This document shows positions 1 to 64,000 of a DNA stretch of 64,000 nt, one piece after another. A program made the position numbers and the translations under genes. Within the stretch, counting starts at the first letter, position 1; each line of letters begins with the position of its first letter. The notes beneath the pieces were generated by a model. That model saw nothing but the letters and a program-made list of their open reading frames with translations, was not told the DNA's origin and did no database searches. This DNA comes from SAR324 cluster bacterium (GTDB lineage Bacteria; SAR324; NAC60-12), in assembly GCA_028281495.1 (NCBI GenBank), contig JANQJU010000001.1, forward strand, positions 62,001 to 126,000, given 5' to 3'.

Positions 1-625
1 CGGATTCATCTTTTTGACCCTCAAACCGAACTACGTATCGGGGATTGATCTGAAATCTTGAGTGAAGGGCAGTTACGTGGTTTCGCTTTTTCTTTTAATT
101 TGACAATGTCACTTTCACCGCCTGGGATCATCATTGTGCCTTGAGTGTCTTGGCTTCGTGGTCCCTGGCTCAGGTCAAATACAAATGGGCATTGAAACGC
201 GACCGCCCCCCAGAAGGCTCCAACCCCATGCAGCCCCTTTATCTCCCTCAACTGTCCGTCGCCAAGATCCGAGATTTGCTCAGGGCAGTGATCTCAAACT
301 GCTCTCAATTTCCTAAAAAATGAACCTTCAAAAATCAGTATCAAAAAGAAAAGGTTTAAAGCGGCTTTAGATGACAAGTTTTGCACCAAACAGATGGCAG
401 GATCTGAGCTGAACGCAGTTCTTATTGAGATGGTTGAAAAAATGCTGGACGACGATGTTTCAACTCAATATCGTTCAAATTTTGGAGAAACTTCCGATTC
501 ACTGTCCTCCTCCATACCAACTAACGTCATCGCATCACACACCCCAAGCCCCAAACTCTAATAGGGCAAAGGCATATGAACTTTAGTTTGGCCTCTCAAT
601 TTTCAGTAATCCAACAACGGTATTT
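1..625. other. Region upstream of dnaE without a convincing intact gene
   Basis: No open frame in this stretch carries a recognisable complete domain. The only protein-like signal is the short transposase-tail-like frame listed separately. The remainder up to the dnaE start shows no hairpin or operator I can support. The dnaE promoter must lie here, but I could not pick convincing -35/-10 boxes, and the sequence just before the dnaE start codon has only a weak Shine-Dalgarno site. Confidence 0.4.
141..323 (+). pseudogene. Possible C-terminal remnant of a DDE transposase
   Basis: A 60-codon frame reads like the tail of IS701/IS4-type transposases: a Trp/Leu-rich stretch (LASWSLAQVKYKWAL), a proline-rich linker, then LPQLSVAKIRDLLRAVI, which resembles the common ending 'LPxLTVxEIRRLL'. 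No catalytic DDE part lies upstream within the window, and I see no terminal inverted repeats. If real, it is a dead fragment of an old insertion. The resemblance is from memory of the family and the frame is short, so this is a weak call. Confidence 0.22.
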
Positions 626-3600
626 ATGGAAAACAACTTCACGCATTTGCATGTACACACGCAGTACTCTTTGATGGAAGGTGCCATCCGCATCAAGCAG
701 CTAGCCAAGGCCCTCAAAAAATTGGATCAAACGGCCTGTGCGATCACGGACCATGGCAATATGTTTGGAGCGGTTGAGTTTTACCACGCGATGAAAAAGG
801 CGGATTTGAAACCCATCATTGGCTTGGGAGCGTATGTGGCAAGAGGCAATCGTAAGAAGCGAGACTATGAATTTCGAGGGCCGAACGCGAGTCAGACCAA
901 TCTTTTGTGTCAAAATAAAGAGGGGTACAAAAACCTGATCCGGATGGCCAGCTTGGCGTATTCGGAAGGAAAGTATTATGTCCCTCGCATTGATCATGAA
1001 CTTTTAGAAAAGCACAATGAGGGACTGATTGCTCTCAGTTCAGGACAAGACGGCGAACTCGGCAAAAAAATAAAATTCGAAGGCCTGGACGCGGGGCGTT
1101 CTCTGGCTTCCTGGTATCGCGATGTTTTTGACGGGCGTTACTACATTGAAATCCAACCTCCCGACACTCCTGAACAGACGGAACTCAATGACCAACTGAT
1201 TCAATTGGCTCAAGAGTTAAGCATTCCTTTGGTGGGCACCAACAATTGTTATTACCTCGAAGAAGAAGAAGCCTATGCGCACTACATCTTGGAATTGATG
1301 GGTGATCAAAAGCGGATTACCGACCGAGACATACGCCCGATGAAACCCGCCTCACGCTATTTGAAAGACGGCGAAACGATTGCCGAGTTGCTTGCTGCCT
1401 TTCCCAAAGAAGCCATCACCAATACCAAAATCATTGAAGAACAGTGTGAGCTTTCCCTCGACAACAAAGATTATTATCTGCCTGAATTTGAATTCCCGAG
1501 CAATCACACCTTAGATAGCTATTTCAAAGAGGCCGTGGGTGAAGGTTTGGAAAAACGATTGTCGCATTTATACGGATTGTATGGGGTCCAAGAACCCTTT
1601 GAAGAATTTCGAAAACCGTACGATGAGCGCTTGGAATATGAACTCGGTGTCATCATTCAGATGAAATTTCCCGGCTATTTCTTAATCGTAGCTGAATTCA
1701 TCAACTGGTCTAAAGACAACGGAATTCCAGTGGGTCCCGGACGTGGTTCCGGGGCGGGGTCCTTGGTGGCTTATTCGTTACGAATCACAGATATCGATCC
1801 ACTTGCCTATGGTTTGTTGTTTGAACGCTTTCTGAATCCCGACCGGATCAGCATGCCCGATTTTGATGTCGATTTTGAAGTGAGTGGACGCGATCAGGTC
1901 ATCGGCCATGTGAAGAAAAAATACGGCGAAAACAATGTATGCCAAATCGCCACATTCCAATCGCTTGGTGCCAAGGCCGCCATTCGCAGCGTCGCTCGCG
2001 TACTCGATTTCCCTTATGCGGAAGCCGATAAAATCGCAAAATTGATCCCAGATAAAATTGGAATCAGTTTGGAAGACTCCATCCAACAGGAGCCGGAATT
2101 GGCAAAAATGGAAGACACCGGTTCGGAAAACGAAAAGAAATTGATCTCACTGGCCAAAAGCTTGGAGGGGATTACCACGCATTTAGGAACGCATGCGGCT
2201 GGGGTCATCATCATGGACTGTGACATTCGAGAAGTCATGCCCGTTTGTACAGGCAAAGACGGTTCTCTACAGTCCATGTTCACCATGAAGTACGCCGAGG
2301 ACCAAGGTGCTGTGAAGTTCGATTTCTTGGGCCTGCTCAACCTGTCGATTATCGACGCGGCAATCAAACTCATCAACAACGAACTTCCACCTGATCAGCC
2401 TTTTGATCTGGATACCATTCCGATGGACGACCAGCCCACTTTTGATCTCTTTTGTAAGGGGGATACCACCGGTGTGTTCCAGTTGGAATCTTCGGGCATG
2501 AAAAAATTACTTGTCGATATGCAACCTTCGGTGTTTGAGGATATCGTCGCGATTTTGGCTCTGTACCGACCGGGTCCGTTGGGATCAGGCATGGTTGACG
2601 ATTTCATTCAATGCAAACATGGTCGCAAGGCCATTCAATACCCACACCCTCTGTTAGAATCCGTCTTAAAGGAAACCTATGGTGTGATGGTATATCAAGA
2701 GCAGATCATGCAGGCCGTTCAGGTGTTAGCAGGATTCACGCTGGGACAAGCCGATTTGTTGCGCCGGGCCATTGGGAAAAAGATTCCTGAAATCTTGGCA
2801 GAACAACGACAAAACTTTGAAGAAGGCTGCACCAAAAATCCTGTGTTCGTGGAAGGATGTGGCAAGATTGATCCCGCACAAAAAGCAAACGAAATTTTTG
2901 ATCTCATCGATTATTTTTCCGGTTACGGGTTCAATAAATCGCATACGGTGGCATACGGCTACATCAGCTATCAAACCGCTTACTTGAAAGCCAATTATCC
3001 GGTTCAGTTTATGGCGGCTGTTCTCAATTGCAGTATGACCAACCCCGATAAAGTCGTGAACTTCATTGCGGAATGCAAAGCCATGGGCATTTCAGTGTTG
3101 CCGCCCGATGTGAATCAAAGTGCTAAAGAGTTCACGGTTTCTAAAATCGGGTATGAGATTGATCGTAAAAATTTAAAGAAACTGGAATCAGACGGTCTTT
3201 CCCAAGAAACGATTTCTGTTTTAAGCCGCTTGGAAGGCAAACGCTTCAAAACGAAGGAAAGTTTCGCAGATGCTCTACGGCACCTCGAAGCCCCCAACAT
3301 TTCAGATCACATTGACCTTGTGACAACGAGAGCCCTCGTCGAATGTGTCCGATTTGGATTGAGTGCGGTTAAAAACGTGGGGGGGAATCATGTGGATGCG
3401 ATCCTCGAAGCAAGAACCCAAAAAGAGAATCAAAGCTTTGAAGACATCATGGACTTCATGAAAACCATCGATGTTACGAAAGTGAACAAACGTGTGTTGG
3501 AAACCTTGGTCAAGTGTGGAGCCTTGGATTCGTTGAACCCCAACCGAGCACAGAACTTTGAGATCTTGGATGAAGCCATTCATTTGGGACAAGAATATCA

Positions 3601-4339
3601 GCGGGCCGCCGACCCCAACCAAAACTCGTTATTTGACCTGTTGAGTACCGAGGAGGCACAAAAAACCGAAACGAAATTGGTCCTTCCCAACATCAAAGAT
3701 TGGCCGACCAAGCAGTACCTCACTTTGGAAAAAGAATCTTTGGGATTCTACGTGACGGGTCACCCCCTTGATCGATACGCTTCGGAAGTCCGTAAATTCA
3801 CAATCTCTACCGCAGACCTCCGAGAAAAACCCCACAAAGAAAACGAAAAAGTTGCAATGAGTGGAATCGTTACCTCCAAAGTTGTGAGGCTGACCAAAAA
3901 TGCTGAGAAATTTGCCATCGTGAAGATCGAAGATTTACGAGGAACCATCGAATTTCCCATCTATGCCAAGTTATACTCCGAAGTGGCCCCCTTGCTCGAT
4001 TTGGAAGAGCCAATTTTTGTGGAAGGCCGGGTGAGTTATCGAGACGATGAAATTGGGTTGATCCCCGATAAAGTCATGTTACTGAGTCAACTTCGGGAGG
4101 AATCTTGCCTGGGAATGATCGTGGAAATCACGAAAGAAAAATTGGCAGAAGAAGCCGTCCGTCAAGTCAAAGGTGCGATCCTTACCTCTCCAGGAGAACA
4201 ATCGGTAATTTTCAAGATTCGAGCACCCCGAAATGGAAATCTTTCGGTGCATTTGAAGGAAAAAATCAATCTCACCCCCCAAGTCGTCGAAGAGCTGGAA
4301 GAAATCATGCGAGGCCAAGAAGTCGGATACTTGTATTGA
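626..4339 (+). CDS. dnaE: DNA polymerase III subunit alpha
   Basis: Catalytic subunit of the replicative DNA polymerase III holoenzyme (C-family polymerase). The protein has 1237 residues, close to the 1160-1200 usual for DnaE1. The N-terminal PHP domain starts with the metal motif HLHVHTQYS. The palm carries the catalytic motif MPDFDVDF around residue 410, and a third acidic site (VKFDFLGLLNL) lies near residue 560. The GPGRGSGAGSLVAYSL loop and the fingers segment YRPGPLGSGM are present. A tandem helix-hairpin-helix region and an OB-fold (VAMSGIVTSKV) follow near the C-terminus. It stands alone as a housekeeping gene, with about 600 bp of gene-free DNA on each side. No frameshift or missing residue was seen. 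Confidence 0.97.
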   Translation: MENNFTHLHVHTQYSLMEGAIRIKQLAKALKKLDQTACAITDHGNMFGAVEFYHAMKKADLKPIIGLGAYVARGNRKKRDYEFRGPNASQTNLLCQNKEGYKNLIRMASLAYSEGKYYVPRIDHELLEKHNEGLIALSSGQDGELGKKIKFEGLDAGRSLASWYRDVFDGRYYIEIQPPDTPEQTELNDQLIQLAQELSIPLVGTNNCYYLEEEEAYAHYILELMGDQKRITDRDIRPMKPASRYLKDGETIAELLAAFPKEAITNTKIIEEQCELSLDNKDYYLPEFEFPSNHTLDSYFKEAVGEGLEKRLSHLYGLYGVQEPFEEFRKPYDERLEYELGVIIQMKFPGYFLIVAEFINWSKDNGIPVGPGRGSGAGSLVAYSLRITDIDPLAYGLLFERFLNPDRISMPDFDVDFEVSGRDQVIGHVKKKYGENNVCQIATFQSLGAKAAIRSVARVLDFPYAEADKIAKLIPDKIGISLEDSIQQEPELAKMEDTGSENEKKLISLAKSLEGITTHLGTHAAGVIIMDCDIREVMPVCTGKDGSLQSMFTMKYAEDQGAVKFDFLGLLNLSIIDAAIKLINNELPPDQPFDLDTIPMDDQPTFDLFCKGDTTGVFQLESSGMKKLLVDMQPSVFEDIVAILALYRPGPLGSGMVDDFIQCKHGRKAIQYPHPLLESVLKETYGVMVYQEQIMQAVQVLAGFTLGQADLLRRAIGKKIPEILAEQRQNFEEGCTKNPVFVEGCGKIDPAQKANEIFDLIDYFSGYGFNKSHTVAYGYISYQTAYLKANYPVQFMAAVLNCSMTNPDKVVNFIAECKAMGISVLPPDVNQSAKEFTVSKIGYEIDRKNLKKLESDGLSQETISVLSRLEGKRFKTKESFADALRHLEAPNISDHIDLVTTRALVECVRFGLSAVKNVGGNHVDAILEARTQKENQSFEDIMDFMKTIDVTKVNKRVLETLVKCGALDSLNPNRAQNFEILDEAIHLGQEYQRAADPNQNSLFDLLSTEEAQKTETKLVLPNIKDWPTKQYLTLEKESLGFYVTGHPLDRYASEVRKFTISTADLREKPHKENEKVAMSGIVTSKVVRLTKNAEKFAIVKIEDLRGTIEFPIYAKLYSEVAPLLDLEEPIFVEGRVSYRDDEIGLIPDKVMLLSQLREESCLGMIVEITKEKLAEEAVRQVKGAILTSPGEQSVIFKIRAPRNGNLSVHLKEKINLTPQVVEELEEIMRGQEVGYLY

Positions 4340-4935
4340 TTTTGATCCAAAGCCAACTCGTCCCATCCCAGGAATCCTATCTGACAAACCTCACTAAGAA
4401 TTAGTTCTTCACAAAAAAAGGAATAAAATTAACAGCTAAAAACTCATATCATTTGTTTTTTTGAGAAAATCTAACAGAAAAAGGAGTGCTTCCTATGTGC
4501 ATCATTTGCCTGAAAACGAAGGGCCTACCTAACAGTTAGCAGAAAAGAACGCCGTAGAAAGGATGAATTAAAAAAAGAAAATATTTTGACGTATATTGAA
4601 TAAACTTATGCTCTAGCTCAGTTTTTTTTAGTCCCTTGAAATGTTTCTAGAACTAGAGAATATAGGGAATTTATCCGTGCTGCATGAGATCAGAAAAAAA
4701 TATATGACTGAGATAAATTCAGTTTGCAACCACCATCTTACTTAGGATATTTTTTTAAGGAAGTGACTCTAAGGAGTTCAAAACTGCTGTTATCATGAAT
4801 CGAATTTTTGCCCCCAAATTCGATTCTTTGAGTAGGTTCTTTTTTGATTTTCGATGCAGTAGTTAGGGTTACTTTCCTGTATTTTAATTTTATGATAAGC
4901 CCGAATACATCATAAACAATGTTTAAGGAGGAACC
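4340..4935. other. Long AT-rich intergenic region with one strong hairpin
   Basis: About 600 bp without a supported gene separates dnaE from the orphan binding protein. It is AT-rich. The one clear structure is a perfect 11-bp inverted repeat: GAATCGAATTT at 4797-4807 and AAATTCGATTC at 4816-4826, with an 8-nt C-rich loop. It is not followed directly by a T-run, so it may be a leader hairpin or an operator rather than a terminator. A strong Shine-Dalgarno site (AAGGAGG) precedes the next start at 4936. No dnaE terminator could be identified. Confidence 0.5.
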
Positions 4936-6042
4936 ATGCAACCTAACAAATTTTTGTTAATCACATGTTGTGCCTTATTTGTTTTTAGTTTTGCCGGAAT
5001 TGTAGGAGCCAAGGAAAAAGTTCATGCCATCTATATCCCGCTTGCCGACCACTACACAGGAATCGTGGCCTATGAGAAATACCGCAATGAAATGAAGGAA
5101 GCCGATTATGAAATTGAACAAATGAAGAGTTGGCCTTCACTTCAAGGCAAATTTTTATCTGGAAAAGCGGACCTAGCCTACGTCATTTCCCCCATGGCCA
5201 TGGAAATCTTTCGTAAGAAGAATCAAACGCGTTGGATTTCATTGATTCATCGAGACGGGAATGCTTTGGCAATCAATGCGGAATTAGAAAAATTCTTATC
5301 CAATCCCCTCCCTCCCGAACGCAAAGATCGGAAGCCCACTGCTGATGTGGCGGAAGCTTTTAGTAAAGCCAAATCTCAACAAGGAAAACCCATTGTGGTG
5401 GGAGTCCCTTCGTTATTAGCCACTCATACCGTGGTTCTTTACAAATACCTCAAGGATCACGGTAAAACTTTAGCAATTGGTAAAGGCAGCTCTGAAGACG
5501 TGTTGGCCCGCGCCGTGGCCCCTCCTGTTTCTCCCGATTTTATCAAACAGGAAAGCAAACGAGGAAAGGCAGCTGCTTTTGAACAATCGTTGCCTTGGGC
5601 AGATGTGGTCGAAACAGGAGGCTTTGGCAAGGTGGGATGGTATTCCAAAGACGTTCTGAAGTGGAACCACGGTCATGTGGAATGCATCGTGATCGCTCAA
5701 GGCGATGCGATCAGTAAGAAAAACAAGGCCATCAAAGAAGTAGTTTATTATATCCATAAGGCCGGACTGGATATCGAAGCAGCCCGTCAACAGGGTGGGG
5801 ACGCTTTGGTAGAAATTGCCAATATGATCCGGAAGCACATTCCTGGGCACCCTCTCGATGCAATTATCAAGAGCTTGGACCCTTCACTCCAAGTGATCAG
5901 CTATACGAATTTGAATGTCGACAAATCAGGACTCAAGCAGGTGATGGATCTTGCGGTTGAAGCAGGCGTGATGAAATCCTCCATCGATATCGAAAAATTT
6001 GCGGACCCTCAGTTCAGCACCGATATCACCCAGGTGGATTAA
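4936..6042 (+). CDS. Periplasmic substrate-binding protein, NrtA/NMT1-like
   Basis: A secreted binding protein of the NrtA/SsuA/PhnD-like ABC family (368 aa). A typical type I signal peptide covers about residues 1-26, with probable cleavage after VGA. The mature start (HAIYIPLADHYTGIVAYEKY) has the pattern of family members that bind small anions, organosulfonates or pyrimidine precursors. The segment LQGKFLSGKADLAYVISPMAM matches the 'GxxDxA' strand in which the ligand is gated. No permease or ATPase gene follows. The next gene, 97 bp downstream, is a chemoreceptor, so the protein may serve as a ligand-presenting sensor rather than a transporter part. The start is set by a perfect AAGGAGG seven bases upstream. 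The ligand is unknown. Confidence 0.75.
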   Translation: MQPNKFLLITCCALFVFSFAGIVGAKEKVHAIYIPLADHYTGIVAYEKYRNEMKEADYEIEQMKSWPSLQGKFLSGKADLAYVISPMAMEIFRKKNQTRWISLIHRDGNALAINAELEKFLSNPLPPERKDRKPTADVAEAFSKAKSQQGKPIVVGVPSLLATHTVVLYKYLKDHGKTLAIGKGSSEDVLARAVAPPVSPDFIKQESKRGKAAAFEQSLPWADVVETGGFGKVGWYSKDVLKWNHGHVECIVIAQGDAISKKNKAIKEVVYYIHKAGLDIEAARQQGGDALVEIANMIRKHIPGHPLDAIIKSLDPSLQVISYTNLNVDKSGLKQVMDLAVEAGVMKSSIDIEKFADPQFSTDITQVD

Positions 6043-6048
6043 TCAACG

Positions 6049-6069
6049 GGTGGCTCTGTGCGAGCCACC
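6049..6069 (+). terminator. Hairpin between binding protein and chemoreceptor
   Basis: GGTGGCTC (6049-6056) and GAGCCACC (6062-6069) form a perfect 8-bp GC-rich stem with a 5-nt loop seven bases after the binding-protein stop. Only two T follow, so it is not a strong intrinsic terminator. It may partly terminate transcription or protect the upstream mRNA end, giving more binding protein than chemoreceptor. Confidence 0.5.
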
Positions 6070-6139
6070 TTGAAAAGTTAACAAACGTTCCTAACAACCC
6101 AAGTATTCTGAAGCCAATGTTTGAATCAGAGGGAGTCCT

Positions 6140-7819
6140 ATGAAGATAAGGGAAAAATTATTACTAAATGCAGCAATTGGCATCGTTGGGGTCCTGGTGG
6201 TGGGAGCCGTAGGACTATATTTTACCAATAGCGTTGCCAGCGTGTCCTTGTCGTTGTTTCATACGCAAGCACGCCCCATTTTAGAGATCAACAAAATCGA
6301 GAGCATCGCTCAGGAGATTTATTTACAATCGGTGAAGCATGTCGCTACTTCCGAGATGGAAGAAATGACAGCGGCTGAAAGCGAAATCAGCCAACTCCAA
6401 GATCAAATCACACTCGCCTCGAATGATCATGAAGGCGATCAGGCGGAAACCTCCACGGGATTTTCGGATGCGTGGCAGGCTTTCACGCAAAAGCAGAATG
6501 GAATCATTGCATTGAGCCAAGAATTTTCCAAAGAAGACGCTTTGGCAGAATTGTTGGGAGAGGGCCAAGTTTTGTATCACACTGCGCTAGAGATCCTGTC
6601 CCAACAAAAAAGCGAGCACGAGTCGGAGATGCAAATCTTATTGCAGCAAGCGAATACAGCTTTACAGCAAGCGATTCTCATCATCTCTGTCTTACTGCTG
6701 ATTTCAATTGTCATTCTGATTTTTGTAGGTTTGCAAATCAGTAACATGATCACCAGGCCCATCAAGCAGCTTGTTCACATGATTGAAGAACTGGGCAAAG
6801 GACACCTTCACATTCGCTTGAATGTAAAAAGTCGAGACGAGATCGGAGAGATGTCCCGTAGCGTGAACAAGTTTGTCGATGATTTGCAAAACGGAGTAGT
6901 GGGATCGTTACAAAAATTGGCTCAAGCGGATCTGACCTTCAATGTCGCCTTGAAAGACGACCAAGATGTTGTGCGTAAAGCGCTGAACGAAACCTCTCAA
7001 TCGTTGATCCAAATTGTCACTAAAATTGGGTCCACAAGCGAATCGATCAATTCCAGTTCTTATGAATTGTCGGGAACCAGTCAATCCTTATCCAGCGGTG
7101 CTTCGGAGCAAGCGGCAGCTTTAGAAGAAATCACCGCCTCCATAGCAGGATTAGCCGACCACACGGACCTCAACTCATCCAATGCGGTGAAAGCCAATGA
7201 ATTGACCCAAACCGCACTACGTCAAGCCGAAAAAGGCAATGAACAGATGCAGGAGATGGTCCATGCCATGAACGAAATCAATCGGGCTTCTGGCAATATT
7301 TCCAAGATTATCAAGACGATTGATGAGATTGCCTTTCAAACCAACTTGTTGGCAATCAATGCGGCGGTGGAAGCGGCCAGAGCGGGCACGCATGGCAAGG
7401 GATTTGCTGTGGTGGCGGAAGAGGTCCGCAACTTGGCACAACGCAGTGCCGAAGCCGCCAAAGAAACCACGGAAATGATCCAGGATTCGGTACAAAAAGT
7501 GGATGCCGGTGCATCGATCTCTAATGCAACGGCCGATGCATTACATCAAATCGTGAATCGTGTGGTCGAGACCACGGGGTTGGTGGACGAAATTGCCAAG
7601 GCGAGTAACGAACAAATCCAGACCATCCATGAGATAAAAACAGGGCTGGATCAGATCAACCAAGTCACGCAAAATACAGCCCAACTTGCTTCGGGGAATG
7701 CTGACACGAGCGAAGAGCTAGCCACCCATGCCAAACAACTGAAACAGATGATGGCGAATTTCAAGTTACCCACTGCATACGCGGAAGAAAACCATTTGCC
7801 TATCGTCTACCAAACGTAG
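6140..7819 (+). CDS. Methyl-accepting chemotaxis protein (4HB type)
   Basis: Transmembrane chemoreceptor (559 aa). One membrane helix lies near residues 9-29. A roughly 150-residue periplasmic helical region, probably a four-helix-bundle sensor, ends in a second membrane helix near 178-200. A HAMP domain follows (about 202-255). The cytoplasmic coiled coil carries the conserved CheA/CheW tip: [20 protein letters not shown] then [20 protein letters not shown]. There is no C-terminal pentapeptide for CheR tethering. It lies directly downstream of an orphan periplasmic binding protein, a pairing that suggests the loaded binding protein is its ligand. The start has GGGAG upstream. It is convergent with another chemoreceptor gene, 15 bp away. 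Confidence 0.92.
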
Positions 7820-7833
7820 TCGCAGCAAAGTGC

Positions 7834-9906
7834 TCACTCCACTTTAAACAAATGTAGTTTCTGATTGATCGTCTCGGCGAGAACGCTCAAATCGTTGATC
7901 GTTCTCACCGTTTCGGATAAAGCGACATCCATCTGCCGGATGCTCGATGAATTGCTGTCGCTGAGGCAGGAAATCGAATGCACCTGCTTGGACACACTGT
8001 GAAACCCCTGTTCTTGAGAGCTGATTTCTTTCGATACCTGATTCAAGTCTTCGGAAATGTGAATCACGTATTCGATGATGCGGCTTAAAATGTCTTCGGT
8101 TTCCTTGATCACTTTCACCCCTTCTTGCACATAATTATTATTTTCATCGACCAGCTTTTTAATTTCAATTACGGATTCCTTGCTCCGTTCTGCCAAATGC
8201 CTGACCTCATCGGCGACCACAGATAACCCTCTCCCCATGTTTCCGGCTTTTGCCGCTTCTATTGTTGCATTCACGGCAAGTAAATTGGTTTTGCGTGCAA
8301 TTTCGGTGATCACTTGAATCACCCCTTCGATTTTCTTGGTGTGGGTTTCGATTTTCGTCATTGTGTTGTTGGTGAGCACCACGATTTCATTGCCATACGA
8401 AGCAATTTGCCCCGCCTCATTGGCACTGAATTGCACTGTCTTGATTTTCTCAAACATCTTGCCTTGGCTCTCAATCAAGCTGCTAATCGTTGTTGAGCTA
8501 TTTTGCACCGCATCCGCTTCGTCGTTGATCGCTTGGGTGATGCTGCGAGAGGTGTATTTGATTTCGGTGGAACTGGATGAGAGTTCTTCCGATGAGCTGG
8601 CTAAGACATGAGCATCGTATGATATTTCTTGGACAATTTTTTGGACCTTCTCGATGAATAAATTGATGTAATGGGCGAGGTAAGCCAGCTCATCTTGATT
8701 TTGAATTTTTAACCTTTGGGTCAGGTCCCCACCTCCTTCGGAAATACTCCGGCTGAGTTCTGCTAAATTCACGATCCGTTTAATAATCCCGTAGTTCATA
8801 TAAACCATCAGCAAGACTGCCAGCACAAAGCTGATGAGGCTCACCAGATACACCACGTGTTTTGTTTGCGTGATGTTTTCTGCCATTTCCACCACGGAAT
8901 CCGAAACGTTGACTGACTTTCCATCATAGTAATGGACGATGAGCGTAGACACATCCGATGAAAGCTGTGTTATTTTCTCGATGAGTTCACTTCGATTGTG
9001 TTGTGCCGAGGCAATCCTCAATTTCCGTTTTCCTACCGAGTTTTCTGCTCGTAGGGCCAGATGCGGTTTCAGCTTTTGATACGATTGCTGAATCACGGCC
9101 TCATGGGCATCCACTAGAGCATCGCGATAAACCGCCCGGAGGTTCCGAAACAATCCGTTCAGCCGTTTGGAAGCAAGTTCAATCTCCTCGACCTTGGTTA
9201 GAAGTTTGAGGTTCTGGATTGCCTTTGATACCGAGTTCGCAGCGTTGATCACATCCAAAGACCATTTCATAGTGCCTAAGGATATCGTGGAAAGCCCATT
9301 GAGCCTTTCCAAGGTTCCGGAGGTGTATTTTTTAAGGTCCGCATCAATAGAAACCAACGTGATCACCGCCTTTGAATCACGATTGGTTAAGTCAAAAATG
9401 TTAACCGCGTCTTGTTCGATACTCTTCAACAAAAGAGCAATCTCTTGTTCTTGATCGGAGGAGATTTGACTCAGTGCTTGTAGCTGGCTGGCTTGTTGAA
9501 GATACTGGTGGGTCAATTGGAATAAAGAATCCATCGCTTGCATGATGTTTTCATCCAAAGCGGTCAAACCGGCGGTTTGCTCGTACTGAACATGGTATTC
9601 TCCAATCAGGTGTTGGATCTCATCACTCGGCTTGGAACGAGAATCGACGATATCCTGAATCTGTATTAAGTTTTGCACGATGGTTTTCAAGGTCACTGCA
9701 TCACTCAAGTCCGGCAATGCCCGGTCACGGATCTGTGCCTGCTTTTGGCCAATGGTTTCTAAAACCGTAATGCTTGAAAAAGCAAAAATAAGATTCAATA
9801 GAATCAAAATCATAAACGATCCGATCAACTTGATGCGAATCCCAAATACCGGCTCCTTCTGTTTGTGTTCATAGGCGTTGACTTTCGTTTCAGTTTCCAT
9901 TTTCAT
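7834..9906 (-). CDS. Methyl-accepting chemotaxis protein, large sensor
   Basis: Chemoreceptor of 690 aa. A membrane helix near residues 25-47 is followed by an unusually long periplasmic domain (about 300 residues, predicted helical). The second membrane helix lies near residue 350 ([19 protein letters not shown]), then a HAMP domain and the signalling coiled coil. The tip reads [19 protein letters not shown] followed by [13 protein letters not shown], so adaptor contacts are kept. The long sensor differs from the other three chemoreceptors in this window, so it probably responds to a different cue. It ends 15 bp from the convergent chemoreceptor gene at 6140-7819. A GGGGGG-rich stretch lies just upstream of its start. 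The ligand is unknown. Confidence 0.92.
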
Positions 9907-9971
9907 TCCCCCCTTTGCTTACTTTTGTTCAGTTGCTTCACCTCCTTCAATTCAAGCCTCCCCCGCTGGAA

Positions 9972-11615
9972 TCAATATCGCTCCAATAATTCCAATTGTT
10001 TGAATGCGGCCGCAACAGCCATGGCCCCTGGATCCGGCACACCCTTTAGACTGTCCTCCCGCAAATAAGAAGATCGACCGGCACCCGCTTGAGTGTTGAA
10101 TGCAGTTTCCAATGCTTTTTGCTCCGCAACCTTCGCGGCTTCGCGGATTGTTTGGTCGTTGCATAAACATTCCATCGCCGGAATGAGCGCATCGAGCATC
10201 GTCCGGTCACCCAATTGCGCGCCGCCATATTCTTGAATGGAACGGACCCCGGCCATCAAAGCAATGGGCCAATTGGGCTGTGTCGCTAGCACCTTGCTCG
10301 ATGCAGTGAACAGGATAGAGAGCAGCACGCCGCTCGACCCTCCCATCGCATTGGCTAGTATTTGACCTAAAGCACTTGCCAGTTGTTGGGCATCGTTGAG
10401 GGGAAGTCGGTCGTGTGACAACTCTTCCAGCACTGTCCGGCAGGCGTTGGCAAGGGTGGAGCCGGTGTCTCCATCTCCGACTTTGGCATCCAGTTCATTC
10501 AATTCAGATTCTTGAGAAATCAACCCCTCACACACCGTTTGGATCAATAGGGCCGTTTTTTCATCGTAGCTGGGGACGAATCGCTGCGAGGTGTCGAGAT
10601 GGTCAATGGTCAGGAGTTCCACCGGTTGCGGCTCAATAGCTTTGTGCCAAGCTGGGGTCTCTACCGGAAAGAGCAACGCCTTGGTCCACTCGGAGGACAA
10701 GGGAATGAAGGACAAGGAAAACCCATACATGTTTAAGGAAGTCATGAAGGCAGCCGGTCCAAAAATCAGCTTAATTTGTTTGGCGATTCGCGAATTGAGC
10801 AATTCATTGGTCAAAATAGACATCTCTAAAGGGGTGACACTCCCCAAATTGTTGACCAACACCCCGTATTCGACACCCGATTGAATCCAGGATTGCAAAC
10901 GATCCAGAATCATCGTGATCGCCTCATTGCCATTCGAGATACTTATTTTTTCAACACCGGGTTCTCCGTGAATTCCCAACCCTAACTCCGGATCGGTATC
11001 GTGAGCCTTAACGCCTTGTTCCGGTAAAATGCAGGAAGACAGCGATAACCCCAACGTGAACAGATGAGGCTGCATCATCTCGATTTTTCGTTTTATCGTA
11101 TTTAACGATGCCCCCGTTTCCGACAGAAATCCTGCCAACTTGTGCACAAACAGGGTGCCGGCAATCCCACGCGGTTGGGTGGCCCCTGGTATCGCCACAT
11201 CATCGGCCACGATGACCATTTCCACCCGAATTCCCATGTTTTTGGCCCGCTCTGCCGCCAGACCAAAATTGAGACGGTCGCCTGTATAGTTTTTGACAAT
11301 CAACAAACAGCCCGCATCTCCACTCACCGCTAAAATGCAAGCCAGCACCGCTTCCACACTGGGAGACGCAAACACTTCACCCGAAACGGCTGCCGTGAGC
11401 ATGCCCTTGCCCACGAAACCAATATGCGCGGGTTCGTGCCCCGCCCCTCCTCCAGAAACCACGGCCACCTTAGATTTGTCCCAGCCCGCTTGCACCGCAA
11501 ATTTTGTATGAGGATACCCATCGGCTCGAACCAACCCCGGTTCTTGGGCAACCCGAACCACTCCGTCTAACGCTTCGGTCACGATACTATTTCGATTATT
11601 GAAGAATCTTTTCAT
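9972..11615 (-). CDS. ATP-dependent dihydroxyacetone kinase (DhaK-DhaL fusion)
   Basis: Single-chain dihydroxyacetone kinase (547 aa) that phosphorylates dihydroxyacetone to DHAP with ATP. The N-terminal DhaK domain (about 1-330) has the substrate loop GGGAGHEPAHIGF and the motif GLGIHGEPG, whose His forms the hemiaminal with the ketone. The C-terminal DhaL domain (about 355-545) has the ADP/Mg-binding motif LDAKVGDGDTGSTLANA and the GGSSGVLLS turn. Fused kinases of this layout use ATP, unlike the separate DhaK/DhaL/DhaM set on the other side of the divergent promoter, so the module has two independent ways to make DHAP. Transcription is from the mirrored promoter near 11718-11744. A Shine-Dalgarno AAAGGAGAG precedes the start. 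Confidence 0.93.
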   Translation of the reverse strand: MKRFFNNRNSIVTEALDGVVRVAQEPGLVRADGYPHTKFAVQAGWDKSKVAVVSGGGAGHEPAHIGFVGKGMLTAAVSGEVFASPSVEAVLACILAVSGDAGCLLIVKNYTGDRLNFGLAAERAKNMGIRVEMVIVADDVAIPGATQPRGIAGTLFVHKLAGFLSETGASLNTIKRKIEMMQPHLFTLGLSLSSCILPEQGVKAHDTDPELGLGIHGEPGVEKISISNGNEAITMILDRLQSWIQSGVEYGVLVNNLGSVTPLEMSILTNELLNSRIAKQIKLIFGPAAFMTSLNMYGFSLSFIPLSSEWTKALLFPVETPAWHKAIEPQPVELLTIDHLDTSQRFVPSYDEKTALLIQTVCEGLISQESELNELDAKVGDGDTGSTLANACRTVLEELSHDRLPLNDAQQLASALGQILANAMGGSSGVLLSILFTASSKVLATQPNWPIALMAGVRSIQEYGGAQLGDRTMLDALIPAMECLCNDQTIREAAKVAEQKALETAFNTQAGAGRSSYLREDSLKGVPDPGAMAVAAAFKQLELLERY

Positions 11616-11714
11616 GGTGATCTCTCCTTTTCCGGTGAATCAAGAACAACCCTTCCCCACTTTGCTCAAGATGCAATGGGATTCAGTTGCGAACATCCAA
11701 AACATGTTAAGCAA

Positions 11715-11744
11715 CATTAATTTACTAAACAAAATTTTGTCAAG
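11715..11744 (-). promoter_or_regulatory. Promoter/operator for the DhaKL kinase gene
   Basis: On the minus strand a perfect -35 (TTGACA, 11738-11743) is followed by a 17-nt spacer and a -10-like TTAATG (11715-11720). The spacer contains the palindrome ACAAAATTTTGT overlapping the -35 and the decamer GTTTAGTAAA next to the -10. The 27 bp at 11718-11744 are an exact reverse complement of 11920-11946, so this promoter and the ABC operon promoter are mirror copies. A repressor bound here would block the polymerase directly. Confidence 0.7.
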
Positions 11745-11919
11745 AGAGAAAATAAAAAACATCAATTTTCGCTAAACAATTATTAATTAATTCTCAGATT
11801 TTCACCTACCAAAAACCAATCTTTGAAGAAAAACTCTTTAAGATAAAAATCTTAATTTAATAATTTCAATAAATTAGCCAATAAAACTCAAAATATACCC
11901 GATTTTTCTCATTTTCTTT

Positions 11920-11950
11920 CTTGACAAAATTTTGTTTAGTAAATTATTGT
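11920..11950 (+). promoter_or_regulatory. Promoter/operator for the polyol ABC/PTS operon
   Basis: TTGACA (11921-11926), a 17-18 nt spacer and TTATTG/TATTGT (11944-11950) form a good sigma-70 promoter reading into the ABC transporter operon. The spacer holds the palindrome ACAAAATTTTGT and the decamer GTTTAGTAAA. The 27-bp core (11920-11946) is the exact inverted copy of 11718-11744. About 200 nt of leader separates it from the first gene, and this leader contains a further pair of the decamer (12086-12123). Confidence 0.7.
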
Positions 11951-12085
11951 TACTCAACAGGTTTTGAAAATTAATAACTAAACATTGCAACACATCACTC
12001 CTTTGGAAAATTTAATTATTCAGAGGTAGGGAGGCTCCGGTTATCTGACCGTTCATTAATGATCAAAACGCTGTGGAGATCACCA

Positions 12086-12123
12086 TTTACTAAACTTTTC
12101 AATCCATTGATTTGTTTAGCAAA
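12086..12123. promoter_or_regulatory. Second operator pair in the leader of the ABC operon
   Basis: TTTACTAAAC (12086-12095) and GTTTAGCAAA (12114-12123) form an inverted pair with one mismatch and an 18-nt spacer, ending 36 bp before the start codon at 12160. It is the same decamer found in the two mirrored promoters (11721-11730 and 11934-11943). It could be an auxiliary operator for looping or a roadblock. Confidence 0.55.
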
Positions 12124-12159
12124 TGCAACCTTTCATACCATTTCAAAGAAGAGGAAATT

Positions 12160-13491
12160 ATGGGGAAAAAATTGATGTTTCTAAAAAAGTGCTTGCTGTT
12201 GATAGCAATCAGTTTGGTCACAGCGCCTTGGACGTTTGCCGCTGACAATAAATTGACTTTGTGCTGGGCGGCCTGGGATCCCGCCAATGCTTTAGTCGAG
12301 CTGTCTAAAGACTTCACCACGAAAACTGGAATCGATATGGGGTTTGAATTTGTTCCATGGACCAGCTTTGCCGACCGCATGCTCAATGAATTGAATTCCG
12401 GCGGAAAGCTTTGTGATCTGATGATCGGAGACAGTCAATGGATCGGAGGGAGCGCAACCTATGGCCATTACATCAAGTTGAACGGCTTTTTTGAAAAAGA
12501 AGGCATCAACATGGATAACTTCTTACCTGCGGCGGTAGAGCAATATTCGACTTGGCCCAAGAAAACTAAAAACTACTATGCCCTTCCTGCTATGGGGGAT
12601 GCGGTAGGCTGGGTGTATCGGAAAGACTGGTTTGCTCGCCCCGAAATTCGCAGTGCTTTTCAAGCAAAATACAATCGCGAACTCACACCTCCCCGAACCT
12701 GGGACGAACTGTATGAAGTCGCGAGCTTCTTTCAAGGTCGTGAGATCGATGGAAAGAAAGTCTATGGGGCCGCGCTTTACACGGAACGTGGTTCGGAAGG
12801 CATTACCATGGGAGCGACTTCCGCCCTCTACTCGTGGGGATTTCAGTACCAAAATCCATCCAAGCCGTATGACATGAAGGGTTATGTGAACAGCCCTGGC
12901 GCGGTCGCTGCCTTGGAATTCTATAAAAAACTCTATGAATGCTGCACCCCACCCGGTCATTCCGATGCCTACATGACAGCGAACCTCGATGTGTACAAAT
13001 CCGGCCAAGTGGCCATGCAGATGAACTTTTTCGCTTTCTTTCCGGGGATTGCCAAAGACCCTGATGTGGGTGGAGACAAATCTGGTTTCCTAGTCAATCC
13101 CTCACAGGTCACCAACGGATCCACTTTAGGTGGGCAAGGCATCTCCGTGGTTGCCTACTCCGATAAACAAGAACAAGCCCTCCAATACATCAAGTGGTTC
13201 GCCCAACCTGAGATTCAACAAAAATGGTGGAAACTCGGCGGCTATGCGGTTCACAAATCCGTCGTCGACGATCCCAACTTCCCTAACACGGCTCCATTTG
13301 CCGGGGATTTCTTAAAGGCCATGAGCGATGTGAAGGATTTTTGGCAAGAACCCACTTATGCCGAATTGCTCCAAGCGATGCAAAAACGATTGCATGACTA
13401 TGTGGTTGCCGACAAAGGCACTGCGGAAGAAGCCCTAGACAAGCTCATCGCAGACTGGACGGTTGTTTTTGAAGACGACGGAAAACTTTAA
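12160..13491 (+). CDS. ABC transporter sugar/polyol-binding protein
   Basis: Periplasmic binding protein (443 aa) of the extracellular solute-binding family 1 type used by carbohydrate importers. The start at 12160 is chosen because GAAGAGG lies just upstream and a clean signal peptide follows (MGKKLMFLKKCLLLIA, cleavage after TFA). The mature part begins KLTLCWAAWDPANALVELS. It is the first gene of an operon with two permeases, a DUF2160-type small membrane protein and two different ATPases, the layout of the glycerol importer of Rhizobium (GlpSTPQUV). With dihydroxyacetone kinases on both sides, glycerol or dihydroxyacetone is the best guess for the ligand, but a larger sugar alcohol is possible. 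Confidence 0.82.
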   Translation: MGKKLMFLKKCLLLIAISLVTAPWTFAADNKLTLCWAAWDPANALVELSKDFTTKTGIDMGFEFVPWTSFADRMLNELNSGGKLCDLMIGDSQWIGGSATYGHYIKLNGFFEKEGINMDNFLPAAVEQYSTWPKKTKNYYALPAMGDAVGWVYRKDWFARPEIRSAFQAKYNRELTPPRTWDELYEVASFFQGREIDGKKVYGAALYTERGSEGITMGATSALYSWGFQYQNPSKPYDMKGYVNSPGAVAALEFYKKLYECCTPPGHSDAYMTANLDVYKSGQVAMQMNFFAFFPGIAKDPDVGGDKSGFLVNPSQVTNGSTLGGQGISVVAYSDKQEQALQYIKWFAQPEIQQKWWKLGGYAVHKSVVDDPNFPNTAPFAGDFLKAMSDVKDFWQEPTYAELLQAMQKRLHDYVVADKGTAEEALDKLIADWTVVFEDDGKL

Positions 13492-13505
13492 TTCACCTCC
13501 TCCTT

Positions 13506-13540
13506 GAGGCTGTATTTTCGGAGCATTGGAATACAGCCTC
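13506..13540 (+). terminator. Intercistronic hairpin after the binding-protein gene
   Basis: GAGGCTGTATT (13506-13516) and AATACAGCCTC (13530-13540) make a perfect 11-bp stem with a 13-nt loop, lying between the binding-protein stop and the first permease. No T-run follows. In ABC operons such a structure commonly stabilises the upstream mRNA so that the binding protein is made in excess. I favour that over a true terminator. Confidence 0.6.
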
Positions 13541-13565
13541 TCATCTTCAAAGATAAGGGAAAACC

Positions 13566-14573
13566 ATGTCTGAGAACACTGCTCAAGCCTTGGATAGCCA
13601 ATCTTTCAAGGCTGATATTGAAACCGGGAAAAAATCTCACAATGAGGCAAATTCGCTCAGATCCGAGACACAACCGATGCAAAATACCCATCCCAAAACA
13701 TTGTCCGATCGAGGAATTGCGTGGCTGTTCATTAGCCCAACGGTATTGCTTTTATTGGCAATCAATATCTTCCCACTGATCTGGACCATCTACCTGAGCT
13801 TTACCAACTATCGAGCCAATCAACCCGGACGTGAAGTCAAGTGGATTGGATTAAAAAACTATGAACGAATTCTCAGTAGCGAAGACATTTGGGGGTATCT
13901 CCAGGTAACGGCCCACTTTGTATGTTGGACCATGATCCTACAAATCAGCTTGGGTTTCGGATTGGCAATGTTGCTGAATAAAAAATTCAAAGGATCAGAA
14001 CTCTGGATCACGATCATCCTCTTGCCCATGATGTTGTCTCCGGCGGTCGTCGGCACCTTTTGGACCTACTTGTTTCAGCCACAAACCGGCATCATCACCT
14101 ATATCGTCAACTTTTTCGCCGAGGTTGGCCCGGTGGATATGATCGGGAGTGTCGACCTCGCTCCATGGAGCATCATTCTGGTCGATACTTGGATGTGGAC
14201 TCCGTATGTCATGCTCATTTGCTTGGCAGGGCTTCGCTCCATTCCCAATAGTATCTATGAAGCCGCTGAAATCGACCGAGCGAGCAGCTGGAGAAAATTC
14301 TGGTCGATCACCGTTCCCATGGTCATGCCATTTCTGCTCTTGGCGATTTTATTCCGAGGGATCGAGAACTTTAAAATGTTTGATTTGGTGGTCGAGTTGA
14401 CTTCAGGTGGGCCGGGTTCGTCAACTGAGTTGGCCTCCATCAATCTCAAACGGGAAGCTTTTGAAAAGTGGCGTACCGGTTATAGCTCTGCTTTTGCAAT
14501 CATACTTTTTGTAACAGCGTTTGGAGCCGCTAACCTTTTTGTTAAAGTTTTAAACGTGGTGAAAAAACGATGA
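13566..14573 (+). CDS. ABC transporter permease, MalF/UgpA type
   Basis: Inner-membrane permease (335 aa) of a carbohydrate ABC importer. After a long polar N-terminal tail (about 45 residues) come six membrane helices, starting with AWLFISPTVLLLLAINIFP. The cytoplasmic coupling EAA loop reads YEAAEIDRASSWRKFWSITVP, the contact site for the ATPase. It corresponds in order to GlpP of the rhizobial glycerol transporter. The stop overlaps the next permease by four bases (ATGA), indicating translational coupling. The polar tail is longer than in most family members. Confidence 0.9.
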   Translation: MSENTAQALDSQSFKADIETGKKSHNEANSLRSETQPMQNTHPKTLSDRGIAWLFISPTVLLLLAINIFPLIWTIYLSFTNYRANQPGREVKWIGLKNYERILSSEDIWGYLQVTAHFVCWTMILQISLGFGLAMLLNKKFKGSELWITIILLPMMLSPAVVGTFWTYLFQPQTGIITYIVNFFAEVGPVDMIGSVDLAPWSIILVDTWMWTPYVMLICLAGLRSIPNSIYEAAEIDRASSWRKFWSITVPMVMPFLLLAILFRGIENFKMFDLVVELTSGGPGSSTELASINLKREAFEKWRTGYSSAFAIILFVTAFGAANLFVKVLNVVKKR

Positions 14574-15523
14574 AACGCAAACACACAGCCTACACAGTGA
14601 TAGAACCTTCTGCCCGCTCCAAATTTCTAGCGGGAACCGTGGTGATCGCCTATGCGCTGATTTCCTTAATTCCACTCTTGTGGATTGGAATGACAGGTTT
14701 CAAATCGCCTCAGGATTCCATCTCTTACCCTCCCAAAGTGGTGTTTGAACCCAGTTTGGAAGGATACGTCAATCTCTTCACGTTTCGTTCTCGGCAAACC
14801 CCAGAGTACATGGCCAGTTTGCCCGAGCCTGACACTTGGTACGATGCCCTCGTGCGAGAACGCAACATGGTGATTACCGGCCCCTCCCGATTTGGTGAAC
14901 GCTATTTCAACTCCTTGATTATTGGATTTGGTTCGACCTTTTTGGCGGTGTTTTTTGGCACCTTGGCCGCTTACGGATTTTCCCGGTTTAAGGTTCCACT
15001 GAAGGACGATTTGCTCTTTTTTATTCTTTCCACTCGGTTCATGCCGCCGATCGCCGTCGCGATCCCAATCTTTCTTATGTTTCGTCAATTGGGATTGGCT
15101 GACACGCACTTGGGAATGATCCTTTTATATACGGCCGTGAACATCAGTTTGGCTGTGTGGCTCTTGCACAGCTTTATTGACGAAATTCCTCGCGAGTACG
15201 AAGAGGCGGCTTTAATCGATGGCTACTCTCGACTGCATGCCTTTTTTAAAGTCGTGTTGCCTCAAGCCATGACCGGGATTGCCTCGACAGCGATGTTGTG
15301 CCTCGTTTTTGCGTGGAATGAATATGCTTTCTCCTTATTGCTGACCAGCGGTGAAGCGCAAACCGCCCCACCGTTCATCCCCACCATTATTGGTGAAGGA
15401 GGGAAAGATTGGCCTGCCGTGGGTGCTGGCACGACCTTGTTTCTCGTGCCCGTGGTTGTGTTCACCATTTTAGTGCGCAAACATTTGTTGCGTGGAATCA
15501 CTTTTGGAGCAGTACGCAAATGA
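14570..15523 (+). CDS. ABC transporter permease, MalG/UgpE type
   Basis: Second permease of the importer (317 aa), pairing with the preceding MalF-like protein. The first membrane helix (about 20-42) is followed by a long periplasmic loop of about 80 residues and five further helices. The EAA coupling loop is present as YEEAALIDGYSRLHAFFKVVLP. It overlaps the preceding gene and the following small membrane-protein gene by four bases each, so the three are translated together. In the glycerol transporter scheme it corresponds to GlpQ. Confidence 0.9.
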   Translation: MKRKHTAYTVIEPSARSKFLAGTVVIAYALISLIPLLWIGMTGFKSPQDSISYPPKVVFEPSLEGYVNLFTFRSRQTPEYMASLPEPDTWYDALVRERNMVITGPSRFGERYFNSLIIGFGSTFLAVFFGTLAAYGFSRFKVPLKDDLLFFILSTRFMPPIAVAIPIFLMFRQLGLADTHLGMILLYTAVNISLAVWLLHSFIDEIPREYEEAALIDGYSRLHAFFKVVLPQAMTGIASTAMLCLVFAWNEYAFSLLLTSGEAQTAPPFIPTIIGEGGKDWPAVGAGTTLFLVPVVVFTILVRKHLLRGITFGAVRK

Positions 15524-15723
15524 AATCGACTTCCAATTCTCAAAAAAAACACTGGAAAGACTACTTTCGACGCGGGCCTTGGGAGGCCGGTGTCATTGCC
15601 CTCATCGTCTTGGGTATCGTGATGCTCATGCAACCGTTTTCTATCCATCTTTATAGCTACTCGTTCATCACGATCTTGGTGGGGACATTGAGCTATGTGG
15701 TGGTAAGTCACTTCCCTGAATAG
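15520..15723 (+). CDS. Small two-helix membrane protein (DUF2160/GlpU-like)
   Basis: A 67-residue protein with a charged, lysine-rich start and two hydrophobic segments (about 23-41 and 46-62). Its ATG overlaps the stop of the second permease (ATGA at 15520-15523), which fixes the start; longer upstream frames run inside the permease gene. A small integral membrane protein at exactly this place between permeases and ATPases is the hallmark of glycerol-type ABC importers (GlpU, DUF2160). Its role there is unknown, and a stabilising or accessory subunit is plausible. I assign it by size, topology and position rather than by a diagnostic motif. Confidence 0.7.
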   Translation: MKSTSNSQKKHWKDYFRRGPWEAGVIALIVLGIVMLMQPFSIHLYSYSFITILVGTLSYVVVSHFPE

Positions 15724-15739
15724 CCAAAGGAGGAATGTT

Positions 15740-16828
15740 ATGGCCCAAATCAAAGTGGAACATTTGCACAAACGATTTGATGACTTCATCGCGGTCAAAG
15801 ATTCGACATTCGTTATCAATGACGGAGAGTTTTTTGTCTTACTCGGCCCATCCGGTTGCGGAAAAACAACCACGTTGCGCATGATTGCTGGTCTCGAACT
15901 TCCCACTTCAGGGGAAATCTTTTTAGGCGACGACGAGGTGACTTACGCGCGAGCGTCCCAACGCGACATCGCCTTCATGTTCCAAATGTTCGCCCTCTAT
16001 CCCTATATGAATGTGCACAACAACATCGCGTTTCCACTGAAATGTGAGGGGAAATCTCGTACGGAGATCAAACAGCAGGTGCATAAGATCGCAAAAATTT
16101 TGCGCATCGAACACTTGCTCAATTCCCCTGTATCCGGATTGTCAGGCGGAGACAAACAACGGGTGGCTTTAGGTCGAGCAATCGTCCGAACCCCCAAAGC
16201 CTTTTTGATGGATGAACCCTTAGGCGCGCTCGATACTGAATTTCGGGAACTCATGTGTACCGAATTGCGTGAGCTGCACAATCAACTGAAGGCAACCACC
16301 GTCTACGTGACTCATGATCAACTCGAAGCCATGTCGATGGCAGATCGGATCATGGTCATGAATCATGGAATCATCGAACAGGTTGGCACGCCTCAAGAAA
16401 TCTACAATCGGCCCCAATCGATGTACGTAGCGAATTTTATTGGGGACCCTTCGATGAACTTTGTGAAGTTCCATGGAAAGCTAGAACCGCAACAAACGTC
16501 CATCGACTTACAAGGGGAAACGGTTGCGATCCCCCGGATGCGCGAGGGCCAAGGGAACAGTTCTTATGTCTTAGGGGTTCGTCCGGAGCAGGTTTTGCTG
16601 ACCGACGATTCACGATTCCGAGGTAAAATTTTATCCACCGAATATTTTGGCACCAATCAAGTGGTTACGATCCATACGGATTTAGGCAAAGTGAAGGCAA
16701 CGCTCCCATCGAGTCAAAAATACCAAACGGACCAAAATATTGGACTCAAAATGAATTCGAGCCACTTGGTGATCTTTGAAGGCAACGGCGGCAAGACGCT
16801 TCACAGTGATTTCATGGCAGGAGGGTGA
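15740..16828 (+). CDS. ABC transporter ATPase, first copy (GlpS-like)
   Basis: Carbohydrate-type importer ATPase (362 aa). It has Walker A GPSGCGKTT, the Q-loop in FMFQMFALYP, signature LSGGDKQRVALGRA, Walker B FLMDEPLG and the switch His in VTHDQ. The C-terminal 120 residues form the MalK-like regulatory OB domain (LGVRPEQVLL). AGGAGG precedes the start. A second, different ATPase gene follows immediately, so the transporter is expected to use a heterodimeric nucleotide-binding pair, as in the glycerol importer of Rhizobium. 'LSGGDKQR' differs slightly from the usual LSGGQQQR but should be functional. Confidence 0.92.
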   Translation: MAQIKVEHLHKRFDDFIAVKDSTFVINDGEFFVLLGPSGCGKTTTLRMIAGLELPTSGEIFLGDDEVTYARASQRDIAFMFQMFALYPYMNVHNNIAFPLKCEGKSRTEIKQQVHKIAKILRIEHLLNSPVSGLSGGDKQRVALGRAIVRTPKAFLMDEPLGALDTEFRELMCTELRELHNQLKATTVYVTHDQLEAMSMADRIMVMNHGIIEQVGTPQEIYNRPQSMYVANFIGDPSMNFVKFHGKLEPQQTSIDLQGETVAIPRMREGQGNSSYVLGVRPEQVLLTDDSRFRGKILSTEYFGTNQVVTIHTDLGKVKATLPSSQKYQTDQNIGLKMNSSHLVIFEGNGGKTLHSDFMAGG

Positions 16829-16829
16829 C

Positions 16830-17849
16830 ATGGCAAAAATTCAACTTAATAACGTATCCAAAGCTTTTGGGAATATCCAAGCGGTCTCCGGGATCAACCT
16901 CCATATCGAGCATGGAGAATTTGTCGTTTTGCTAGGCCCTACCGGTGCCGGCAAGACCACGATTTTACGCTTACTTGCAGGGTTGGAAACCCCTGATCAG
17001 GGACGCATTTCCATCAACGATGTGGAGGCGACTCATTTTTCTCCGGTACAACGAGATGTCACTTTTGTGTTTCAGCAATACTCGCTTTACCCTCATTTGA
17101 CCGTTTTCGACAACATGGCCTTTCCGCTTCGAGCGCCGGGTCGCCAGTTTTCTGAACACGAAGTCAAAAAAAAGGTGCACCAAGTGGCCGAACTACTCAA
17201 CATCGGTCATAAGTTGAAAAACAAATCCACGGACCTTTCCGGGGGAGAGATGCAACGGGTGGCCATCGGCCGTGCTTTGGTTCGGTCACCTTCCATTTAT
17301 TTGATGGATGAACCTTTATCGTCGCTTGATGCAAAACTGAGGTCCGATCTCCGCGTCGAATTGAAGCGGATTCATGAGCAACTGGGAGCCACGATTTTGT
17401 ACGTCACACACAATCAAACAGAAGCGATGTCGATGGGAGACCGGATTGGTATTATGAAGGAGGGGGAACTTTTACAAATTGGCACTCCCGCCGAAATCTA
17501 TGAGACTCCCAAAAACGTGTATGTGGCCGAACGGTTAGGGGAACCTTCCATCAATATCATCAACCCTCGCCTCATCCCCATGGCAAACATGCCTGACGGC
17601 ACCGCCACTATTGGGGTACGAACCGAACATATGCTTTACCTGGATAATCCCGACCGGGGCAAAGCTGCCTACGTGGACTGGGTGGAGCATTTGGGAGACC
17701 AAAACCGATTGCATCTAAAAATCGATGGTCACAAAATCGTTTTGCTGGCGGATCCCACAAAAAACCTGGAACATGGTTCCAAAGTATACCTTCAGTTGAA
17801 TAACCCCATTTTCTTCAACCAGCATGGGGAACGAATCAACGTAGCTTGA
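16830..17849 (+). CDS. ABC transporter ATPase, second copy (GlpT-like)
   Basis: Second importer ATPase (339 aa), clearly diverged from its neighbour. Walker A GPTGAGKTT, Q-loop FVFQQYSLYP, signature LSGGEMQRVAIGRA, Walker B YLMDEPLSSLD and switch His in VTHNQ are all present, so both partners look catalytically competent. The start at 16830 is set by GGAGG seven bases upstream; a longer frame from 16776 would overlap the end of the first ATPase gene. The spacing of one base between stop and start implies coupled translation. The C-terminal regulatory domain is shorter than in the first ATPase. Confidence 0.92.
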   Translation: MAKIQLNNVSKAFGNIQAVSGINLHIEHGEFVVLLGPTGAGKTTILRLLAGLETPDQGRISINDVEATHFSPVQRDVTFVFQQYSLYPHLTVFDNMAFPLRAPGRQFSEHEVKKKVHQVAELLNIGHKLKNKSTDLSGGEMQRVAIGRALVRSPSIYLMDEPLSSLDAKLRSDLRVELKRIHEQLGATILYVTHNQTEAMSMGDRIGIMKEGELLQIGTPAEIYETPKNVYVAERLGEPSINIINPRLIPMANMPDGTATIGVRTEHMLYLDNPDRGKAAYVDWVEHLGDQNRLHLKIDGHKIVLLADPTKNLEHGSKVYLQLNNPIFFNQHGERINVA

Positions 17850-17860
17850 ATCACAACTAA

Positions 17861-17898
17861 GTGGCTCACACGGAGCGATATGTGGCTGACACAGAGCG
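17861..17898 (+). repeat. Imperfect 21-bp-spaced duplication at the dhaL start
   Basis: GTGGCTCACACGGAGCG (17861-17877) and GTGGCTGACACAGAGCG (17882-17898) are near-identical copies 21 bp apart. They straddle the ATG of the stand-alone DhaL gene at 17880. In that reading frame the first copy would encode WLTRSD, the second WLTQSA. It looks like an in-frame duplication of the first codons that left the Shine-Dalgarno (CGGAG) and start codon between the copies. Confidence 0.55.
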
Positions 17899-18488
17899 CG
17901 ATTGAAACAATATTAGTGAGTTTGATATCGGAGAAAGACACGCTCACGCAATTGGATGTTGCCATCGGCGACGGCGATCATGGTGCGAACATCGAGCGTG
18001 GTTGCCGAGCTGTCCAATCCATCGTCACTGATTTGGTAGATCTTGATTTGTCCGACGCCACCCACAAGATTGGCTATACTCTCTTGATGAGCATGGGCGG
18101 AGCCTCGGGTGCTTTATTTGGTACTTTTTTTCTCACATTGGGCAGAAAACTGTCTCAAACCCCTGACTTCTCTGAATTTTGCACTGCTTTTGAAAATGCC
18201 ATCCAAGCGGTACAAGACCGGGGGAAATCGGAACAGGGGCAAAAGACGTTGTTGGATGTATTGATTCCAACCTCGCAATTGTTATTGGAACAGGCTCCCC
18301 CCAAGAAATGGCGCGATATCTCGGATTTTGCTATGGAATGTGCCAATAATACGAAATGCTTGGAAGCGAAAGTAGGACGTGCTTCTTTTTTAGGCAAACG
18401 GAGCGTTGGGCATATCGACCCAGGCGCGTATTCTTGTGCACTAATCATTCATCAAATCTGTGATCTCTTAGAAGTCCGTTATGAGTAA
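17880..18488 (+). CDS. dhaL: Dihydroxyacetone kinase subunit DhaL (ADP-binding, PTS type)
   Basis: ADP-carrying subunit of the PEP-dependent dihydroxyacetone kinase (202 aa, the usual 200-210). The motif LDVAIGDGDHGANIERGC provides the aspartates for the two Mg ions holding permanently bound ADP. SMGGASGALFGTFF is the conserved lid/turn. In this system DhaM phosphorylates the bound ADP to ATP and DhaL passes the phosphate to dihydroxyacetone held by DhaK. The gene sits 30 bp after the ABC ATPase and overlaps dhaM by eight bases, so importer and kinase are probably one operon. Near-duplicate bases surround its start codon. Confidence 0.93.
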   Translation: MWLTQSAIETILVSLISEKDTLTQLDVAIGDGDHGANIERGCRAVQSIVTDLVDLDLSDATHKIGYTLLMSMGGASGALFGTFFLTLGRKLSQTPDFSEFCTAFENAIQAVQDRGKSEQGQKTLLDVLIPTSQLLLEQAPPKKWRDISDFAMECANNTKCLEAKVGRASFLGKRSVGHIDPGAYSCALIIHQICDLLEVRYE

Positions 18489-18864
18489 TGTGAGTTTAGT
18501 GATTGTCTCTCACTCCCTGAAAATCGCAGAAGGCATTCATGAACTGCTGCATCGCATGGTGGGAGACCGAGTCAAAGTGGGAGTATGTGGAGGAGATAAA
18601 GAAACCGACTTCCGCACCACACCCGATATGGTCATGGCCACGATTGAGCAAGTTTGGTCCGAGGCCGGGGTGCTTGTGTTGGTCGATTTAGGGGGGGCTG
18701 AATTGAATAGTGAAACCGCTATCGAAATGATGCCCGCTTCCAAGCAATCCAAGCTGGTCTTATGTAATGCACCGATTGTGGAAGGAGCCATCGTTGCAGC
18801 CAACGAGGCTGCTGGAGGAGCGGACCTCCTTTCAGTCAAGCAGACGGCTGAAGGGAGTCATTGA
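18481..18864 (+). CDS. dhaM: PTS-dependent dihydroxyacetone kinase phosphotransferase DhaM (EIIA only)
   Basis: Stand-alone EIIA-Dha/DhaM domain (127 aa). The phospho-accepting His is His11 in VIVSHSLKIAEGI, and the fold is marked by VLVLVDLGGAELNSE. It takes phosphate from HPr and regenerates ATP on DhaL. In E. coli DhaM is a three-domain fusion with HPr-like and EI-like parts. Here the three parts are separate neighbouring genes (DhaM, HPr, EI), as in many other bacteria. It overlaps dhaL and lies 22 bp before the HPr gene. Confidence 0.9.
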   Translation: MSNVSLVIVSHSLKIAEGIHELLHRMVGDRVKVGVCGGDKETDFRTTPDMVMATIEQVWSEAGVLVLVDLGGAELNSETAIEMMPASKQSKLVLCNAPIVEGAIVAANEAAGGADLLSVKQTAEGSH

Positions 18865-18886
18865 TACCAGCCATGCAGGGAAACAA

Positions 18887-19183
18887 ATGGAAGAATCAAT
18901 CGAACAACAAGTCGTTACCATTGGTTCGGCTCATGGGCTTCACGGCAGACCCGCTCTCATGCTTTCACGATTGGCGATGCGCTATCAATCGGTGGTCGAG
19001 ATTGCCTTGTCAGACACCGGACCTTGGGTAAACGTTCGCAGCGTTTACATGGTGCTTCGCATGAAAATCAAAAAAGGGACTTCTGTGTGCCTCCGAGCGA
19101 GTGGTCCCGATTCTTCCGAGGCTTTAGAAAATGCAGCGGAACTAATTCAAGAGACCGCCAACCATAATTTGGAACATGGCTAG
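18887..19183 (+). CDS. Phosphocarrier HPr of the dihydroxyacetone phosphorelay
   Basis: HPr-family carrier (98 aa). The active-site His19 sits in SAHGLHGRPALML (family: GLHARPA). The second helix RSVYMVLRMKIKKG keeps a Ser at the position of the regulatory Ser46 region. The ATG at 18887 gives a protein of normal HPr length with a short lead; a longer upstream frame lies inside dhaM. It overlaps the EI gene by eight bases. No sugar-specific membrane EIIC is encoded here, so this HPr probably serves the dihydroxyacetone kinase only, unless other PTS components exist elsewhere in the genome. Confidence 0.9.
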   Translation: MEESIEQQVVTIGSAHGLHGRPALMLSRLAMRYQSVVEIALSDTGPWVNVRSVYMVLRMKIKKGTSVCLRASGPDSSEALENAAELIQETANHNLEHG

Positions 19184-20747
19184 AAATGAATTCAACGGGA
19201 TTCCGGTTTCCGATGGTCTTGCTATTGGAATGCTGGAGATCATTCACAGCCCACGCCAAGACTTCAACCACGCTTCTGGTAATAATGAAAAGGAGAAACT
19301 CGCCTCTGCCATTCAACAATCCATTGCCGACCTCCAAGAAATCTCTCAATTGAATGGCGATTCGGAGATCCATGCCATCATGGACCTGCAAATCCTGATG
19401 CTCCAAGATGAAACCTTTTTGGATCCCATCTTTGCCAAAATTTCCAACGGAATTTCCGCACTCGCGGTGTGGGAAAAACACCTTGATGCTGATATTCAAG
19501 AATATTCGTCAAGCGATGACCACTATTTTTCAGCACGTGCATCGGACATTTTGGATATCAAATTACGTGTCATGCGCCGTTTGACGGGCATTGCCCAGAT
19601 CAATTACTCTGGTAACACGATTTTAGTGGCAGACGATTTACCGCCTTCCGCATTTCTAGAAATCCCCTGGAAGACCGGTGGACTGGTTTTAAGACGTGGA
19701 AGCATCTACGGGCATCTCGCCGTGTTAGCCAAATCCAAGGGAGTTCCTTTTGTCGCGGGAGTCAGTGATCTGCCCTATTTAGAAGAAATCCCAGTGATCA
19801 TGGACGCGAATCAAGGCTTGGTTATTGTTGACCCCTCGAAGCCAGAGCTGGACAAATATAAGTCGCTCGTCCAAGAAGCTGATTCCCTTCATAAAACAAA
19901 GGAGACGTACACTTGGCCGCCCTTGAACCGGCCGATTCAAGTGAATTTGAATGTGGCCGATCCAAGCGATTTACAAACATACGATATCCGTTGTTTTGAT
20001 GGCATCGGACTCGTGCGCACCGAATTCACATTGCATGCAGTAGACAATTTCTATGATGAGCAGCGGCAATATGTCGAATATCGCAAAATCCTAGATTGGG
20101 CTAACGGAAAACCGGTGGTGTTTCGTTTGCTAGATATTGGGGGAGATAAACCGATTCCAGGGCTGACTTATAAAGAAGAAAATCCGTTCCTTGGTATTCG
20201 AGGAATTCGCTTTTTGCTTCGACAACGGTCGCTTTTGGAGATCCAACTGAGAGCGTTGCTTAGAGCGAGTGCTCACGGTGATCTGAAGATCATGATCCCC
20301 ATGGTGACCATCCCAGAAGAACTTGAAGCGGTCAGAGCCATTGTTCAAGAAACCCTCCGTCGGCTGCGAGACCAGGGAGAAACTTGCGCTCCGTCCCCCT
20401 TAGGAATCATGATTGAGGTGCCTTCCGCAGCCCTACTTGCGGATCAATTCGAAGCCGATTTTTTTTCGATTGGCACGAATGACTTGCTGCAATTTACGAC
20501 CGCATGCAGCCGAGATTCGCTTGCGCTGAATGACATCAGTCAACCCGATAACACCGCGTTCCTTCAGCTTTTGACTCAGGTCGTTCGGGTGGCTGAACGA
20601 AAGAATATTGCGGTGAGTATTTGTGGTGACATGGCGAGCGATGTGAAGTATGTGAGTAATCTGCTAAAGCTTGGTATTTCCAATTTCTCGGTGAATTACC
20701 GGGCGGTCCGCAAAGTACGTGCCGAAATGGCTCGGTGTCTGAGTTAG
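19176..20747 (+). CDS. PEP-protein phosphotransferase (PTS enzyme I), short variant
   Basis: Enzyme I (523 aa; typical EI is about 570) that takes phosphate from PEP and passes it to HPr. The phospho-His domain reads YGHLAVLAKSKGVPFVAG with His180, where family members have GGxTSHxAIxAR, so the motif around the active His is unusual. The C-terminal PEP-binding barrel is normal: RTEFTL, ICGDMASD with the catalytic Cys, IMIEVPSAALLAD and SIGTNDLLQFT. The shortening affects mainly the N-terminal HPr-binding and linker parts. It is the last gene of the tightly overlapping dhaL-dhaM-HPr-EI run. I infer that it is dedicated to dihydroxyacetone phosphorylation. Confidence 0.9.
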   Translation: MARNEFNGIPVSDGLAIGMLEIIHSPRQDFNHASGNNEKEKLASAIQQSIADLQEISQLNGDSEIHAIMDLQILMLQDETFLDPIFAKISNGISALAVWEKHLDADIQEYSSSDDHYFSARASDILDIKLRVMRRLTGIAQINYSGNTILVADDLPPSAFLEIPWKTGGLVLRRGSIYGHLAVLAKSKGVPFVAGVSDLPYLEEIPVIMDANQGLVIVDPSKPELDKYKSLVQEADSLHKTKETYTWPPLNRPIQVNLNVADPSDLQTYDIRCFDGIGLVRTEFTLHAVDNFYDEQRQYVEYRKILDWANGKPVVFRLLDIGGDKPIPGLTYKEENPFLGIRGIRFLLRQRSLLEIQLRALLRASAHGDLKIMIPMVTIPEELEAVRAIVQETLRRLRDQGETCAPSPLGIMIEVPSAALLADQFEADFFSIGTNDLLQFTTACSRDSLALNDISQPDNTAFLQLLTQVVRVAERKNIAVSICGDMASDVKYVSNLLKLGISNFSVNYRAVRKVRAEMARCLS

Positions 20748-20832
20748 ATTTTATAAACCACGAAACAGTGAATAGATTGCACAAGTATCGCGTTAGCCAA
20801 TAGACTGTTGAAGCATTGAAATAGCAAATTGT

Positions 20833-21243
20833 ATGGAAAGCCGAGAGTACGTTTCTAAATACAAAGAAATTTTAAGAAAGGTTTTGGAGAATCGCCCCTC
20901 CGGAACCCGTCAAAAATTGGCAGAAGCGTTGGGAAAAAATCGAAGCTTCATTTCCCAAATCTCCAATCCGGCTTACCACACCCCCATCCCAGCCAAGCAT
21001 TTAGAAACCATCTTTCAAAAATGCTATTTCAGCGCTGCCGAAAAACAGAACTTTTTGAAAGTTTACAGCGAAGCGCACCCAAACCGTCCGCTCGCCCATG
21101 AGCCAAAGACTGAGGGTCGCCGACAAGTGACCTTGGACCTCAAAGATCTAGGAGACGCGGATCTCAATAACGAACTCGACCGCCTGCTCGCCGAATTCGC
21201 AATTGAACTCGAAGCTTCCTTTATGAAATTCAAAAAGAAATAG
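20833..21243 (+). CDS. Small HTH protein of unknown family
   Basis: A 136-residue protein with an N-terminal helix-turn-helix-like segment (TRQKLAEALGKNRSFISQIS, about residues 26-45). Next comes a loop with the 'xxPAYHTPIPAKHL' pattern seen in Cro/C1-like small regulators, and then a lysine-rich tail. It lies between the EI gene and the stand-alone DhaK gene in the same orientation, so it may regulate the dihydroxyacetone module. It is the only candidate regulator encoded in the 10-22 kb module. I do not recognise a named family. The Shine-Dalgarno site is poor. Confidence 0.7.
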   Translation: MESREYVSKYKEILRKVLENRPSGTRQKLAEALGKNRSFISQISNPAYHTPIPAKHLETIFQKCYFSAAEKQNFLKVYSEAHPNRPLAHEPKTEGRRQVTLDLKDLGDADLNNELDRLLAEFAIELEASFMKFKKK

Positions 21244-21286
21244 TGCTCACCCGAAATTTCTTAACAGGCTGAGTTTAGGGAACAAT

Positions 21287-22261
21287 ATGAAACGCTTAGT
21301 GGCAAATTCCTCACACTTTCTCTCTGATTTTTTAGAAGGTTTTTATCTGGCTCATCAAGCCAACCTTCACCTGAATCACAGTCCACTTTTTTTAGCACGC
21401 CGAGAATTGAGTTCTAAGGTTGCGATTATTTCTGGTGGAGGGAGTGGTCATGAACCCCTCCATGTCGGATTTATCGGTCATGGCATGCTTGATGCTGCTT
21501 GCCCAGGGCAAATTTTTTCAGCTTCAACCCCTGACCAAATAATGGCGGCAATCGATCACTGCCACCGTGATCAAGGTGTTTTGTTATTGGTCAAAAACTA
21601 TAGCGGGGATGTGATGAACTTTGAGATTGCTGCGGAAACTGCCAAAGTCCCGATTGCTACCATTGTGGTCCAAGACGATATTTCTGGCAACCCCACTTCA
21701 ATGGGCCATCGGGGTATCGCAGGAACCGTGATTGTCGAAAAAATCGTTGGCGCTGCTAGTGAACGAGGGCATGACTTAGACTATTTAAAAGTGTTAGGAA
21801 ATCGAGTTGCAAAGGCCACACGCACACTAGGAATTGCATTGACAGGGGCCACCTCGCCAGAAACCGGCCATCGTTCCTTTGAATTGAATGAACAGGAATA
21901 CGAATTTGGTATTGGAATTCATGGAGAACGGGGCTGGCAAACTCAAACGTACAAGGACCCAGCTGAACTCATCTACAACGTGGCCCATGCTCTGTTAGCG
22001 CATCTCGATTTGCAACGAAACTCGTCATTGCTCGTGCTGGTCAACGGACTTGGATCGGTTCCCTTGAATGAACTGTATATCCTCCTCAAGCAATTCAAAG
22101 ACATTGTGGTGGGCAAGGGCTTTCACATCAGTCGTGCCCTCACTGGCAACTTTGCCACTTCTCTCGATATGCTCGGATTTTCCATCTCCGTCACTGAAAT
22201 GGATGCCGAACTCCTTTCCTTTTGGGATGCCCCAGTACAAACCCCCTCTCTGAGTTGGTAA
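21287..22261 (+). CDS. dhaK: Dihydroxyacetone kinase subunit DhaK (substrate-binding, PTS type)
   Basis: Dihydroxyacetone-binding subunit (324 aa, family about 330-356) that partners with DhaL and DhaM encoded upstream. SGGGSGHEPLHVGFIGHGML forms the substrate pocket, and the covalent-binding His is in FGIGIHGERGW. NYSGDVMNFEIA and the MGHRGIAGTV segment are conserved family signatures. It is separated from dhaL-dhaM-HPr-EI only by a small HTH gene. Together with the DhaKL fusion at 9972-11615 it gives the cell two DhaK domains: this one relies on the PTS relay, the other on ATP. Confidence 0.93.
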   Translation: MKRLVANSSHFLSDFLEGFYLAHQANLHLNHSPLFLARRELSSKVAIISGGGSGHEPLHVGFIGHGMLDAACPGQIFSASTPDQIMAAIDHCHRDQGVLLLVKNYSGDVMNFEIAAETAKVPIATIVVQDDISGNPTSMGHRGIAGTVIVEKIVGAASERGHDLDYLKVLGNRVAKATRTLGIALTGATSPETGHRSFELNEQEYEFGIGIHGERGWQTQTYKDPAELIYNVAHALLAHLDLQRNSSLLVLVNGLGSVPLNELYILLKQFKDIVVGKGFHISRALTGNFATSLDMLGFSISVTEMDAELLSFWDAPVQTPSLSW

Positions 22262-22328
22262 CGGCCTACTCCTGGTTAACTGTTTCTTCAAGAATCTCCT
22301 CATTGTAAGTTTTTACCCACTCTAAGCA

Positions 22329-23897
22329 TCAACGAATCTTAAACCGTTTTACTTGCCTGGTTAAACTTTCAAACAATTCCACGAGGTCTTGAGTGGTTTG
22401 GGAAATCCGGTCGGTGCTTTGGAAGATCTGATGGATCGCTTGGGTGTTGTTTTCGCTGTGTTCGTTGAGGGTATCGGCAGTTTCGGCAATGTCTCGAATG
22501 CCTACCTCTTGCTCAGCCATGGAAGCACTAGCCGCATTGACGTGCATCGACATTTCTTTAACTTGATCGATGATTTCTTGCAGGGTGCTTTCAGTACGTC
22601 CAATCACTTCGTGGCCTTCTCGAAGGTTGGCTGCACTTTGCTCAATCAGGTGACGAATCTCCACTACTGAATCCGAACTGCGTTCAGCTAAGCGTCGGAC
22701 TTCATCCGCCACTACAGCAAACCCTTTACCCGATTCCCCCGCTTTCGCGGCTTCAATCGCAGCATTGAGGGAGAGCAAATTGGTTTGATTGGCGATTTCC
22801 GTGATCACTTGGATGATGCCTTCTATCTGTTGGCTACTCTCATCATATTTCTTCATCGACCGATTCATTTCGATCAGCGCATCACTGGCAATACTTGTTT
22901 TTTCTTGAGCAAGTTGTGCCATCGCTTCCACCTCTTTGACCTGTCGATTGGTCTCTTGGACCGTTTCCGACATCTGTTGGATGGTGGATGCGGTTCGGGA
23001 GATATCATCGGTGGCGTTATCAATCTCTCGCATGACCGAATTGAGCGTATCGTTGTTTTCGCGAGCCATCGACGCCAAGTTGTCCGAAACCTTGGAAAGT
23101 CCTTGTGCGTCCTTAGAGATACTCTCAATAATTTCTCGAATATTGCCAACAAAGGTATTGAAATGTGTTGCCAACCGTCCCATTTCGTCACGGACTTGAA
23201 GATCAATTGTTTTCGTCAAATCACCTTCCCCTTCGACAATATCCTTCATCGCTTGCCCTACCACGTTGATCGGACGAGTGAGGTTGCGCGCAATAAGCCA
23301 AGCGCCGACCCCCCCTACAACCATAAACACCAAGACTAAAATAATCGCGCTCAAGATAACCTGATTGCGTGCCGCTTCCATCTGCTGATTCGAGTAACCG
23401 AGCAACATGCCTCCATAAAAGCCCCCTTCAAATTGCAACGGAACCGTCACAAAAATTTGATTGCCCTCTTCAACTGCCAAGATTTTCTGCTGCTGGACCA
23501 AGGCTAAGATTTTCTCCGGTGGTGTCGGCGGCGTATCGTCAGAGGCAGGCGGCCCTACCACCTTGCCCTCGGCCGTGACAAAAATCATCACCTCCAACGA
23601 TTTTTGCTGCTTCACCAAAGATCGAAAAGAGCGAACTCCCATGAATTTCATTTGAATTTCAATATATTGAGGCAAACTACCTTCTTCGTTGAACTGCCCA
23701 AATGACTTCCCTTCTTCTAGTTTTTTTTGCAAATCCACAAATAACGGCGTGGTCACATTTTGAGCTTCATGTTCAATCCCTTCCATAAGCATCTGCCGAA
23801 ATTGGCCATATTGCACCGCTGACGAACTCGATTGCAAAATTAAGATGAGCAAAAGCACGGTTAAGATCAGTTTGTTTCTAATGGTTAATTGCATCAT
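22329..23897 (-). CDS. Methyl-accepting chemotaxis protein (periplasmic Cache-like sensor)
   Basis: Chemoreceptor (522 aa). Membrane helix near residues 7-27, then a periplasmic domain of about 150 residues. The pattern (FMGVRSFRSLVKQQKSLEVM ... EGNQIFVTVPLQFEGGFYGGM) suggests a single Cache fold for small ligands. A second helix lies near 178-203 and is followed by HAMP. The signalling tip is [20 protein letters not shown], with VVADEVRRLAERS. A copy of the 14-bp GntR-type palindrome found in the sulfonate island lies about 240 bp upstream of its start (24134-24147), so co-regulation with sulfosugar degradation is conceivable. GAGGAATG lies upstream of its start. Confidence 0.92.
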   Translation of the reverse strand: MMQLTIRNKLILTVLLLILILQSSSSAVQYGQFRQMLMEGIEHEAQNVTTPLFVDLQKKLEEGKSFGQFNEEGSLPQYIEIQMKFMGVRSFRSLVKQQKSLEVMIFVTAEGKVVGPPASDDTPPTPPEKILALVQQQKILAVEEGNQIFVTVPLQFEGGFYGGMLLGYSNQQMEAARNQVILSAIILVLVFMVVGGVGAWLIARNLTRPINVVGQAMKDIVEGEGDLTKTIDLQVRDEMGRLATHFNTFVGNIREIIESISKDAQGLSKVSDNLASMARENNDTLNSVMREIDNATDDISRTASTIQQMSETVQETNRQVKEVEAMAQLAQEKTSIASDALIEMNRSMKKYDESSQQIEGIIQVITEIANQTNLLSLNAAIEAAKAGESGKGFAVVADEVRRLAERSSDSVVEIRHLIEQSAANLREGHEVIGRTESTLQEIIDQVKEMSMHVNAASASMAEQEVGIRDIAETADTLNEHSENNTQAIHQIFQSTDRISQTTQDLVELFESLTRQVKRFKIR

Positions 23898-24133
23898 TCC
23901 TCCTCTTTAGCCTCGTAGTTGTTTACACGTCTCCTTGTTCCCGAAAAAGATTTGTCCCCCAAATCCATGTTGTCTTGCCTAACAAACTGCCATAGTCTCT
24001 GGCCCGCTGTCACTGTCACTGTCACTTTTGAATCAATTTCTTATGGTAGGAAAACTTTCACCTGAATCGATTAGATTCCGGGTTCCCCGCGAAAGTTTTG
24101 CGCTATTGCAGTCAATTGTATTTATTAAAAGAT

Positions 24134-24147
24134 GTCTTATATAAGAA
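24134..24147. promoter_or_regulatory. GntR-type palindrome copy near a chemoreceptor
   Basis: GTCTTATATAAGAA matches 13 of 14 positions of the perfect palindrome GTCTTATATAAGAC that precedes the sulfosugar kinase gene (60471-60484). It is about 240 bp upstream of the chemoreceptor at 22329-23897 and overlaps the end of a decayed SRPBCC reading frame. It could bind the same GntR/UTRA regulator. A chance match in AT-rich DNA cannot be excluded. Confidence 0.4.
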
Positions 24148-24367
24148 TTTTTAGAAAAAGAACAGCATTGGCCGTGAAACGTTGTGAAGTCGGCAAGGAC
24201 TTGAACGAGGCTCTGTGGAGCAGTTCTTCTAGTCCATCTAAGCAACCGTTCCAACCTTGTTCGTGGATTTCACAGGCAGCAGGAGAGGCAATGCGTTCGT
24301 GTACAACAATCACTTCAGTCGCATTGTCACGAGGCTCAAATCGAACTGTCACTCTTTCGGAAGGAAG
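24137..24367 (-). pseudogene. C-terminal fragment of an SRPBCC/AHSA1-type gene
   Basis: On the minus strand, directly downstream of the ArsR gene, the frame reads SERVTVRFEPRDNATEVIVV and HEQGWNGCLDGLEELL. This is the classic C-terminal half of SRPBCC (AHSA1-like) proteins usually encoded after ArsR regulators. No N-terminal half or start codon precedes it in the available space, since the ArsR stop lies 17 bp away. I therefore take it as a remnant whose first half has been deleted. Confidence 0.6.
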
Positions 24368-24383
24368 AGAGGGGGTGGGTTGT

Positions 24384-24731
24384 TCACGAATTGGCCAAAG
24401 ATTGCAAACTTTCGTTCCAGAAGGTTCGATATTCACTGAGCCATGCTTCAATTTCTTGCATGGGTTCAGCTCGTAGTGAGCATTGATGGATTCGCCCATC
24501 GACGGAACGTTCCACCAAACCTGCTTTTTCCAACACCCTCAGGTGCTTAGAAGCACCGGGCAGCGACATATCCAGTGGTTGCGCAAGCTCGGTGATCTTT
24601 GCGGGCCCCAGCGCCAGCCGAGCCAGGAGTGCCCGTCGAGTTCGGTCACCCAGGGCACGGAATATCAAGTCCAATCGATCCTCAGCCGAGGTGTCTACCA
24701 AGGTTTTTTGCTTTCTAGCTTTTGCGATCAT
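24384..24731 (-). CDS. ArsR-family transcriptional regulator
   Basis: Winged-helix repressor (115 aa from the chosen start). The core DLIFRALGDRTRRALLARLA is followed by the recognition helix region SLPGASKHLRVLEKAGLVER and a RIHQCSLRAEPMQE wing, typical of the ArsR subgroup that controls SRPBCC proteins. No metal-binding Cys motif is seen. I prefer the ATG at 24731 to the longer frame from 24797, because the latter's codons would run through one of its probable operators (24774-24789). Three copies of TAAACCA-NN-TGGTTTA lie upstream, suggesting autorepression. The genes it should control on both sides are broken. Confidence 0.85.
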   Translation of the reverse strand: MIAKARKQKTLVDTSAEDRLDLIFRALGDRTRRALLARLALGPAKITELAQPLDMSLPGASKHLRVLEKAGLVERSVDGRIHQCSLRAEPMQEIEAWLSEYRTFWNESLQSLANS

Positions 24732-24773
24732 AAAAAACCTGTTCAAGTTTCTATCAATTTCTTGTTGCAAATG

Positions 24774-24817
24774 TAAACCATTTGGTTTAATTTTCAAAAC
24801 ATAAACCAGATGGTTTA
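24774..24817. promoter_or_regulatory. Tandem ArsR operators (two TAAACCA-NN-TGGTTTA copies)
   Basis: TAAACCA-TT-TGGTTTA at 24774-24789 and TAAACCA-GA-TGGTTTA at 24802-24817 are two palindromes with perfect 7-bp arms, 28 bp apart, just upstream of the ArsR start at 24731. Position and symmetry fit autoregulation. Confidence 0.7.
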
Positions 24818-24935
24818 CTATTAGTTTCTAGAATGCCGGTGGCTTTGAAAAATCTCATCTGTTGGCTTCGTGGGTAAGCACCAATGGGGCCTCGGAGATT
24901 TACTTTCAGCTGTGGGGATTCCTGCGTCACAATAG

Positions 24936-24951
24936 TAAACCAAATGGTTTA
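24936..24951. promoter_or_regulatory. Third ArsR operator copy
   Basis: TAAACCA-AA-TGGTTTA at 24936-24951 has the same 7-bp arms as the pair at 24774-24817. It lies about 60 bp before the divergent, frameshifted SRPBCC gene, as expected for its operator. Confidence 0.68.
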
Positions 24952-25008
24952 TTAAAATATAATCCAAATCATTGACTAATGCAAATCTAACAAAACGGAG
25001 AAATTCTT

Positions 25009-25265
25009 ATGTCTGCATTTATCCATCAAGAAGTAGTTTTCAAAGCCAGCCCCAATCGTATCTATACGGCATTGATGAACAGCAAGGAACATGGAGACTT
25101 CACGGGAGGCCCGCTGAATTCAGCTCCGAAGCGGGTGGTGAATTTTCCTGTCACAACGGACAAATTGTAGGGCGTAACATCGAGTTGGTACCGGATAAAC
25201 GAATTGTTCAAGCGTGGCGTGTTGCGGCATGGGACGAGGGGGTGTACTCAGTCGTCAAGTTTGAG
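25009..25265 (+). pseudogene. Frameshifted, truncated SRPBCC (AHSA1-like) gene
   Basis: From the ATG at 25009 (GGAG upstream) the sequence encodes MSAFIHQEVVFKASPNRIY, then MNSKEHGDFTGG, a normal SRPBCC N-terminus. Near 25112 the frame breaks. One frame later the protein continues as AEFSSEAGGEFSCHNGQIVG and VQAWRVAAWDEGVYSVVKFE. A single-base deletion explains the shift. Homology then stops, and the DNA continues as the end of the opposite-strand HTH gene, so the C-terminal third is also missing. It is divergent from the ArsR gene and carries its operator, so it was probably a target of that repressor. Confidence 0.7.
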
Positions 25266-25926
25266 CATCTCGCATTTGCTCGGTTAAATTTTCCAAACCT
25301 TCTACATCGCTAGAAGATTTTTCGAAGGTTTCGATAGCATGACGTCCATATCGGAACGCAAGTTGAGAGCTTGGACAAAAAGCAGGGAGATCATGCAACT
25401 CACGGGTCAACGGAGATTCAATAAAGACTTTCCAAAGATCAGGAGCGTCTTCTTCAATCTGGATTTTACACCCCAGATGGTACTCCGTGAGCATCACGTT
25501 TCCAAACAACTTAAACAAACTGAGATTGCCTTCATGAACGACAGACAAATATCCCTTTTCCACCAAATGCATGCGCAGCTCATGACGAGGATCGTTTTGA
25601 CTGAAATGGTGATTCCCCACGCCATGCACAAATCGGCACAATTCTCGTAACTCCTCTGGGGTGAGGTGGCTGTCAAAATTCATGAGTTTACGATTCAAAC
25701 GTTCCACCCGTTGCATATCTCGCAATCGAAAATGATACCATTGGGGAATCGGGCGTCGCCCGGATTCATAACTTTCAATAGAGTCTTTTGAGGTTCCAAC
25801 GATAGGTGCAAAATCTTTCGGTGTCCGATACCCGAATGCTTTGCGAATCTTTTGAATCTTTTTACCTTCTTCTTTGCGTTCCAGTTCTTCTGGGGTGAGT
25901 TCTTCAAGGGATTTTCGCTGAGGCAT
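25255..25926 (-). CDS. HTH-domain protein of unknown function
   Basis: A 223-residue protein (start at 25926, MPQRKSLEELTPEEL; a longer frame from 25974 lacks a ribosome site). Its N-terminal part holds an XRE-like helix-turn-helix: IQKIRKAFGYRTPKDFAPIV followed by SKDSIESYESGRRPIPQWY, the 'SxxxIxxYExGxRxIP' pattern of antitoxin/Cro-type regulators. The C-terminal 140 residues have no fold I recognise. Its 3' end overlaps the decayed SRPBCC gene by about ten bases. The target is unknown. Confidence 0.72.
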   Translation of the reverse strand: MPQRKSLEELTPEELERKEEGKKIQKIRKAFGYRTPKDFAPIVGTSKDSIESYESGRRPIPQWYHFRLRDMQRVERLNRKLMNFDSHLTPEELRELCRFVHGVGNHHFSQNDPRHELRMHLVEKGYLSVVHEGNLSLFKLFGNVMLTEYHLGCKIQIEEDAPDLWKVFIESPLTRELHDLPAFCPSSQLAFRYGRHAIETFEKSSSDVEGLENLTEQMRDAQT

Positions 25927-25963
25927 GATCGTGTCTCGATTTATTAAGAAATGTGCAAACCGC

Positions 25964-25994
25964 CCTCCTACCAAGAGGCTTTAATGGTAGGAGG
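25964..25994 (-). terminator. Hairpin downstream of the flotillin gene
   Basis: CCTCCTACCA (25964-25973) and TGGTAGGAGG (25985-25994) form a perfect 10-bp stem with an 11-nt loop, between the flotillin stop (26076) and the start of the HTH gene (25926). On the minus strand it could end the YqiJ-flotillin transcript, although only a short T-run follows. It could equally be a leader hairpin of the HTH gene. Confidence 0.5.
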
Positions 25995-26075
25995 CGTTTT
26001 GCGATTCATATCAGGCATACCAGCCTTATTAATATCAGCAATGTGTACGTTATTGGGTGAATCAAGTGAGTCCTA

Positions 26076-27905
26076 TCAGGTTTCTTGAGCTTCTGCTGAA
26101 GCTGCTTTCTCAGATGGAGTTGAAGCATCGGTGCTATGGACTGAGGCGGTTAACCCATTGAGATTTCCACCGGTTAACCCCAATTCGCTCATCAACGAAT
26201 CGAGCAACGGGGCTTGCCCACGATAACGCAACGCACTGTTCACCAATTGATCGGCCAAGCTTCCATTGTGAGACGGGTTCTCCGATGAACCACTTCCCAA
26301 TGCTCCGTTTCCTAAGCCGTCTACTTGTAAAATTTTGATACCGTCAATTTGTTCCATTGGCTTCACGCTTTCGCGGATGATTTCAGGCAATTTTTCGATC
26401 AATGCGATCCGCAATTGCATCGCGATTTGTTCTGCTGCAAGAATATTGCTGGCTTCATTGATCGCTCGCTTCCCTTCGGCTTCCACCGCGTATCGTTGTT
26501 TTGCTGCTTCGGATCGAACTTTTTCTGCTTCGGCATCCCCTTCCGCAGAAATTTTCACTTTGGCGGCTTCGGCTTCAGCCAAGGTGGTGATGGCCGTGGC
26601 TTGATCGTCAGCCGCTTGTTTTTCCGCATCTGCTGCGATTTTCACACCGATCGCTTCGCGTTCTGCCTCTTTAGAGGCTTCTACCAATTCCACTTGCTTT
26701 TGGCGTTCCGCTTGTTCCTTTTCGCGGGCAGTCGTGACCGCTTCTTCCGCTTTCACCGCTTCGGCTCGGGCTAAATCGGCTTGGGCTTGGGCTTCCGATT
26801 GTTCTTTCGATTTCATGGCAATGGCGATGGCCCGATCTTGTTCAGAAAGTTCCACCAGTTTTTGTTTTTCAATCGTCGCCATTTCAATCGACTTGTTTTT
26901 CTGGATTTCAGTTTCTTGAAGGAGTTTGTCTTTCTTAATACTCTCCTCTTCTACCGCTTTTTCCGATTGAATACGCGCTTGATCCACTTGTTGCTTGGCT
27001 GCAATTTCAGCCTCTTGGGCTTCCTGCTGCTTGTTTGCATTTTGCTGCGAAATCTCGGCTTGCTGCTGCGCACGACGCATCGACACTTCCTGCTCTTGAC
27101 TCAAGCGTGCATATTCGATTTCTCGCTGCTGTTCAAACTTGGCTTCTTGTTCTTGCTTCTCGATTTCGAGCTTCAACCGTTCTGCTTCCAAGTTTTTTTG
27201 CTGAATTTGAACTTGGGTGTCTTGCTCAATATCGTTCCTTTCTTTTCGGCGTGACTCGATTTGTTGAGTCAAGACTGTCAAGCCTTGAGCATCGAACGCA
27301 TTTTCTGGATTCAAGTGTTCCAACTTTGTTTGATCCAGGGATGTCAAGGATACGGTTTCCAGTTCCAAACCATTTTTGAGCAAGTCCTCCGACACCGCGA
27401 TTTGCACCTTCTGAACAAAATCAGATCGCTTCTCATGCAGTTCTTCCATTGCCATTTCGGCCGCAACCGAACGGAGCGAATCCACAAATTTGCCTTCGAC
27501 CAAATCTTTCAAGGCATCCGGGTCCATGGTGCGATGTCCCAAAGTTTGGGCAGCGTCTCCAATCGCTTCAACAACCGGTTTCACGCGAACGTAAAATTCG
27601 GCCTGAACATCGATCCGCATCCGATCTTTCGTAATCAAAGCCTGTTGGTCGGAACGTTGAACTTCCAAGCGCAAGGTATTCATGTTCACCGGAATGATTT
27701 CATGCACAACCGGCAAAACCAGCGCACCGCCATTCATGATGACCTTTTGACCACCCAAACCTGTCCGGACAAATGAGACTTCTTTAGAAGCCCGTCGATA
27801 CAAACGCGCAAAAATCAGGCCAATGATTAATAAGCCAAACAGCGCGAAACTTACCATCATGATGATTGGTAAGGCATTCATTAAAAATTCATTATTCATT
27901 TCCAT
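26076..27905 (-). CDS. yqiK: Flotillin family protein (YqiK-like)
   Basis: Membrane-anchored SPFH/flotillin protein (609 aa) that scaffolds ordered membrane microdomains. An N-terminal membrane helix (about 12-35) is followed by the SPFH domain (VRTGLGGQKVIMNGGALVLP). Next comes a very long Glu/Ala/Lys-rich coiled coil with repeated AEAEK-type heptads (about 225-500). A C-terminal assembly region (LIEKLPEIIRESVKPMEQID) ends in a Gly/Ser-rich tail. The upstream gene encodes a YqiJ/NfeD-like OB-fold membrane protein, the usual partner of flotillins. AAGGAGG precedes the start. The coiled coil produces long meaningless frames on the opposite strand. Confidence 0.93.
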   Translation of the reverse strand: MEMNNEFLMNALPIIMMVSFALFGLLIIGLIFARLYRRASKEVSFVRTGLGGQKVIMNGGALVLPVVHEIIPVNMNTLRLEVQRSDQQALITKDRMRIDVQAEFYVRVKPVVEAIGDAAQTLGHRTMDPDALKDLVEGKFVDSLRSVAAEMAMEELHEKRSDFVQKVQIAVSEDLLKNGLELETVSLTSLDQTKLEHLNPENAFDAQGLTVLTQQIESRRKERNDIEQDTQVQIQQKNLEAERLKLEIEKQEQEAKFEQQREIEYARLSQEQEVSMRRAQQQAEISQQNANKQQEAQEAEIAAKQQVDQARIQSEKAVEEESIKKDKLLQETEIQKNKSIEMATIEKQKLVELSEQDRAIAIAMKSKEQSEAQAQADLARAEAVKAEEAVTTAREKEQAERQKQVELVEASKEAEREAIGVKIAADAEKQAADDQATAITTLAEAEAAKVKISAEGDAEAEKVRSEAAKQRYAVEAEGKRAINEASNILAAEQIAMQLRIALIEKLPEIIRESVKPMEQIDGIKILQVDGLGNGALGSGSSENPSHNGSLADQLVNSALRYRGQAPLLDSLMSELGLTGGNLNGLTASVHSTDASTPSEKAASAEAQET

Positions 27906-27969
27906 AAGTCCTCCTTAATTAATGAATGGTTACTATCGAATGAATCTCAATTTGTAGGGTATTCACGTT

Positions 27970-28644
27970 TCACTCAAACCGAACCCCTTTAAACCATGCG
28001 CCGGATTGTTCCACCAAAACCACTGTCTCTCCCGTCTCAAAGGTTTGACCGGCTTCGCTCGGTTCGACTAAAACGTAGTGGGTTTTTCCATGTTCATCCT
28101 GGAGCTTCGCTTGAGCTGGTTTGCCTAGCTCCGCTTTTCCCAAGGTGATCACCGCGGTCTTGCCAACAAGATCTTGCTGCGAAATTGCAGACGTTTGGTC
28201 TTGAAAAAGTCGACCGAGCGGCTTCCCCACAACATGTAACAAAGGCAATGTTCCCAAAAACGCAGGAACCGATGCCAGCCCTCCAGAAAGAAACGTCCCG
28301 TTGAACTTCACCATCAACATTTGGACGATCAATCCTAGACTTCCGAACCCTAATAAGGCCATGACAAGCCAGACCAATGTGGGCACATGCCCGATGCTCA
28401 ACCAATCGAAGAATGTGGCTAAAAATGAGGAATGCCCCCCTCCTATATCCGCAGCATCAGTACTCAGGTCCGTGTCGGCACTGAGATCCACATCAGTATC
28501 GAAATCCGGCAACAGGTCATCTAAAGGCCCCGACGCGCTGAACCCCATCAAAAGTCCTACGACTTCCATCAATCCCAACGCGCACATCAACCCCAACGCT
28601 ACACTGAAGGGGAGATTCGATGGTGCTAATAAAAATTCCAACAT
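27970..28644 (-). CDS. yqiJ: YqiJ/NfeD-like membrane protein with OB-fold
   Basis: Integral membrane protein (224 aa). Hydrophobic segments lie near residues 10-33, 80-110 and 120-145. They are followed by a soluble C-terminal OB-like domain (LVGKTAVITLGKAELGKPAQ, FETGETVVLVEQSGAWFKG), which matches the YqiJ/NfeD architecture. An acidic loop (DDLLPDFDTDVDLSADTD) separates the first helices. It is encoded 64 bp before a flotillin with the same orientation; such pairs act together in membrane-domain integrity. AAAGGAGGG precedes the ATG. Two GTACATAGTAC elements upstream may control the operon. Confidence 0.85.
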   Translation of the reverse strand: MLEFLLAPSNLPFSVALGLMCALGLMEVVGLLMGFSASGPLDDLLPDFDTDVDLSADTDLSTDAADIGGGHSSFLATFFDWLSIGHVPTLVWLVMALLGFGSLGLIVQMLMVKFNGTFLSGGLASVPAFLGTLPLLHVVGKPLGRLFQDQTSAISQQDLVGKTAVITLGKAELGKPAQAKLQDEHGKTHYVLVEPSEAGQTFETGETVVLVEQSGAWFKGVRFE

Positions 28645-28943
28645 GAGCGGCCCTCCTTTAGTGACAAAGTTTTGAAAAAAGACTCTTCAAAAGAGTCGAT
28701 TCAAAATTTAAGTACATAGTACAATAAAATATAAAATATTTCAAATAAAAACGTACATAGTACAGGAAAATTAAATTCTGAATTGAACTCAAATTCACGT
28801 TAGAAACGCTTCATCGGATGCAAACCCTGGTAGTGATCGTTTCAGTAGCGTGTCCCAAGCCTTGTTTTCTGAAGTGGTCAATTTTGGAAAGATCGCATTA
28901 TGTGCTATCGTACAGTCATCAACTTTCAAACGGAGGAACCAAA
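28645..28943. promoter_or_regulatory. Upstream region of the YqiJ-flotillin operon with paired GTACATAGTAC sites
   Basis: GTACATAGTAC occurs at 28712-28722 and again at 28753-28763. The copies are 41 bp apart, about four helical turns, so a protein could bind both on one DNA face. A perfect 7-bp hairpin (GACTCTT/AAGAGTC, 28681-28697) lies closer to the yqiJ start in the presumed leader. No gene is visible in the stretch. Confidence 0.5.
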
Positions 28944-29075
28944 ATGGAAATCGTTGAAAATGACCTAGCCCAATTAGAACAGCGTTTGCTCAAGACGATC
29001 CGCAGCGAGATGATAATAAAAGTTCGTGAGGAGGTAGAACGCTCTATCGTTGTAAAACTTGGGAGTGAAGATTGA
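28944..29075 (+). CDS. Short helical protein, probably the head of a decayed coiled-coil gene
   Basis: A 43-codon frame starts at an ATG with GGAGG seven bases upstream and encodes MEIVENDLAQLEQRLLKTIR and so on, entirely helix-forming and charged. It stops at 29075. Downstream, other frames continue in the same style: 29135-29233 encodes MDSMNGKMDSMNDKMTIMVK and ends KNTKKE-like, with 21-bp direct repeats. Together they look like a small gene for a heptad-repeat protein broken by a frameshift. The first part might still be expressed because its ribosome site is strong. No function can be given. Confidence 0.4.
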   Translation: MEIVENDLAQLEQRLLKTIRSEMIIKVREEVERSIVVKLGSED

Positions 29076-29133
29076 GGAGAGTACGGACCGTATCATCCGC
29101 GTCAGCAATCTGAATACCGACAAGATCCTTAAG

Positions 29134-29175
29134 AATGGATTCGATGAATGGCAAAATGGATTCGATGAATGACAA
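29134..29175 (+). repeat. 21-bp tandem repeat (two copies)
   Basis: AATGGATTCGATGAATGGCAA (29134-29154) is repeated with one change at 29155-29175. Read in one frame it encodes the heptad-like unit DSMN(G/D)KM. It sits in the downstream part of the probable decayed coiled-coil gene that starts at 28944. Confidence 0.7.
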
Positions 29176-29277
29176 AATGACCATAATGGTCAAAGTCCTT
29201 TATCAGATTGCAGAGAATACCAAGAAGGAGTGACTGGTTCGCTATAAACATGGACCAAAAGCATATTCAAAATGGAC

Positions 29278-30840
29278 TCAAAATGAGTAAGTCAAATCAG
29301 CAAACAGGCGGTCGTTGTCAGCGTTGGCCTGGAACGTCGCGATTTCTCCTGGTTGGTAAAACACAGCCCCACCTTCTAAGGTCAATCCATCCCATACGTC
29401 GTAACTGGCCGAGACCCGTTGCAATCCTCCCTCTTCTCCATATTGGCCGTAGGTGAAAGCCAAACCTTGAAGAGTCAAACGGTCGTTGAGGTAGTCGCCT
29501 TGGAAGGAAAAAACTGTAACAAGCGAAATTTCTTGAGCGTTGTCGGGGGATCTTTTCAAACGACTGTCAAACTCCACAAGTCTCCGTTGAACATGCTCAA
29601 TCCCCAAAGTGGTGTTAGGCAACCCACTGTATTCAACTGCTCCTAAAACATCCCATCGATTTTTGGTTTCGCCGTCTTTGAAATTAGAAAATTCCAACCC
29701 TTGGGTGTGTGCTGTCTCGAATGACAGTAGCCAACTCCCGTACACTCCGGTGACACTGCCTCCCCAGAGCTGTAACCGACTGCGTTGTCGTTCGAGTTTC
29801 GAGGCAAATCCTTGAGGAGCGACCCTTAGCTGGGTTTGTCTGATATGGGGTTGATCATCAAAAATATCGGCAGCATAAAATCCGACATCCCATCCGGTGA
29901 ATTCTCCTTTGAGACGCAGTGCGTACTCGGTATTGTCTCCTCCATCTGGAAGATTTTCTTCCGGGGGCAGTTTGAAATCGAATGGGTAAAATTCTGCCCC
30001 AAAAGTTGGAGTTTTGTCGAATCGCAGCTCAGGAATTACCAATCCCGTCACCGACCAATCCCCCCAAAAATAATCGATCCGTGCCATGGTGACCGGTAGG
30101 CGCAAATCTTCCAAATCGACCAATCCAGGTTCGCGTTGGTCCAAAGGATTGACCACATCCACAACACGCAATTGATTTGCGACTCCCCATACAATAATCT
30201 GCCGTCCCACTTTGAAATCGAGATCGGACCGGATTGCCCCCAACAAATACACTTCGCGAGCTTCCACTTCCGTTTCGTATTCATTAAGGGTCTCTTGAGT
30301 ATAGCGATCCCGATCTTTCAAAGGGTAGGCTGCGTCATAAAATGCACTACCACTTGCGAAGAATTCCCAGGAATCCGACAAGTCACCCGACACTTCCAAA
30401 ATGAGCTTGGATCGCACACGATTGAACCCTCGATAGTCTGGTTCGTCGTCCGATTTAGGGCGTGGAGCATCCCACCGGTAAGAAAGGCCCAAACCAACAC
30501 TACCTTGCCAATGCCAATTTGATGCTTCTTTGTCACCAAATCCACTTTCGTCTCCAAATCCACTTTCGTTTCCAAATCCATCTTCGTCCTCAAATCCATT
30601 CTCTTCGATAAACCCGGCTTCAAAGTCGTCCTCAAATCCATTCTCTTCGATAAACCCGGCTTCAAAGTCGGCTGGAAATCCATTGTTAGAGGTTTCCTCA
30701 AAACCGTTATCTATGCCTTCAGGAAAATCGGATTCTGTAATGTCGCCCCCTCCTGGGTCTTGGGCGTTGAGAGATAGTGGAACAGAAAGCAGCAAACCAA
30801 GAAGCAAACCGATCACGAAACTCATTCGTCTTATGTTCAT
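29278..30840 (-). CDS. Outer-membrane barrel protein of an RND export operon (DUF1302-like)
   Basis: A 520-residue exported protein. A signal peptide (about 1-26, cleaved near LNA) is followed by an unusual acidic segment of about 70 residues built from repeats such as NGFEDD, AGFIEE and FGDES. The C-terminal 400 residues alternate in amphipathic strands (WEFFASGSAFYDAAYP, YALRLKGEFTGWDVGFYAAD) and end in Phe (ADLTYSF), as barrel proteins do. The segment VGRQIIVWGVANQLRVVDVV resembles DUF1302 proteins found beside RND exporters and LolA-like proteins. It is the last gene of the MarR-controlled operon. The repeats include a perfect 42-bp tandem duplication. GGAGG precedes the start. Confidence 0.75.
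   Translation of the reverse strand: MNIRRMSFVIGLLLGLLLSVPLSLNAQDPGGGDITESDFPEGIDNGFEETSNNGFPADFEAGFIEENGFEDDFEAGFIEENGFEDEDGFGNESGFGDESGFGDKEASNWHWQGSVGLGLSYRWDAPRPKSDDEPDYRGFNRVRSKLILEVSGDLSDSWEFFASGSAFYDAAYPLKDRDRYTQETLNEYETEVEAREVYLLGAIRSDLDFKVGRQIIVWGVANQLRVVDVVNPLDQREPGLVDLEDLRLPVTMARIDYFWGDWSVTGLVIPELRFDKTPTFGAEFYPFDFKLPPEENLPDGGDNTEYALRLKGEFTGWDVGFYAADIFDDQPHIRQTQLRVAPQGFASKLERQRSRLQLWGGSVTGVYGSWLLSFETAHTQGLEFSNFKDGETKNRWDVLGAVEYSGLPNTTLGIEHVQRRLVEFDSRLKRSPDNAQEISLVTVFSFQGDYLNDRLTLQGLAFTYGQYGEEGGLQRVSASYDVWDGLTLEGGAVFYQPGEIATFQANADNDRLFADLTYSF
30586..30669 (-). repeat. Perfect 42-bp tandem duplication in an acidic repeat region
   Basis: 30586-30627 and 30628-30669 are identical over all 42 bases, encoding two copies of a 14-residue unit containing ENGFEDDFEAGFIE. 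Just beside it (about 30534-30587) are three near-identical 18-bp units encoding GFGDES-like hexapeptides. The exact identity suggests recent slippage or expansion. Confidence 0.85.
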
Positions 30841-30878
30841 AATAACCTCCGGTGTATAGAATCTTGGGTCCTGTGGCT

Positions 30879-31769
30879 TTACAAACCTTTTTCGAGCCGT
30901 CGGGTGGTGAACAAAGAATCTTCAAGCTCTTGATTGAACCGCATGTTGTGTTGACGAATGATGGTCTTATGAAGCGTTGTTTTTCCACGTTTGGTGGTCA
31001 TATGCGTTTCAGTAGCGACCCAGATGCCATCGATTTGCTTCAATTGGATCACATCGAGATATTTCCTTTTCTTACCGCCGTCGAGAAAATGGATGGCACG
31101 AACCACAACAAAGTTATCTTTCCGTACATATAAGATCGATTTGGTGTAACCGGTCTCCTCAATCACGTCCTGACTCACTGGGGTTCGGCCGATGACCCAT
31201 ATCGGATGTCCCCGCACTTCCGATTCTTTAAGCAACTGAAATTTATAATCTTCTAGGTTGGGTTTGGTCATATCGGAATAACTGAAATCTGATCCCATGA
31301 AGCTGCCAGTTTTGTCTCCTGTGGCAATACGTTTCACTTTCCGCAGGGCAGGTAAGTACAGCCATTGATCGTCATCAGCTTCAGGTGCATCGTAATCAAA
31401 CGTCAGGAAACCCGTGTCTCGCACATCAGCCGGTTCCATAAACAGCATGACGCTTTGGGTATCTTCCCCTTGATCTCGACCAAAGGAACGAATCTTTCGC
31501 ACTCGGCGATTTCCCGATTTATCGATTAGCACCATTTCCATTTCAGCGATTGAGCGGTCGCCATCGTCCCGTGCATCCACTTTTTCCATGATTTCGTTAG
31601 CTGAAAGTGCCCAAACTGTAGAAACTCCAAGCACCAAACCCAACACAAGCCCCACTGTAATTTGTAGGGCTTTGTTCACGATCATTCGTGTCCGATGCCA
31701 TGTCTTATTTCTTGACGCATAGGGGGTGCGGTCCATATCAAAATTTACGGTGTGAGTTGTTGTTTTCAT
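30879..31769 (-). CDS. Outer membrane lipoprotein-sorting (LolA-like) protein
   Basis: A 296-residue exported protein. An N-terminal polar lead of about 28 residues is followed by a hydrophobic signal segment (ALQITVGLVLGLVLGVSTVWA). The mature domain starts ANEIMEKVDARDDGDRSIAE, then continues with YLPALRKVKRIA, GSFMGSDFSYSDM and the later KSILYVRKDNFVVV. This is the signature of the LolA-like 'outer membrane lipoprotein-sorting protein' family that accompanies MMPL/RND exporters. It presumably carries a lipidic substrate between the RND protein and the outer membrane. The start has AGGAGG four bases upstream. It lies 46 bp after the RND gene in the same operon. Confidence 0.87.
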   Translation of the reverse strand: MKTTTHTVNFDMDRTPYASRNKTWHRTRMIVNKALQITVGLVLGLVLGVSTVWALSANEIMEKVDARDDGDRSIAEMEMVLIDKSGNRRVRKIRSFGRDQGEDTQSVMLFMEPADVRDTGFLTFDYDAPEADDDQWLYLPALRKVKRIATGDKTGSFMGSDFSYSDMTKPNLEDYKFQLLKESEVRGHPIWVIGRTPVSQDVIEETGYTKSILYVRKDNFVVVRAIHFLDGGKKRKYLDVIQLKQIDGIWVATETHMTTKRGKTTLHKTIIRQHNMRFNQELEDSLFTTRRLEKGL

Positions 31770-31815
31770 AAGACCTCCTGAATGAAGGAATGGGGGTTTA
31801 TTGAAGTCTCTGAAG

Positions 31816-34398
31816 CTAAGCGATTTTGCGCTGTGGAGACTCCTGGGCTTTAGAAAGTTTACGATACGCGACTGTCATCAAAGCGGGTGCGAGCAAAATG
31901 TCGCTCAACAGTGCCATCACGATGGCAAATGCCGTCAGCAGCCCGAAATTCGTCAAGTTGTTCATCGAAGACAGAGTGAGATTCAGGAAACCAGAAGCCA
32001 ACACCAAGCTGGTGAATAACATGGCGCGTCCTGTGGTTTGCAAGGTGTGGTGGATGGCTTCGAAGCTGCTCCCCGTCTCTTGAAAGTAGCGTCGGAAGTT
32101 GTGCATGAAGTGAATGGTGTCATCCACAGCCAGCCCAATGGCAATGCTCCCTATCAGCAGTGTGAACATATCCAATGGGATATCGAGCAGTCCCATCAAA
32201 CCTAACGTCACAAAGATAGGAAACAGATTGGGAATCATGCTCAATAGCCCCGCGCGCCATTCGCCAATCAATAGGATCATGAGCAATGTAATGACCACAG
32301 AAGCAATGAGATAACTTTCTACGGTGCTGATCATTACGGCATTGATCGTGCGGGAAAGTAAGATCAGCAGCCCGGTGAAAGTCAGTTCGACATCTTCAGG
32401 AAACAGCTCAGTGATGCGAGTTTCCATAGTATTAAAAAACTGGAGATAAGACACCGAATCCACAAACGGGACTTTGGCAGTCAACCGCGCTTGAGAATAT
32501 TGTGTGTCCACCACCTCTTCCAAATCTTCAGCACTGCTGTTGGAAAACAAAAAGATCTCTTGTGCAATCACCTGGGCATCATCTGGCACCACATAAAACT
32601 CAGGCTGATCTTCATTTAAAGCTCGGTGGATTTCTTTCACTATGTCTGAAAGGGAAGTCGTTTGGCCGACAAAAACAAACTCATCGTTGTAGGCCTTCAG
32701 TTCCTCTCCGGCCTTCTGCAACCCCATGAGAATATTGGGATCGTACAAACCATTGGCGCGATGTGTATCGACAACCACTTCCAAAGACACAGAGCCTTTC
32801 ATTCGGTGATCAATCTGTGCCGTTGCTTGTTTTGTGGGAGAAGAATCGGGGAACCATGCGAGGATGTTGTGAGAAAAATGCAGCTGCGAGATTGAAGCCA
32901 CACTCAAAACAAAAATCAATGCCGCCCCCACAATCACGGTCGACGGTCTTTTTGCTGCAAAATCGCCACAATGGGTCAAAAATCGATCCAACCACAATTG
33001 TAGGCGATTTTCCGATGATGAAGATTTGTTTTCACGAGGTGTGGCGAACGTATTGGAATTCGACTCTTCATTGACTGTCCCGTTTGAAGCCAGGGCCAAT
33101 GACTGTGGCTTTGGTTTCAAGGGCATCAATAGGATCAAAGAGGGCAGTGCAATCAGGGTGTAGGCAAGGGCCACCAAAACACCCGTAGATGCAAAGATTC
33201 CCAAAGCTGCCAAAGGGGCGAGTTCTGCTCCTGCAAAAGAAATCAATCCCCCCGAAGTAGTAAGACTGGTCATGACAATGGGCAAACCGGAATGGCCTAG
33301 TGCATAAGCTAAAGACTTTTGCTTGGAACGTGTGCGGTCGAAATCCCGGTAAAAAATAGCCATTAAATGAATGGCAGCCCCCACGCAGACCGCCAACAGA
33401 AAAGACGGCAAGATTTGGGTTGGAACCGTGAAAGGAGTACCCGTCCACCCCATGAGTCCGACGGTGGTGAACAAGGAAGCAAACATAATTGCCAATGGTA
33501 TGAGAACTCCAGAAAGACGTCGAAACAGCACAAACAGTAACCCTCCAATAATCACCAAAGCCAACAACATATAACGCGGAAGATCACGCATCAGGCTGGA
33601 TTTGAGGTCGTGAGTGATTATCGGAGACCCTGCAATTTGAATTGGAAAATCCGGGGAATTGTACTTCGCGATCACCTGGCGCACCGCTTTAATCGCGGCT
33701 GCGTTTTCCGCATCGTTCAACAAACGAGGTGCCTGTAATCCGGTTTCTTCGAACCCACTATCCTCAAAAGTAGCCAAATCGACATTGTCAGATTCTGACG
33801 CAAAGTCGTCGAAACCATCAGTTTCGAGATCGTTTTCAGAAAAACCAGACTCTCCAGGATAGACATAGGCTTGCGTGCGAATCACGACACTTGTTGCGGT
33901 GGCATCTTCCGAAATGAGCAGGTTTTGATACAACGGATTGCTGACTGCATAGTCTTGTATCGACTGCCACTCAGATTGAGTCTGCGGCCAGACTTCGAAT
34001 AGATCTTCAACAATCAATTCGTCTTCGTATCCTTTAGTGACACGGCCATTGATCAAGCTAGTGACTTCGTCGACGTAAGGAACTTCGGTTTCCAAATCCC
34101 GGTGTAGTTCGCGCAACGTCGTTAAAAACACCGGGTCAAAAACCTCCTTCGGCGTGATCATGAGAGCAATCAATTCGTCTCTTCCAAATTGTTGACGGAA
34201 TTCGTTGTAGGTCACCAACGTCGGGTCATCCGCATGTAAGAAGGCTTCGTTGGAAGTATCGATCTTTAAAAACCTCACTCCAGATGCAGCAATCATTAAA
34301 ACCAAGAGGCTCAAGAGTAATGCTTTTCCAGCATGGTCACCCAACCAAGAGGCCAAGGCTTCAAATCGATGATCAATGCGTTTTCTCCAAGGAATCAT
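31816..34398 (-). CDS. RND-superfamily (MMPL/hydrophobe-type) exporter
   Basis: Large inner-membrane exporter of the RND superfamily (860 aa from the start at 34398, which has GAGGTG upstream; a start four codons earlier is also possible). Helix 1 (about 25-45) is followed by a big periplasmic loop. A block of five helices (ALVIIGGLLFVLFRRLSGVL and so on), a second periplasmic loop and a second five-helix block follow, including IGSIAIGLAVDDTIHFMHNF with the Asp-Asp pair used in proton coupling. Odd: the first periplasmic loop has an acidic insert of about 40 residues (GESGFSENDLETDGFDDF ... DSGFEETG) like the repeats of the outer-membrane partner. Two probable MarR operators lie upstream. 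Confidence 0.92.
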   Translation of the reverse strand: MIPWRKRIDHRFEALASWLGDHAGKALLLSLLVLMIAASGVRFLKIDTSNEAFLHADDPTLVTYNEFRQQFGRDELIALMITPKEVFDPVFLTTLRELHRDLETEVPYVDEVTSLINGRVTKGYEDELIVEDLFEVWPQTQSEWQSIQDYAVSNPLYQNLLISEDATATSVVIRTQAYVYPGESGFSENDLETDGFDDFASESDNVDLATFEDSGFEETGLQAPRLLNDAENAAAIKAVRQVIAKYNSPDFPIQIAGSPIITHDLKSSLMRDLPRYMLLALVIIGGLLFVLFRRLSGVLIPLAIMFASLFTTVGLMGWTGTPFTVPTQILPSFLLAVCVGAAIHLMAIFYRDFDRTRSKQKSLAYALGHSGLPIVMTSLTTSGGLISFAGAELAPLAALGIFASTGVLVALAYTLIALPSLILLMPLKPKPQSLALASNGTVNEESNSNTFATPRENKSSSSENRLQLWLDRFLTHCGDFAAKRPSTVIVGAALIFVLSVASISQLHFSHNILAWFPDSSPTKQATAQIDHRMKGSVSLEVVVDTHRANGLYDPNILMGLQKAGEELKAYNDEFVFVGQTTSLSDIVKEIHRALNEDQPEFYVVPDDAQVIAQEIFLFSNSSAEDLEEVVDTQYSQARLTAKVPFVDSVSYLQFFNTMETRITELFPEDVELTFTGLLILLSRTINAVMISTVESYLIASVVITLLMILLIGEWRAGLLSMIPNLFPIFVTLGLMGLLDIPLDMFTLLIGSIAIGLAVDDTIHFMHNFRRYFQETGSSFEAIHHTLQTTGRAMLFTSLVLASGFLNLTLSSMNNLTNFGLLTAFAIVMALLSDILLAPALMTVAYRKLSKAQESPQRKIA

Positions 34399-34429
34399 GG
34401 AACACCTCATTTGATAGATTGACTCATAT

Positions 34430-34512
34430 TGTTGCAGTTAATATTATTGATACTGCAACAAATTGATAAAGACTTTACTTATTGTTGTATTGACAATAAT
34501 TGATACTGCAAC
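34430..34512. promoter_or_regulatory. Two MarR-type operators upstream of the RND operon
   Basis: TGTTGCAGT (34430-34438) and ACTGCAACA (34452-34460) are perfect 9-bp arms of an inverted repeat. A second, imperfect one has GTTGTAT (34484-34490) and ATACTGCAAC (34503-34512). Both flank or overlap the promoter region of the exporter operon. They resemble the palindrome before the MarR gene (35053-35079), so the MarR protein probably represses this operon. Confidence 0.6.
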
Positions 34513-34553
34513 TAAATGTTAAAAAATTTTATGTTTGCTAAAGAGAACGCTTT

Positions 34554-35036
34554 TTACAACTCAAACTGATTTTGCATTATTTGTTGCTGGGCTTGTTCAA
34601 TCACATCATGAATCTGCCTGAGCAGTTGATTGATTTCTTCCACTTGAGCAGCTCCTCCAAAGGCTTGTTTCAAAAGAAGCTGTCCGTGGTTGAATGTATG
34701 AACTAGTTTTTCGCGCATTTGTTGACCATCATCTGTTAGCCGCACCAAAAACTTTCGACGATCTTCCGGATCGGCTTCACGGACTACCAAGCCTTTCTTC
34801 GTTAACGTATCAAGCAGCCGTGTGACGTTGGCTTTATCTTTAAACGTGATTTGAGCTAGCTCGGTTTGTGAACGTGACGACTCTCGCTCTAGCTTGAACA
34901 TCAGCAACACCTGTTCTGGAGTGAGATCGACCCCTGACTTTTTCAGCAAAATCTGAAACGTCTGCCGGCCTTTCCAAGCTGCGCGCTGCAACAAGAACCC
35001 CAAGCTATTTTCTGGTTCCAAAATCGGTTCGGTCAT
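34554..35036 (-). CDS. MarR-family transcriptional regulator
   Basis: Winged-helix regulator (160 aa, usual MarR length). The DNA-binding core reads LTPEQVLLMFKLERESSRSQ, then ELAQITFKDKANVTRLLDTLTKKGLVVREAD and the wing DPEDRRKFLVRLTDDG, the diagnostic 'D-x-R-D/E-R' type segment. It is encoded immediately upstream of the RND/LolA-like/outer-membrane operon in the same direction, with operator-like palindromes in front of both units, so it is probably the local repressor responding to a lipophilic or phenolic compound. A Shine-Dalgarno GAGGAA precedes the start. Confidence 0.92.
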   Translation of the reverse strand: MTEPILEPENSLGFLLQRAAWKGRQTFQILLKKSGVDLTPEQVLLMFKLERESSRSQTELAQITFKDKANVTRLLDTLTKKGLVVREADPEDRRKFLVRLTDDGQQMREKLVHTFNHGQLLLKQAFGGAAQVEEINQLLRQIHDVIEQAQQQIMQNQFEL

Positions 35037-35052
35037 AATTCCTCTATTTTCA

Positions 35053-35079
35053 TTGTTACTACAATTATTGTAGTAACAA
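35053..35079. promoter_or_regulatory. 27-bp palindrome upstream of the MarR gene
   Basis: TTGTTACTACAAT and its reverse complement face each other around a single central base (35053-35079), with perfect 13-bp arms. The palindrome ends 17 bp before the MarR start, the usual place for an autoregulatory MarR site. The rest of the gap to the next gene at 35302 is AT-rich, without other structure. Confidence 0.7.
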
Positions 35080-35301
35080 CTTTATCTCACTATCGTTGCG
35101 GTGTCAACAAATTTCAAAACAACATGGCATGAAAGTTCGTCACCATCGGTATTTAAATTAATAAAAAAATCTATTAAAAAATAAATTTCGTGTAGTTCTT
35201 TGTCATTTTATTTGATAAATTGATTCTATTGCAACAACGACTTGGACCTACTGATGAGGTTTGAAAACACTATTCAATTTGACTTCGATTGAGGAAAAAA
35301 G

Positions 35302-36249
35302 ATGCTCACAAAAATCACACGCAAACGCACTCGATTAGAAAAACAAGAATGGGAGAATGTGAGAGACCTGATGCCTCGCAAAAACACAACACGCGGCATG
35401 CATTATGAAACCTTGGAATTTTTGTTTGCGCATCTTTACGAAAAGGTATCGGAGGAACAGCTTCACGATCATTTGTTGGAAGTGAAGGGGCACCTTCAAG
35501 CCAAGGGAGATCCTGTGAAAAGTGCGATCAACCTCGCCATCAAAGAATTGCAACGTTTGCGAGATCCGATGTTTGAGTTGATTAAGATTCAAGAGCCTTC
35601 GTTGAACGGCAAAGTCATTCGTTACGTCCAACTTATTTTTCGCGGGTTTGATGCAGTAATGGGCTATTCGCGGTATCTAAATTATCTGGAAGATCTGGTG
35701 GCAGATGAGGAGGGGCTGATCATCAAAAGTGTGTTCGACAGTCCATTAGAAGCCCCCTCACAAATTTTTCCTGGTGTCGACTCTCAGTTTCTTCACAAGA
35801 ATCATGCGCAAGTGTTGATGCCTCCGACCAACTCACTCTACTTTACGGAAAAGCAGGTACAATGGTCGGTCATTCCGGAGAGTTTCGCCAATCATAGTTT
35901 TCTACTGTTGTACGAACCAGCTAAGCCCGATCAACCCTTCTTGGGATTTGTTTCTAACCTCGCCGCGGTAAAGTCTCTGGAAGATACACATTACATCATG
36001 TATCGTGGCGAAACTAAGCGCACCAAACTGAAATTCCTGCATGAAATTTGGCATGCTATGCAAAAACTTTCGATTTCTCCTCAAGCCTTAAAACGTTTGC
36101 AACAGCAAGCCAAAGCCTTGGCTTGCCAACTTAAAAATCAAACTCCTGCATTACACGAGGAGGCTGTTTTTCAAGGGCTGTTCATGCAAAAGGTTCAAGA
36201 AACCCGGTCGCACTACATGGACCTTCCGCTCCCAAAAAAGGTAGGATAG
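35302..36249 (+). CDS. Hypothetical protein
   Basis: A soluble-looking protein of 315 residues with no signal peptide or membrane helix. The first 100 residues are charged and helical (KRTRLEKQEWENVRDLMPRK). The middle has mixed strands (YVQLIFRGFDAVMGYSRYLN, SLYFTEKQVQWSVIPESFA). A Lys/Gln-rich helix (LKRLQQQAKALACQLKNQ) lies near the C-terminus. I do not recognise the family. It stands alone, with its own Shine-Dalgarno (GAGGAAAA), and is followed 40 bp later by a small membrane-protein gene. Confidence 0.75.
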   Translation: MLTKITRKRTRLEKQEWENVRDLMPRKNTTRGMHYETLEFLFAHLYEKVSEEQLHDHLLEVKGHLQAKGDPVKSAINLAIKELQRLRDPMFELIKIQEPSLNGKVIRYVQLIFRGFDAVMGYSRYLNYLEDLVADEEGLIIKSVFDSPLEAPSQIFPGVDSQFLHKNHAQVLMPPTNSLYFTEKQVQWSVIPESFANHSFLLLYEPAKPDQPFLGFVSNLAAVKSLEDTHYIMYRGETKRTKLKFLHEIWHAMQKLSISPQALKRLQQQAKALACQLKNQTPALHEEAVFQGLFMQKVQETRSHYMDLPLPKKVG

Positions 36250-36289
36250 TCCATCCACTTTTTCCAAAACTCATTCTAAAAGAGGCACC

Positions 36290-36448
36290 ATGGACTTTAT
36301 TCGAATCATATGTGCAATACTCCTTCCCCCTTTGGGCGTGTTTTTACAAGTAGGGTTGGGTCTTCATTTTTGGTTAAACATCATTTTGACCCTCTTTGGT
36401 TACATTCCCGGCATTGTTCATGCCGTTTGGATTATTGCAAAAAAATAG
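36290..36448 (+). CDS. Small membrane protein of the PMP3/YqaE (UPF0057) family
   Basis: A 52-residue protein starting MDFIRIICAILLPPLGVFLQ, with two hydrophobic helices separated by GLHFWLNIILTLFGYIPGI and ending AVWIIAKK. The PPLGVFLQ-G and FWLNI-LT-LGYIPGI-HA patterns are diagnostic for PMP3/YqaE stress-induced membrane proteins, which affect membrane potential and salt tolerance in yeast and plants. AGAGG lies five bases before the ATG. Length matches the family (about 50-60 aa). Confidence 0.92.
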   Translation: MDFIRIICAILLPPLGVFLQVGLGLHFWLNIILTLFGYIPGIVHAVWIIAKK

Positions 36449-36652
36449 CAAGTAAATCGTTTTTCAGGATACCGACTCCTCCCGATGCGTGATGCAGAGG
36501 GATTCCAGCCTCATATCGCTCCCTCCGTCACACGAATACGTAAATCTACGCATAGACAAGAACCGCTTGTTCCGATGTAAATAATAGATCATGTCACACG
36601 ATTTTTCTCAGAACCTGCGGTCTCTTCGACCAGATCTCCTTCAAAGCTCTCT

Positions 36653-38200
36653 ATGAAATTATCTATTCGTAAAAAGCTCTTTATGGGCGTGTTTGCCGTC
36701 ATCGTCGTCTATTTGATTTTTACGGTTATTGTGGTGCTACAAATGGCAAAAGGACAAGCCGATGCTAGCACCCGCCGCACCTTAGAAATGTTCAGTGATT
36801 CTGTATTCCAAACGCTTCGAGCCACGATGAACTTTGGCTCGGTGGAAATGGTGGAACATGCCTTATTGAATGCAACCAGCATTCGCGGGGTGGAGTCGCT
36901 TTCGGTCGCCAAATCCCAAGAAATCATCCAGTTGTTCAAAATAGACGAGGCATTCACCCAGGACCCTGAGATCATTGCTGTGTTTCAAGATCCGGTTCCA
37001 AAAATCATGGAGGTGGAGCAAAATGATGCGCGGCAATTACGAATTTTAAAGCCATTCAAAGCCCAGCAGGAATGTCTGGCCTGTCACAGCAACGCAAAAC
37101 TTGGAACCGTTTTGGGAGTCATGGACCTTTCCATGTCATTGAAAGAAAGTGACCAAGACATCTCAAATGCCACCTGGAAAATGGCTACGATGATGGGGGG
37201 CATTTCTTTGGTAGTGGGTTTTTTGGTATATTTTATTGTGAATCGTCAGTTGGTCAAACCCATCCGCTCACTCAACAGCATGCTTCGTGATATTGCAGAA
37301 GGGGAAGGAGATCTGACAAAACGGTTGAAAGCTTTCACCCGTGATGAAATTGGCGAAATGGCTCAATGGTTCAATGTGTTCATGGAAAAGTTGAGCAAAA
37401 TCATCGGCCAGATTCAGGAACATTCGCAACAGGTAGCCCAATCGGTAGAAGATCTTGAGGAAAAGATCGGGGTGTCTGCGAGCAATTCTGAAGAAATTGC
37501 ACAGGCGTCGTTAGAGGAGTCGATTGCATTGAAAGAGGTTTCCCAAACGATGTCTCAGCTCAATAAATCCGTAAAATCCATTAACAACAGCACGACACAA
37601 GCACTGGAGTTGGCCAACCATAACCTCAGTTCGGCAAGTGATGGACGGGATGCGACCAACGAAATGGCCACAATTATCGAAGAAGTCAACGGAACGGTGG
37701 GTCAAATCCACAGCATTATGGGATCGATTGATGAGGTGGCAAATCAAACCAATTTGCTCTCCCTCAATGCGGCGATAGAAGCTGCAAAGGCCGGAGAATT
37801 TGGAAAAGGGTTTGCCGTGGTTGCCGATGAAGTGAGGAGTTTGGCCGAGCGCTCCAGCTCATTTTCGAATGAAATCAAACAACTGATTCTTAACAATGAA
37901 ACCCAACTCAAACGGGAACAAGAATCATTCGACCATCTGAATTTGATTTTGACCGGAGTGAGTGAAAACGCCCAACAAATCACGGAATCCTTCACTGGCA
38001 TTTCCAAGGCCACGAGAACACAAACCGAAAATCTCAATACGGTTTCGCAAACGATGGATCATTTGTCGATGTCTTCCGACACGACGTCCCAATTATGCGA
38101 CTCTATCAGCAAAAACCTTCAGGAAAAAAGTGGTGTGGTTCACGACATTCGAGAAGTGGCAGATGAATTACGAGAGCTGACGGTCCAATTCAAAGTTTGA
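36653..38200 (+). CDS. Chemotaxis receptor with a periplasmic c-type haem motif
   Basis: Methyl-accepting chemotaxis protein (515 aa). After a membrane helix (about 10-32) comes a periplasmic domain that ends with [12 protein letters not shown]. The CxxCH motif (Cys141-His145) is a c-type haem attachment site, placed as in the Tll0287-like/DUF3365 haem sensor domains. The second membrane helix lies near 178-195 and is followed by HAMP. The signalling tip is [20 protein letters not shown] with [13 protein letters not shown]. It probably senses redox state, oxygen, NO or another haem ligand. No cytochrome maturation gene lies nearby. The gene is monocistronic. Confidence 0.9.
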
Positions 38201-38228
38201 CGGGTAGCAAGTGCTCCTGAAAGTAAAA

Positions 38229-39248
38229 TCATTCACTCAGCAGGCGCTGGTGATGCAGTTTTAATTCAAAGGTCTCGCCTTCTACGAAGAAAAGAGGCAA
38301 TTGCAGATTGATGGTTTCGGTTTGCAAACTCAGTTCTCCTGTGGTTTCCAGGCGGCTCCCATAACTCACATCCAACATCGAAGGAATGGTCAAACGCACC
38401 ATTCCTCCCCTGAGACTACCCGCCTCTCTCGTTTCCCCCAACACGTCTTTCTCTACGGAATCAATAGTGCCCACATCCGCGAGCACATGAAGCCCCATAC
38501 GGCCCACTTCCCAAGAGGTTCCCAATCCTAAGACATTGCGACCGGGTTCTTCAAATTCTTCGGTCAAGGGAACTTCAGCACCTCCTGCGGCTGGAGCGAA
38601 TTCCACAATCCCTCCTGAGGTGGGAGTGCTGACCAAACCCAAGTCCAAAAAATTAAACAATTTAGGAACCAAGATTCCCACCTCTGTCGTGAAGGCCGTG
38701 GCGGAACCTTCTGTAGCAGAGAAGGTCGGATCGGAGACAACCGTTTTGGAGAACTTCCGTTCTTTCAAAATGTGGAAATCTTGTCGGTTCCCTCGGACTC
38801 CAATAGCGATAGGTCCAAAGGACTTGCCAAACAGCACGCTGGAAGTCACTCGATTGACTTGATCCGACGCATTCCGGTTTGCTTTGCGGGCCAAAGGTTT
38901 ATCCGCGGGATATTCCTCAAACGGATCATTGTCTTCTACGCCGAGTTCCACTCCGAACGCAAAAGGCCAGACCACGCGCAAGGCCCCATGTTGGACTTGT
39001 CCTTCCCCAGCTTCAGTGTCCTTAAAAGGATTGGACTCGGTGCGTTCGAGAACATTGTATTCCAGCCCATCGAATTGGAGATGGAAGCGATTGATTACTG
39101 CCACTGAGGCAGGGTTGGCAGTCAACTGATTGGGTTGGTCACCGACGAAGTCGTTTCGATCAGCAATCACAAGCGACATGCTGCCAAGGCTCCATAGGAT
39201 TCCGAGGATTCCTACCGCTATTTTAATCAGGTTCCCTATTGTAATCAT
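38229..39248 (-). CDS. Hypothetical exported, probably outer-membrane protein
   Basis: A 339-residue protein with an N-terminal hydrophobic segment (IAVGILGILWSLGSMSLVIA). The next part, QLTANPASVAVINRFHLQFD, resembles the plug-like start of FadL/porin-type proteins ('NPA-t-a-p-a-y' pattern). The rest consists of alternating strands (FGPIAIGVRGNRQDFHIL, LGLGTSWEVGRMGLHVLADV) typical of a barrel. The last residue is Glu rather than Phe, so the barrel assignment is tentative. It lies convergent to the haem chemoreceptor (28 bp) and next to the threonine aldolase gene. The function is unknown. Confidence 0.65.
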   Translation of the reverse strand: MITIGNLIKIAVGILGILWSLGSMSLVIADRNDFVGDQPNQLTANPASVAVINRFHLQFDGLEYNVLERTESNPFKDTEAGEGQVQHGALRVVWPFAFGVELGVEDNDPFEEYPADKPLARKANRNASDQVNRVTSSVLFGKSFGPIAIGVRGNRQDFHILKERKFSKTVVSDPTFSATEGSATAFTTEVGILVPKLFNFLDLGLVSTPTSGGIVEFAPAAGGAEVPLTEEFEEPGRNVLGLGTSWEVGRMGLHVLADVGTIDSVEKDVLGETREAGSLRGGMVRLTIPSMLDVSYGSRLETTGELSLQTETINLQLPLFFVEGETFELKLHHQRLLSE

Positions 39249-39278
39249 GGAAGTATTTTCGGTTCAGGTCAAAATGCT

Positions 39279-40316
39279 CTATTCCAAAACGGAACGAATG
39301 TCGTCAATCAATCGATCTATGGTATCACGTCGAGTGTGCCATGAACACATCAGGCGTGCCCCTCCTGCACCAATGAAGGTGTAAAAGCGCCACCCCTTAC
39401 TCCGTAAGACTTCTATGGCTTCGGGTGGCATTTCGGCAAAAACCGCATTGGCTTCTTGAGGAAAGAGTAACTGGATTTGAGGAAATTGTTGCAACTGATC
39501 TGCAAGATATCGAGCACAGTCATTGGCGTGTTGGGCATTCCGAAGCCAAGCTCCTGTTTCAAGCAACCCTAGCCAAGGAGCGGTAATAAACCGCATCTTG
39601 GACGCCAACTGTCCCGCCTGCTTACAGCGATACTCAAAATCTTCAGCCAAGGCTTTGTTAAAAAACAAGATCGCTTCTCCCACCGGCATCCCATTTTTGG
39701 TCCCTCCAAAACACAATACATCCACCCCCGCTTTCCAGGTGATTTCTGCTGGGGAATGACCACAACTTGCCAACGCATTTGCAAAACGTGCTCCATCCAT
39801 ATGCACTTTCAGATCGTACTGCTTGGCAATCTGCTGAATGACTTTCAACTCTTCGACCGTGTACACCGTCCCCACTTCAGTGGATTGGGTGATTGTGATG
39901 ACCTTGGGTTTTGGATAGTGAATATCGGAACGCTTGGTCACGAGTTGTTCAATCGACTCCGGTGCCATTTTTCCTTGATCCCCTCGTGCCAGCAATAGCT
40001 TCGAACCATTAGAAGCAAATTCGGGGCCTCCACATTCGTCCGTTTCAATGTGAGCGGTCTCGTGGCAGATCACACTATGATAGGACTGGCAAAGTGCTGC
40101 CAATGACAAAGAATTGGCGGCAGTTCCATTGAACACAAAAAACACTTCACAATCGGCTTCAAACAACTCCCGAAAATGATCACACGCTTTTTGCGTCCAA
40201 CTATCTTCTCCGTATGCAGGGACGTCTCCATGATTTGCCTGGGAAAGATAGTCCCAGGCTTCTGGACAAACCCCTGAATAGTTATCACTCGCAAATTGTT
40301 CGCTCATTGTTTCCAT
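39279..40316 (-). CDS. ltaA: Low-specificity L-threonine aldolase
   Basis: PLP enzyme of fold type I (345 aa) that cleaves threonine/allo-threonine to glycine and acetaldehyde. Key parts: FASDNYSGVCPEAW at the start, the PLP-phosphate contact NGTAANSLSL, CHETAHIETDECGGPE, the PLP-ring Asp in HMDGARFANAL and the Schiff-base Lys in CFGGTKNGMPVGEA. I choose the ATG at 40316 because GGAGAG lies eight bases upstream; a longer frame to 40376 has no homology. The DNA before the start contains a directly repeated 18-bp element. It is monocistronic, with no clear link to its neighbours. Confidence 0.93.
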   Translation of the reverse strand: METMSEQFASDNYSGVCPEAWDYLSQANHGDVPAYGEDSWTQKACDHFRELFEADCEVFFVFNGTAANSLSLAALCQSYHSVICHETAHIETDECGGPEFASNGSKLLLARGDQGKMAPESIEQLVTKRSDIHYPKPKVITITQSTEVGTVYTVEELKVIQQIAKQYDLKVHMDGARFANALASCGHSPAEITWKAGVDVLCFGGTKNGMPVGEAILFFNKALAEDFEYRCKQAGQLASKMRFITAPWLGLLETGAWLRNAQHANDCARYLADQLQQFPQIQLLFPQEANAVFAEMPPEAIEVLRSKGWRFYTFIGAGGARLMCSWHTRRDTIDRLIDDIRSVLE

Positions 40317-40320
40317 ATTT

Positions 40321-40360
40321 TCTCTCCATATTTGCTTTATTCTCTCTCCATATTTGCTTT
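40321..40360 (-). repeat. 18-bp direct repeat before the threonine aldolase start
   Basis: TCTCTCCATATTTGCTTT occurs at 40321-40338 and again at 40343-40360, four bases apart. Read on the coding strand each copy contributes a GGAGAG Shine-Dalgarno-like element; the one nearest the gene serves the start at 40316. It may be a local duplication of the ribosome-binding region. Confidence 0.7.
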
Positions 40361-40583
40361 GACAGGACATCTCCAACGAAATTTTTTTTCGATAGCAGCG
40401 ATTCTGTTGAAAGCAGATTATTAGACAAGTTCAGCACATTGTTTCCAACTGATTTCCTCGAAGTCTCCTGAAAAAACCATGAACTGTAAGGATGGGTATA
40501 AAGATTTAGCATAACGTGCCGATATAGAAGCTAGTGCCAAGATCTAATTTTATTTTTACCAGAACATGGAAGGAAAACCTCGT

Positions 40584-41321
40584 ATGAAACCAACAAACTG
40601 GCCTGCTGTTCTGTTCTTGCTCCTCGCAATTTTCTTGCCGCTGGGAGCTGTTTATTCGCAAGAAGCAGAAGATGAGGTAAATGAGGCTTTACAAGAAGAA
40701 GCACAAGAAGCTGTGCAAGATGCTGCGACAGAAGCTGTGCAAGGAGGAGCAACCGGAACAAGAATTGTGGTCGGGGCTTTGTTCCCGCTTGTTCTCCGGG
40801 GCGACGATGATACCAACTTTGAAGATTCACAAGAGGTATCGATCATTCCGCGAGTGGCGCTTGAAATAGGATTGACCACTCTAGCACTCGAAATCGAATT
40901 GACGCTACCGAGCTTTGTCATGATAACAGATCAAGAAACGGCAGAGGCGTCATTTACGGGACAAACTTATTCCGCCTTAGTGAAATTTGGCGAGGGGATC
41001 GCGTTTTACATTGGTTTTGGCCTGAATCAGTTTTCTGGAGAGGCTAGTTTCACGGCAAAAGGAGAAACCAACCTAGCCAATCTCGGAGTGGACATTGAGC
41101 AGGATTTTTCGATTGGTTCTGGAACACAAACCATTGTAGGAGCAAATGTTGAGATCATCGAAGACGTCTTTCTGACCTTCGACTACCGCGTGATCACCTT
41201 CCCTTTGGAGATCACCACTCGAACTACAGATTTAGATTCTGGTGTAGTCACTGAAACCGAAGAAGATTTAGGAAATATTGATCACACATTTGTTTCAGTA
41301 GGTGGGTCTCTTTTTTTCTAA
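40584..41321 (+). CDS. Outer-membrane protein-like hypothetical
   Basis: A 245-residue exported protein (start at 40584, with GGAAGGA upstream; an ATG at 40566 is less well placed). A signal peptide (about 1-25, cleaved near VYS) is followed by a Glu/Gln/Ala-rich helical stretch (QEAEDEVNEALQEEAQEAVQ). The remaining 180 residues alternate in short strands (GTRIVVGALFPLVLRG, IAFYIGFGLNQFSGEASF) and end GGSLFF. The terminal Phe is typical of outer-membrane barrels, here probably an eight-stranded one. It is convergent with the next gene, separated by two bases. Confidence 0.65.
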   Translation: MKPTNWPAVLFLLLAIFLPLGAVYSQEAEDEVNEALQEEAQEAVQDAATEAVQGGATGTRIVVGALFPLVLRGDDDTNFEDSQEVSIIPRVALEIGLTTLALEIELTLPSFVMITDQETAEASFTGQTYSALVKFGEGIAFYIGFGLNQFSGEASFTAKGETNLANLGVDIEQDFSIGSGTQTIVGANVEIIEDVFLTFDYRVITFPLEITTRTTDLDSGVVTETEEDLGNIDHTFVSVGGSLFF

Positions 41322-41323
41322 CT

Positions 41324-42178
41324 TCAACATCGCCGCCAAATCAACTTGGCGGTTACCACATTTTTGGCGAATTCAAGCTGACTGGACTGCAAAATCAGAA
41401 GATTTTCGGAAAATTCAAACGACAGGATGAGTTCGGTGCCAATCCAATTGGGAAACAAGCTTCCATCTATATAATGTGTGACTTGTCCGGAGCGTGCGTT
41501 CACATCATAAGTTCCGTAATAGGCAACATAGCTTTGACAGGCTGAACACATTTCCTGGCTCGTCGCAAGCGAATAGTTAGGATTTTTAAAATTTGGACGA
41601 TGTTGCTGCATCACTTGAGAAGACACCATACCTTCAGGCGTATACACTAACAATCCGACCAAGTCTTTTCCCATGGGATAAGTCACCGTTCCATCCATAT
41701 GTCTACATTCAAACCGATCTATTTCCCATGTTCCTACGAAACGTCTGGACAGCGCTTCCTCTTCCAATTGCGGTATCACGTTCGTGACCTGTTCGAGACA
41801 CTGTAGCCGTTGCACCCGTCGATTTTTATTCAACACAGCCACATCTTGATCCTCCTCTTCGGGCGGAAGGATAGCTTCCCAATTCTGCTCAAACGCTTCA
41901 TCTTCTAGAAAAATGAGAGTCAACGCTTGTTCATCCACCTCACCCGCTTCATTGCGAGGCAAGTAAGGGAGAGGGATCAACACCCCATCCATGTCGACCT
42001 CTGCCAAATGAGATTGCAAATGCACATGCAATTGATCTTCAGCCACTGGGCCAGTGGGTACAAAGTAAATTCCTAACTTTTCCACACCTTCCAGGGTTTC
42101 TTGTCTTTGTAGATGGCAATCGAGGAAACCATAATATTGCAATAGCTCTTGTTGTAGCATAATGAACTGTTTTTCCAT
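41324..42178 (-). CDS. Hypothetical protein with a lipocalin-like domain
   Basis: A cytosolic-looking protein of 284 residues. The first 130 residues are acidic and unfamiliar (EEDQDVAVLNKNRRVQRLQC). The second half starts RFVGTWEIDRFECRHMDGTV and continues GLLVYTPEGMVSSQVMQQHR, SYVAYYGTYDVNARSGQVTH and LILSFEFSENLLILQSS. This is the pattern of the lipocalin-like domain (the 'GTWxL...YTxxGxMS...YGTYxV' family), a beta barrel that often binds small hydrophobic compounds. No operon partner is seen. Confidence 0.7.
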   Translation of the reverse strand: MEKQFIMLQQELLQYYGFLDCHLQRQETLEGVEKLGIYFVPTGPVAEDQLHVHLQSHLAEVDMDGVLIPLPYLPRNEAGEVDEQALTLIFLEDEAFEQNWEAILPPEEEDQDVAVLNKNRRVQRLQCLEQVTNVIPQLEEEALSRRFVGTWEIDRFECRHMDGTVTYPMGKDLVGLLVYTPEGMVSSQVMQQHRPNFKNPNYSLATSQEMCSACQSYVAYYGTYDVNARSGQVTHYIDGSLFPNWIGTELILSFEFSENLLILQSSQLEFAKNVVTAKLIWRRC

Positions 42179-42465
42179 GAAATCTCCCTCTGGTCACACT
42201 TTTCTAAAAGAAACTCGAACGGGGGCTTCATTCCCTTTTTTTAACAAACGACCTGTTTCTTTGGATCGAAACCGACTTAGATGCTGTTAGTAAAAATATA
42301 CTATGCAGCGAGAGACTCAACAATAACCATTTTATTAGTAAAACTCTTTTGATTTTAGCATTTTAGCTACTAGTTAGTAACTAGTTACCCATTTTCTGAT
42401 CGCAAATTTTTGAGCGGTTTTTGCGAATTGCTTGTCAAATGCAGAAGATTTCCGGTTTGTTCTAT
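42179..42465. other. Intergenic region with an ACTAGTTA palindrome
   Basis: Between the lipocalin-like gene and the response regulator lies a 17-bp near-perfect palindrome, ACTAGTTA-G-TAACTAGT (42369-42385). It is about 190 bp upstream of the lipocalin-like start and 80 bp downstream of the response-regulator stop, so it could be an operator or part of a weak terminator. Nothing else is visible. Confidence 0.4.
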
Positions 42466-43101
42466 TTAAGGAGTCAGCCCCAAATCGCGGGCTTTTTGAA
42501 TCAATTCATGGGGATTGGATATTTGCAGCTTACGATTGATCGCTCGCCGGTGATTGTTGACTGTGTGGACCGACAAGTGGAAGGCATCGGCAATTTGGCG
42601 GGTCGTGCTTTGGTTTGCAATCATCCGAAGAATCTCTTGCTCCCGTGGAGTTAGGTCATGATCCGGCCGAGCGGGGTCCTGTTTTTGGTCATTGAAAAGA
42701 TCAAAAACAGTCTCCGTGACTGCTGGCGACAGATAATAATTCCCTGCCATGAGGGTAAACAGGATAAATCCATACCGTTTCGGAGATTCATCTTTGTGCA
42801 TGAAACCGTGGAGTTTGGCTCGAATGGTTTGTTCCAAGTACAAGGCATCTTTGTGTTGAGTGGCGATCAAAATTTTAGTGGGCAGCTTGGCTTGCCGAAT
42901 CTTCGACGCGACTTCCAAACCATTCAAGATAGGAAGTTCGATATCCAAAACGATGATATCTGGGGTTTGACTCAGTACAGTCTCCAGCGCCTCTTTTCCA
43001 TTATAACAATGACCTACAATGGTGTAATCCCCATCTGCGGAATACATTTCAAAGGTTTCATGAAGCATTTCCTGATCGTCCGCAATTACCACTTGAATCA
43101 T
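42466..43101 (-). CDS. NarL/FixJ-type response regulator
   Basis: Two-domain response regulator (211 aa). The receiver domain (about 1-120) has the acidic pair ADD near residue 8 and the phospho-acceptor Asp53 in PDIIVLDIELPIL, with Lys in the loop near the end. The C-terminal LuxR-type HTH reads LTPREQEILRMIANQSTTRQ then IADAFHLSVHTVNNHRRAIN. Its start overlaps the stop of the upstream histidine kinase by four bases. With the binding-protein gene before the kinase, this gives a three-gene sensory operon. The target genes are not evident. Confidence 0.94.
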   Translation of the reverse strand: MIQVVIADDQEMLHETFEMYSADGDYTIVGHCYNGKEALETVLSQTPDIIVLDIELPILNGLEVASKIRQAKLPTKILIATQHKDALYLEQTIRAKLHGFMHKDESPKRYGFILFTLMAGNYYLSPAVTETVFDLFNDQKQDPARPDHDLTPREQEILRMIANQSTTRQIADAFHLSVHTVNNHRRAINRKLQISNPHELIQKARDLGLTP

Positions 43102-44819
43102 GAGGCCCTTTTTACAGTAAAGATAACTTGGGTGCCACGCCCCACGTGACTCATAATGTGTATCTGGCCATTTACCGATTTCGCACGCATGTGCATGAAT
43201 TGGTGGCCATGATGTTGAGAACGATTGATCAATTTTGATTCGAAGCCTCTACCCGAGTCCGAGATATTCAGCGTCACCAACGTATTCTGCTCAAAGAGTT
43301 GCACCTTGATTTCTTCTGCTTCAGCATGTTTCAACGCATTCATTAAAGATTCTTGGGCAATCCGGTAAATCGCAAGTTCGACTTCTTCGGGAAGTCTACG
43401 AATTTCGTAAATTTCTGCGCTGATCTCCATTCCAAACATTCGTCCCATCTTTTCAGTCAGACGCGATAAACTCAAGGCGACCCCCAAACTATGTTCTTTC
43501 ACGTCGATTGGGTAAAGATAGTGAACGATCTCTCGCATACTTTTGTGAATCTCTTCAATTGCTTGATAGCACTGATAGTAAGGGGCTTTGGATTCCACAC
43601 GATGCTTGGCATGGCTGATCAACTGTCCCAATTGATCATGAAAATCCGAAGCGATTCGCCCTTTCTCATTTTCAATGATTTCGTTTTGCTGCAAATACGC
43701 TTTTCGTAGTTCGTGCAAGTTGTTTTCGAGCCGCTGTACCATGGTATTGAAATGGTCGGCGAGTTCACACAGCTCCGGATTGCTCTGAATGTGGACTGGA
43801 ACCAACCGACCGGTTTCTGTCACCATAGCCATGCTCGCAATCAATTGATTGATTGGGCGAATCACCTCCCGACGAATCAAACAGAAATACACAATGGGCA
43901 ATAGCAATAAAGTGACTCCGATCATCAAAGAAATCCACACCAAGGATTGATTCAAATCTTTCAAAAACTCAGTTCTTGGTAAGGTTGCAATTCCCCACAG
44001 CCCCTCGGAGACAGGCCTGCTGTAATAGAATGCCTCTTCATGCAGGATGGGACCTTCGGAAGGTTGTCTCCACCAGTCTCCCTCGATTTTTGTTTGTCGT
44101 GTTTCAGCATCGGGGTGAAATAAAACGAATCCACCTGGATCGGTGAAGTAAATGAATCCGGTTTCCCGGATGCGGTTGGATTGAACCATTTCTTCCAAAA
44201 AATTCAGATTGACCATGACGATGATCACCCCTCTTACGGAAGGGGGAGATAGGAACACATCCTCGGTGGCCAAGTGATTCATCGCCAAGGCTTTATAAAA
44301 AATAAGAGAGACTTGCTTCGTTTCAGGGGACACAATCAGTTGCTGAAGACTTTGATTTTTTTCCCCTGTCACCGGCTGCCACCATTGAGAAAAGTTTCTG
44401 GCATTGAAGGCACTTTCTTTATGTTCATAAAAGACTTCGAGATACCCATCCGGTTGGGCCAAATAGATTCCCGTAAAGTTGGGGTTCACTTCAACATATC
44501 TGCGAAAAAGTTGATTAATCGCATAACTATAAATGTAGGCTCGGGCGTTTGGGTCTTCAATCAAGAGATATTTCCGAAGCTTGTCGGATGCGGATAACAA
44601 TTCGAGGTTGTTGCGTGCCGTTTCGATTTGAGACTGAACGTTGAACTCGACTTGCCGCATGGCATTGACCATTTCCAAGGAAAGGATATCGGCATTGCTC
44701 TTTTTCCATTGCGTGTATCCAATTCCTGTCAAGGCAATCAGTGCTCCAGATACCGTCAGCGTAAAAAAGAACAAAATTTTTGTTTGCAAGCGAATGGCAT
44801 TGAGAGGTTTTTTTTCCAT
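43098..44819 (-). CDS. Sensor histidine kinase (HisKA_3/NarX type) with periplasmic sensor
   Basis: Membrane sensor kinase (573 aa). Helix 1 (about 13-33) is followed by a periplasmic region of about 250 residues resembling a double-Cache sensor (YIYSYAINQLFRRYVEVNPN, GFIYFTDPGGFVLFHPDAET). Helix 2 lies near 283-305, then a HAMP domain. The dimerisation/phosphorylation segment SDFHDQLGQLISHAKHRV carries the His, and the ATPase domain has SLMNALKHAEAEEI and DSGRGF. It pairs with the overlapping NarL-type regulator. A PotD-like binding protein is encoded four bases upstream, suggesting that a loaded binding protein is part of the sensing mechanism. Confidence 0.93.
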   Translation of the reverse strand: MEKKPLNAIRLQTKILFFFTLTVSGALIALTGIGYTQWKKSNADILSLEMVNAMRQVEFNVQSQIETARNNLELLSASDKLRKYLLIEDPNARAYIYSYAINQLFRRYVEVNPNFTGIYLAQPDGYLEVFYEHKESAFNARNFSQWWQPVTGEKNQSLQQLIVSPETKQVSLIFYKALAMNHLATEDVFLSPPSVRGVIIVMVNLNFLEEMVQSNRIRETGFIYFTDPGGFVLFHPDAETRQTKIEGDWWRQPSEGPILHEEAFYYSRPVSEGLWGIATLPRTEFLKDLNQSLVWISLMIGVTLLLLPIVYFCLIRREVIRPINQLIASMAMVTETGRLVPVHIQSNPELCELADHFNTMVQRLENNLHELRKAYLQQNEIIENEKGRIASDFHDQLGQLISHAKHRVESKAPYYQCYQAIEEIHKSMREIVHYLYPIDVKEHSLGVALSLSRLTEKMGRMFGMEISAEIYEIRRLPEEVELAIYRIAQESLMNALKHAEAEEIKVQLFEQNTLVTLNISDSGRGFESKLINRSQHHGHQFMHMRAKSVNGQIHIMSHVGRGTQVIFTVKRAS

Positions 44820-44823
44820 TACT

Positions 44824-45867
44824 TCATTTTTTGGTCAGTTGTGAAAAAGCCGCAAAGTAATGACTGCGCGTGACAGCATCATGACTCTCGTCCAGAATGT
44901 TCAGCTTATTCCAATCTTTTTCACTAATATAGATCGAAGAATCATTGAGAATTTCCGGGGGAAGAAAGGCGGCGGCGGCTTGATTCGCTGATGCAAATCC
45001 AGTGAATTGGGTATTGGTAGCCGCATTTTCTGGCTCATTGATAAAATTAATAAAGGCTATGGCTTTTTCCTTTTGCTCGGATCTCCTCAGGACCCCTATG
45101 AAATCGATCCAGGCCTGTGCCCCTTCTTTGGGGAGTTTATAGGCAATGTTGGGATTGAACTTTTGCAGAATCGGCACCTGACCATTGTACCCAATTCCAA
45201 CCCAAGTTTCGCCCGTAACAATTCCATCGGTGGGTGAATTGAAAATATCTCCTACATGTCGAACATGAGGCCGTAGGTCTGCCAATAGCTGCTTAACCTC
45301 TCCCAATTGTTCCACATTGGTGCTGTTGAAGGCATAACCAAGGGCCAGCAACCCAAACCCCACCGTCAGCCGAACTTCGGGCAAAATGAGCAAACGCCCC
45401 TTCAACTCGTCCCTCGGGAGGTAGAGGTCTTTCCAGCTTTCAATCTGAATCAAATCTTTCCGGTAAATCACACCCGTTGTCCCCCACAAATAAGGAACGC
45501 GGCCGGGTTGCTTCGGATCGATCCATTTAGGATGAATATGCTTTAAATTGGGCACTTGGGTTTCGTCCAATTCTTCTAAAAACTCCAATTGTTGAAATAC
45601 CTTGAACGATCCAGAACTCCCGACGACGAGATCGAAGCCTCGCCCTTGCACTTCCATTATCCGCACATCGCGTTCATCTCCACTTTCATAAGCAACCACT
45701 GAAACCGGAATGCCATACTCTTTTTCAAAACTTTCCAATACTTGGGGCGAAATGTAATTTGCCCAGTTGAGCAAAATTAATGATTTTGCCGAGCCTGAGA
45801 AGGCTCCGCTTGGGCAGAACGACACAAAACAAACAAACATGAACAAATAGTAAGCTTTTTTTTTCAT
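44824..45867 (-). CDS. Spermidine/putrescine-like periplasmic binding protein
   Basis: Exported binding protein (347 aa) of the PotD/PotF type. Signal peptide about 1-24, cleaved near AFS. The mature start LILLNWANYISPQVLESFEK is the classic 'NWxxYIxPxVLxxFE' motif. It continues with FDLVVGSSGS, VPYLWGTTGVIYR and NPNIAYKLPKEGAQAWID, which line the polyamine cleft in relatives. No permease or ATPase follows. The next genes encode a histidine kinase (four bases away) and its response regulator, so it probably works as a sensory protein. Polyamines are the first ligand guess; amino acids or other cations are possible. Confidence 0.88.
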   Translation of the reverse strand: MKKKAYYLFMFVCFVSFCPSGAFSGSAKSLILLNWANYISPQVLESFEKEYGIPVSVVAYESGDERDVRIMEVQGRGFDLVVGSSGSFKVFQQLEFLEELDETQVPNLKHIHPKWIDPKQPGRVPYLWGTTGVIYRKDLIQIESWKDLYLPRDELKGRLLILPEVRLTVGFGLLALGYAFNSTNVEQLGEVKQLLADLRPHVRHVGDIFNSPTDGIVTGETWVGIGYNGQVPILQKFNPNIAYKLPKEGAQAWIDFIGVLRRSEQKEKAIAFINFINEPENAATNTQFTGFASANQAAAAFLPPEILNDSSIYISEKDWNKLNILDESHDAVTRSHYFAAFSQLTKK

Positions 45868-46480
45868 TTCTCATTTCAATGGTTCGAGTTTATTTCATCG
45901 GATTCGTAACCTTTTCAACCCCAATCCCCTAAACAAACAATTGGTTTCAATATTTATCCTATCGTTAACTGAGTTCGAAGTATCTGATTCAACAAAGTTT
46001 ACACTTCCATTTTGCCAAGAACATTAAGCTGCTTTCGATTGATTGCAGTCTTTTGTTCAAAAAATGCGTCATTGCGACACAAATTTGTTGATTTGGGTCA
46101 TTGTGACCCAATCTGAAAAAACCCCTCTCACTACAAGAGTTGAAGAGCCACATGCTCCTGACTCTCAACAATAGATGCGTCACTATGACGCGCTCACGTT
46201 ATCCTGAAATGTACTCAATTTTCCCGTTTCTGTACTCAATCCTTATTTGTCGTGATCCCTTCCAGGCTTTGAATTCACAGAGCTACTCCCCATTTTCAGA
46301 TAAACTAAATTTAGTGCATCAGCCCCTTCTTTCCTAGTGGCATATCTGGTGCAGAAAGACAAAATGTCTCTCAGAGACAATCCTGTGGTCATCATTTTTC
46401 GTGGGCGCCTTGAAATAAGACTACAACGATAGTGTTTGTTAAAGCTTCTTTCCCTCAATCAACCTAAATGGAGAAAAGTT
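45868..46480. promoter_or_regulatory. Regulatory region with TGACC/GTCA palindromes and a sigma-54 promoter
   Basis: Two clear palindromes, TGGGTCA-TTG-TGACCCA (46094-46110) and GCGTCA-CTA-TGACGC (46177-46191), and a weaker one around 46065-46079 (GCGTCATTGCGAC) lie 150-270 bp upstream of TGGCATATCTGGTGCA (46338-46353). The latter has the GG and GC dinucleotides at the exact sigma-54 spacing. A PspF-like activator is encoded nearby (47100-48053). The layout is that of an enhancer-dependent promoter for the gene at 46481. The palindromes could also serve the divergent binding-protein/kinase operon. Confidence 0.5.
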
Positions 46481-47035
46481 ATGTCTTATTCATTCACGAC
46501 AACCCCACCCAATCAACAGGAAGCAGAGGCTCAATTGAGACAACTTTCCGGTGTGCAAGATGCCGACGCCACGAACTGGAGTTACACTTGGATGCACGAT
46601 CCAATTCTCTATGTTTGTATTTATGCTCCCACCAATGTCTATCCTGATAGAAACAATTATCCCGAATGCATTTACGCTTACTTTTACAATGCATTCAGCC
46701 CCACTAGCGATTATCCCGATGGCATTCCCGTCAAGGACCTTGTCATGACGTTTGACCCGGATGACGATACCGGCATGTGGGAATTTCAAATGAGGGATCC
46801 TCAAACCTGCAATTGGACCTCAAATATGATTTCGGACAGAATTGGTACGTTGAATCACAATCAACCCCAGTGCCGATCCTATACAGCTCGATACACCGAA
46901 AATCATCCAGGTCATCCACAAGAAAGCCAATCATTTCACAACTGGCTCAACCCTGCGCCAGAATATCGTGTGGCTTATGATGGGTTATTGTACCGAAAAG
47001 TAGAGCAGAATGTTCAACCACGATTGGGCACCTGA
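46481..47035 (+). CDS. Hypothetical protein, possible sigma-54-dependent target
   Basis: A 184-residue hydrophilic protein without signal peptide. The ATG at 46481 has GGAGA seven bases upstream and is preferred to a longer frame from 46436. It is rich in Tyr, Pro and Asn (YVCIYAPTNVYPDRNNYPEC, IYAYFYNAFSPTSDYPDGIP), which gives a regular aromatic pattern. I recognise no family. It sits downstream of a good sigma-54 promoter and palindromic sites and upstream of a convergent sigma-54 activator gene. An intrinsic terminator follows the stop. Confidence 0.65.
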   Translation: MSYSFTTTPPNQQEAEAQLRQLSGVQDADATNWSYTWMHDPILYVCIYAPTNVYPDRNNYPECIYAYFYNAFSPTSDYPDGIPVKDLVMTFDPDDDTGMWEFQMRDPQTCNWTSNMISDRIGTLNHNQPQCRSYTARYTENHPGHPQESQSFHNWLNPAPEYRVAYDGLLYRKVEQNVQPRLGT

Positions 47036-47056
47036 ATTGGCACCGATTGATCGTCT

Positions 47057-47094
47057 AGCCGTCCCACTTTATCGCAGGGACGGCTTCTTCTTTG
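47057..47094 (+). terminator. Intrinsic terminator
   Basis: AGCCGTCCC (47057-47065) pairs perfectly with GGGACGGCT (47077-47085) around an 11-nt loop and is followed by TCTTCTTT. It ends the transcript of the hypothetical gene at 46481-47035 and lies just before the stop of the convergent sigma-54 activator gene. Confidence 0.8.
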
Positions 47095-47099
47095 GCAGA

Positions 47100-48053
47100 T
47101 TAAGTGTTCAAATCATATCGCTGTATCATTCGATCCAATCGTTTCCGTTGGATGCCTAGCTCTCGGGCAGTTTTAGATTTATTGAATCGATTGCGTTGCA
47201 AAGCTTCGCGAATCGTTTCGCTGATTTTTTGATCTAGAGTCGGATAGGGGGCAGCTTGCTTGGAAAGGAGCGGTTGGGGCAGTGCAGATCTTCTAATAAA
47301 TTCGGTACCAAATGAAAGCGTATGCGGCAACAGGGGCTGTTCGCCTTCATGATAGATCACAGCGCGTTGCAAGCAGTTTCGCAACTCACGGACATTCCCT
47401 GGCCATGGATAAGCACAAAGCCGGGTCCGAGTGCTCGGATGTAAGCCCGGAATCTCAGGAGCCAATTGCATTAAAAAGTGTTCGGCGAGTGATACAATAT
47501 CGTGTCCTCTTTCTCGAAGCGGTGGCAACCAAATAGGAAACACATTCAAACGATAAAACAGATCTTCTCGAAAGTTCCCTTTTTGCACCTCCGTTTCCAA
47601 ATTTCGATGAGTCGCTACAATGATACGGATGTCGACCGAAATCGACCTTCGGCCACCGACCCGCCAAATCTGACGCTCTTGCAACACTCGCAGCAGTTTT
47701 GCTTGCAGCTCCCAGGGCAGTTCCCCCACTTCGTCTAAAAACAAGGTGCCGCCTTGAGCTAATTCGAATCTCCCCGGTTTGGCTTCCACCGCCCCCGAAA
47801 AGGCTCCACGTTCGTGCCCAAATAACTCGCTTTCAATTAAGTCTTTGGGGATTGCAGCACAGTTCACGTCAACCCAAGAGTTTCGGACGCGTGGACTTTG
47901 TTGGTGTAAAGCTTGAGCTACCAATTCTTTGCCTGTCCCGGATTCCCCGTAAATCGCTACAGATACATCCGTTGCTGCTACCTTGTGAATTGCCTCATAG
48001 ACCCTCTGCATGGCAGGACTGTTTCCGATAAGCCCTATTCTCTTGTTGTTCAT
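47100..48053 (-). CDS. Sigma-54-dependent transcriptional activator (PspF-like, no sensor domain)
   Basis: Enhancer-binding protein (317 aa) consisting of an AAA+ domain and a Fis-type HTH only. The start at 48053 (GAGAGGAAG upstream) gives MNNKRIGLIGNSPAMQRVYE, directly the start of the AAA+ core. Walker A GESGTGKE, the sigma-54 loop GAFSGA (usual GAFTGA), Walker B GGTLFLDEVGE and the arginine-finger region follow. The C-terminal HTH is LQRNRFNKSKTARELGIQRK. With no receiver, GAF or PAS domain it must be controlled by a partner protein, as PspF is by PspA, or act constitutively. Candidate enhancer sites lie at 46065-46191. Confidence 0.93.
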   Translation of the reverse strand: MNNKRIGLIGNSPAMQRVYEAIHKVAATDVSVAIYGESGTGKELVAQALHQQSPRVRNSWVDVNCAAIPKDLIESELFGHERGAFSGAVEAKPGRFELAQGGTLFLDEVGELPWELQAKLLRVLQERQIWRVGGRRSISVDIRIIVATHRNLETEVQKGNFREDLFYRLNVFPIWLPPLRERGHDIVSLAEHFLMQLAPEIPGLHPSTRTRLCAYPWPGNVRELRNCLQRAVIYHEGEQPLLPHTLSFGTEFIRRSALPQPLLSKQAAPYPTLDQKISETIREALQRNRFNKSKTARELGIQRKRLDRMIQRYDLNT

Positions 48054-48304
48054 ACTTCCTCTCTTGGCTAGCAAAACAAAGTTCCAAACATGATCGGTAC
48101 GTTAGAAAATCTGTCAAAGTGATTCTCAATGTTTGAAATATTCTCACTAGGAAATTAAAGGTACAGACTCACCTTCTTCAAGGTTCGCTATAAGTTAATG
48201 GTAGTGCTAACGAGGGAGAAAAAAAAGTAGAGAGGCACGAAAAATCACGAAAATTTACGAAAAAAAGAGAAAGAGAGGAAAATTGGTATATTTATTGCCG
48301 AAGA

Positions 48305-48874
48305 TCAAGAAACTTCTGACTGATCAGCCAACAACGCCACTGCTTCTTGATAGCTCAATTGGTCAATCCCGCTTTTGTACATGGAAAGATTGAGGGAATA
48401 GGCCAGCGCCGATGCAAACACACGTTGATAAAAAGGAAGCGATTCTTCAAAAACGGGCAACACCTCAGCAACGGTTTCTGCTTGTTCCAATTGTTGTTCG
48501 AACTGACGGTGCTTGGTCTCAATTTCTTTCAACAGGGCCGGGTCACTCGTTGCGGCGTTGCCGAGTTCTAAGGTCCATGTGAGATCGGGTTGCAAAACAC
48601 ATTCTCCAACATAATCTTGCAGCTGTAGGGTTCCCCATTCTTCAGGACCAATGAGAGAAAGCCAGTAATGATCTCCTTTGCGGTACAAATAATAGTTTTG
48701 TCCCACTACCGGTTTGAAGGAAAACTTGCTTTCTAGCACAAACAATGAGGTGAACAGCTCGCTAGAAATTTGGTGGATGGATTTCGGAGGAACGATCATC
48801 ACGGGACGGGTTCCTTCGACATTCGCTAGGACGGGGACGAGTCCTTTACCTTGTGGATTGGGATTTTTTTTCAT
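48305..48874 (-). CDS. Hypothetical protein
   Basis: A 189-residue soluble protein (start at 48874, MKKNPNPQGKGLVPVLANVE; a longer frame to 48946 runs through a probable hairpin). The first part is strand-rich (LFTSLFVLESKFSFKPVVGQ, YYLYRKGDHYWLSLIGPEEW, GECVLQPDLTWTLELG). The second is a helical bundle with a Glu/Gln-rich helix (EIETKHRQFEQQLEQAET). I recognise a generic 'NPNPQGKGLVPVL' start seen in uncharacterised proteins but cannot name a family. It lies downstream of the sulfolactaldehyde dehydrogenase gene, but a hairpin separates them, so I do not count it as part of the sulfonate pathway. Confidence 0.65.
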   Translation of the reverse strand: MKKNPNPQGKGLVPVLANVEGTRPVMIVPPKSIHQISSELFTSLFVLESKFSFKPVVGQNYYLYRKGDHYWLSLIGPEEWGTLQLQDYVGECVLQPDLTWTLELGNAATSDPALLKEIETKHRQFEQQLEQAETVAEVLPVFEESLPFYQRVFASALAYSLNLSMYKSGIDQLSYQEAVALLADQSEVS

Positions 48875-48906
48875 AGAGGGCAGGAAAAAAACACATGGAG
48901 CACCCA

Positions 48907-48933
48907 AGGCATGTGGAGGAGTGGTACATGCCT
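48907..48933 (-). terminator. Possible terminator at the end of the sulfonate island
   Basis: AGGCATGT (48907-48914) and ACATGCCT (48926-48933) form an 8-bp stem. On the minus strand it is followed after about 15 bases by a run of seven T (near 48885). It lies 42 bp after the aldehyde dehydrogenase stop. The gap between stem and T-run makes this only a moderate call. Confidence 0.4.
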
Positions 48934-48974
48934 CAAAATGCTCCACGTGTGGAGGAGTTCATCGGGACCGGGGA

Positions 48975-50432
48975 CTAGGATATTCCACCGACCATCATAT
49001 ATTTGATTTCGAGGTAATCCTCGACACCATATTTGGAACCTTCGCGTCCCAAACCAGATTCTTTCACACCACCAAAAGGGGCGATTTCAGTCGAAACGAG
49101 GCCTTCATTGGCTCCAACAAGACCATATTCCAAGGCTTCTCCTACTCGGAAGACACGCCCGACATCACGCGTGTAAAAATAGGCCGCCAAACCGAATTCG
49201 GTATCGTTTGCCATTTGGATCGCTTCTTCTTCGGTCTCAAATGGGATCACAGCGGCAACCGGCCCAAAAGTTTCTTCGCGATTGATCAACATGTCAGTTC
49301 GAACGTCACGCAACACCGTTGGTTGAAAGAACGTCCCTCCCAAGGCATGGCGTTTTCCTCCGCAAAGCACTTTGGCCCCTTGCCCCACGGCATCATTGAC
49401 ATGACGTTCCACTTTTTCAACGGCAGCTTCGTCGATCAAAGGCCCCTGGGAAACTCCTTCTTGAAAGCCATCTCCCACTTTTAGGGTTTGTGTGGCTTCG
49501 GTGAGTTTTTCGACAAAGGCATCATAAATTCCGGTTTGTACGTAGATGCGATTGGCACAGACACAAGTTTGGCCAGTGTTGCGGTATTTAGCAATCATGG
49601 CTCCTTGAACAGCAGCATCCAGGTCGGCATCATCGAACACGATGAATGGCGCATTACCTCCCAGTTCCATTGAAACTTTTTTAACGGTAGCCGCTGATTG
49701 TTTAAGCAACAATTTCCCCACAGGAGTGGATCCGGTGAACGTAATTTTCCGAACCAAAGGGTTCGAGGTGAGTTCGTTACCAATGGGTACGGGATCTTTG
49801 CCAGTCACCACATTAAACACACCCGCCGGAATACCCGCCTGTTGAGCCAAATACGCAGTTGCTAGGGCGGAAAGCGGTGTATGTTCTGCGGGTTTAGAAA
49901 CAAAAGTGCAACCTACTGCCAAAGCAGGGGCAACTTTTCGGGCGATCATGGCAATCGGGAAATTCCAAGGCGTGACCGATGCCGCCACACCCACCGGCTC
50001 TTTCATGACAAATAATCGAGCATCGGGTTTATGTGTAGGGATGGTATCGCCATAAACACGCTTGCCTTCTTCGGCAAACCAATCAATGAAACTGGCCGCA
50101 TATTTCACTTCGCCTGCCGCTTCCGCCAAAGGTTTGCCTTGCTCATAGGTCATCAGAGCGGCTAAGTCCTCTATGTTTTCCAATAGCAAGTCATGCCATT
50201 TTCTTAACAAAGCTCCTCGTTCCTTTGCTGTTTTGGCACGCCATGCAGGGAAAGCGGCATAGGCTGCTTCAATCGCACGCCGAGTCTCGGTCGCTCCCAT
50301 ATCGGGAACTTTCGCTATTACCTCACCATTGGATGGGTTAGTCACCTCAAATGTAGCGTTGGAATCGGCGTTTATCCATTCGCCGTTGATCAAGGTTTGC
50401 TCTCGGAGTAAATTCGTGTCTTTCAATTTCAT
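48975..50432 (-). CDS. Aldehyde dehydrogenase, probable sulfolactaldehyde dehydrogenase
   Basis: NAD(P)-dependent aldehyde dehydrogenase of the GabD/SlaB type (485 aa). The start at 50432 has AAGAGG upstream; a longer frame lacks one. The active-site Cys is in NTGQTCVCANR, the general-base Glu in MELGGNAPFIVFDD, and the cofactor motif in FTGSTPVGKLL. By sequence alone it could be a succinate-semialdehyde dehydrogenase. Relatives act as sulfolactaldehyde dehydrogenases in other sulfoglycolytic bacteria, and here it lies beside sulfolactate-processing genes. The proposed step is oxidation of sulfolactaldehyde from the aldolase to (S)-sulfolactate. It has its own 240-bp upstream region with a large palindrome, so it may be a separate transcription unit. 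Confidence 0.85.
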   Translation of the reverse strand: MKLKDTNLLREQTLINGEWINADSNATFEVTNPSNGEVIAKVPDMGATETRRAIEAAYAAFPAWRAKTAKERGALLRKWHDLLLENIEDLAALMTYEQGKPLAEAAGEVKYAASFIDWFAEEGKRVYGDTIPTHKPDARLFVMKEPVGVAASVTPWNFPIAMIARKVAPALAVGCTFVSKPAEHTPLSALATAYLAQQAGIPAGVFNVVTGKDPVPIGNELTSNPLVRKITFTGSTPVGKLLLKQSAATVKKVSMELGGNAPFIVFDDADLDAAVQGAMIAKYRNTGQTCVCANRIYVQTGIYDAFVEKLTEATQTLKVGDGFQEGVSQGPLIDEAAVEKVERHVNDAVGQGAKVLCGGKRHALGGTFFQPTVLRDVRTDMLINREETFGPVAAVIPFETEEEAIQMANDTEFGLAAYFYTRDVGRVFRVGEALEYGLVGANEGLVSTEIAPFGGVKESGLGREGSKYGVEDYLEIKYMMVGGIS

Positions 50433-50603
50433 AGTGTGACCTCTTAGTTTCGAGCCGCACCCAAACCGTTCCCAGAGCATCTCAAATTTGGACGATGGTC
50501 ACTTCTAATTCCGTACTCAATTGTTTGGTATCACGGAACTCGGAGTGGCCACCTTTCCAAATTTGTCTGAAGTGCTTCATGTAGGGAGTGTATGGCTGTA
50601 GCT

Positions 50604-50632
50604 ACTAAATTGTTTTAGTAAAACGATTTAGT
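50604..50632. promoter_or_regulatory. 29-bp palindrome upstream of the aldehyde dehydrogenase
   Basis: ACTAAATTGTTTTA (50604-50617) faces TAAAACGATTTAGT (50619-50632) around a central G, with a single mismatched pair. It lies about 170 bp before the aldehyde dehydrogenase start and just after the ComC stop. The core TTTAGTAAA also occurs in the dihydroxyacetone-module operators (for example 11935-11943). It is a good operator candidate for separate control of the dehydrogenase. Confidence 0.6.
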
Positions 50633-50674
50633 CAATCTCAAAAATATTAAATTTTGATGAAATGCCCTTGGAAT

Positions 50675-51682
50675 TCAGTGTTCTCCAAGTATAACGAGCT
50701 TTTCGTACACAGATTGAGACAATTTGATTCCGCTTTGACGTGCTCGGTTTCTTAAGCCTAACCGTCTTGTTCCAGGGATTCGGGTGCCGGGTTGCTCCAA
50801 AATAGTAGCAATCAATGTTTCGAGACGGGGGCCAAACCCGTTTTCGGATAAGGGCCCAGGATGGATCGCCAGCAACAGTTGTCCAATATGAGGTGGCTCG
50901 CCTTCAGCATCGAAAAAGGAGCTTGCCTCAAACCCAAAGTGAGAGGCTGTCAGCGCTGCAGAAAGCACCTCCACCATCATGACCAAGGCCGCTCCTTTGG
51001 CATCTCCCATCGGAAGCAGAGTCCCTGACATGGCCGCTTGGGAGTCGGTCGTCGGGTTGCCTTCAGCATCCAACGCCCAGCCTTCAGGGATGGACTCGTT
51101 GTTTTGGGAGGCCACTTTAATTTTCCCACGTGCCACTTTAGAAAGCGACATGTCCACCACTAAAGGAGCGTGATGGGGCCGCGGGGCCGCAAAAGCGATA
51201 GGATTGGTGCCAAATACCCCGGTATGTCCACCCCACGGAGCAATGCCTTTGGGGCTATTGCTGAACATGAGGCCGATCATGCCGTGTTTGGCTAACTTTT
51301 CCACATGGTATCCCATGGCCCCACAATGATGCGAATGGGCAATCGCCGCCACAGCGACTCCTGTTTGAGGCGTGAGGGAAATCAAGCGTTCGATGGCAGC
51401 TTCCAACGCTGGATATGCAAAACCACTCTTCGCGTCTACCCGAACCGCGGCGGTTCCCACCTCTGTGATTTGGGGCTGGGCATGGCCATCGACCTTGCCA
51501 CTTTTCGCTTGGGCTGCGTAAGCGGCAACTCGCGATACTCCGTGTCCCTTCTGTCCTTCGGCCTCAGCAGCGGCTAAGGCAGCCGCAACCGAATGCGCAT
51601 TGGTATCGCTCGTATTGTGGGCGACCAAGGCTTTGGCAATCAACTGGGACAACTCATCCAAAGTTACGATTCTATCTTCCAT
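50675..51682 (-). CDS. comC: (R)-sulfolactate dehydrogenase, ComC/Ldh2 family
   Basis: NAD(P)-dependent dehydrogenase of the malate/L-lactate dehydrogenase-2 family (335 aa), which is unrelated to Rossmann-type dehydrogenases. Conserved blocks: GHGVSRVAAYA, AIAHSHHCGAMGYHVEKLA, FSNSPKGIAPWGGHTGVFGT and LVVDMSLSKVARGKI. ComC members interconvert (R)-sulfolactate and sulfopyruvate. Paired with SlcC it turns (S)-sulfolactate into the (R)-form that SuyAB needs. The ATG at 51682 is chosen because GGAGG lies seven bases upstream; the ATG at 51688 overlaps the slcC stop and leaves no spacer. A malate or ureidoglycolate dehydrogenase is the alternative by sequence, but the neighbours decide. Confidence 0.85.
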   Translation of the reverse strand: MEDRIVTLDELSQLIAKALVAHNTSDTNAHSVAAALAAAEAEGQKGHGVSRVAAYAAQAKSGKVDGHAQPQITEVGTAAVRVDAKSGFAYPALEAAIERLISLTPQTGVAVAAIAHSHHCGAMGYHVEKLAKHGMIGLMFSNSPKGIAPWGGHTGVFGTNPIAFAAPRPHHAPLVVDMSLSKVARGKIKVASQNNESIPEGWALDAEGNPTTDSQAAMSGTLLPMGDAKGAALVMMVEVLSAALTASHFGFEASSFFDAEGEPPHIGQLLLAIHPGPLSENGFGPRLETLIATILEQPGTRIPGTRRLGLRNRARQSGIKLSQSVYEKLVILGEH

Positions 51683-51684
51683 AT

Positions 51685-52611
51685 TCATCCCTCCAATGCT
51701 TTGCGTACGTTTTCGGCGGTCACGGCGCTGACCCGGACATTGGATTCTTTGGTGACTCCTGCAATATGAGGAGTCAGAATCAGATTGGGCAAGTCCCGGA
51801 ACCGTTCTGCAATGGGAGCCACTAAAGGCTCGGACTCAAACACATCCAATGCGGCCCCTCCAAGGTGTTGGGTTTGAAGACCTTCGATAAGTGCTGCCTC
51901 ATCGACGACGCCTCCTCGTGCGGCATTGATGACCATGGCGCCATTTTTCATCTTCGCAATCGCCGAGGCATCGATCAAATGACGTGTTTCAGGAGTAAGT
52001 GGCACATGAAGGCTGATCACATCCGACTGCATTAAAAGATCGTCTAAACTTAAATTTTCAACGTTATGCCAAGCAGGATGATCCTTAGGCAAATAGGGAT
52101 CATAAGCCAATATGTCCATCCCCAAGGCAGCAGCTCGTTGTGCTGTTTCGCGGGCAATTGCCCCGAATCCCACCAAGCCTAATTTTTTTCCACTCGTTTC
52201 ATGCCCCATCAATGTTTGGCGTGGCCATTGGCCTTCGACCATCGCAATAGTCGAATGGTACGCTCCTCGAAATAGCATCATGATCGCAGCAATCACATAC
52301 TCGGCAACCGCCAGGTCATTGGCTCCAGTAGCTGGAAAAACAGCAATATTGCGAGATTTGCATTGTTCCAAATCGATATTATCCAATCCCACTCCCAACC
52401 GTCCGACTGCTTTGAGTTGCAGAGCGTTGTCTAATAGGCCGTCACGCACCTGAGTGCGATTTCGCACAATCAAACCTTCGGCATCGTGAAGTTGTGCTTG
52501 CAGCTCTTCAGGATTGTCGACCAATTTAGGATCATAAATCACATTGAAATCAGGAGATAATCCATCCACGGCTTTTTGGTCCATGAATTCTGTAATGACT
52601 ATTTTTTTCAT
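51685..52611 (-). CDS. slcC: (S)-sulfolactate dehydrogenase, SlcC type (D-2-hydroxyacid dehydrogenase family)
   Basis: SerA-like 2-hydroxyacid dehydrogenase (308 aa). The nucleotide-binding motif is LGLVGFGAIARETAQRAA. The catalytic Arg is in NAARGGVVDEAAL, and His is in LTPHIAGVTKESN. No ACT domain, so it is not a full-length SerA. In sulfolactate-degrading bacteria SlcC oxidises (S)-sulfolactate to sulfopyruvate, and ComC, encoded next, reduces this to the (R)-isomer. The two genes overlap or abut (GGAGGGATGA), indicating coupling. A glycerate or phosphoglycerate dehydrogenase would be possible without this context. Confidence 0.87.
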   Translation of the reverse strand: MKKIVITEFMDQKAVDGLSPDFNVIYDPKLVDNPEELQAQLHDAEGLIVRNRTQVRDGLLDNALQLKAVGRLGVGLDNIDLEQCKSRNIAVFPATGANDLAVAEYVIAAIMMLFRGAYHSTIAMVEGQWPRQTLMGHETSGKKLGLVGFGAIARETAQRAAALGMDILAYDPYLPKDHPAWHNVENLSLDDLLMQSDVISLHVPLTPETRHLIDASAIAKMKNGAMVINAARGGVVDEAALIEGLQTQHLGGAALDVFESEPLVAPIAERFRDLPNLILTPHIAGVTKESNVRVSAVTAENVRKALEG

Positions 52612-52652
52612 AAGTGGTTTCGCTGGTAGGGGTGAAAATGAAGATGAGGGAG

Positions 52653-53747
52653 TTATAGAAATGCTACAATCAAACCCAGACTGAACACAGAAAGCACAAC
52701 CGCCGAGGCCAAGCCGATATACAGCGGCATCAGTCCCGTTTTCCAGACACTTTTGAGATCGGTACCAAGCCCCACCCCAGCCATCGCCATGGTAATGAGC
52801 AAGGAAGCCACCGACGTGAGGGCTTCACCTGGATTGACTTGTACTGGGCCGGCTTCCCACAAAAAGTTTTCTTGAAGATGCAACGTGAGATCCGGCAAAA
52901 AATAGAAAGTGTTTGCCAAGGCCATCACCAGAAATCCCAAAATGAAAGGCGGCAACAGTGTCTTGATCTGCATTTTTTTGCTCACGTAGACCTGATTGTT
53001 GGCTCGTTGATGTCGGGCATACCAAACGGTGGCTAAGACCACGAGCGGAGCCAGCATCAACACCCGCACCAACTTTACGATAGTACTGACCTCACCAGCC
53101 TCAGGGCCATAAGCAAAGCCTGCGGCCAATACCTGCGGAGTTGCATGCACAGCAACACCGGCCCATACACCGAAGTCGGCTTGGCTCATGTCCAACAGAG
53201 CGCCGAATATGGGAAATGCAAAAATTGCAAGCATTCCAAACAACGTCACAACAGCCACAGAAAGAGCGGTGTCGGTATCTTCGGCTTCGATCACTGGAGC
53301 CATGATCACAATTGCTGTCCCCCCGCATATCGCTGTCCCGACCCCAATAAGGAATCCCAGTTTCCGTCGCACTCCTGCTTTAGTACAAAGCCAATACGTT
53401 AGTCCCAAAGCGACAACAACACAGATTGAACTGATCACTAAAGATTGAGCCGACACCCGGAGCACGTGAAAAAAATTGAGTTTTGCCCCCAACAAGATGA
53501 TTCCAAAAGGCAGCAATCCTTTGACGGCGTACTTCACCCCTGCGTTGAACCAAGAGGGCAACTTAAAAACATTCCGTAGGAACATCCCCAGTACGATTGC
53601 CAGCAGAATGGAATCAATCGGGTGTGGTTTGGGAGCATCAATCGTGAAGGGGGGAAATGGCAGTGTGTGGAGTTGATACGCCGCCACCGTGATGATCAAG
53701 GTCAGCAAAACACCAGGGATTCGACTTTTTTGCCAGTCCGTACTCAT
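52653..53747 (-). CDS. cuyZ: Putative sulfite exporter, CuyZ/YeiH (UPF0324) family
   Basis: Polytopic membrane protein (364 aa) with about ten helices. Family hallmarks: ILLAIVLGMFLRNVFKLP, LLPFGIILLGAKLNFFHV, VGTAICGGTAIVIMAPVIEA, and GVAVHATPQVLAAGFAYGPE. UPF0324 proteins encoded beside cysteate- or sulfolactate-desulfonating enzymes (CuyZ) are thought to export the sulfite released. Here the gene lies directly beside slcC-comC and shares a regulated island with suyAB, which supports the same role. Direct transport evidence for the family is limited. The protein looks complete. Confidence 0.85.
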   Translation of the reverse strand: MSTDWQKSRIPGVLLTLIITVAAYQLHTLPFPPFTIDAPKPHPIDSILLAIVLGMFLRNVFKLPSWFNAGVKYAVKGLLPFGIILLGAKLNFFHVLRVSAQSLVISSICVVVALGLTYWLCTKAGVRRKLGFLIGVGTAICGGTAIVIMAPVIEAEDTDTALSVAVVTLFGMLAIFAFPIFGALLDMSQADFGVWAGVAVHATPQVLAAGFAYGPEAGEVSTIVKLVRVLMLAPLVVLATVWYARHQRANNQVYVSKKMQIKTLLPPFILGFLVMALANTFYFLPDLTLHLQENFLWEAGPVQVNPGEALTSVASLLITMAMAGVGLGTDLKSVWKTGLMPLYIGLASAVVLSVFSLGLIVAFL

Positions 53748-53787
53748 AGGTCATTGCGTGAAGAGAAATGGGGAAAGGATCGTGACT

Positions 53788-54789
53788 TCAAATCACAAAG
53801 TTCAATGCTTCGTCTGAAGCAAATTCGATTTCTAAACTGAGATATCGTTCCCAAGAATCACAGAGCACGGTGACCACCCGTTTATTGGGACCGAGACGTT
53901 TGGCAACTTCCAACGCAGCCCACATTGCTGCTCCGGCTGACATTCCTGCTGAAATACCCTCTTCCCGAGCTAGACGTCGAGCAATGCGATACGCCTCGTC
54001 GTCCCCGCAGCAGAGCACTTCATCCACGATATCCAGATTGAGCACATCAGGAACAAACCCGGCTCCAATGCCTTGAATCAGGTGAACTCCTCGTTTGCCC
54101 CCGTTGATCACGGCGGATGAGATCGGTTCCACTCCAAAAATCGAAAGCCCTGGAATTTCTCGCTTCAGCACCTCGCCAACACCGGTAATCGTTCCACCCG
54201 TGCCGATCCCTGCCACAAAGGCGTCGATCTTTCCTTCCATTGTGGCAAGAATTTCGAGAGCTGTGGTTTCACGATGCACTTGCGCATTCGCTTCGTTGAT
54301 GAACTGGTTGGGCATGAAACAATTCGGATTGCTACGGACAATCTCTTCGGCTTTTTCCACGGCCCCTTGCATTGTTTTACGAGCCGGGGTGAGCACCACC
54401 TGTGCTCCAAAATTGCTCATAAGAGCTTGGCGTTCTTTGCTCATGTCGTCCGGCATAGTGAGAATCAATCGATAGCCCTTGACCGCACAAACAATAGCCA
54501 ATCCGATACCGGTATTTCCGCTCGTAGGTTCGACCACGGTGTAACCGGGTTGCAACTGTCCCTCGCGTTCAGCGGCTTCAATCATAGCCAAGCACAATCG
54601 GTCTTTGATGCTGAATCCCGGATTCAGTGATTCCATTTTGAGAAAAATATCCGCCCGATTTTCCGTTGGAGTGAGTCGATTGAGACGAACCATCGGGGTC
54701 CGTCCAATCAATTCAAGAACCGATTCGGCCAAGGCGGGGCGCTGAATAGGTACATATTTTTTGGATTCAGAATTTGACGAATCAGACAT
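53788..54789 (-). CDS. Cysteine synthase family protein (CysK-like)
   Basis: PLP fold-type II enzyme (333 aa). The Schiff-base Lys is in LNPGFSIKDRL, the substrate loop is EPTSGNTGIGLA, the phosphate-binding glycines are in GIGTGGTITGVGE, and the C-terminal PLP-N1 contact Ser lies in CDSWERYLS. All catalytic elements are present. An O-acetylserine sulfhydrylase would be routine, but its place between the glycosidase and the sulfite exporter genes is notable. It may help trap sulfur released in the pathway, after reduction to sulfide or as S-sulfocysteine/cysteate. NPG-F replaces the usual NP-x-S-x-KDR spacing residue. Confidence 0.85.
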   Translation of the reverse strand: MSDSSNSESKKYVPIQRPALAESVLELIGRTPMVRLNRLTPTENRADIFLKMESLNPGFSIKDRLCLAMIEAAEREGQLQPGYTVVEPTSGNTGIGLAIVCAVKGYRLILTMPDDMSKERQALMSNFGAQVVLTPARKTMQGAVEKAEEIVRSNPNCFMPNQFINEANAQVHRETTALEILATMEGKIDAFVAGIGTGGTITGVGEVLKREIPGLSIFGVEPISSAVINGGKRGVHLIQGIGAGFVPDVLNLDIVDEVLCCGDDEAYRIARRLAREEGISAGMSAGAAMWAALEVAKRLGPNKRVVTVLCDSWERYLSLEIEFASDEALNFVI

Positions 54790-54838
54790 TACTTTTGTGT
54801 TGGAATGGTGTGTCGGATTTTAAAAGTGAATGAAGGCT

Positions 54839-57049
54839 TCACACTTTTTCAAACCAGCAATGATCCTTATCTTTCAGACAGATGACATTGCCAAAGGTTT
54901 GAATCTTGAGCGATTCGGGAATGCCCGAAACATGCAGTACTCCGGGTTCAGTACTTTGCATCCGCAGCCCCGGAATGCCAAAATTGCTATCCTTATCGGG
55001 CATATCGAACACTTTCCAGGATTCCACCCGTTTGGCCTTAGTGATTTCTCCGGTATGTTCCACAACAGGTCCCAAGGGAATCACGCTGCCACTTTTGACA
55101 AACACGGGTGATTCGTTCAGAGGGACTTCCAGATTCAGGGCATAGCCCCCTCGGATCCGTTCTCCTGTCCAGTAATTGAACCAGCGGCCTTGGGGAAAAT
55201 AGACACGTTTTTTACCGTCTGCTCTCAGAATAGGGCCGACCAATAACGAATCTCCTAACATGTACTGATCGTCAAAAGGCCAAGCAGCCGCGTCTTCTGG
55301 GAACGCCAAGACCATCGAACGCATCATGGGGAGGCCAGTTCGAGTGGCCGTGGCGCAAAGCTCCAGGTACGGAATCAGTTGATAACGCCATTGCAACCAT
55401 TGGCGAATGATCGATTCGGTTTCTTCATCAATGTGCCAGGGTTCTCGTTCACCAATGCCGTGGAAGCGGCAGTGTGAAGAAAGCACGGCCGCCTGCGTCC
55501 AACGAATGAACAGTTCTTTATCCGGTTGCCCTCCATAGAATCCCCCAATGTCATGGCTATAAAATGCACCGCCACTCATTCCCCAAGAGAGTGCTCCCCG
55601 AATACTGGCTGCCAACCCTTCCCAATCGGCTTGCGGATCTCCCCCCCACTGAATGGGATATCGGTGACTACCTGCCCATCCGGAACGCCCCCACACCATC
55701 GCTTGATTTCCGAAATATTGGCGAGAGGCTTCATACACACATCGGTTGTAAAGCAGTGCGTTCAAGTTGTGCAAACGCAATCCGGTGTCTCCATTAGAGG
55801 CCACTGCATCTTCAGGAACTTGCTCACCAAAATCTGTTTTCATTGCATCCACCCCATCTTTAAACAGCTTGTGGTGGGATTTGCCATACCATTGATACGC
55901 GTCCGGATGGGTGAAGTCGATCATGCCACTGGGGGGCAACGGGGTGAGGACTTCTCCGAAAGGTTCCGGGTCCCATTCGTAGATATAGGTCTCGCCTTGT
56001 TGGTTTTTCAGCAACCACCCTTTCGCTTCCAATTCTTTGAACAACGGATGATGGATCGAAATCAAAGGGTATTCCCAGACGCAAAGCTTGAAATTCAGTG
56101 ATCTGACCTGCTCCGTGAATTGTTTGGGGTCCGGATAACGGTCCGGATCCCATTCGAAAGCAAACCGCGTTTTGGTGTCGAGCCAAGCTCGCCCGTCCAG
56201 TGTGATCACATCGCACGGAAGCTTTTTCTTTCGAACGGTTTGGGCCACCTCCAATGCCTCTTCCGCAGTTCGATAATAAGCCCGACTGATCCACGTTCCA
56301 TAGCTCCACACCGGTGGCAACTGGGGTGCTCCCGTGAGCCTCACGTAGTGTTGGAGCAAACCTGCTGACGCATCGGCGACCATGAAAAACAGATCCAGTT
56401 CCTCATCTTGCACCTCCAATCCATACGAACGGTGCGACCAAGTCGGAAATCCAACGCCATGTGCCACTTTCGACGTGGTGTGCACAAACATCCCCCAACC
56501 ATGAGGACTCCAAGCAAACGGGTTGTTTTTATAAGAGATTTCCGCATTCACTCCTAACGCATCGTGATTATAACTTTCGAAGTACTGGCCTCGATGATTC
56601 AGAGGACCAAATTTTTCTCCCAGTCCATAGATGGGTTCCCCACTGTGTAAGTGGAAGGACAGGAACCAGCCTCGGTCTGTTTTGGCACAGGGCGGCAAGC
56701 GATGTCTTCTTCGAAAATGGCTGCCTGTTGTGGAAGTCAATAACGATCCCCGAGAATCTTTTAAGTCCAGGTGTAAGGTTTCTCGTTCGACAAGAAGCAC
56801 GACGGAATCCCATCGCAATTCATAATGACCTTGTTCGGTTTCTTGAAACTGAACACTCACAGGATCGGTTTTTCCATTGAGGATGTGATAGTCTTTTTGA
56901 GTGCGTGGCCCCATACGAAAACGAAAAATTCCAGGTGCATACGCCGAAATTTCAAGTGGGCCCGCATCGGTTTGGAATCGCACCATCGAAGGCAACACTT
57001 CGACCAACGTGACGTGCCCAATGGGGTTGAGTTTTTCAGGTTCAAGCAT
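54839..57049 (-). CDS. GH31 alpha-glycosidase (YicI-like), proposed sulfoquinovosidase-role enzyme
   Basis: Retaining alpha-glycosidase of family GH31 (736 aa) with no signal peptide, so cytoplasmic. The catalytic nucleophile is Asp406 in MKTDFGEQ; the acid/base is Asp471 in the stretch after GRSGWAGSHRYPIQWGG. The -1 subsite segment SHDIGGFYGG is normal. Overall it is closer to E. coli YicI (alpha-xylosidase) than to the sulfoquinovosidase YihQ, and the YihQ sulfonate-binding Gln and Trp are not conserved (TLDGRAW and TRFAFEW at the aligned places). From its neighbours I infer a sulfoquinovoside or related glycoside as substrate. Its ATG overlaps the isomerase stop by one base (TGATG). Confidence 0.88.
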   Translation of the reverse strand: MLEPEKLNPIGHVTLVEVLPSMVRFQTDAGPLEISAYAPGIFRFRMGPRTQKDYHILNGKTDPVSVQFQETEQGHYELRWDSVVLLVERETLHLDLKDSRGSLLTSTTGSHFRRRHRLPPCAKTDRGWFLSFHLHSGEPIYGLGEKFGPLNHRGQYFESYNHDALGVNAEISYKNNPFAWSPHGWGMFVHTTSKVAHGVGFPTWSHRSYGLEVQDEELDLFFMVADASAGLLQHYVRLTGAPQLPPVWSYGTWISRAYYRTAEEALEVAQTVRKKKLPCDVITLDGRAWLDTKTRFAFEWDPDRYPDPKQFTEQVRSLNFKLCVWEYPLISIHHPLFKELEAKGWLLKNQQGETYIYEWDPEPFGEVLTPLPPSGMIDFTHPDAYQWYGKSHHKLFKDGVDAMKTDFGEQVPEDAVASNGDTGLRLHNLNALLYNRCVYEASRQYFGNQAMVWGRSGWAGSHRYPIQWGGDPQADWEGLAASIRGALSWGMSGGAFYSHDIGGFYGGQPDKELFIRWTQAAVLSSHCRFHGIGEREPWHIDEETESIIRQWLQWRYQLIPYLELCATATRTGLPMMRSMVLAFPEDAAAWPFDDQYMLGDSLLVGPILRADGKKRVYFPQGRWFNYWTGERIRGGYALNLEVPLNESPVFVKSGSVIPLGPVVEHTGEITKAKRVESWKVFDMPDKDSNFGIPGLRMQSTEPGVLHVSGIPESLKIQTFGNVICLKDKDHCWFEKV

Positions 57050-58392
57050 CAGGTTATCTCAATCACAGGAATGTCCAGCATTTGAGCAAGCCGCCTCAAC
57101 GCCGGACGATGCTCACCATATGCCAAGGAATAATGGTGTTCTAATCCTTCTCTCATCACCATATCCAAGACATCAGACGCAGGCTGGTCGAATCGAATCA
57201 CACCAGACGTTCCGGTGAAACTCATGGGAGCACGAACCATTTCACCACTTCCAATCACCAGCCTTGGCTCGTTCTTGGCTTGGCTCAGCCGAGCCACCGT
57301 CACACGCCCCGGCTTCAGCGTGAACTCATAGAGCAATGGTTTCTTACGATTGGTATGCACTGTCGCACGTTTGGGACTTTCCGGATCGGCCATTGAAATT
57401 GGGGCCAAACCGCAGTGCCAAAACACCCCCGTATCTTCCTCGGTATTGATGTCGACGAGATCTGCCATAAATGCAGGCTCACTGCCCAACCATTGGAGAA
57501 TCAAAGTAGACATTGTTCCGTAAACATCGGCTTCACACCCACAAGGAGTCTGTTCTTGATTCATCATGGCCATCGGCCCGCATGCCGCACAGCCATACTC
57601 GGTAAAAAACTCGGGCCAACAGCGCACCGCCAATCCATTGTAGCCTTGTTCGTTGGCGATACGACGCAATGTGGAATACACCTTCAAGCTTTTGCGTAAG
57701 GGTTCTTGTTCCATCTCAGCAAGGTTGTCGACTTGCTGGTCCACTCGGGCATACACTTGATCTGTCTCGGCTTCAGGCACCGTAGCTGCCTGCTTTAACA
57801 TGTCAGAAAGATCCAACTGCTCCACGGAAACGCCACAAAGTTTCATGACCGTGTCTTGATCGTAACTACAGGTATCGAATCCATCCGGATGTTTCCCAAT
57901 TACCCCCAATTTGGTTTGTTTCAATCGATTGACGATGATTCCTGCTTGCGCGATGGAAAGAATTTCAGTTCCCGCTTCCGGATTGTCCGAAGCTTTGTGA
58001 ATGTAATTGTACTCCTTCCCGGCTTTGGCTAAAGCGTGTCCGGCGAGATTGAGTCCACAGAGTGAATTCAGGCGCAGTCGTCCACCAACGCGGGGCTCAG
58101 GAAAGGACCAGATGGCAATCGGTGCATCAATGGCTTGGGCCAAGGCAACGGTCATGGTGGCATCGGTAAACGTCACTTGGAGAATCAATAACAGATCCAA
58201 GTTTTGTTGCTTTAAGGGGTCGAGCATGCCTTGGACAGCATCAGCATCGAACAACAAGTCTTTGGAACCGATCAACGTGGCATCCAACGCTTCCAATTGA
58301 GACCAGGCTTGGCCGGCCATTTCTTCTGCATAAGGTACGTCAAATGTGGGGCGAGCCAGAGTGATCACGCCAATGGTGGGTTTTGCGCTCAT
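57049..58392 (-). CDS. L-fucose/L-arabinose isomerase-like protein, probable sulfoquinovose isomerase (SqvD-like)
   Basis: A 447-residue member of the fucose/arabinose isomerase superfamily (COG2407-like), metal-dependent aldose-ketose isomerases. Visible landmarks: VGVITLARPTFDVPYAEEMA-type start, GLNLAGHALAKAGKEYNYIH, GLAVRCWPEFFTEYGCAACG, CGCEADVYGTMSTLILQWLG and HCGLAPISM. Proteins of this family (SqvD) isomerise sulfoquinovose to sulfofructose in transaldolase-type sulfoglycolysis, as I recall. E. coli uses the unrelated YihS instead. Followed here by a YihV-type kinase and a LacD-type aldolase on the same operon, it would supply sulfofructose. A neutral 6-deoxysugar isomerase is the alternative. 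Confidence 0.75.
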   Translation of the reverse strand: MSAKPTIGVITLARPTFDVPYAEEMAGQAWSQLEALDATLIGSKDLLFDADAVQGMLDPLKQQNLDLLLILQVTFTDATMTVALAQAIDAPIAIWSFPEPRVGGRLRLNSLCGLNLAGHALAKAGKEYNYIHKASDNPEAGTEILSIAQAGIIVNRLKQTKLGVIGKHPDGFDTCSYDQDTVMKLCGVSVEQLDLSDMLKQAATVPEAETDQVYARVDQQVDNLAEMEQEPLRKSLKVYSTLRRIANEQGYNGLAVRCWPEFFTEYGCAACGPMAMMNQEQTPCGCEADVYGTMSTLILQWLGSEPAFMADLVDINTEEDTGVFWHCGLAPISMADPESPKRATVHTNRKKPLLYEFTLKPGRVTVARLSQAKNEPRLVIGSGEMVRAPMSFTGTSGVIRFDQPASDVLDMVMREGLEHHYSLAYGEHRPALRRLAQMLDIPVIEIT

Positions 58393-58404
58393 AACAACCT
58401 CTCT

Positions 58405-59436
58405 CTACTGATAGTTTTTGGGAAAATCCGGTCCAGCGCCTTGAATGCGGACCCCCTCAGCAAAAGCACGATGTTTTTGCCAAGGCGTGGCCAATTCATC
58501 GGTCAACTGACTGATTTTTTGAACGTAAGCCACGCCTTCGTCACGGAGTTCAGCTTCCATTTGTTCTAAATTTGGAAAATGCTGAGCCGCTTTCCACCAA
58601 ATCGCGCGTCCGGCCAAATACCCGCTGGCTCCCGCTCGATACGCATAGGTTAAAATGCGCTCAAAAGTTTCCATGTTGGCCCCGGCGCTGAGCATCACCC
58701 AGGGCACTGGGCTAGCCGCTCCCAATTGATGAAACCACTGCTGGCATTCTTCGGCTTCGGGGGAATCTAAGGCGGGAACTTGCCCCCCTGCTAAGGGACT
58801 TTCTAGTTTGAAGATATCCACACCAAACTTGGGATCCGCAAACGCTTTCACCGAGTCAATCACCAATTCAGGACGCTTGGCTTTGTGCTCCACATAATCT
58901 TTCGTCTGATGTGCATCTCCAGGAAGCGGATACACCAACAATTCGAACAAAAAACAGATATCGTGTGCTTTGCAGGCATCTCCAAGCGTTTGGACCCATC
59001 GCTGCTGATGTTCACAAACCTCAGGGTCCGCATCCGGACGATACCAAGCCAACGCTTTCACTCCATCGGCTCCTAATTTTTTAATTTTGGCCACACTCCA
59101 ATCGGCAATTTCCGCAGATCGTCGGCCCCGCTCATCTTCGGCAAAGGCATGCTCTTCTAAAGTGATCAAGAGGCCTTGATTGGGACGGACATGATCGATG
59201 GCCTGAGGATAGGCCCAAATTGGATCCAGCAACATGGCAGTGGATTCATTGGCCAAGGACTTGGTCAATACGGTTTTGACAGCAGCCACATCCTCGTAGC
59301 TGGCATCCGGTACGTTCTTTTTTTCTTTAATAAGATTCATGATAGGAGGACGTTGATCCACCGCTGTCATTTTAAACAGTCCATTGGCATCGGCCAACCG
59401 GCGGAGACCCCATAGTTTTCCAGCTGATAGTTCCAT
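58405..59436 (-). CDS. LacD/YihT-type aldolase, probable sulfofructose-1-phosphate aldolase
   Basis: Class I (Schiff-base) aldolase of the LacD/YihT family (343 aa; YihT is 292). It starts LFKMTAVDQRPP, like the AVDQR of YihT. The Schiff-base Lys210 is in VDIFKLESPLAGG (YihT: DLYKVEMPL), and WVMLSAGANMETF plus AGASGYLAGRAIW close the phosphate site as in YihT (WVILSSGV, AGASGFLAGRAVW). The expected reaction is cleavage of 6-deoxy-6-sulfofructose-1-phosphate to DHAP and sulfolactaldehyde. The extra 50 residues are mainly in the first third and at the C-terminus. It lies between the isomerase (12 bp) and the kinase (91 bp). Confidence 0.85.
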   Translation of the reverse strand: MELSAGKLWGLRRLADANGLFKMTAVDQRPPIMNLIKEKKNVPDASYEDVAAVKTVLTKSLANESTAMLLDPIWAYPQAIDHVRPNQGLLITLEEHAFAEDERGRRSAEIADWSVAKIKKLGADGVKALAWYRPDADPEVCEHQQRWVQTLGDACKAHDICFLFELLVYPLPGDAHQTKDYVEHKAKRPELVIDSVKAFADPKFGVDIFKLESPLAGGQVPALDSPEAEECQQWFHQLGAASPVPWVMLSAGANMETFERILTYAYRAGASGYLAGRAIWWKAAQHFPNLEQMEAELRDEGVAYVQKISQLTDELATPWQKHRAFAEGVRIQGAGPDFPKNYQ

Positions 59437-59527
59437 AATCGTTTATCGTTGGTTGGAGTGGTTTAATAATAGTTAAGGAAGGATCGTTCGCTTTGTTGAA
59501 TATGCTGCTTGATAAAAATACAAATTA

Positions 59528-60427
59528 TTAAAACTGCTGTTGGAGCAATGCTTCGACCGCATCGCGTTCAGGAATTCCTGAGCGCCCCCCGGGCTGTGTG
59601 CATTTTAAAGCTGCGGTGGCATTGGAAAAACGAATGGCTTCTCGGATCGATTGCCCTTCGGCTAAAGCGAATGCCAATGCTCCATGAAACACGTCCCCCG
59701 CTCCCAAGGTGTCGACGACATCCACTGAAAACGCGGGAACATGTTCCACTACCTCCTCTTCCAGCCAATAGGTCCCCTCGCCCCCTTGCGTCACACACAA
59801 CCAAGCGTCGCTGGTTTGGCGTGCTTGCTTCAGTGCGAGGTTCACATTCGATGTATTAGTAAATCGTTTTAGTGCCTGCTCAGAAAAAGCGACATGACTG
59901 GCTTGTTGCACCAATTGTTGCACACTGTTATCGGGAGTCAGGTCGGCATCCAGAATGGCTGGGATCTGGTATGATCGAGCAGCCTTCAGGCCCACGATCG
60001 AACCTTGAGGCCATCGAGAATCCACGAGAACGGCATCTTTGGTCGCCAATTCTTCTAAAGGCAACCACGACGGATCGGCATCCAATTTGGGATCGGAACG
60101 ATTGACAATCAAGCGTTCTCCCTGCTGGTCAACCAAGACCGAGGAGATCGAAGAGTGCCCCTGTTCCACACGACGGACATGACGAACATTCACACCGTAG
60201 CCTTCCAACTCTGAAGTGATGCGATGGCCGACCTCATCGGCTCCCACACGTCCCCAAAATTCGACTTCTCCCCCCAGTTTAGCAATCGTCACAGCCGCGG
60301 TTGCGGCGGGACCGCCACCCACTTCTAAATAATTGTGGGCAAAGTGTTTTCCAGGCTGGAACGGCAGTTCCTCCATCGAGAAAATCTGATCTAAAACGGC
60401 AATGCCAATGCAAACAATCGAAGCCAT
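59528..60427 (-). CDS. yihV: Sulfofructose kinase, YihV type (PfkB family)
   Basis: Ribokinase/PfkB-family kinase (299 aa) with strong overall similarity to E. coli YihV: NYLEVGGGPAATAAV, the VGADE loop, and VDVVDTLGAGDVFHGALAFAL with the catalytic Asp, then AALKCTQPGGRSGIP. Lys27, Asn109 and Arg138, which I recall as forming the sulfonate pocket of YihV, fall at exactly the same residue numbers here. This is the best single marker that the substrate is a sulfosugar. It phosphorylates sulfofructose at C1. It is the first gene after the GntR regulator, with the palindromic operator at 60471-60484 in the gap. Confidence 0.92.
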   Translation of the reverse strand: MASIVCIGIAVLDQIFSMEELPFQPGKHFAHNYLEVGGGPAATAAVTIAKLGGEVEFWGRVGADEVGHRITSELEGYGVNVRHVRRVEQGHSSISSVLVDQQGERLIVNRSDPKLDADPSWLPLEELATKDAVLVDSRWPQGSIVGLKAARSYQIPAILDADLTPDNSVQQLVQQASHVAFSEQALKRFTNTSNVNLALKQARQTSDAWLCVTQGGEGTYWLEEEVVEHVPAFSVDVVDTLGAGDVFHGALAFALAEGQSIREAIRFSNATAALKCTQPGGRSGIPERDAVEALLQQQF

Positions 60428-60470
60428 AATACTCTACATGATATTAATTGCCTGTTGTTAATTATAAGAT

Positions 60471-60484
60471 GTCTTATATAAGAC
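60471..60484. promoter_or_regulatory. Perfect GntR-type operator before the sulfosugar kinase
   Basis: GTCTTATATAAGAC is a perfect 14-bp palindrome lying 44 bp upstream of the kinase start and about 90 bp downstream of the GntR stop. Its form (GTxTTATATAAxAC) fits sites of the HutC/UTRA subgroup of GntR regulators. A 13/14 copy precedes suyA (61534-61547) and another lies near a chemoreceptor (24134-24147). Confidence 0.75.
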
Positions 60485-60575
60485 TCATCCAAAAAACAAG
60501 CGATTTGACGTGCTCTTTTTTCGATAGATTGTTTCTCGGGTTTGATCTTGAAAAGTTCTGTACTGAGGACCTGAC

Positions 60576-61304
60576 TTATAACAACTCAGACAGATAATGA
60601 TGATTCTCCGTATTCACGTAGCTAATGCGTCTTTCAACGGGCTGTCCATTGATGGCAACTGCAATTCGGTCGATTTCCAGGACGGGCGATTGGGGAGGCA
60701 TTTGGAGCAATTCGGCATCATCTTCGCTCAAGCTTACTGCACGAACACGCTCTACAGCCTTCATAACTTTCACACCGTATTCGGATTCATATAAAGAATA
60801 TAAGGTGTTGGGCAGCTCTCCTTCTTTTCCAATATCTCCAAACAATTTTAAGGCCAGAGAAATGGTTTCTACGATGACAGGTTGTTGGTGCAGATATCGA
60901 ACCCGTTTGATCCGTACCACCTTATCCCCTTTGTCTAAATTGAGGTGTTTGATTTCTTGGGAATTCGCAGCCACCTTTTGCACCCGGATCACCTTGCTTT
61001 CTGGGATTTCGCGCTTACCGTCTTTGCTCACGATATAAAAGAAGTGAAATAGAGACCGATCAGGAGAATGTTGTGAAACAAATGTTCCGCGCCCCTGTCG
61101 ACGGGTGAGAATATTGTCGGCGGTCATCTCATCCAAAGCCTTGCGCACGGTGCCTTGGCTCACCCCGAACTCTTCAGCCAACTGTTGTTCACTAGGCAGA
61201 ACCATTCCCGGAGCCCACACACCGTCAATCAATCGTTGCAGCAACAGATCTTTTACTTGACGATACAGAGGTAAATAATTAGGCGTCACGAGTTGTTTTT
61301 TCAT
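60576..61304 (-). CDS. GntR/HutC-family regulator with UTRA domain, probable sulfosugar sensor
   Basis: Transcription factor (242 aa from 61304; 249 aa if translation starts at 61325, where GGAAGGA also gives a plausible site). The winged helix covers about 1-75: PLYRQVKDLLLQRLI, LPSEQQLAEEFGVSQGTVRK, RRQGRGTFVS. The UTRA effector domain (about 95-240) has VVRIKRVRYLHQQPVIVETI and EIDRIAVAINGQPVERRISY. It sits between the two transcription units of the sulfonate island, with palindromic candidate sites in front of each, so it is most likely their repressor, relieved by a pathway intermediate such as sulfoquinovose, sulfofructose or sulfolactate. DeoR-type CsqR does this job in E. coli, so the regulator type differs. 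Confidence 0.9.
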   Translation of the reverse strand: MKKQLVTPNYLPLYRQVKDLLLQRLIDGVWAPGMVLPSEQQLAEEFGVSQGTVRKALDEMTADNILTRRQGRGTFVSQHSPDRSLFHFFYIVSKDGKREIPESKVIRVQKVAANSQEIKHLNLDKGDKVVRIKRVRYLHQQPVIVETISLALKLFGDIGKEGELPNTLYSLYESEYGVKVMKAVERVRAVSLSEDDAELLQMPPQSPVLEIDRIAVAINGQPVERRISYVNTENHHYLSELL

Positions 61305-61618
61305 AGTTGTCGTTCCTCCCAACATAAAATAGTCCTTCCTATAAGGGGATTGCTTCGATTTTCAGCATAATCTTGCTCGAAAGCCTATCCGGATTTCATA
61401 GTTAAGGCCTGTCTCACAATAAACCAGAAACACCAATATTTCATGGAGTTCGAGTCGTGAGCAACACCCCATACACTAATCTGCCATCAATAGAAAAAAG
61501 TGGGAAGGCAAATTCTTATAAAAAAATACTTGTGTCATATATAAGACATAAGATACAGTTGCCCATCGTTCGCTAAAAATCAATCTGAAACCTATCTATT
61601 CCGAGAGGAGCAAAAGCC
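61305..61618. promoter_or_regulatory. Divergent control region between the GntR gene and suyA, with operator
   Basis: GTCATATATAAGAC at 61534-61547 differs by one base from the perfect palindrome at 60471-60484 and lies 71 bp before the suyA start. An overlapping promoter is likely, but I could not choose unambiguous -35/-10 boxes. The other 240 bp of this gap show no gene or strong hairpin. A GAGAGGAG ribosome site precedes suyA. Confidence 0.65.
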
Positions 61619-61906
61619 ATGAGTGAAACACATTTTTTAGTGCATGACAGCTCGGATTCTGTCGGCGTGGTGACTGTAGAATCAGCCAAGGCCGGGATGG
61701 ACCTGACTGGATGGGTGATGGAAAATGACGCCACCATCACCATCAAAGCCAATCACGATATTCCTTTGGGACACAAGATCGCTTTGCACGACATTGCCAC
61801 CGGTGGCACCATTTTGAAGTATGGGCATGACATCGGCAAAGTGGTGAAAGACATCACAACTGGAGATCACGTACACGTACACAACGTTAAAACAAAAAGG
61901 TGGTAA
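61619..61906 (+). CDS. suyA: (2R)-sulfolactate sulfo-lyase small subunit
   Basis: Small subunit (95 aa) of sulfolactate sulfo-lyase, which splits (R)-sulfolactate into pyruvate and sulfite. It corresponds to the SAF domain at the front of altronate dehydratase (UxaA). Visible are [40 protein letters not shown] and [17 protein letters not shown], with the conserved His residues of the family. Here it is a separate gene followed at once by the large subunit, as in known suyAB operons. In sugar-acid dehydratases the two parts are usually fused, which supports the Suy assignment. Confidence 0.88.
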
Positions 61907-61908
61907 GT

Positions 61909-63075
61909 ATGAGCAAAAAGACTTTCTTAGGATACCGGCGTGAAAACGGACGAGTGGGTATCCGTAACCATGTAGTGATATTGCCATTGGACGACATTTC
62001 CAACGCGGCATGTGAAGCAGTGGCCAACAACATCAAAGGCACACTGGGCATTCCTCATTCTTATGGGAGGCTACAATTTGGCGAGGATTTGGAACTTCAT
62101 TTCCGAACACTCATCGGCACGGGTTGCAATCCGAACGTCGCTGCCGTTGTGGTCATCGGAATCGAACCAGGATGGACCGGCCGAGTGGTGGAAGGCATTG
62201 CCAAAACCGGCAAACCGGTTGCTGGATTTTCAATTGAACAAAATGGAGACATCCAAACAATTGCAGATGCTTCTCGCAAAGCAAAAGAGTTTTCTCAATG
62301 GGCTAGCGAACTTCAACGAGAAGAGTGTGATGTGAGCGAGTTATGGGTGTCTGTAAAATGCGGCGAATCGGACACCACTTCCGGTTTAGCATCCAATCCC
62401 ACCGTAGGCAATTTCATTGACAAGATGAATGAATGGGGAGCCACCACTTGTTTTGGTGAAACTTCGGAAATCACCGGAGCTGAAGAAGTGGTTGTAGAAC
62501 GAGCCATCAATCCAGAGATTGGCAAAAAATTCCATAAAACCTGGAGCGACTACAATGACTTCATTTTAGATTGCAAGACTAACGATTTGTCGGAGTCGCA
62601 ACCCACTAAAGGCAACATCGAAGGCGGCCTCACCACCATCGAAGAAAAAGCATTTGGTAACGTCCAGAAGATCGGCAAGAAAACCCAATATGTCGATGTC
62701 TTGGCACCAGCGGAAGAACCAGCAGCAGGTCCTGGTTTGTATTTCATGGATACCTCGTCCGCAGCCGCTGAATGTGTGACTTTGCAAGCGGCGGGTGGCT
62801 TTGTAGTGCATCTGTTTCCCACCGGCCAAGGTAACATCATTGGCAATCCAATCGAACCTGTTGTGAAATTGACCGCCAATCCTCGGACCGTTCGAACGAT
62901 GGGTGAACATGTGGATTTAGATGTTTCAGGGATCTTACGTCGAGAGATGAACCTTGACGAAGCCGGGGATGCCTTGATCGATATTACCTTGCGCACTTGT
63001 AGCGGCCGTCTGACAGCTGCTGAAGCTTTAGGTCACCGAGAATTTGTATTGACGAAATTACATCGTAGTGCGTAA
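61909..63075 (+). CDS. suyB: (2R)-sulfolactate sulfo-lyase large subunit
   Basis: Catalytic large subunit (388 aa) of the UxaA/GarD superfamily, whose members use iron. It begins [20 protein letters not shown], the family signature, followed by [40 protein letters not shown] and [20 protein letters not shown]. The C-terminal part has [19 protein letters not shown]. The Cys residues in GTGCNP and VKCGESD are plausible metal ligands. The start at 61909, three bases after the suyA stop, has GGTGG upstream. Together with SuyA it completes the removal of sulfite that sulfoglycolysis alone leaves undone. Altronate dehydratase is the alternative, disfavoured by context. Confidence 0.88.
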
Positions 63076-63107
63076 ACAGACAGTCAGAGGCTTATTAAAA
63101 CGTTTTA

Positions 63108-63143
63108 CAAATCAAGATCGGTAGAGGCACCGATCTTGATTTG
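63108..63143. terminator. 15-bp perfect hairpin between suyB and the TRAP genes
   Basis: CAAATCAAGATCGGT (63108-63122) pairs over all 15 bases with ACCGATCTTGATTTG (63129-63143), with a 6-nt loop. No T-run follows on the plus strand. It may protect the suyAB mRNA end, attenuate reading into the TRAP genes, or act as a partial terminator. Confidence 0.65.
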
Positions 63144-63185
63144 AAAACAATAAATGCACAGGACATCTTGCTATGAGGGGGGCAA

Positions 63186-63722
63186 ATGCATGCTTTCATC
63201 AAGCTGCTAGACAAGTTCAACGGAGGCGTTGAAGTTGGCTGCAAGTACACTGGGGCCTTATTGGTTGCCGTGATGACCGTGTTGGTGATCATCCAGGTTT
63301 TCTTTCGTTATGTGCTTAACGATTCGTTCACCTGGACGGAAGAACTCGCGCGATTCATGATGGTTTGGACCACATTCATTTCGGCTCCCGTCGCCTACCG
63401 ATTGGGATCTAACGTTTCGTTAGACATCATCTATAACCGGTTCACAGGCCGGGCACACCACTTCTTAACTATTCTGCTCACCATCGCGGCTTTCTGCAGC
63501 TTGGGATTGCTGTTTTATCTCTCGCTCACGCTGGTTGGTCGGGGTATGAAAAGCACCGCTACCTCGCTACCCATCAAAATGGCTTTCATTTACGTCTCGC
63601 TACCGATTGGACTCGGACTGACCATGTTGGTCAATTTGCAGGTGATGTTGGAAGCAATAGTTCATTTCATCAAAGGGGATAAAGCGTTGGAGGAGCATCA
63701 CTACGAATTATCGGGGGAGTGA
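63186..63722 (+). CDS. TRAP transporter small permease (DctQ type)
   Basis: Four-helix membrane subunit (178 aa) of a tripartite ATP-independent periplasmic transporter. Features are the helix LLVAVMTVLVIIQVFFRYVL, the family motif FTWTEELARFMMVWTTFISA, and SNVSLDIIYNRF. Such systems import carboxylates and sulfonates with Na+. Lying directly after suyAB, it probably brings in sulfolactate, another C3 sulfonate or the sulfosugar itself. The start at 63186 follows GGGGGG. The DctP binding protein is not in the window and may lie beyond its right end. Confidence 0.9.
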   Translation: MHAFIKLLDKFNGGVEVGCKYTGALLVAVMTVLVIIQVFFRYVLNDSFTWTEELARFMMVWTTFISAPVAYRLGSNVSLDIIYNRFTGRAHHFLTILLTIAAFCSLGLLFYLSLTLVGRGMKSTATSLPIKMAFIYVSLPIGLGLTMLVNLQVMLEAIVHFIKGDKALEEHHYELSGE

Positions 63723-63754
63723 GGCATGTTCTTTTTTGAAGAGGAGGCACAACC

Positions 63755-64000
63755 ATGACACTTCTATTTTTCTGGCTATTTTTAGGATTCATGGCGATCG
63801 GGTTGCCGATTGCATTTGCCCTGATCTTGGCCCCAGGGATTAGCCTGTTGGTGGAAAACCCAGCCCGTATATCTTTGTTGATCCGGCGTTTGTATAACGG
63901 AGTGGATAGCTTCCCGCTGATGGCTGTTCCGTTTTTTATCTTGGCAGGCGAGGTCATGAACGTGGGAGGCATTACCACGAGCCTTGTAAATTTCAGCAAG
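63755..64000 (+). CDS. TRAP transporter large permease (DctM type), cut by the window end
   Basis: The first 82 codons of a DctM-type subunit: LFFWLFLGFMAIGLPIAFAL, then LIRRLYNGVDSFPLMAVPFF and ILAGEVMNVGGIT, the diagnostic N-terminal signature of the family (normally about 425 aa). AGGAGG lies seven bases before the ATG. It follows the DctQ gene by 32 bp and is evidently translated from the same mRNA. The remaining five-sixths lies outside the window. Confidence 0.92.
   Translation, partial: MTLLFFWLFLGFMAIGLPIAFALILAPGISLLVENPARISLLIRRLYNGVDSFPLMAVPFFILAGEVMNVGGITTSLVNFSK

Follow-up and report, generated by a model that had tools for sequence, protein, structure and literature searches.

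The locus described here raises the question of whether a single bacterium both splits sulfoquinovose, an abundant sulfur-containing sugar of plants, and desulfonates the resulting C3 sulfonate. About 10 billion tons of this sugar are produced yearly (PMC12890257). Most accounts of sulfoquinovose-splitting bacteria have them hand a C3 sulfonate to other species (PMC9594981), and one-cell use of all of its carbon is known mainly via oxygenase routes (PMC9594981, PMC12890257). Statements citing PMC9594981, PMC10755693, PMC12421959 and PMC12890257 refer throughout to the available portions of these articles.

Gene layout and the sugar half

We analyzed a window of 64,000 nt (the whole stretch of DNA under study) from a member of the SAR324 cluster, in which the island spans positions 48975..64000, with TRAP genes extending beyond the window end. 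All genes listed in the initial annotation, from GH31 to TRAP and in two divergent units, were found in place as intact ORFs, and their families were confirmed by profile matches (Table 1). The minus-strand unit runs from the GntR gene through the kinase, aldolase, isomerase, GH31, CysK, UPF0324, SlcC-like and ComC-like genes to the aldehyde dehydrogenase gene, and the plus-strand unit contains, in order, SuyA, SuyB, the small and large TRAP permeases and the TRAP binding protein. The overlaps of SuyA/SuyB, ComC/SlcC and GH31/isomerase are as expected for operons, and no mutarotase was found among the island genes. Eighty related loci were found via the isomerase and their neighbors were read within about 10 kb; for 44 of them, a contig end truncates the sequence on one or both sides.

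Table 1. Features of the island, in window coordinates
Feature	Position	Strand	Basis or remark
Aldehyde dehydrogenase, GabD/SlaB type; predicted sulfolactaldehyde dehydrogenase	48975..50480	-	profiles, motifs
ComC-like dehydrogenase (Ldh_2); predicted sulfopyruvate to (R)-sulfolactate	50675..51688	-	profile and context
SlcC-like D-2-hydroxyacid dehydrogenase; predicted (S)-sulfolactate to sulfopyruvate	51685..52611	-	2-Hacid_dh domains, context
UPF0324/YeiH family membrane protein; predicted sulfite exporter	52653..53747	-	PF03601, 244.7 bits
CysK, cysteine-synthase-like PLP enzyme; island-specific extra	53788..54789	-	TIGR01139, 424.8 bits, over cut-off
GH31 glycosidase, non-YihQ clade, D[GS]RAW motif; predicted sulfoquinovosidase	54839..57049	-	profile matches, alignment
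SqvD/SftI-type sulfoquinovose isomerase (predicted)	57049..58392	-	SftI sole NCBIfam match
Class I LacD-clade aldolase; predicted sulfofructose-1-phosphate aldolase	58405..59436	-	PDB and family matches
YihV-type sulfofructose kinase (predicted)	59528..60427	-	best PDB match 7ag6
Exact palindrome TCTTATATAAGA, candidate GntR operator	60472..60483	.	45 bp before kinase start
GntR-family regulator of the island	60576..61325	-	family match
Palindrome, second copy, 1 mismatch	61535..61546	.	73 bp before suyA
SuyA, (R)-sulfolactate sulfo-lyase small subunit (predicted)	61619..61906	+	relatives paired with SuyB
SuyB, (R)-sulfolactate sulfo-lyase large subunit (predicted)	61900..63075	+	UxaA family
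TRAP transporter small permease	63186..63722	+	ORF and family match
TRAP large permease	63755..64000, on to 65041	+	
TRAP binding protein	65126-66325, beyond window end	+	

The isomerase scored 330.3 bits against the SftI model of NCBIfam, under the curated cut-off of 700, and its AlphaFold model (pLDDT 92) showed the arabinose/fucose isomerase fold of the aldose-ketose type. Its gene is present in a single copy in the host genome. Relatives with 46-47% identity lie near true YihQ in two loci, L062 and L064, the latter of which also carries YihU and CsqR relatives. The kinase was 47.8% identical to YihV and matched the sulfofructose kinase 7ag6 with 293.1 bits, compared with 90.2 bits for E. 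coli ribokinase. K27, N109 and R138 of YihV, which we take to form the sulfonate site, are all kept in the window kinase; RbsK has T, I and E at these positions. Among the 41 cassette kinases, K27 was kept in 41, N109 in 33 and R138 in 40.

The aldolase had been described as LacD/YihT-type, and the LacD part of this description held whereas the YihT part did not. A PDB search gave a LacD-type protein as the best match (316.4 bits) and YihT as a weak one (72.9 bits; 26.6% identity to E. coli YihT). The Pfam family was DeoC/LacD, the tagatose-bisphosphate aldolases were best by family model, and PF01116 (the SqiA family) gave no match to the window aldolase in Pfam. Assignment as a YihT orthologue or as the SqiA type was therefore rejected in favor of the LacD clade. 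A lysine and a glutamate, presumably the Schiff-base and catalytic residues, align with those of YihT, and because this lysine is kept, the enzyme may work like an SFP aldolase of the YihT or SqiA type.

Recurrence of the cassette and its glycosidases

The full cassette (isomerase, kinase, LacD aldolase and SuyB) was found in 17 of the 80 related loci, in SAR324, Alpha- and Gammaproteobacteria, and kinase and SuyB but no LacD were found in 5 of the 80. The joint occurrence of the sugar genes and SuyB is thus more than chance, and the neighborhood check put forward in the initial annotation, a YihV-type kinase beside suyAB elsewhere, gave a positive answer.

The GH31 family of the glycosidase was borne out by the profiles and by both catalytic Asp residues, but a YihQ type was not. 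The alpha-xylosidase model scored best (471.6 bits), alpha-xylosidase and alpha-glucosidase entries were the best matches, and PRK10426, which we take to be YihQ, scored only 225.1 bits. At Q288, R301, W304 and Y508, presumably the sulfonate-site residues of YihQ, the window enzyme has a gap, K, F and F, and the W304 and Y508 positions are both F in 26/26 aligned clade members (26 of the 28 loci with GH31; L017 and L056 were left out). The window enzyme and the same 26 members all retain the nucleophile and acid Asp. With its signature residues replaced and the PRK10426 score low, the YihQ type was rejected; as the enzyme has none of the YihQ sulfoquinovose-binding residues, its activity on sulfoquinovosides is predicted from context alone. 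The same GH31 clade is carried by L065 (Anaerolineales).

This clade lay near the isomerase in 28 of the 80 loci and a GH188 homologue in 20, never both together; the 17 full cassettes comprised 11 with GH31, 5 with GH188, 1 with neither and 0 with both. GH188 enzymes are NAD-dependent sulfoquinovosidases (PMC10755693); their homologues fill the glycosidase slot of sister cassettes, whereas the window has GH31. All 20 homologues keep the EKCCH stretch and the Arg, Leu and Lys of the sulfonate site (R166, L170 and K172, motif R-x-[PA]-F-L-x-K; positions transferred from an alignment). Those of L005, L009 and L011 matched the sulfoquinovosidases 8qc2/8qc3 in PDB with 211-352 bits, and in the one full PDB list among these three the next solved protein scored 64.9 bits. 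The only close GH188 relative of the host stands alone on contig 93 and has F at position 170. Because sulfoquinovosidase homologues replace GH31 in the sister cassettes, the exclusivity of the two families points to sulfoquinovose as the substrate.

The best matches of GH31 (alpha-xylosidase/alpha-glucosidase) and of the aldolase (tagatose-bisphosphate aldolases) in the family models could also mean that the substrate of the sugar unit is a common sugar with no sulfonate group and that the unit lies beside suyAB by accident. We regard this as highly improbable, given the repeated co-occurrence with SuyB in SAR324, Alpha- and Gammaproteobacteria, the presumed sulfonate-site residues kept by the YihV-type kinase and the GH188 homologues that take the place of GH31. 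It is unlikely that the sugar half serves a different sulfohexose (sulfofucose via sulfotagatose being the most plausible) and that sulfoquinovose is at best a side substrate. LacD-type aldolases are of low stereospecificity, GH31 is unlike YihQ, and a sulfofucose-like Rhizobium plasmid cluster, which also has SDR, enolase-type and TSUP genes as in published sulfofucose clusters, contains a PfkB kinase (41% to the window) and a LacD aldolase (46%). Such a kinase/aldolase pair is also inside the Paracoccus sulfofucose cluster; however, in the available portion of that report sulfofucose brought no significant increase of the pair, and the cluster encodes no isomerase (PMC12421959). The isomerase family, moreover, was found near YihQ, YihU and CsqR relatives, and the GH188 homologues of otherwise similar cassettes keep sulfonate- and sugar-hydroxyl-binding residues.

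C3-sulfonate half, transport and the shared palindrome

With sulfoquinovose as the predicted substrate, the remaining genes would process the C3 sulfonate. The aldehyde dehydrogenase scored 736.2 bits against the SSADH family and 794.4 bits against PRK11241 (cut-off 828); WNF, Arg171, Arg289 (proposed sulfonate-binding) and CxC with the catalytic Cys are present by spacing (RlGabD numbering), a pattern that also fits succinate-semialdehyde dehydrogenase. In 4 of the 17 full cassettes the kinase is immediately preceded by a homologue (57-61%), and no match was found in the available stretch of the other 13. The ComC-like enzyme scored 192.7 bits against the L-sulfolactate dehydrogenase model (cut-off 500) and 192.8-196.8 bits against AllD-type models; it is predicted to be ComC from context only, with SlcC and SuyB alongside in 13 of the 17 full cassettes. 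SuyA and SuyB are paired small and large UxaA-family subunits. The large one shares 67.4% identity with its UxaA-family counterpart at the hpsN-hpsO locus of Cupriavidus pinatubonensis and falls inside the SuyB orthologue group, beyond which identity drops from 64.8% to 39.6% in plasmid records.

UPF0324 relatives were found in 10 of the 80 loci; on a Paracoccus plasmid, such a gene immediately follows suyAB. The CysK-like gene reported earlier is present, but it is not a conserved part of the pathway, since none of the 80 related loci yielded one; its next best match in the host (49%) is on another contig.

A 12-base palindrome stands ahead of both divergent units in the window. Longer forms occur in relatives before the gntR, kinase, dctP and slcC-comC units, including dctP and slcC-comC in two SAR324 relatives, and a GntR gene between both units recurs in related loci. 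No palindrome was found in 11 suyAB loci lacking isomerase linkage, and the 17-base form (at most 3 mismatches) was missing from 3 of 9 regions, including the window kinase promoter (12-base form only), the palindrome having been defined on the same regions where it was then counted. Three SAR324 loci whose GntR is more distant (L145, L146 and L156) also lack it, and in the host genome the exact 12-mer occurred no more often than its reversed control. Judged from these sequences, the sugar half and the sulfolactate half are likely under one shared GntR switch, with the palindrome as candidate operator.

SuyB orthologues (>600 bits) were present in 18 of 52 SAR324 genomes and a full-length isomerase in 7 of 52, indicating that suyAB has an independent existence in the phylum. 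Since TRAP systems for small sulfonates are known, the island could consist of two independent neighbors, in which the sugar unit excretes its C3 sulfonate while suyAB and TRAP serve sulfolactate or DHPS taken up from outside. We consider this quite unlikely, because the sulfolactate enzymes SlcC and ComC sit inside the sugar unit in the window and the same palindrome precedes both units, as well as slcC-comC and dctP in relatives. The TRAP type, furthermore, accompanies the isomerase in 30 of the 80 loci, 16 of them without a SuyB match (6 of the 16 read about 10 kb on both sides); at L062, TRAP, isomerase, YihQ and a transaldolase-like gene occur together with no SuyB match.

Proposed pathway and known systems

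It is quite probable that a single SAR324 bacterium carries in this island a predicted pathway for complete sulfoquinovose breakdown, with an EMP-like front and a desulfonating back likely co-induced by one GntR regulator. The TRAP system would import the sulfosugar and GH31 would free sulfoquinovose from its glycoside. The SqvD-type isomerase would yield sulfofructose, the YihV-type kinase sulfofructose-1-phosphate, and the LacD-clade aldolase DHAP and (S)-sulfolactaldehyde. The GabD/SlaB-like enzyme would then form (S)-sulfolactate, which SlcC and then ComC would convert via sulfopyruvate to (R)-sulfolactate, and SuyAB would release sulfite and pyruvate, so that all six sugar carbons would be kept. 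Sulfite would be exported by the UPF0324 protein, and part of it could be oxidized by a SorA-like sulfite dehydrogenase encoded elsewhere.

The core proposal of the initial annotation, one organism joining an EMP-type front end with oxidation, stereo-inversion and SuyAB, is thus supported by the genes, the recurring cassette, GH188 in place of GH31 and the palindrome common to both halves. Three details are corrected: GH31 lacks the YihQ signature, the aldolase is LacD-clade rather than YihT, and CysK is not conserved. The initial annotation knew of no described pathway with this combination; a comparable gene set appeared in print in 2024 (PMC11465081) and a tandem sulfofucose/SuyAB system in 2025 (PMC12421959). 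A wider proposal has about an even chance of being correct: a cross-phylum module (SAR324, Alpha- and Gammaproteobacteria) for one-cell sulfoquinovose mineralization under one GntR regulon, in which GH31 would be a second independent alpha-sulfoquinovosidase lineage, interchangeable with GH188 and binding the sulfonate through the inserted arginine of D-G-R-A-W.

The 2024 cluster, from Actinobacteria bacterium IMCC26103, was reported with a GH188 variant and proposed to represent possible new sulfoglycolytic pathways (PMC11465081). Like the island, it combines SFP aldolase, SF kinase and fucose isomerase with SLA dehydrogenase, a phosphoglycerate-dehydrogenase-like gene and both (2R)-sulfolactate sulfo-lyase subunits; it differs in its actinobacterial host, ABC transporters, GH188 instead of GH31 and no ComC named as such, and the route to pyruvate and sulfite was not worked out, the account being one of gene content (PMC11465081). 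In Paracoccus wurundjeri (2025), SlcC, ComC and SuyAB are likewise proposed to finish the C3 sulfonate in-cell with release of sulfite, but the front end is of the ED type, the substrate is sulfofucose, transport is by ABC systems and, in the available text, SLA dehydrogenase is not assigned; growth and front-end enzymes were shown experimentally there (PMC12421959). Sulfo-EMP (E. coli), sulfo-EMP2 (Firmicutes) and hybrids share the sugar intermediates, and the pairing of an SqvD-type isomerase with sulfo-EMP enzymes belongs to a hybrid kind already noted (PMC9594981). These routes, however, end in the excretion of DHPS or sulfolactate (PMC9594981), and the island aldolase is LacD-clade. Extended sulfo-TAL with SuyAB (Thermotogae, Chloroflexi) is also predicted to use all carbon via SuyAB, but has a transaldolase in place of kinase and aldolase (PMC9594981). 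Sulfo-ASMO/SMO and sulfo-SDO use six carbons and release sulfite in one cell, but an oxygenase cuts the C-S bond of the intact sugar (PMC9594981, PMC12890257), whereas the island is predicted to cleave the sugar before an oxygenase-free desulfonation.

A 2026 survey, in its available portion, searched a selection of genomes connected to labelled ASVs for SuyAB, SlcC and ComC, and treated the carriers as secondary degraders. Surveys targeting YihT-type or SqiA aldolases and YihQ could miss the cassette. Exilibacterium tricleocarpae R142, a named strain, has a near-complete cassette (L030), which makes the idea directly testable. If it is true, sulfite would be released without an oxygenase by the primary degraders themselves, among SAR324 and several groups of proteobacteria, and the chain of sulfoquinovose breakdown would be shorter.

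Island layout, host and enzymes

The window spans positions 62001-126000 on contig 85 in a 9.73-Mb draft genome. The gene set claimed by the initial annotation was present in two divergent units, as checked with NCBIfam and Pfam, and the genes for TRAP large and the TRAP binding protein extended past the window end, up to window coordinate 66325. Host RpoB was compared with 16 genomes, of which three had no usable RpoB and Exilibacterium (27-residue match only) was left out. Identity was 80.6% to SAR324 cluster bacterium nPCRbin7 and 71.8% to SAR324 lautmerah10 (912-residue alignment). Two more SAR324 records gave 63.4%, the bacterium carrying the related locus L011 63.0%, and the seven compared Desulfobacterota and proteobacterial genomes 51-56%. 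Because the identities were highest to SAR324 records, the host is, judged by RpoB, a member of the SAR324 cluster.

Features of the island and of related loci
Feature	Location	Coordinates	Strand	Order in unit
Island	window	48975-64000		
GntR regulator	window		minus	1
Kinase	window		minus	2
Aldolase	window		minus	3
Isomerase	window		minus	4
GH31	window		minus	5
CysK-like	window	53788-54789	minus	6
UPF0324	window		minus	7
SlcC-like	window		minus	8
ComC-like	window		minus	9
Aldehyde dehydrogenase	window		minus	10
SuyA	window		plus	1
SuyB	window		plus	2
TRAP small	window		plus	3
TRAP large	window		plus	4
TRAP binding protein	window		plus	5
Chemotaxis-receptor-like gene	window	22329-23897	minus	
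Exact copy of candidate operator	window	24135-24146		
GH188 relative	host contig 93 (L161)	9059-10363		
Transaldolase-type cluster	Anaerolineales (L065)	9992-19238		
Isomerase-relative cluster	Zymomonas mobilis ZM4 plasmid pZZM402 (L103)	128-11361		

In PDB comparison, the best solved relative of the kinase was YihV sulfofructose kinase (293.1 bits, 47.8% identity; E. coli ribokinase, 90.2 bits). The residues at three positions that we take to be the YihV sulfonate site were all found in the window kinase and in 41, 33 and 40, respectively, of 41 cassette kinases, and RbsK differs at all three. The isomerase, single-copy in the host genome, matched only SftI (sulfoquinovose isomerase) in NCBIfam, with 330.3 bits against a cut-off of 700, and no PDB sequence; its AlphaFold model (pLDDT 92) shows the fold of L-arabinose/L-fucose isomerases. 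The aldolase belongs to the LacD clade, with 8tnf as best solved relative (316.4 bits) and YihT entries at 72.9 bits or less. The PDB scores and a comparison with YihT ruled out a YihT identity; the Schiff-base Lys and catalytic Glu, which we assign as the YihT catalytic residues, do align. A literature search on the entry name of 8tnf returned unrelated work only, and 8tnf was dropped as a known sulfosugar aldolase. A host search for a GatZ/KbaZ-type tagatose aldolase subunit gave no match.

The aldehyde dehydrogenase belongs to the succinate-semialdehyde dehydrogenase family, into which known sulfolactaldehyde dehydrogenases also fall. It carries the WNF, two Arg and Cys pair known from RlGabD (PMC10599462), features that do not tell sulfolactaldehyde from succinate-semialdehyde activity. 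The CysK-like protein, counted at first as part of the pathway island, has a 49% relative elsewhere in the host, and its gene had no counterpart at any of 80 related loci (0/80), which ruled it out as a module component; cysteate formation or scavenging of sulfite/sulfide would be a guess at its role.

Among 316 plasmid records matching SuyB, 13 did so at 60-80% identity, the next below dropping to 39.6%. One of these 13 shares its locus with hpsN and hpsO in Cupriavidus pinatubonensis (67.4%). Another, in Paracoccus, has UPF0324 directly 3' of the SuyAB pair, followed a few genes further by a sulfite oxidase. UPF0324 is likely a sulfite exporter. Sulfite oxidation to sulfate is also possible, since the host encodes one SorA-like molybdenum enzyme (246.2 bits, cut-off 600) with a Tat signal.

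Recurrence of the cassette and comparison with described pathways

A scan of named genomes with an alignment of 23 isomerases gave 254 relatives, and the best 80 loci were used; 44 of these 80 extended less than 9.5 kb on one isomerase side, so that absences are to be read as lower bounds on presence. Genes were counted by tblastn with fixed bit thresholds of our choosing, because ORF calling lost genes to long antisense ORFs (the isomerase itself was recovered in 64/80). The kinase was found at 44 loci, kinase with LacD at 33, SuyB at 24, and kinase, LacD and SuyB together (the full cassette) at 17. The initial annotation had named yihV beside suyAB in other genomes as the arrangement to look for, and these 17 of 80 isomerase loci bear it out. 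These thresholds left uncounted L051, whose SuyB is truncated at the contig end (77%, 270 bits), and five loci from Chloroflexi in which SuyB scored 224-232 bits.

Full cassettes occurred in SAR324 (L009 and L011), Alphaproteobacteria (e.g. Marinicaulis, Parvularcula and Hyphomicrobiales) and Gammaproteobacteria (e.g. Exilibacterium, Nevskiaceae and Steroidobacteraceae). In Exilibacterium tricleocarpae R142 (L030), all island genes except UPF0324 and CysK lay in one stretch. SlcC and ComC were present in 13 of the 17 full cassettes and an aldehyde dehydrogenase in 4; in the other 13, tblastn gave no aldehyde dehydrogenase match at all in the stretch examined. The Paracoccus sulfofucose case likewise has no explained sulfolactaldehyde-oxidising enzyme in the part of the paper available (PMC12421959). 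Four Woeseia/Woeseiaceae loci (L039, L050, L055 and L078) and one of SAR324 (L014) carried kinase, isomerase and SuyAB, with LacD not found in the stretch examined. The TRAP type lay near the isomerase at 30/80 loci and, because 16 of these 30 had no SuyB match, the sugar is favoured over sulfolactate as its cargo.

Across 52 genomes of the SAR324 phylum, a full-length isomerase was found in 7 and a SuyB orthologue above 600 bits in 18. The two shared a contig in four genomes (G000, G054, G061 and G062), and in G055 SuyB shared one with a partial isomerase at the contig edge; they were not on one contig in G037, G047 and G063.

In the portions available of two reviews (PMC9594981, PMC12890257), sulfo-EMP and sulfo-EMP2 end in DHPS or sulfolactate, SuyAB extensions are given for sulfo-TAL clusters only, and one-cell carbon use is ascribed to oxygenase routes. 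The Paracoccus sulfofucose paper terms sulfosugar splitting and biomineralisation within one cell unusual (PMC12421959). The view that the combination is not a described pathway held in part: an actinobacterial cluster with nearly the gene set of the SAR324 island was published in 2024 as a possible new pathway (PMC11465081), and among the open-access titles and abstracts listed, none set out the route itself. Nor did any of the 10 matches listed (of 35) for sulfoquinovose together with Woeseia or SAR324 deal with it.

Glycosidase and substrate

W304 and Y508, which we take to be YihQ sulfonate-site residues, are missing from the GH31 protein and are F in 26/26 aligned clade members, ruling out a YihQ-type identity. 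A D-[GS]-R-A-W motif was present in the window GH31 and in 26/26 clade members, and absent from YihQ, YicI and the proteins of L017, L062, L064 and L074. The GH31 of L056, not aligned because of its length, has the motif too; L017, one of 28 GH31 loci, holds a divergent relative (37%). The residues by themselves do not point to a substrate, and the decisive clue was supplied by sister cassettes.

A Gfo/Idh/MocA-type GH188-like gene was found at 20/80 loci. Its distance from the isomerase was 35 bp or less at 8 of them and reached 8.7 kb at others. Three of its proteins scored 211-352 bits to the solved sulfoquinovosidases 8qc2/8qc3; their top PDB match was 8zn9, named merely "oxidoreductase, putative", and in one full match list the next solved protein after the sulfoquinovosidases reached 64.9 bits. 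All 20 genes (20/20) kept the EKCCH stretch and, at the GH188 sulfonate site, the Arg, Leu and Lys positions (residue roles from PMC11465081 and PMC10755693). GH188 occurred at 20/80 loci and the GH31 clade at 28/80, never both (0/80); the 17 full cassettes held GH188 in 5, GH31 in 11 and neither in 1. Fisher p was 6.6e-5 for the 80 loci and 3.6e-7 for the 44 kinase loci, values that ignore shared descent and contig-end cuts. The simplest reading is that GH31 would do the same job as GH188 and act as a sulfoquinovosidase.

True YihQ lay near the isomerase family at 2/80 loci, with a TRAP system and transaldolase-like gene in L062 and with YihU and CsqR relatives in L064 (Propionivibrio soli); a CsqR relative occurred at 8/80 loci. 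GH31 seems common to two different sugar-cleaving routes, because a transaldolase-type cluster with SuyAB in Anaerolineales (L065) carries the same clade (53%).

Host contig 93 encodes a lone GH188 relative, 59-60% identical to those of L009 and L011, in which F replaces the Leu that is usual in the sulfonate site; it has neither island-gene neighbours nor an operator alongside. In the well-known ethanol producer Zymomonas mobilis, a plasmid locus combines an isomerase relative (47%) with a class II aldolase, an aldose epimerase and a succinate-semialdehyde-type dehydrogenase. It also includes transporters, a TonB receptor and a GH188-like gene that keeps the sulfonate-site residues, and is likely a sulfoquinovose cluster.

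A candidate GntR operator

The palindrome TCTTATATAAGA is found in exact form 45 bp upstream of the kinase start and with one mismatch 73 bp upstream of suyA. With one mismatch or fewer, three copies occur in the 64-kb window versus 0.09 expected. The third, outside the island at 24135, is the only other exact copy in the 9.7-Mb draft genome; it lies 238 bp upstream of a chemotaxis-receptor-like gene and may be due to chance.

A longer form, CTTATAT-N3-ATATAAG, surrounds gntR in L009, L011 and a further related locus, L016. It also precedes the kinase, dctP and slcC-comC in L009, L011 and their contig extensions (L142, L141), and slcC in L016. With up to three mismatches, 6/9 tested intergenic regions contained this 17-base form; across 1000 shuffles the number averaged 0.48 and never exceeded 4. 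The motif had been defined on the same regions in which it was counted. The 17-base form was absent from L009 suyA-MFS, L016 GntR-isomerase and the window kinase promoter, which has the 12-base form alone. The window holds four matches, one of them inside gntR. With up to two mismatches, none was found at 11 SAR324 suyAB loci unlinked to the isomerase (11 of 14 examined; two from G063, whose isomerase is on another contig) or at three loci with a GntR just 29-46% alike. As an exact match, the 12-mer is present twice in the host genome, as often as its reversed control, and because it is not enriched genome-wide, the case rests on the places of the sites rather than their number. These places make it likely that one switch, acting through the candidate GntR operator, serves both units of the island.
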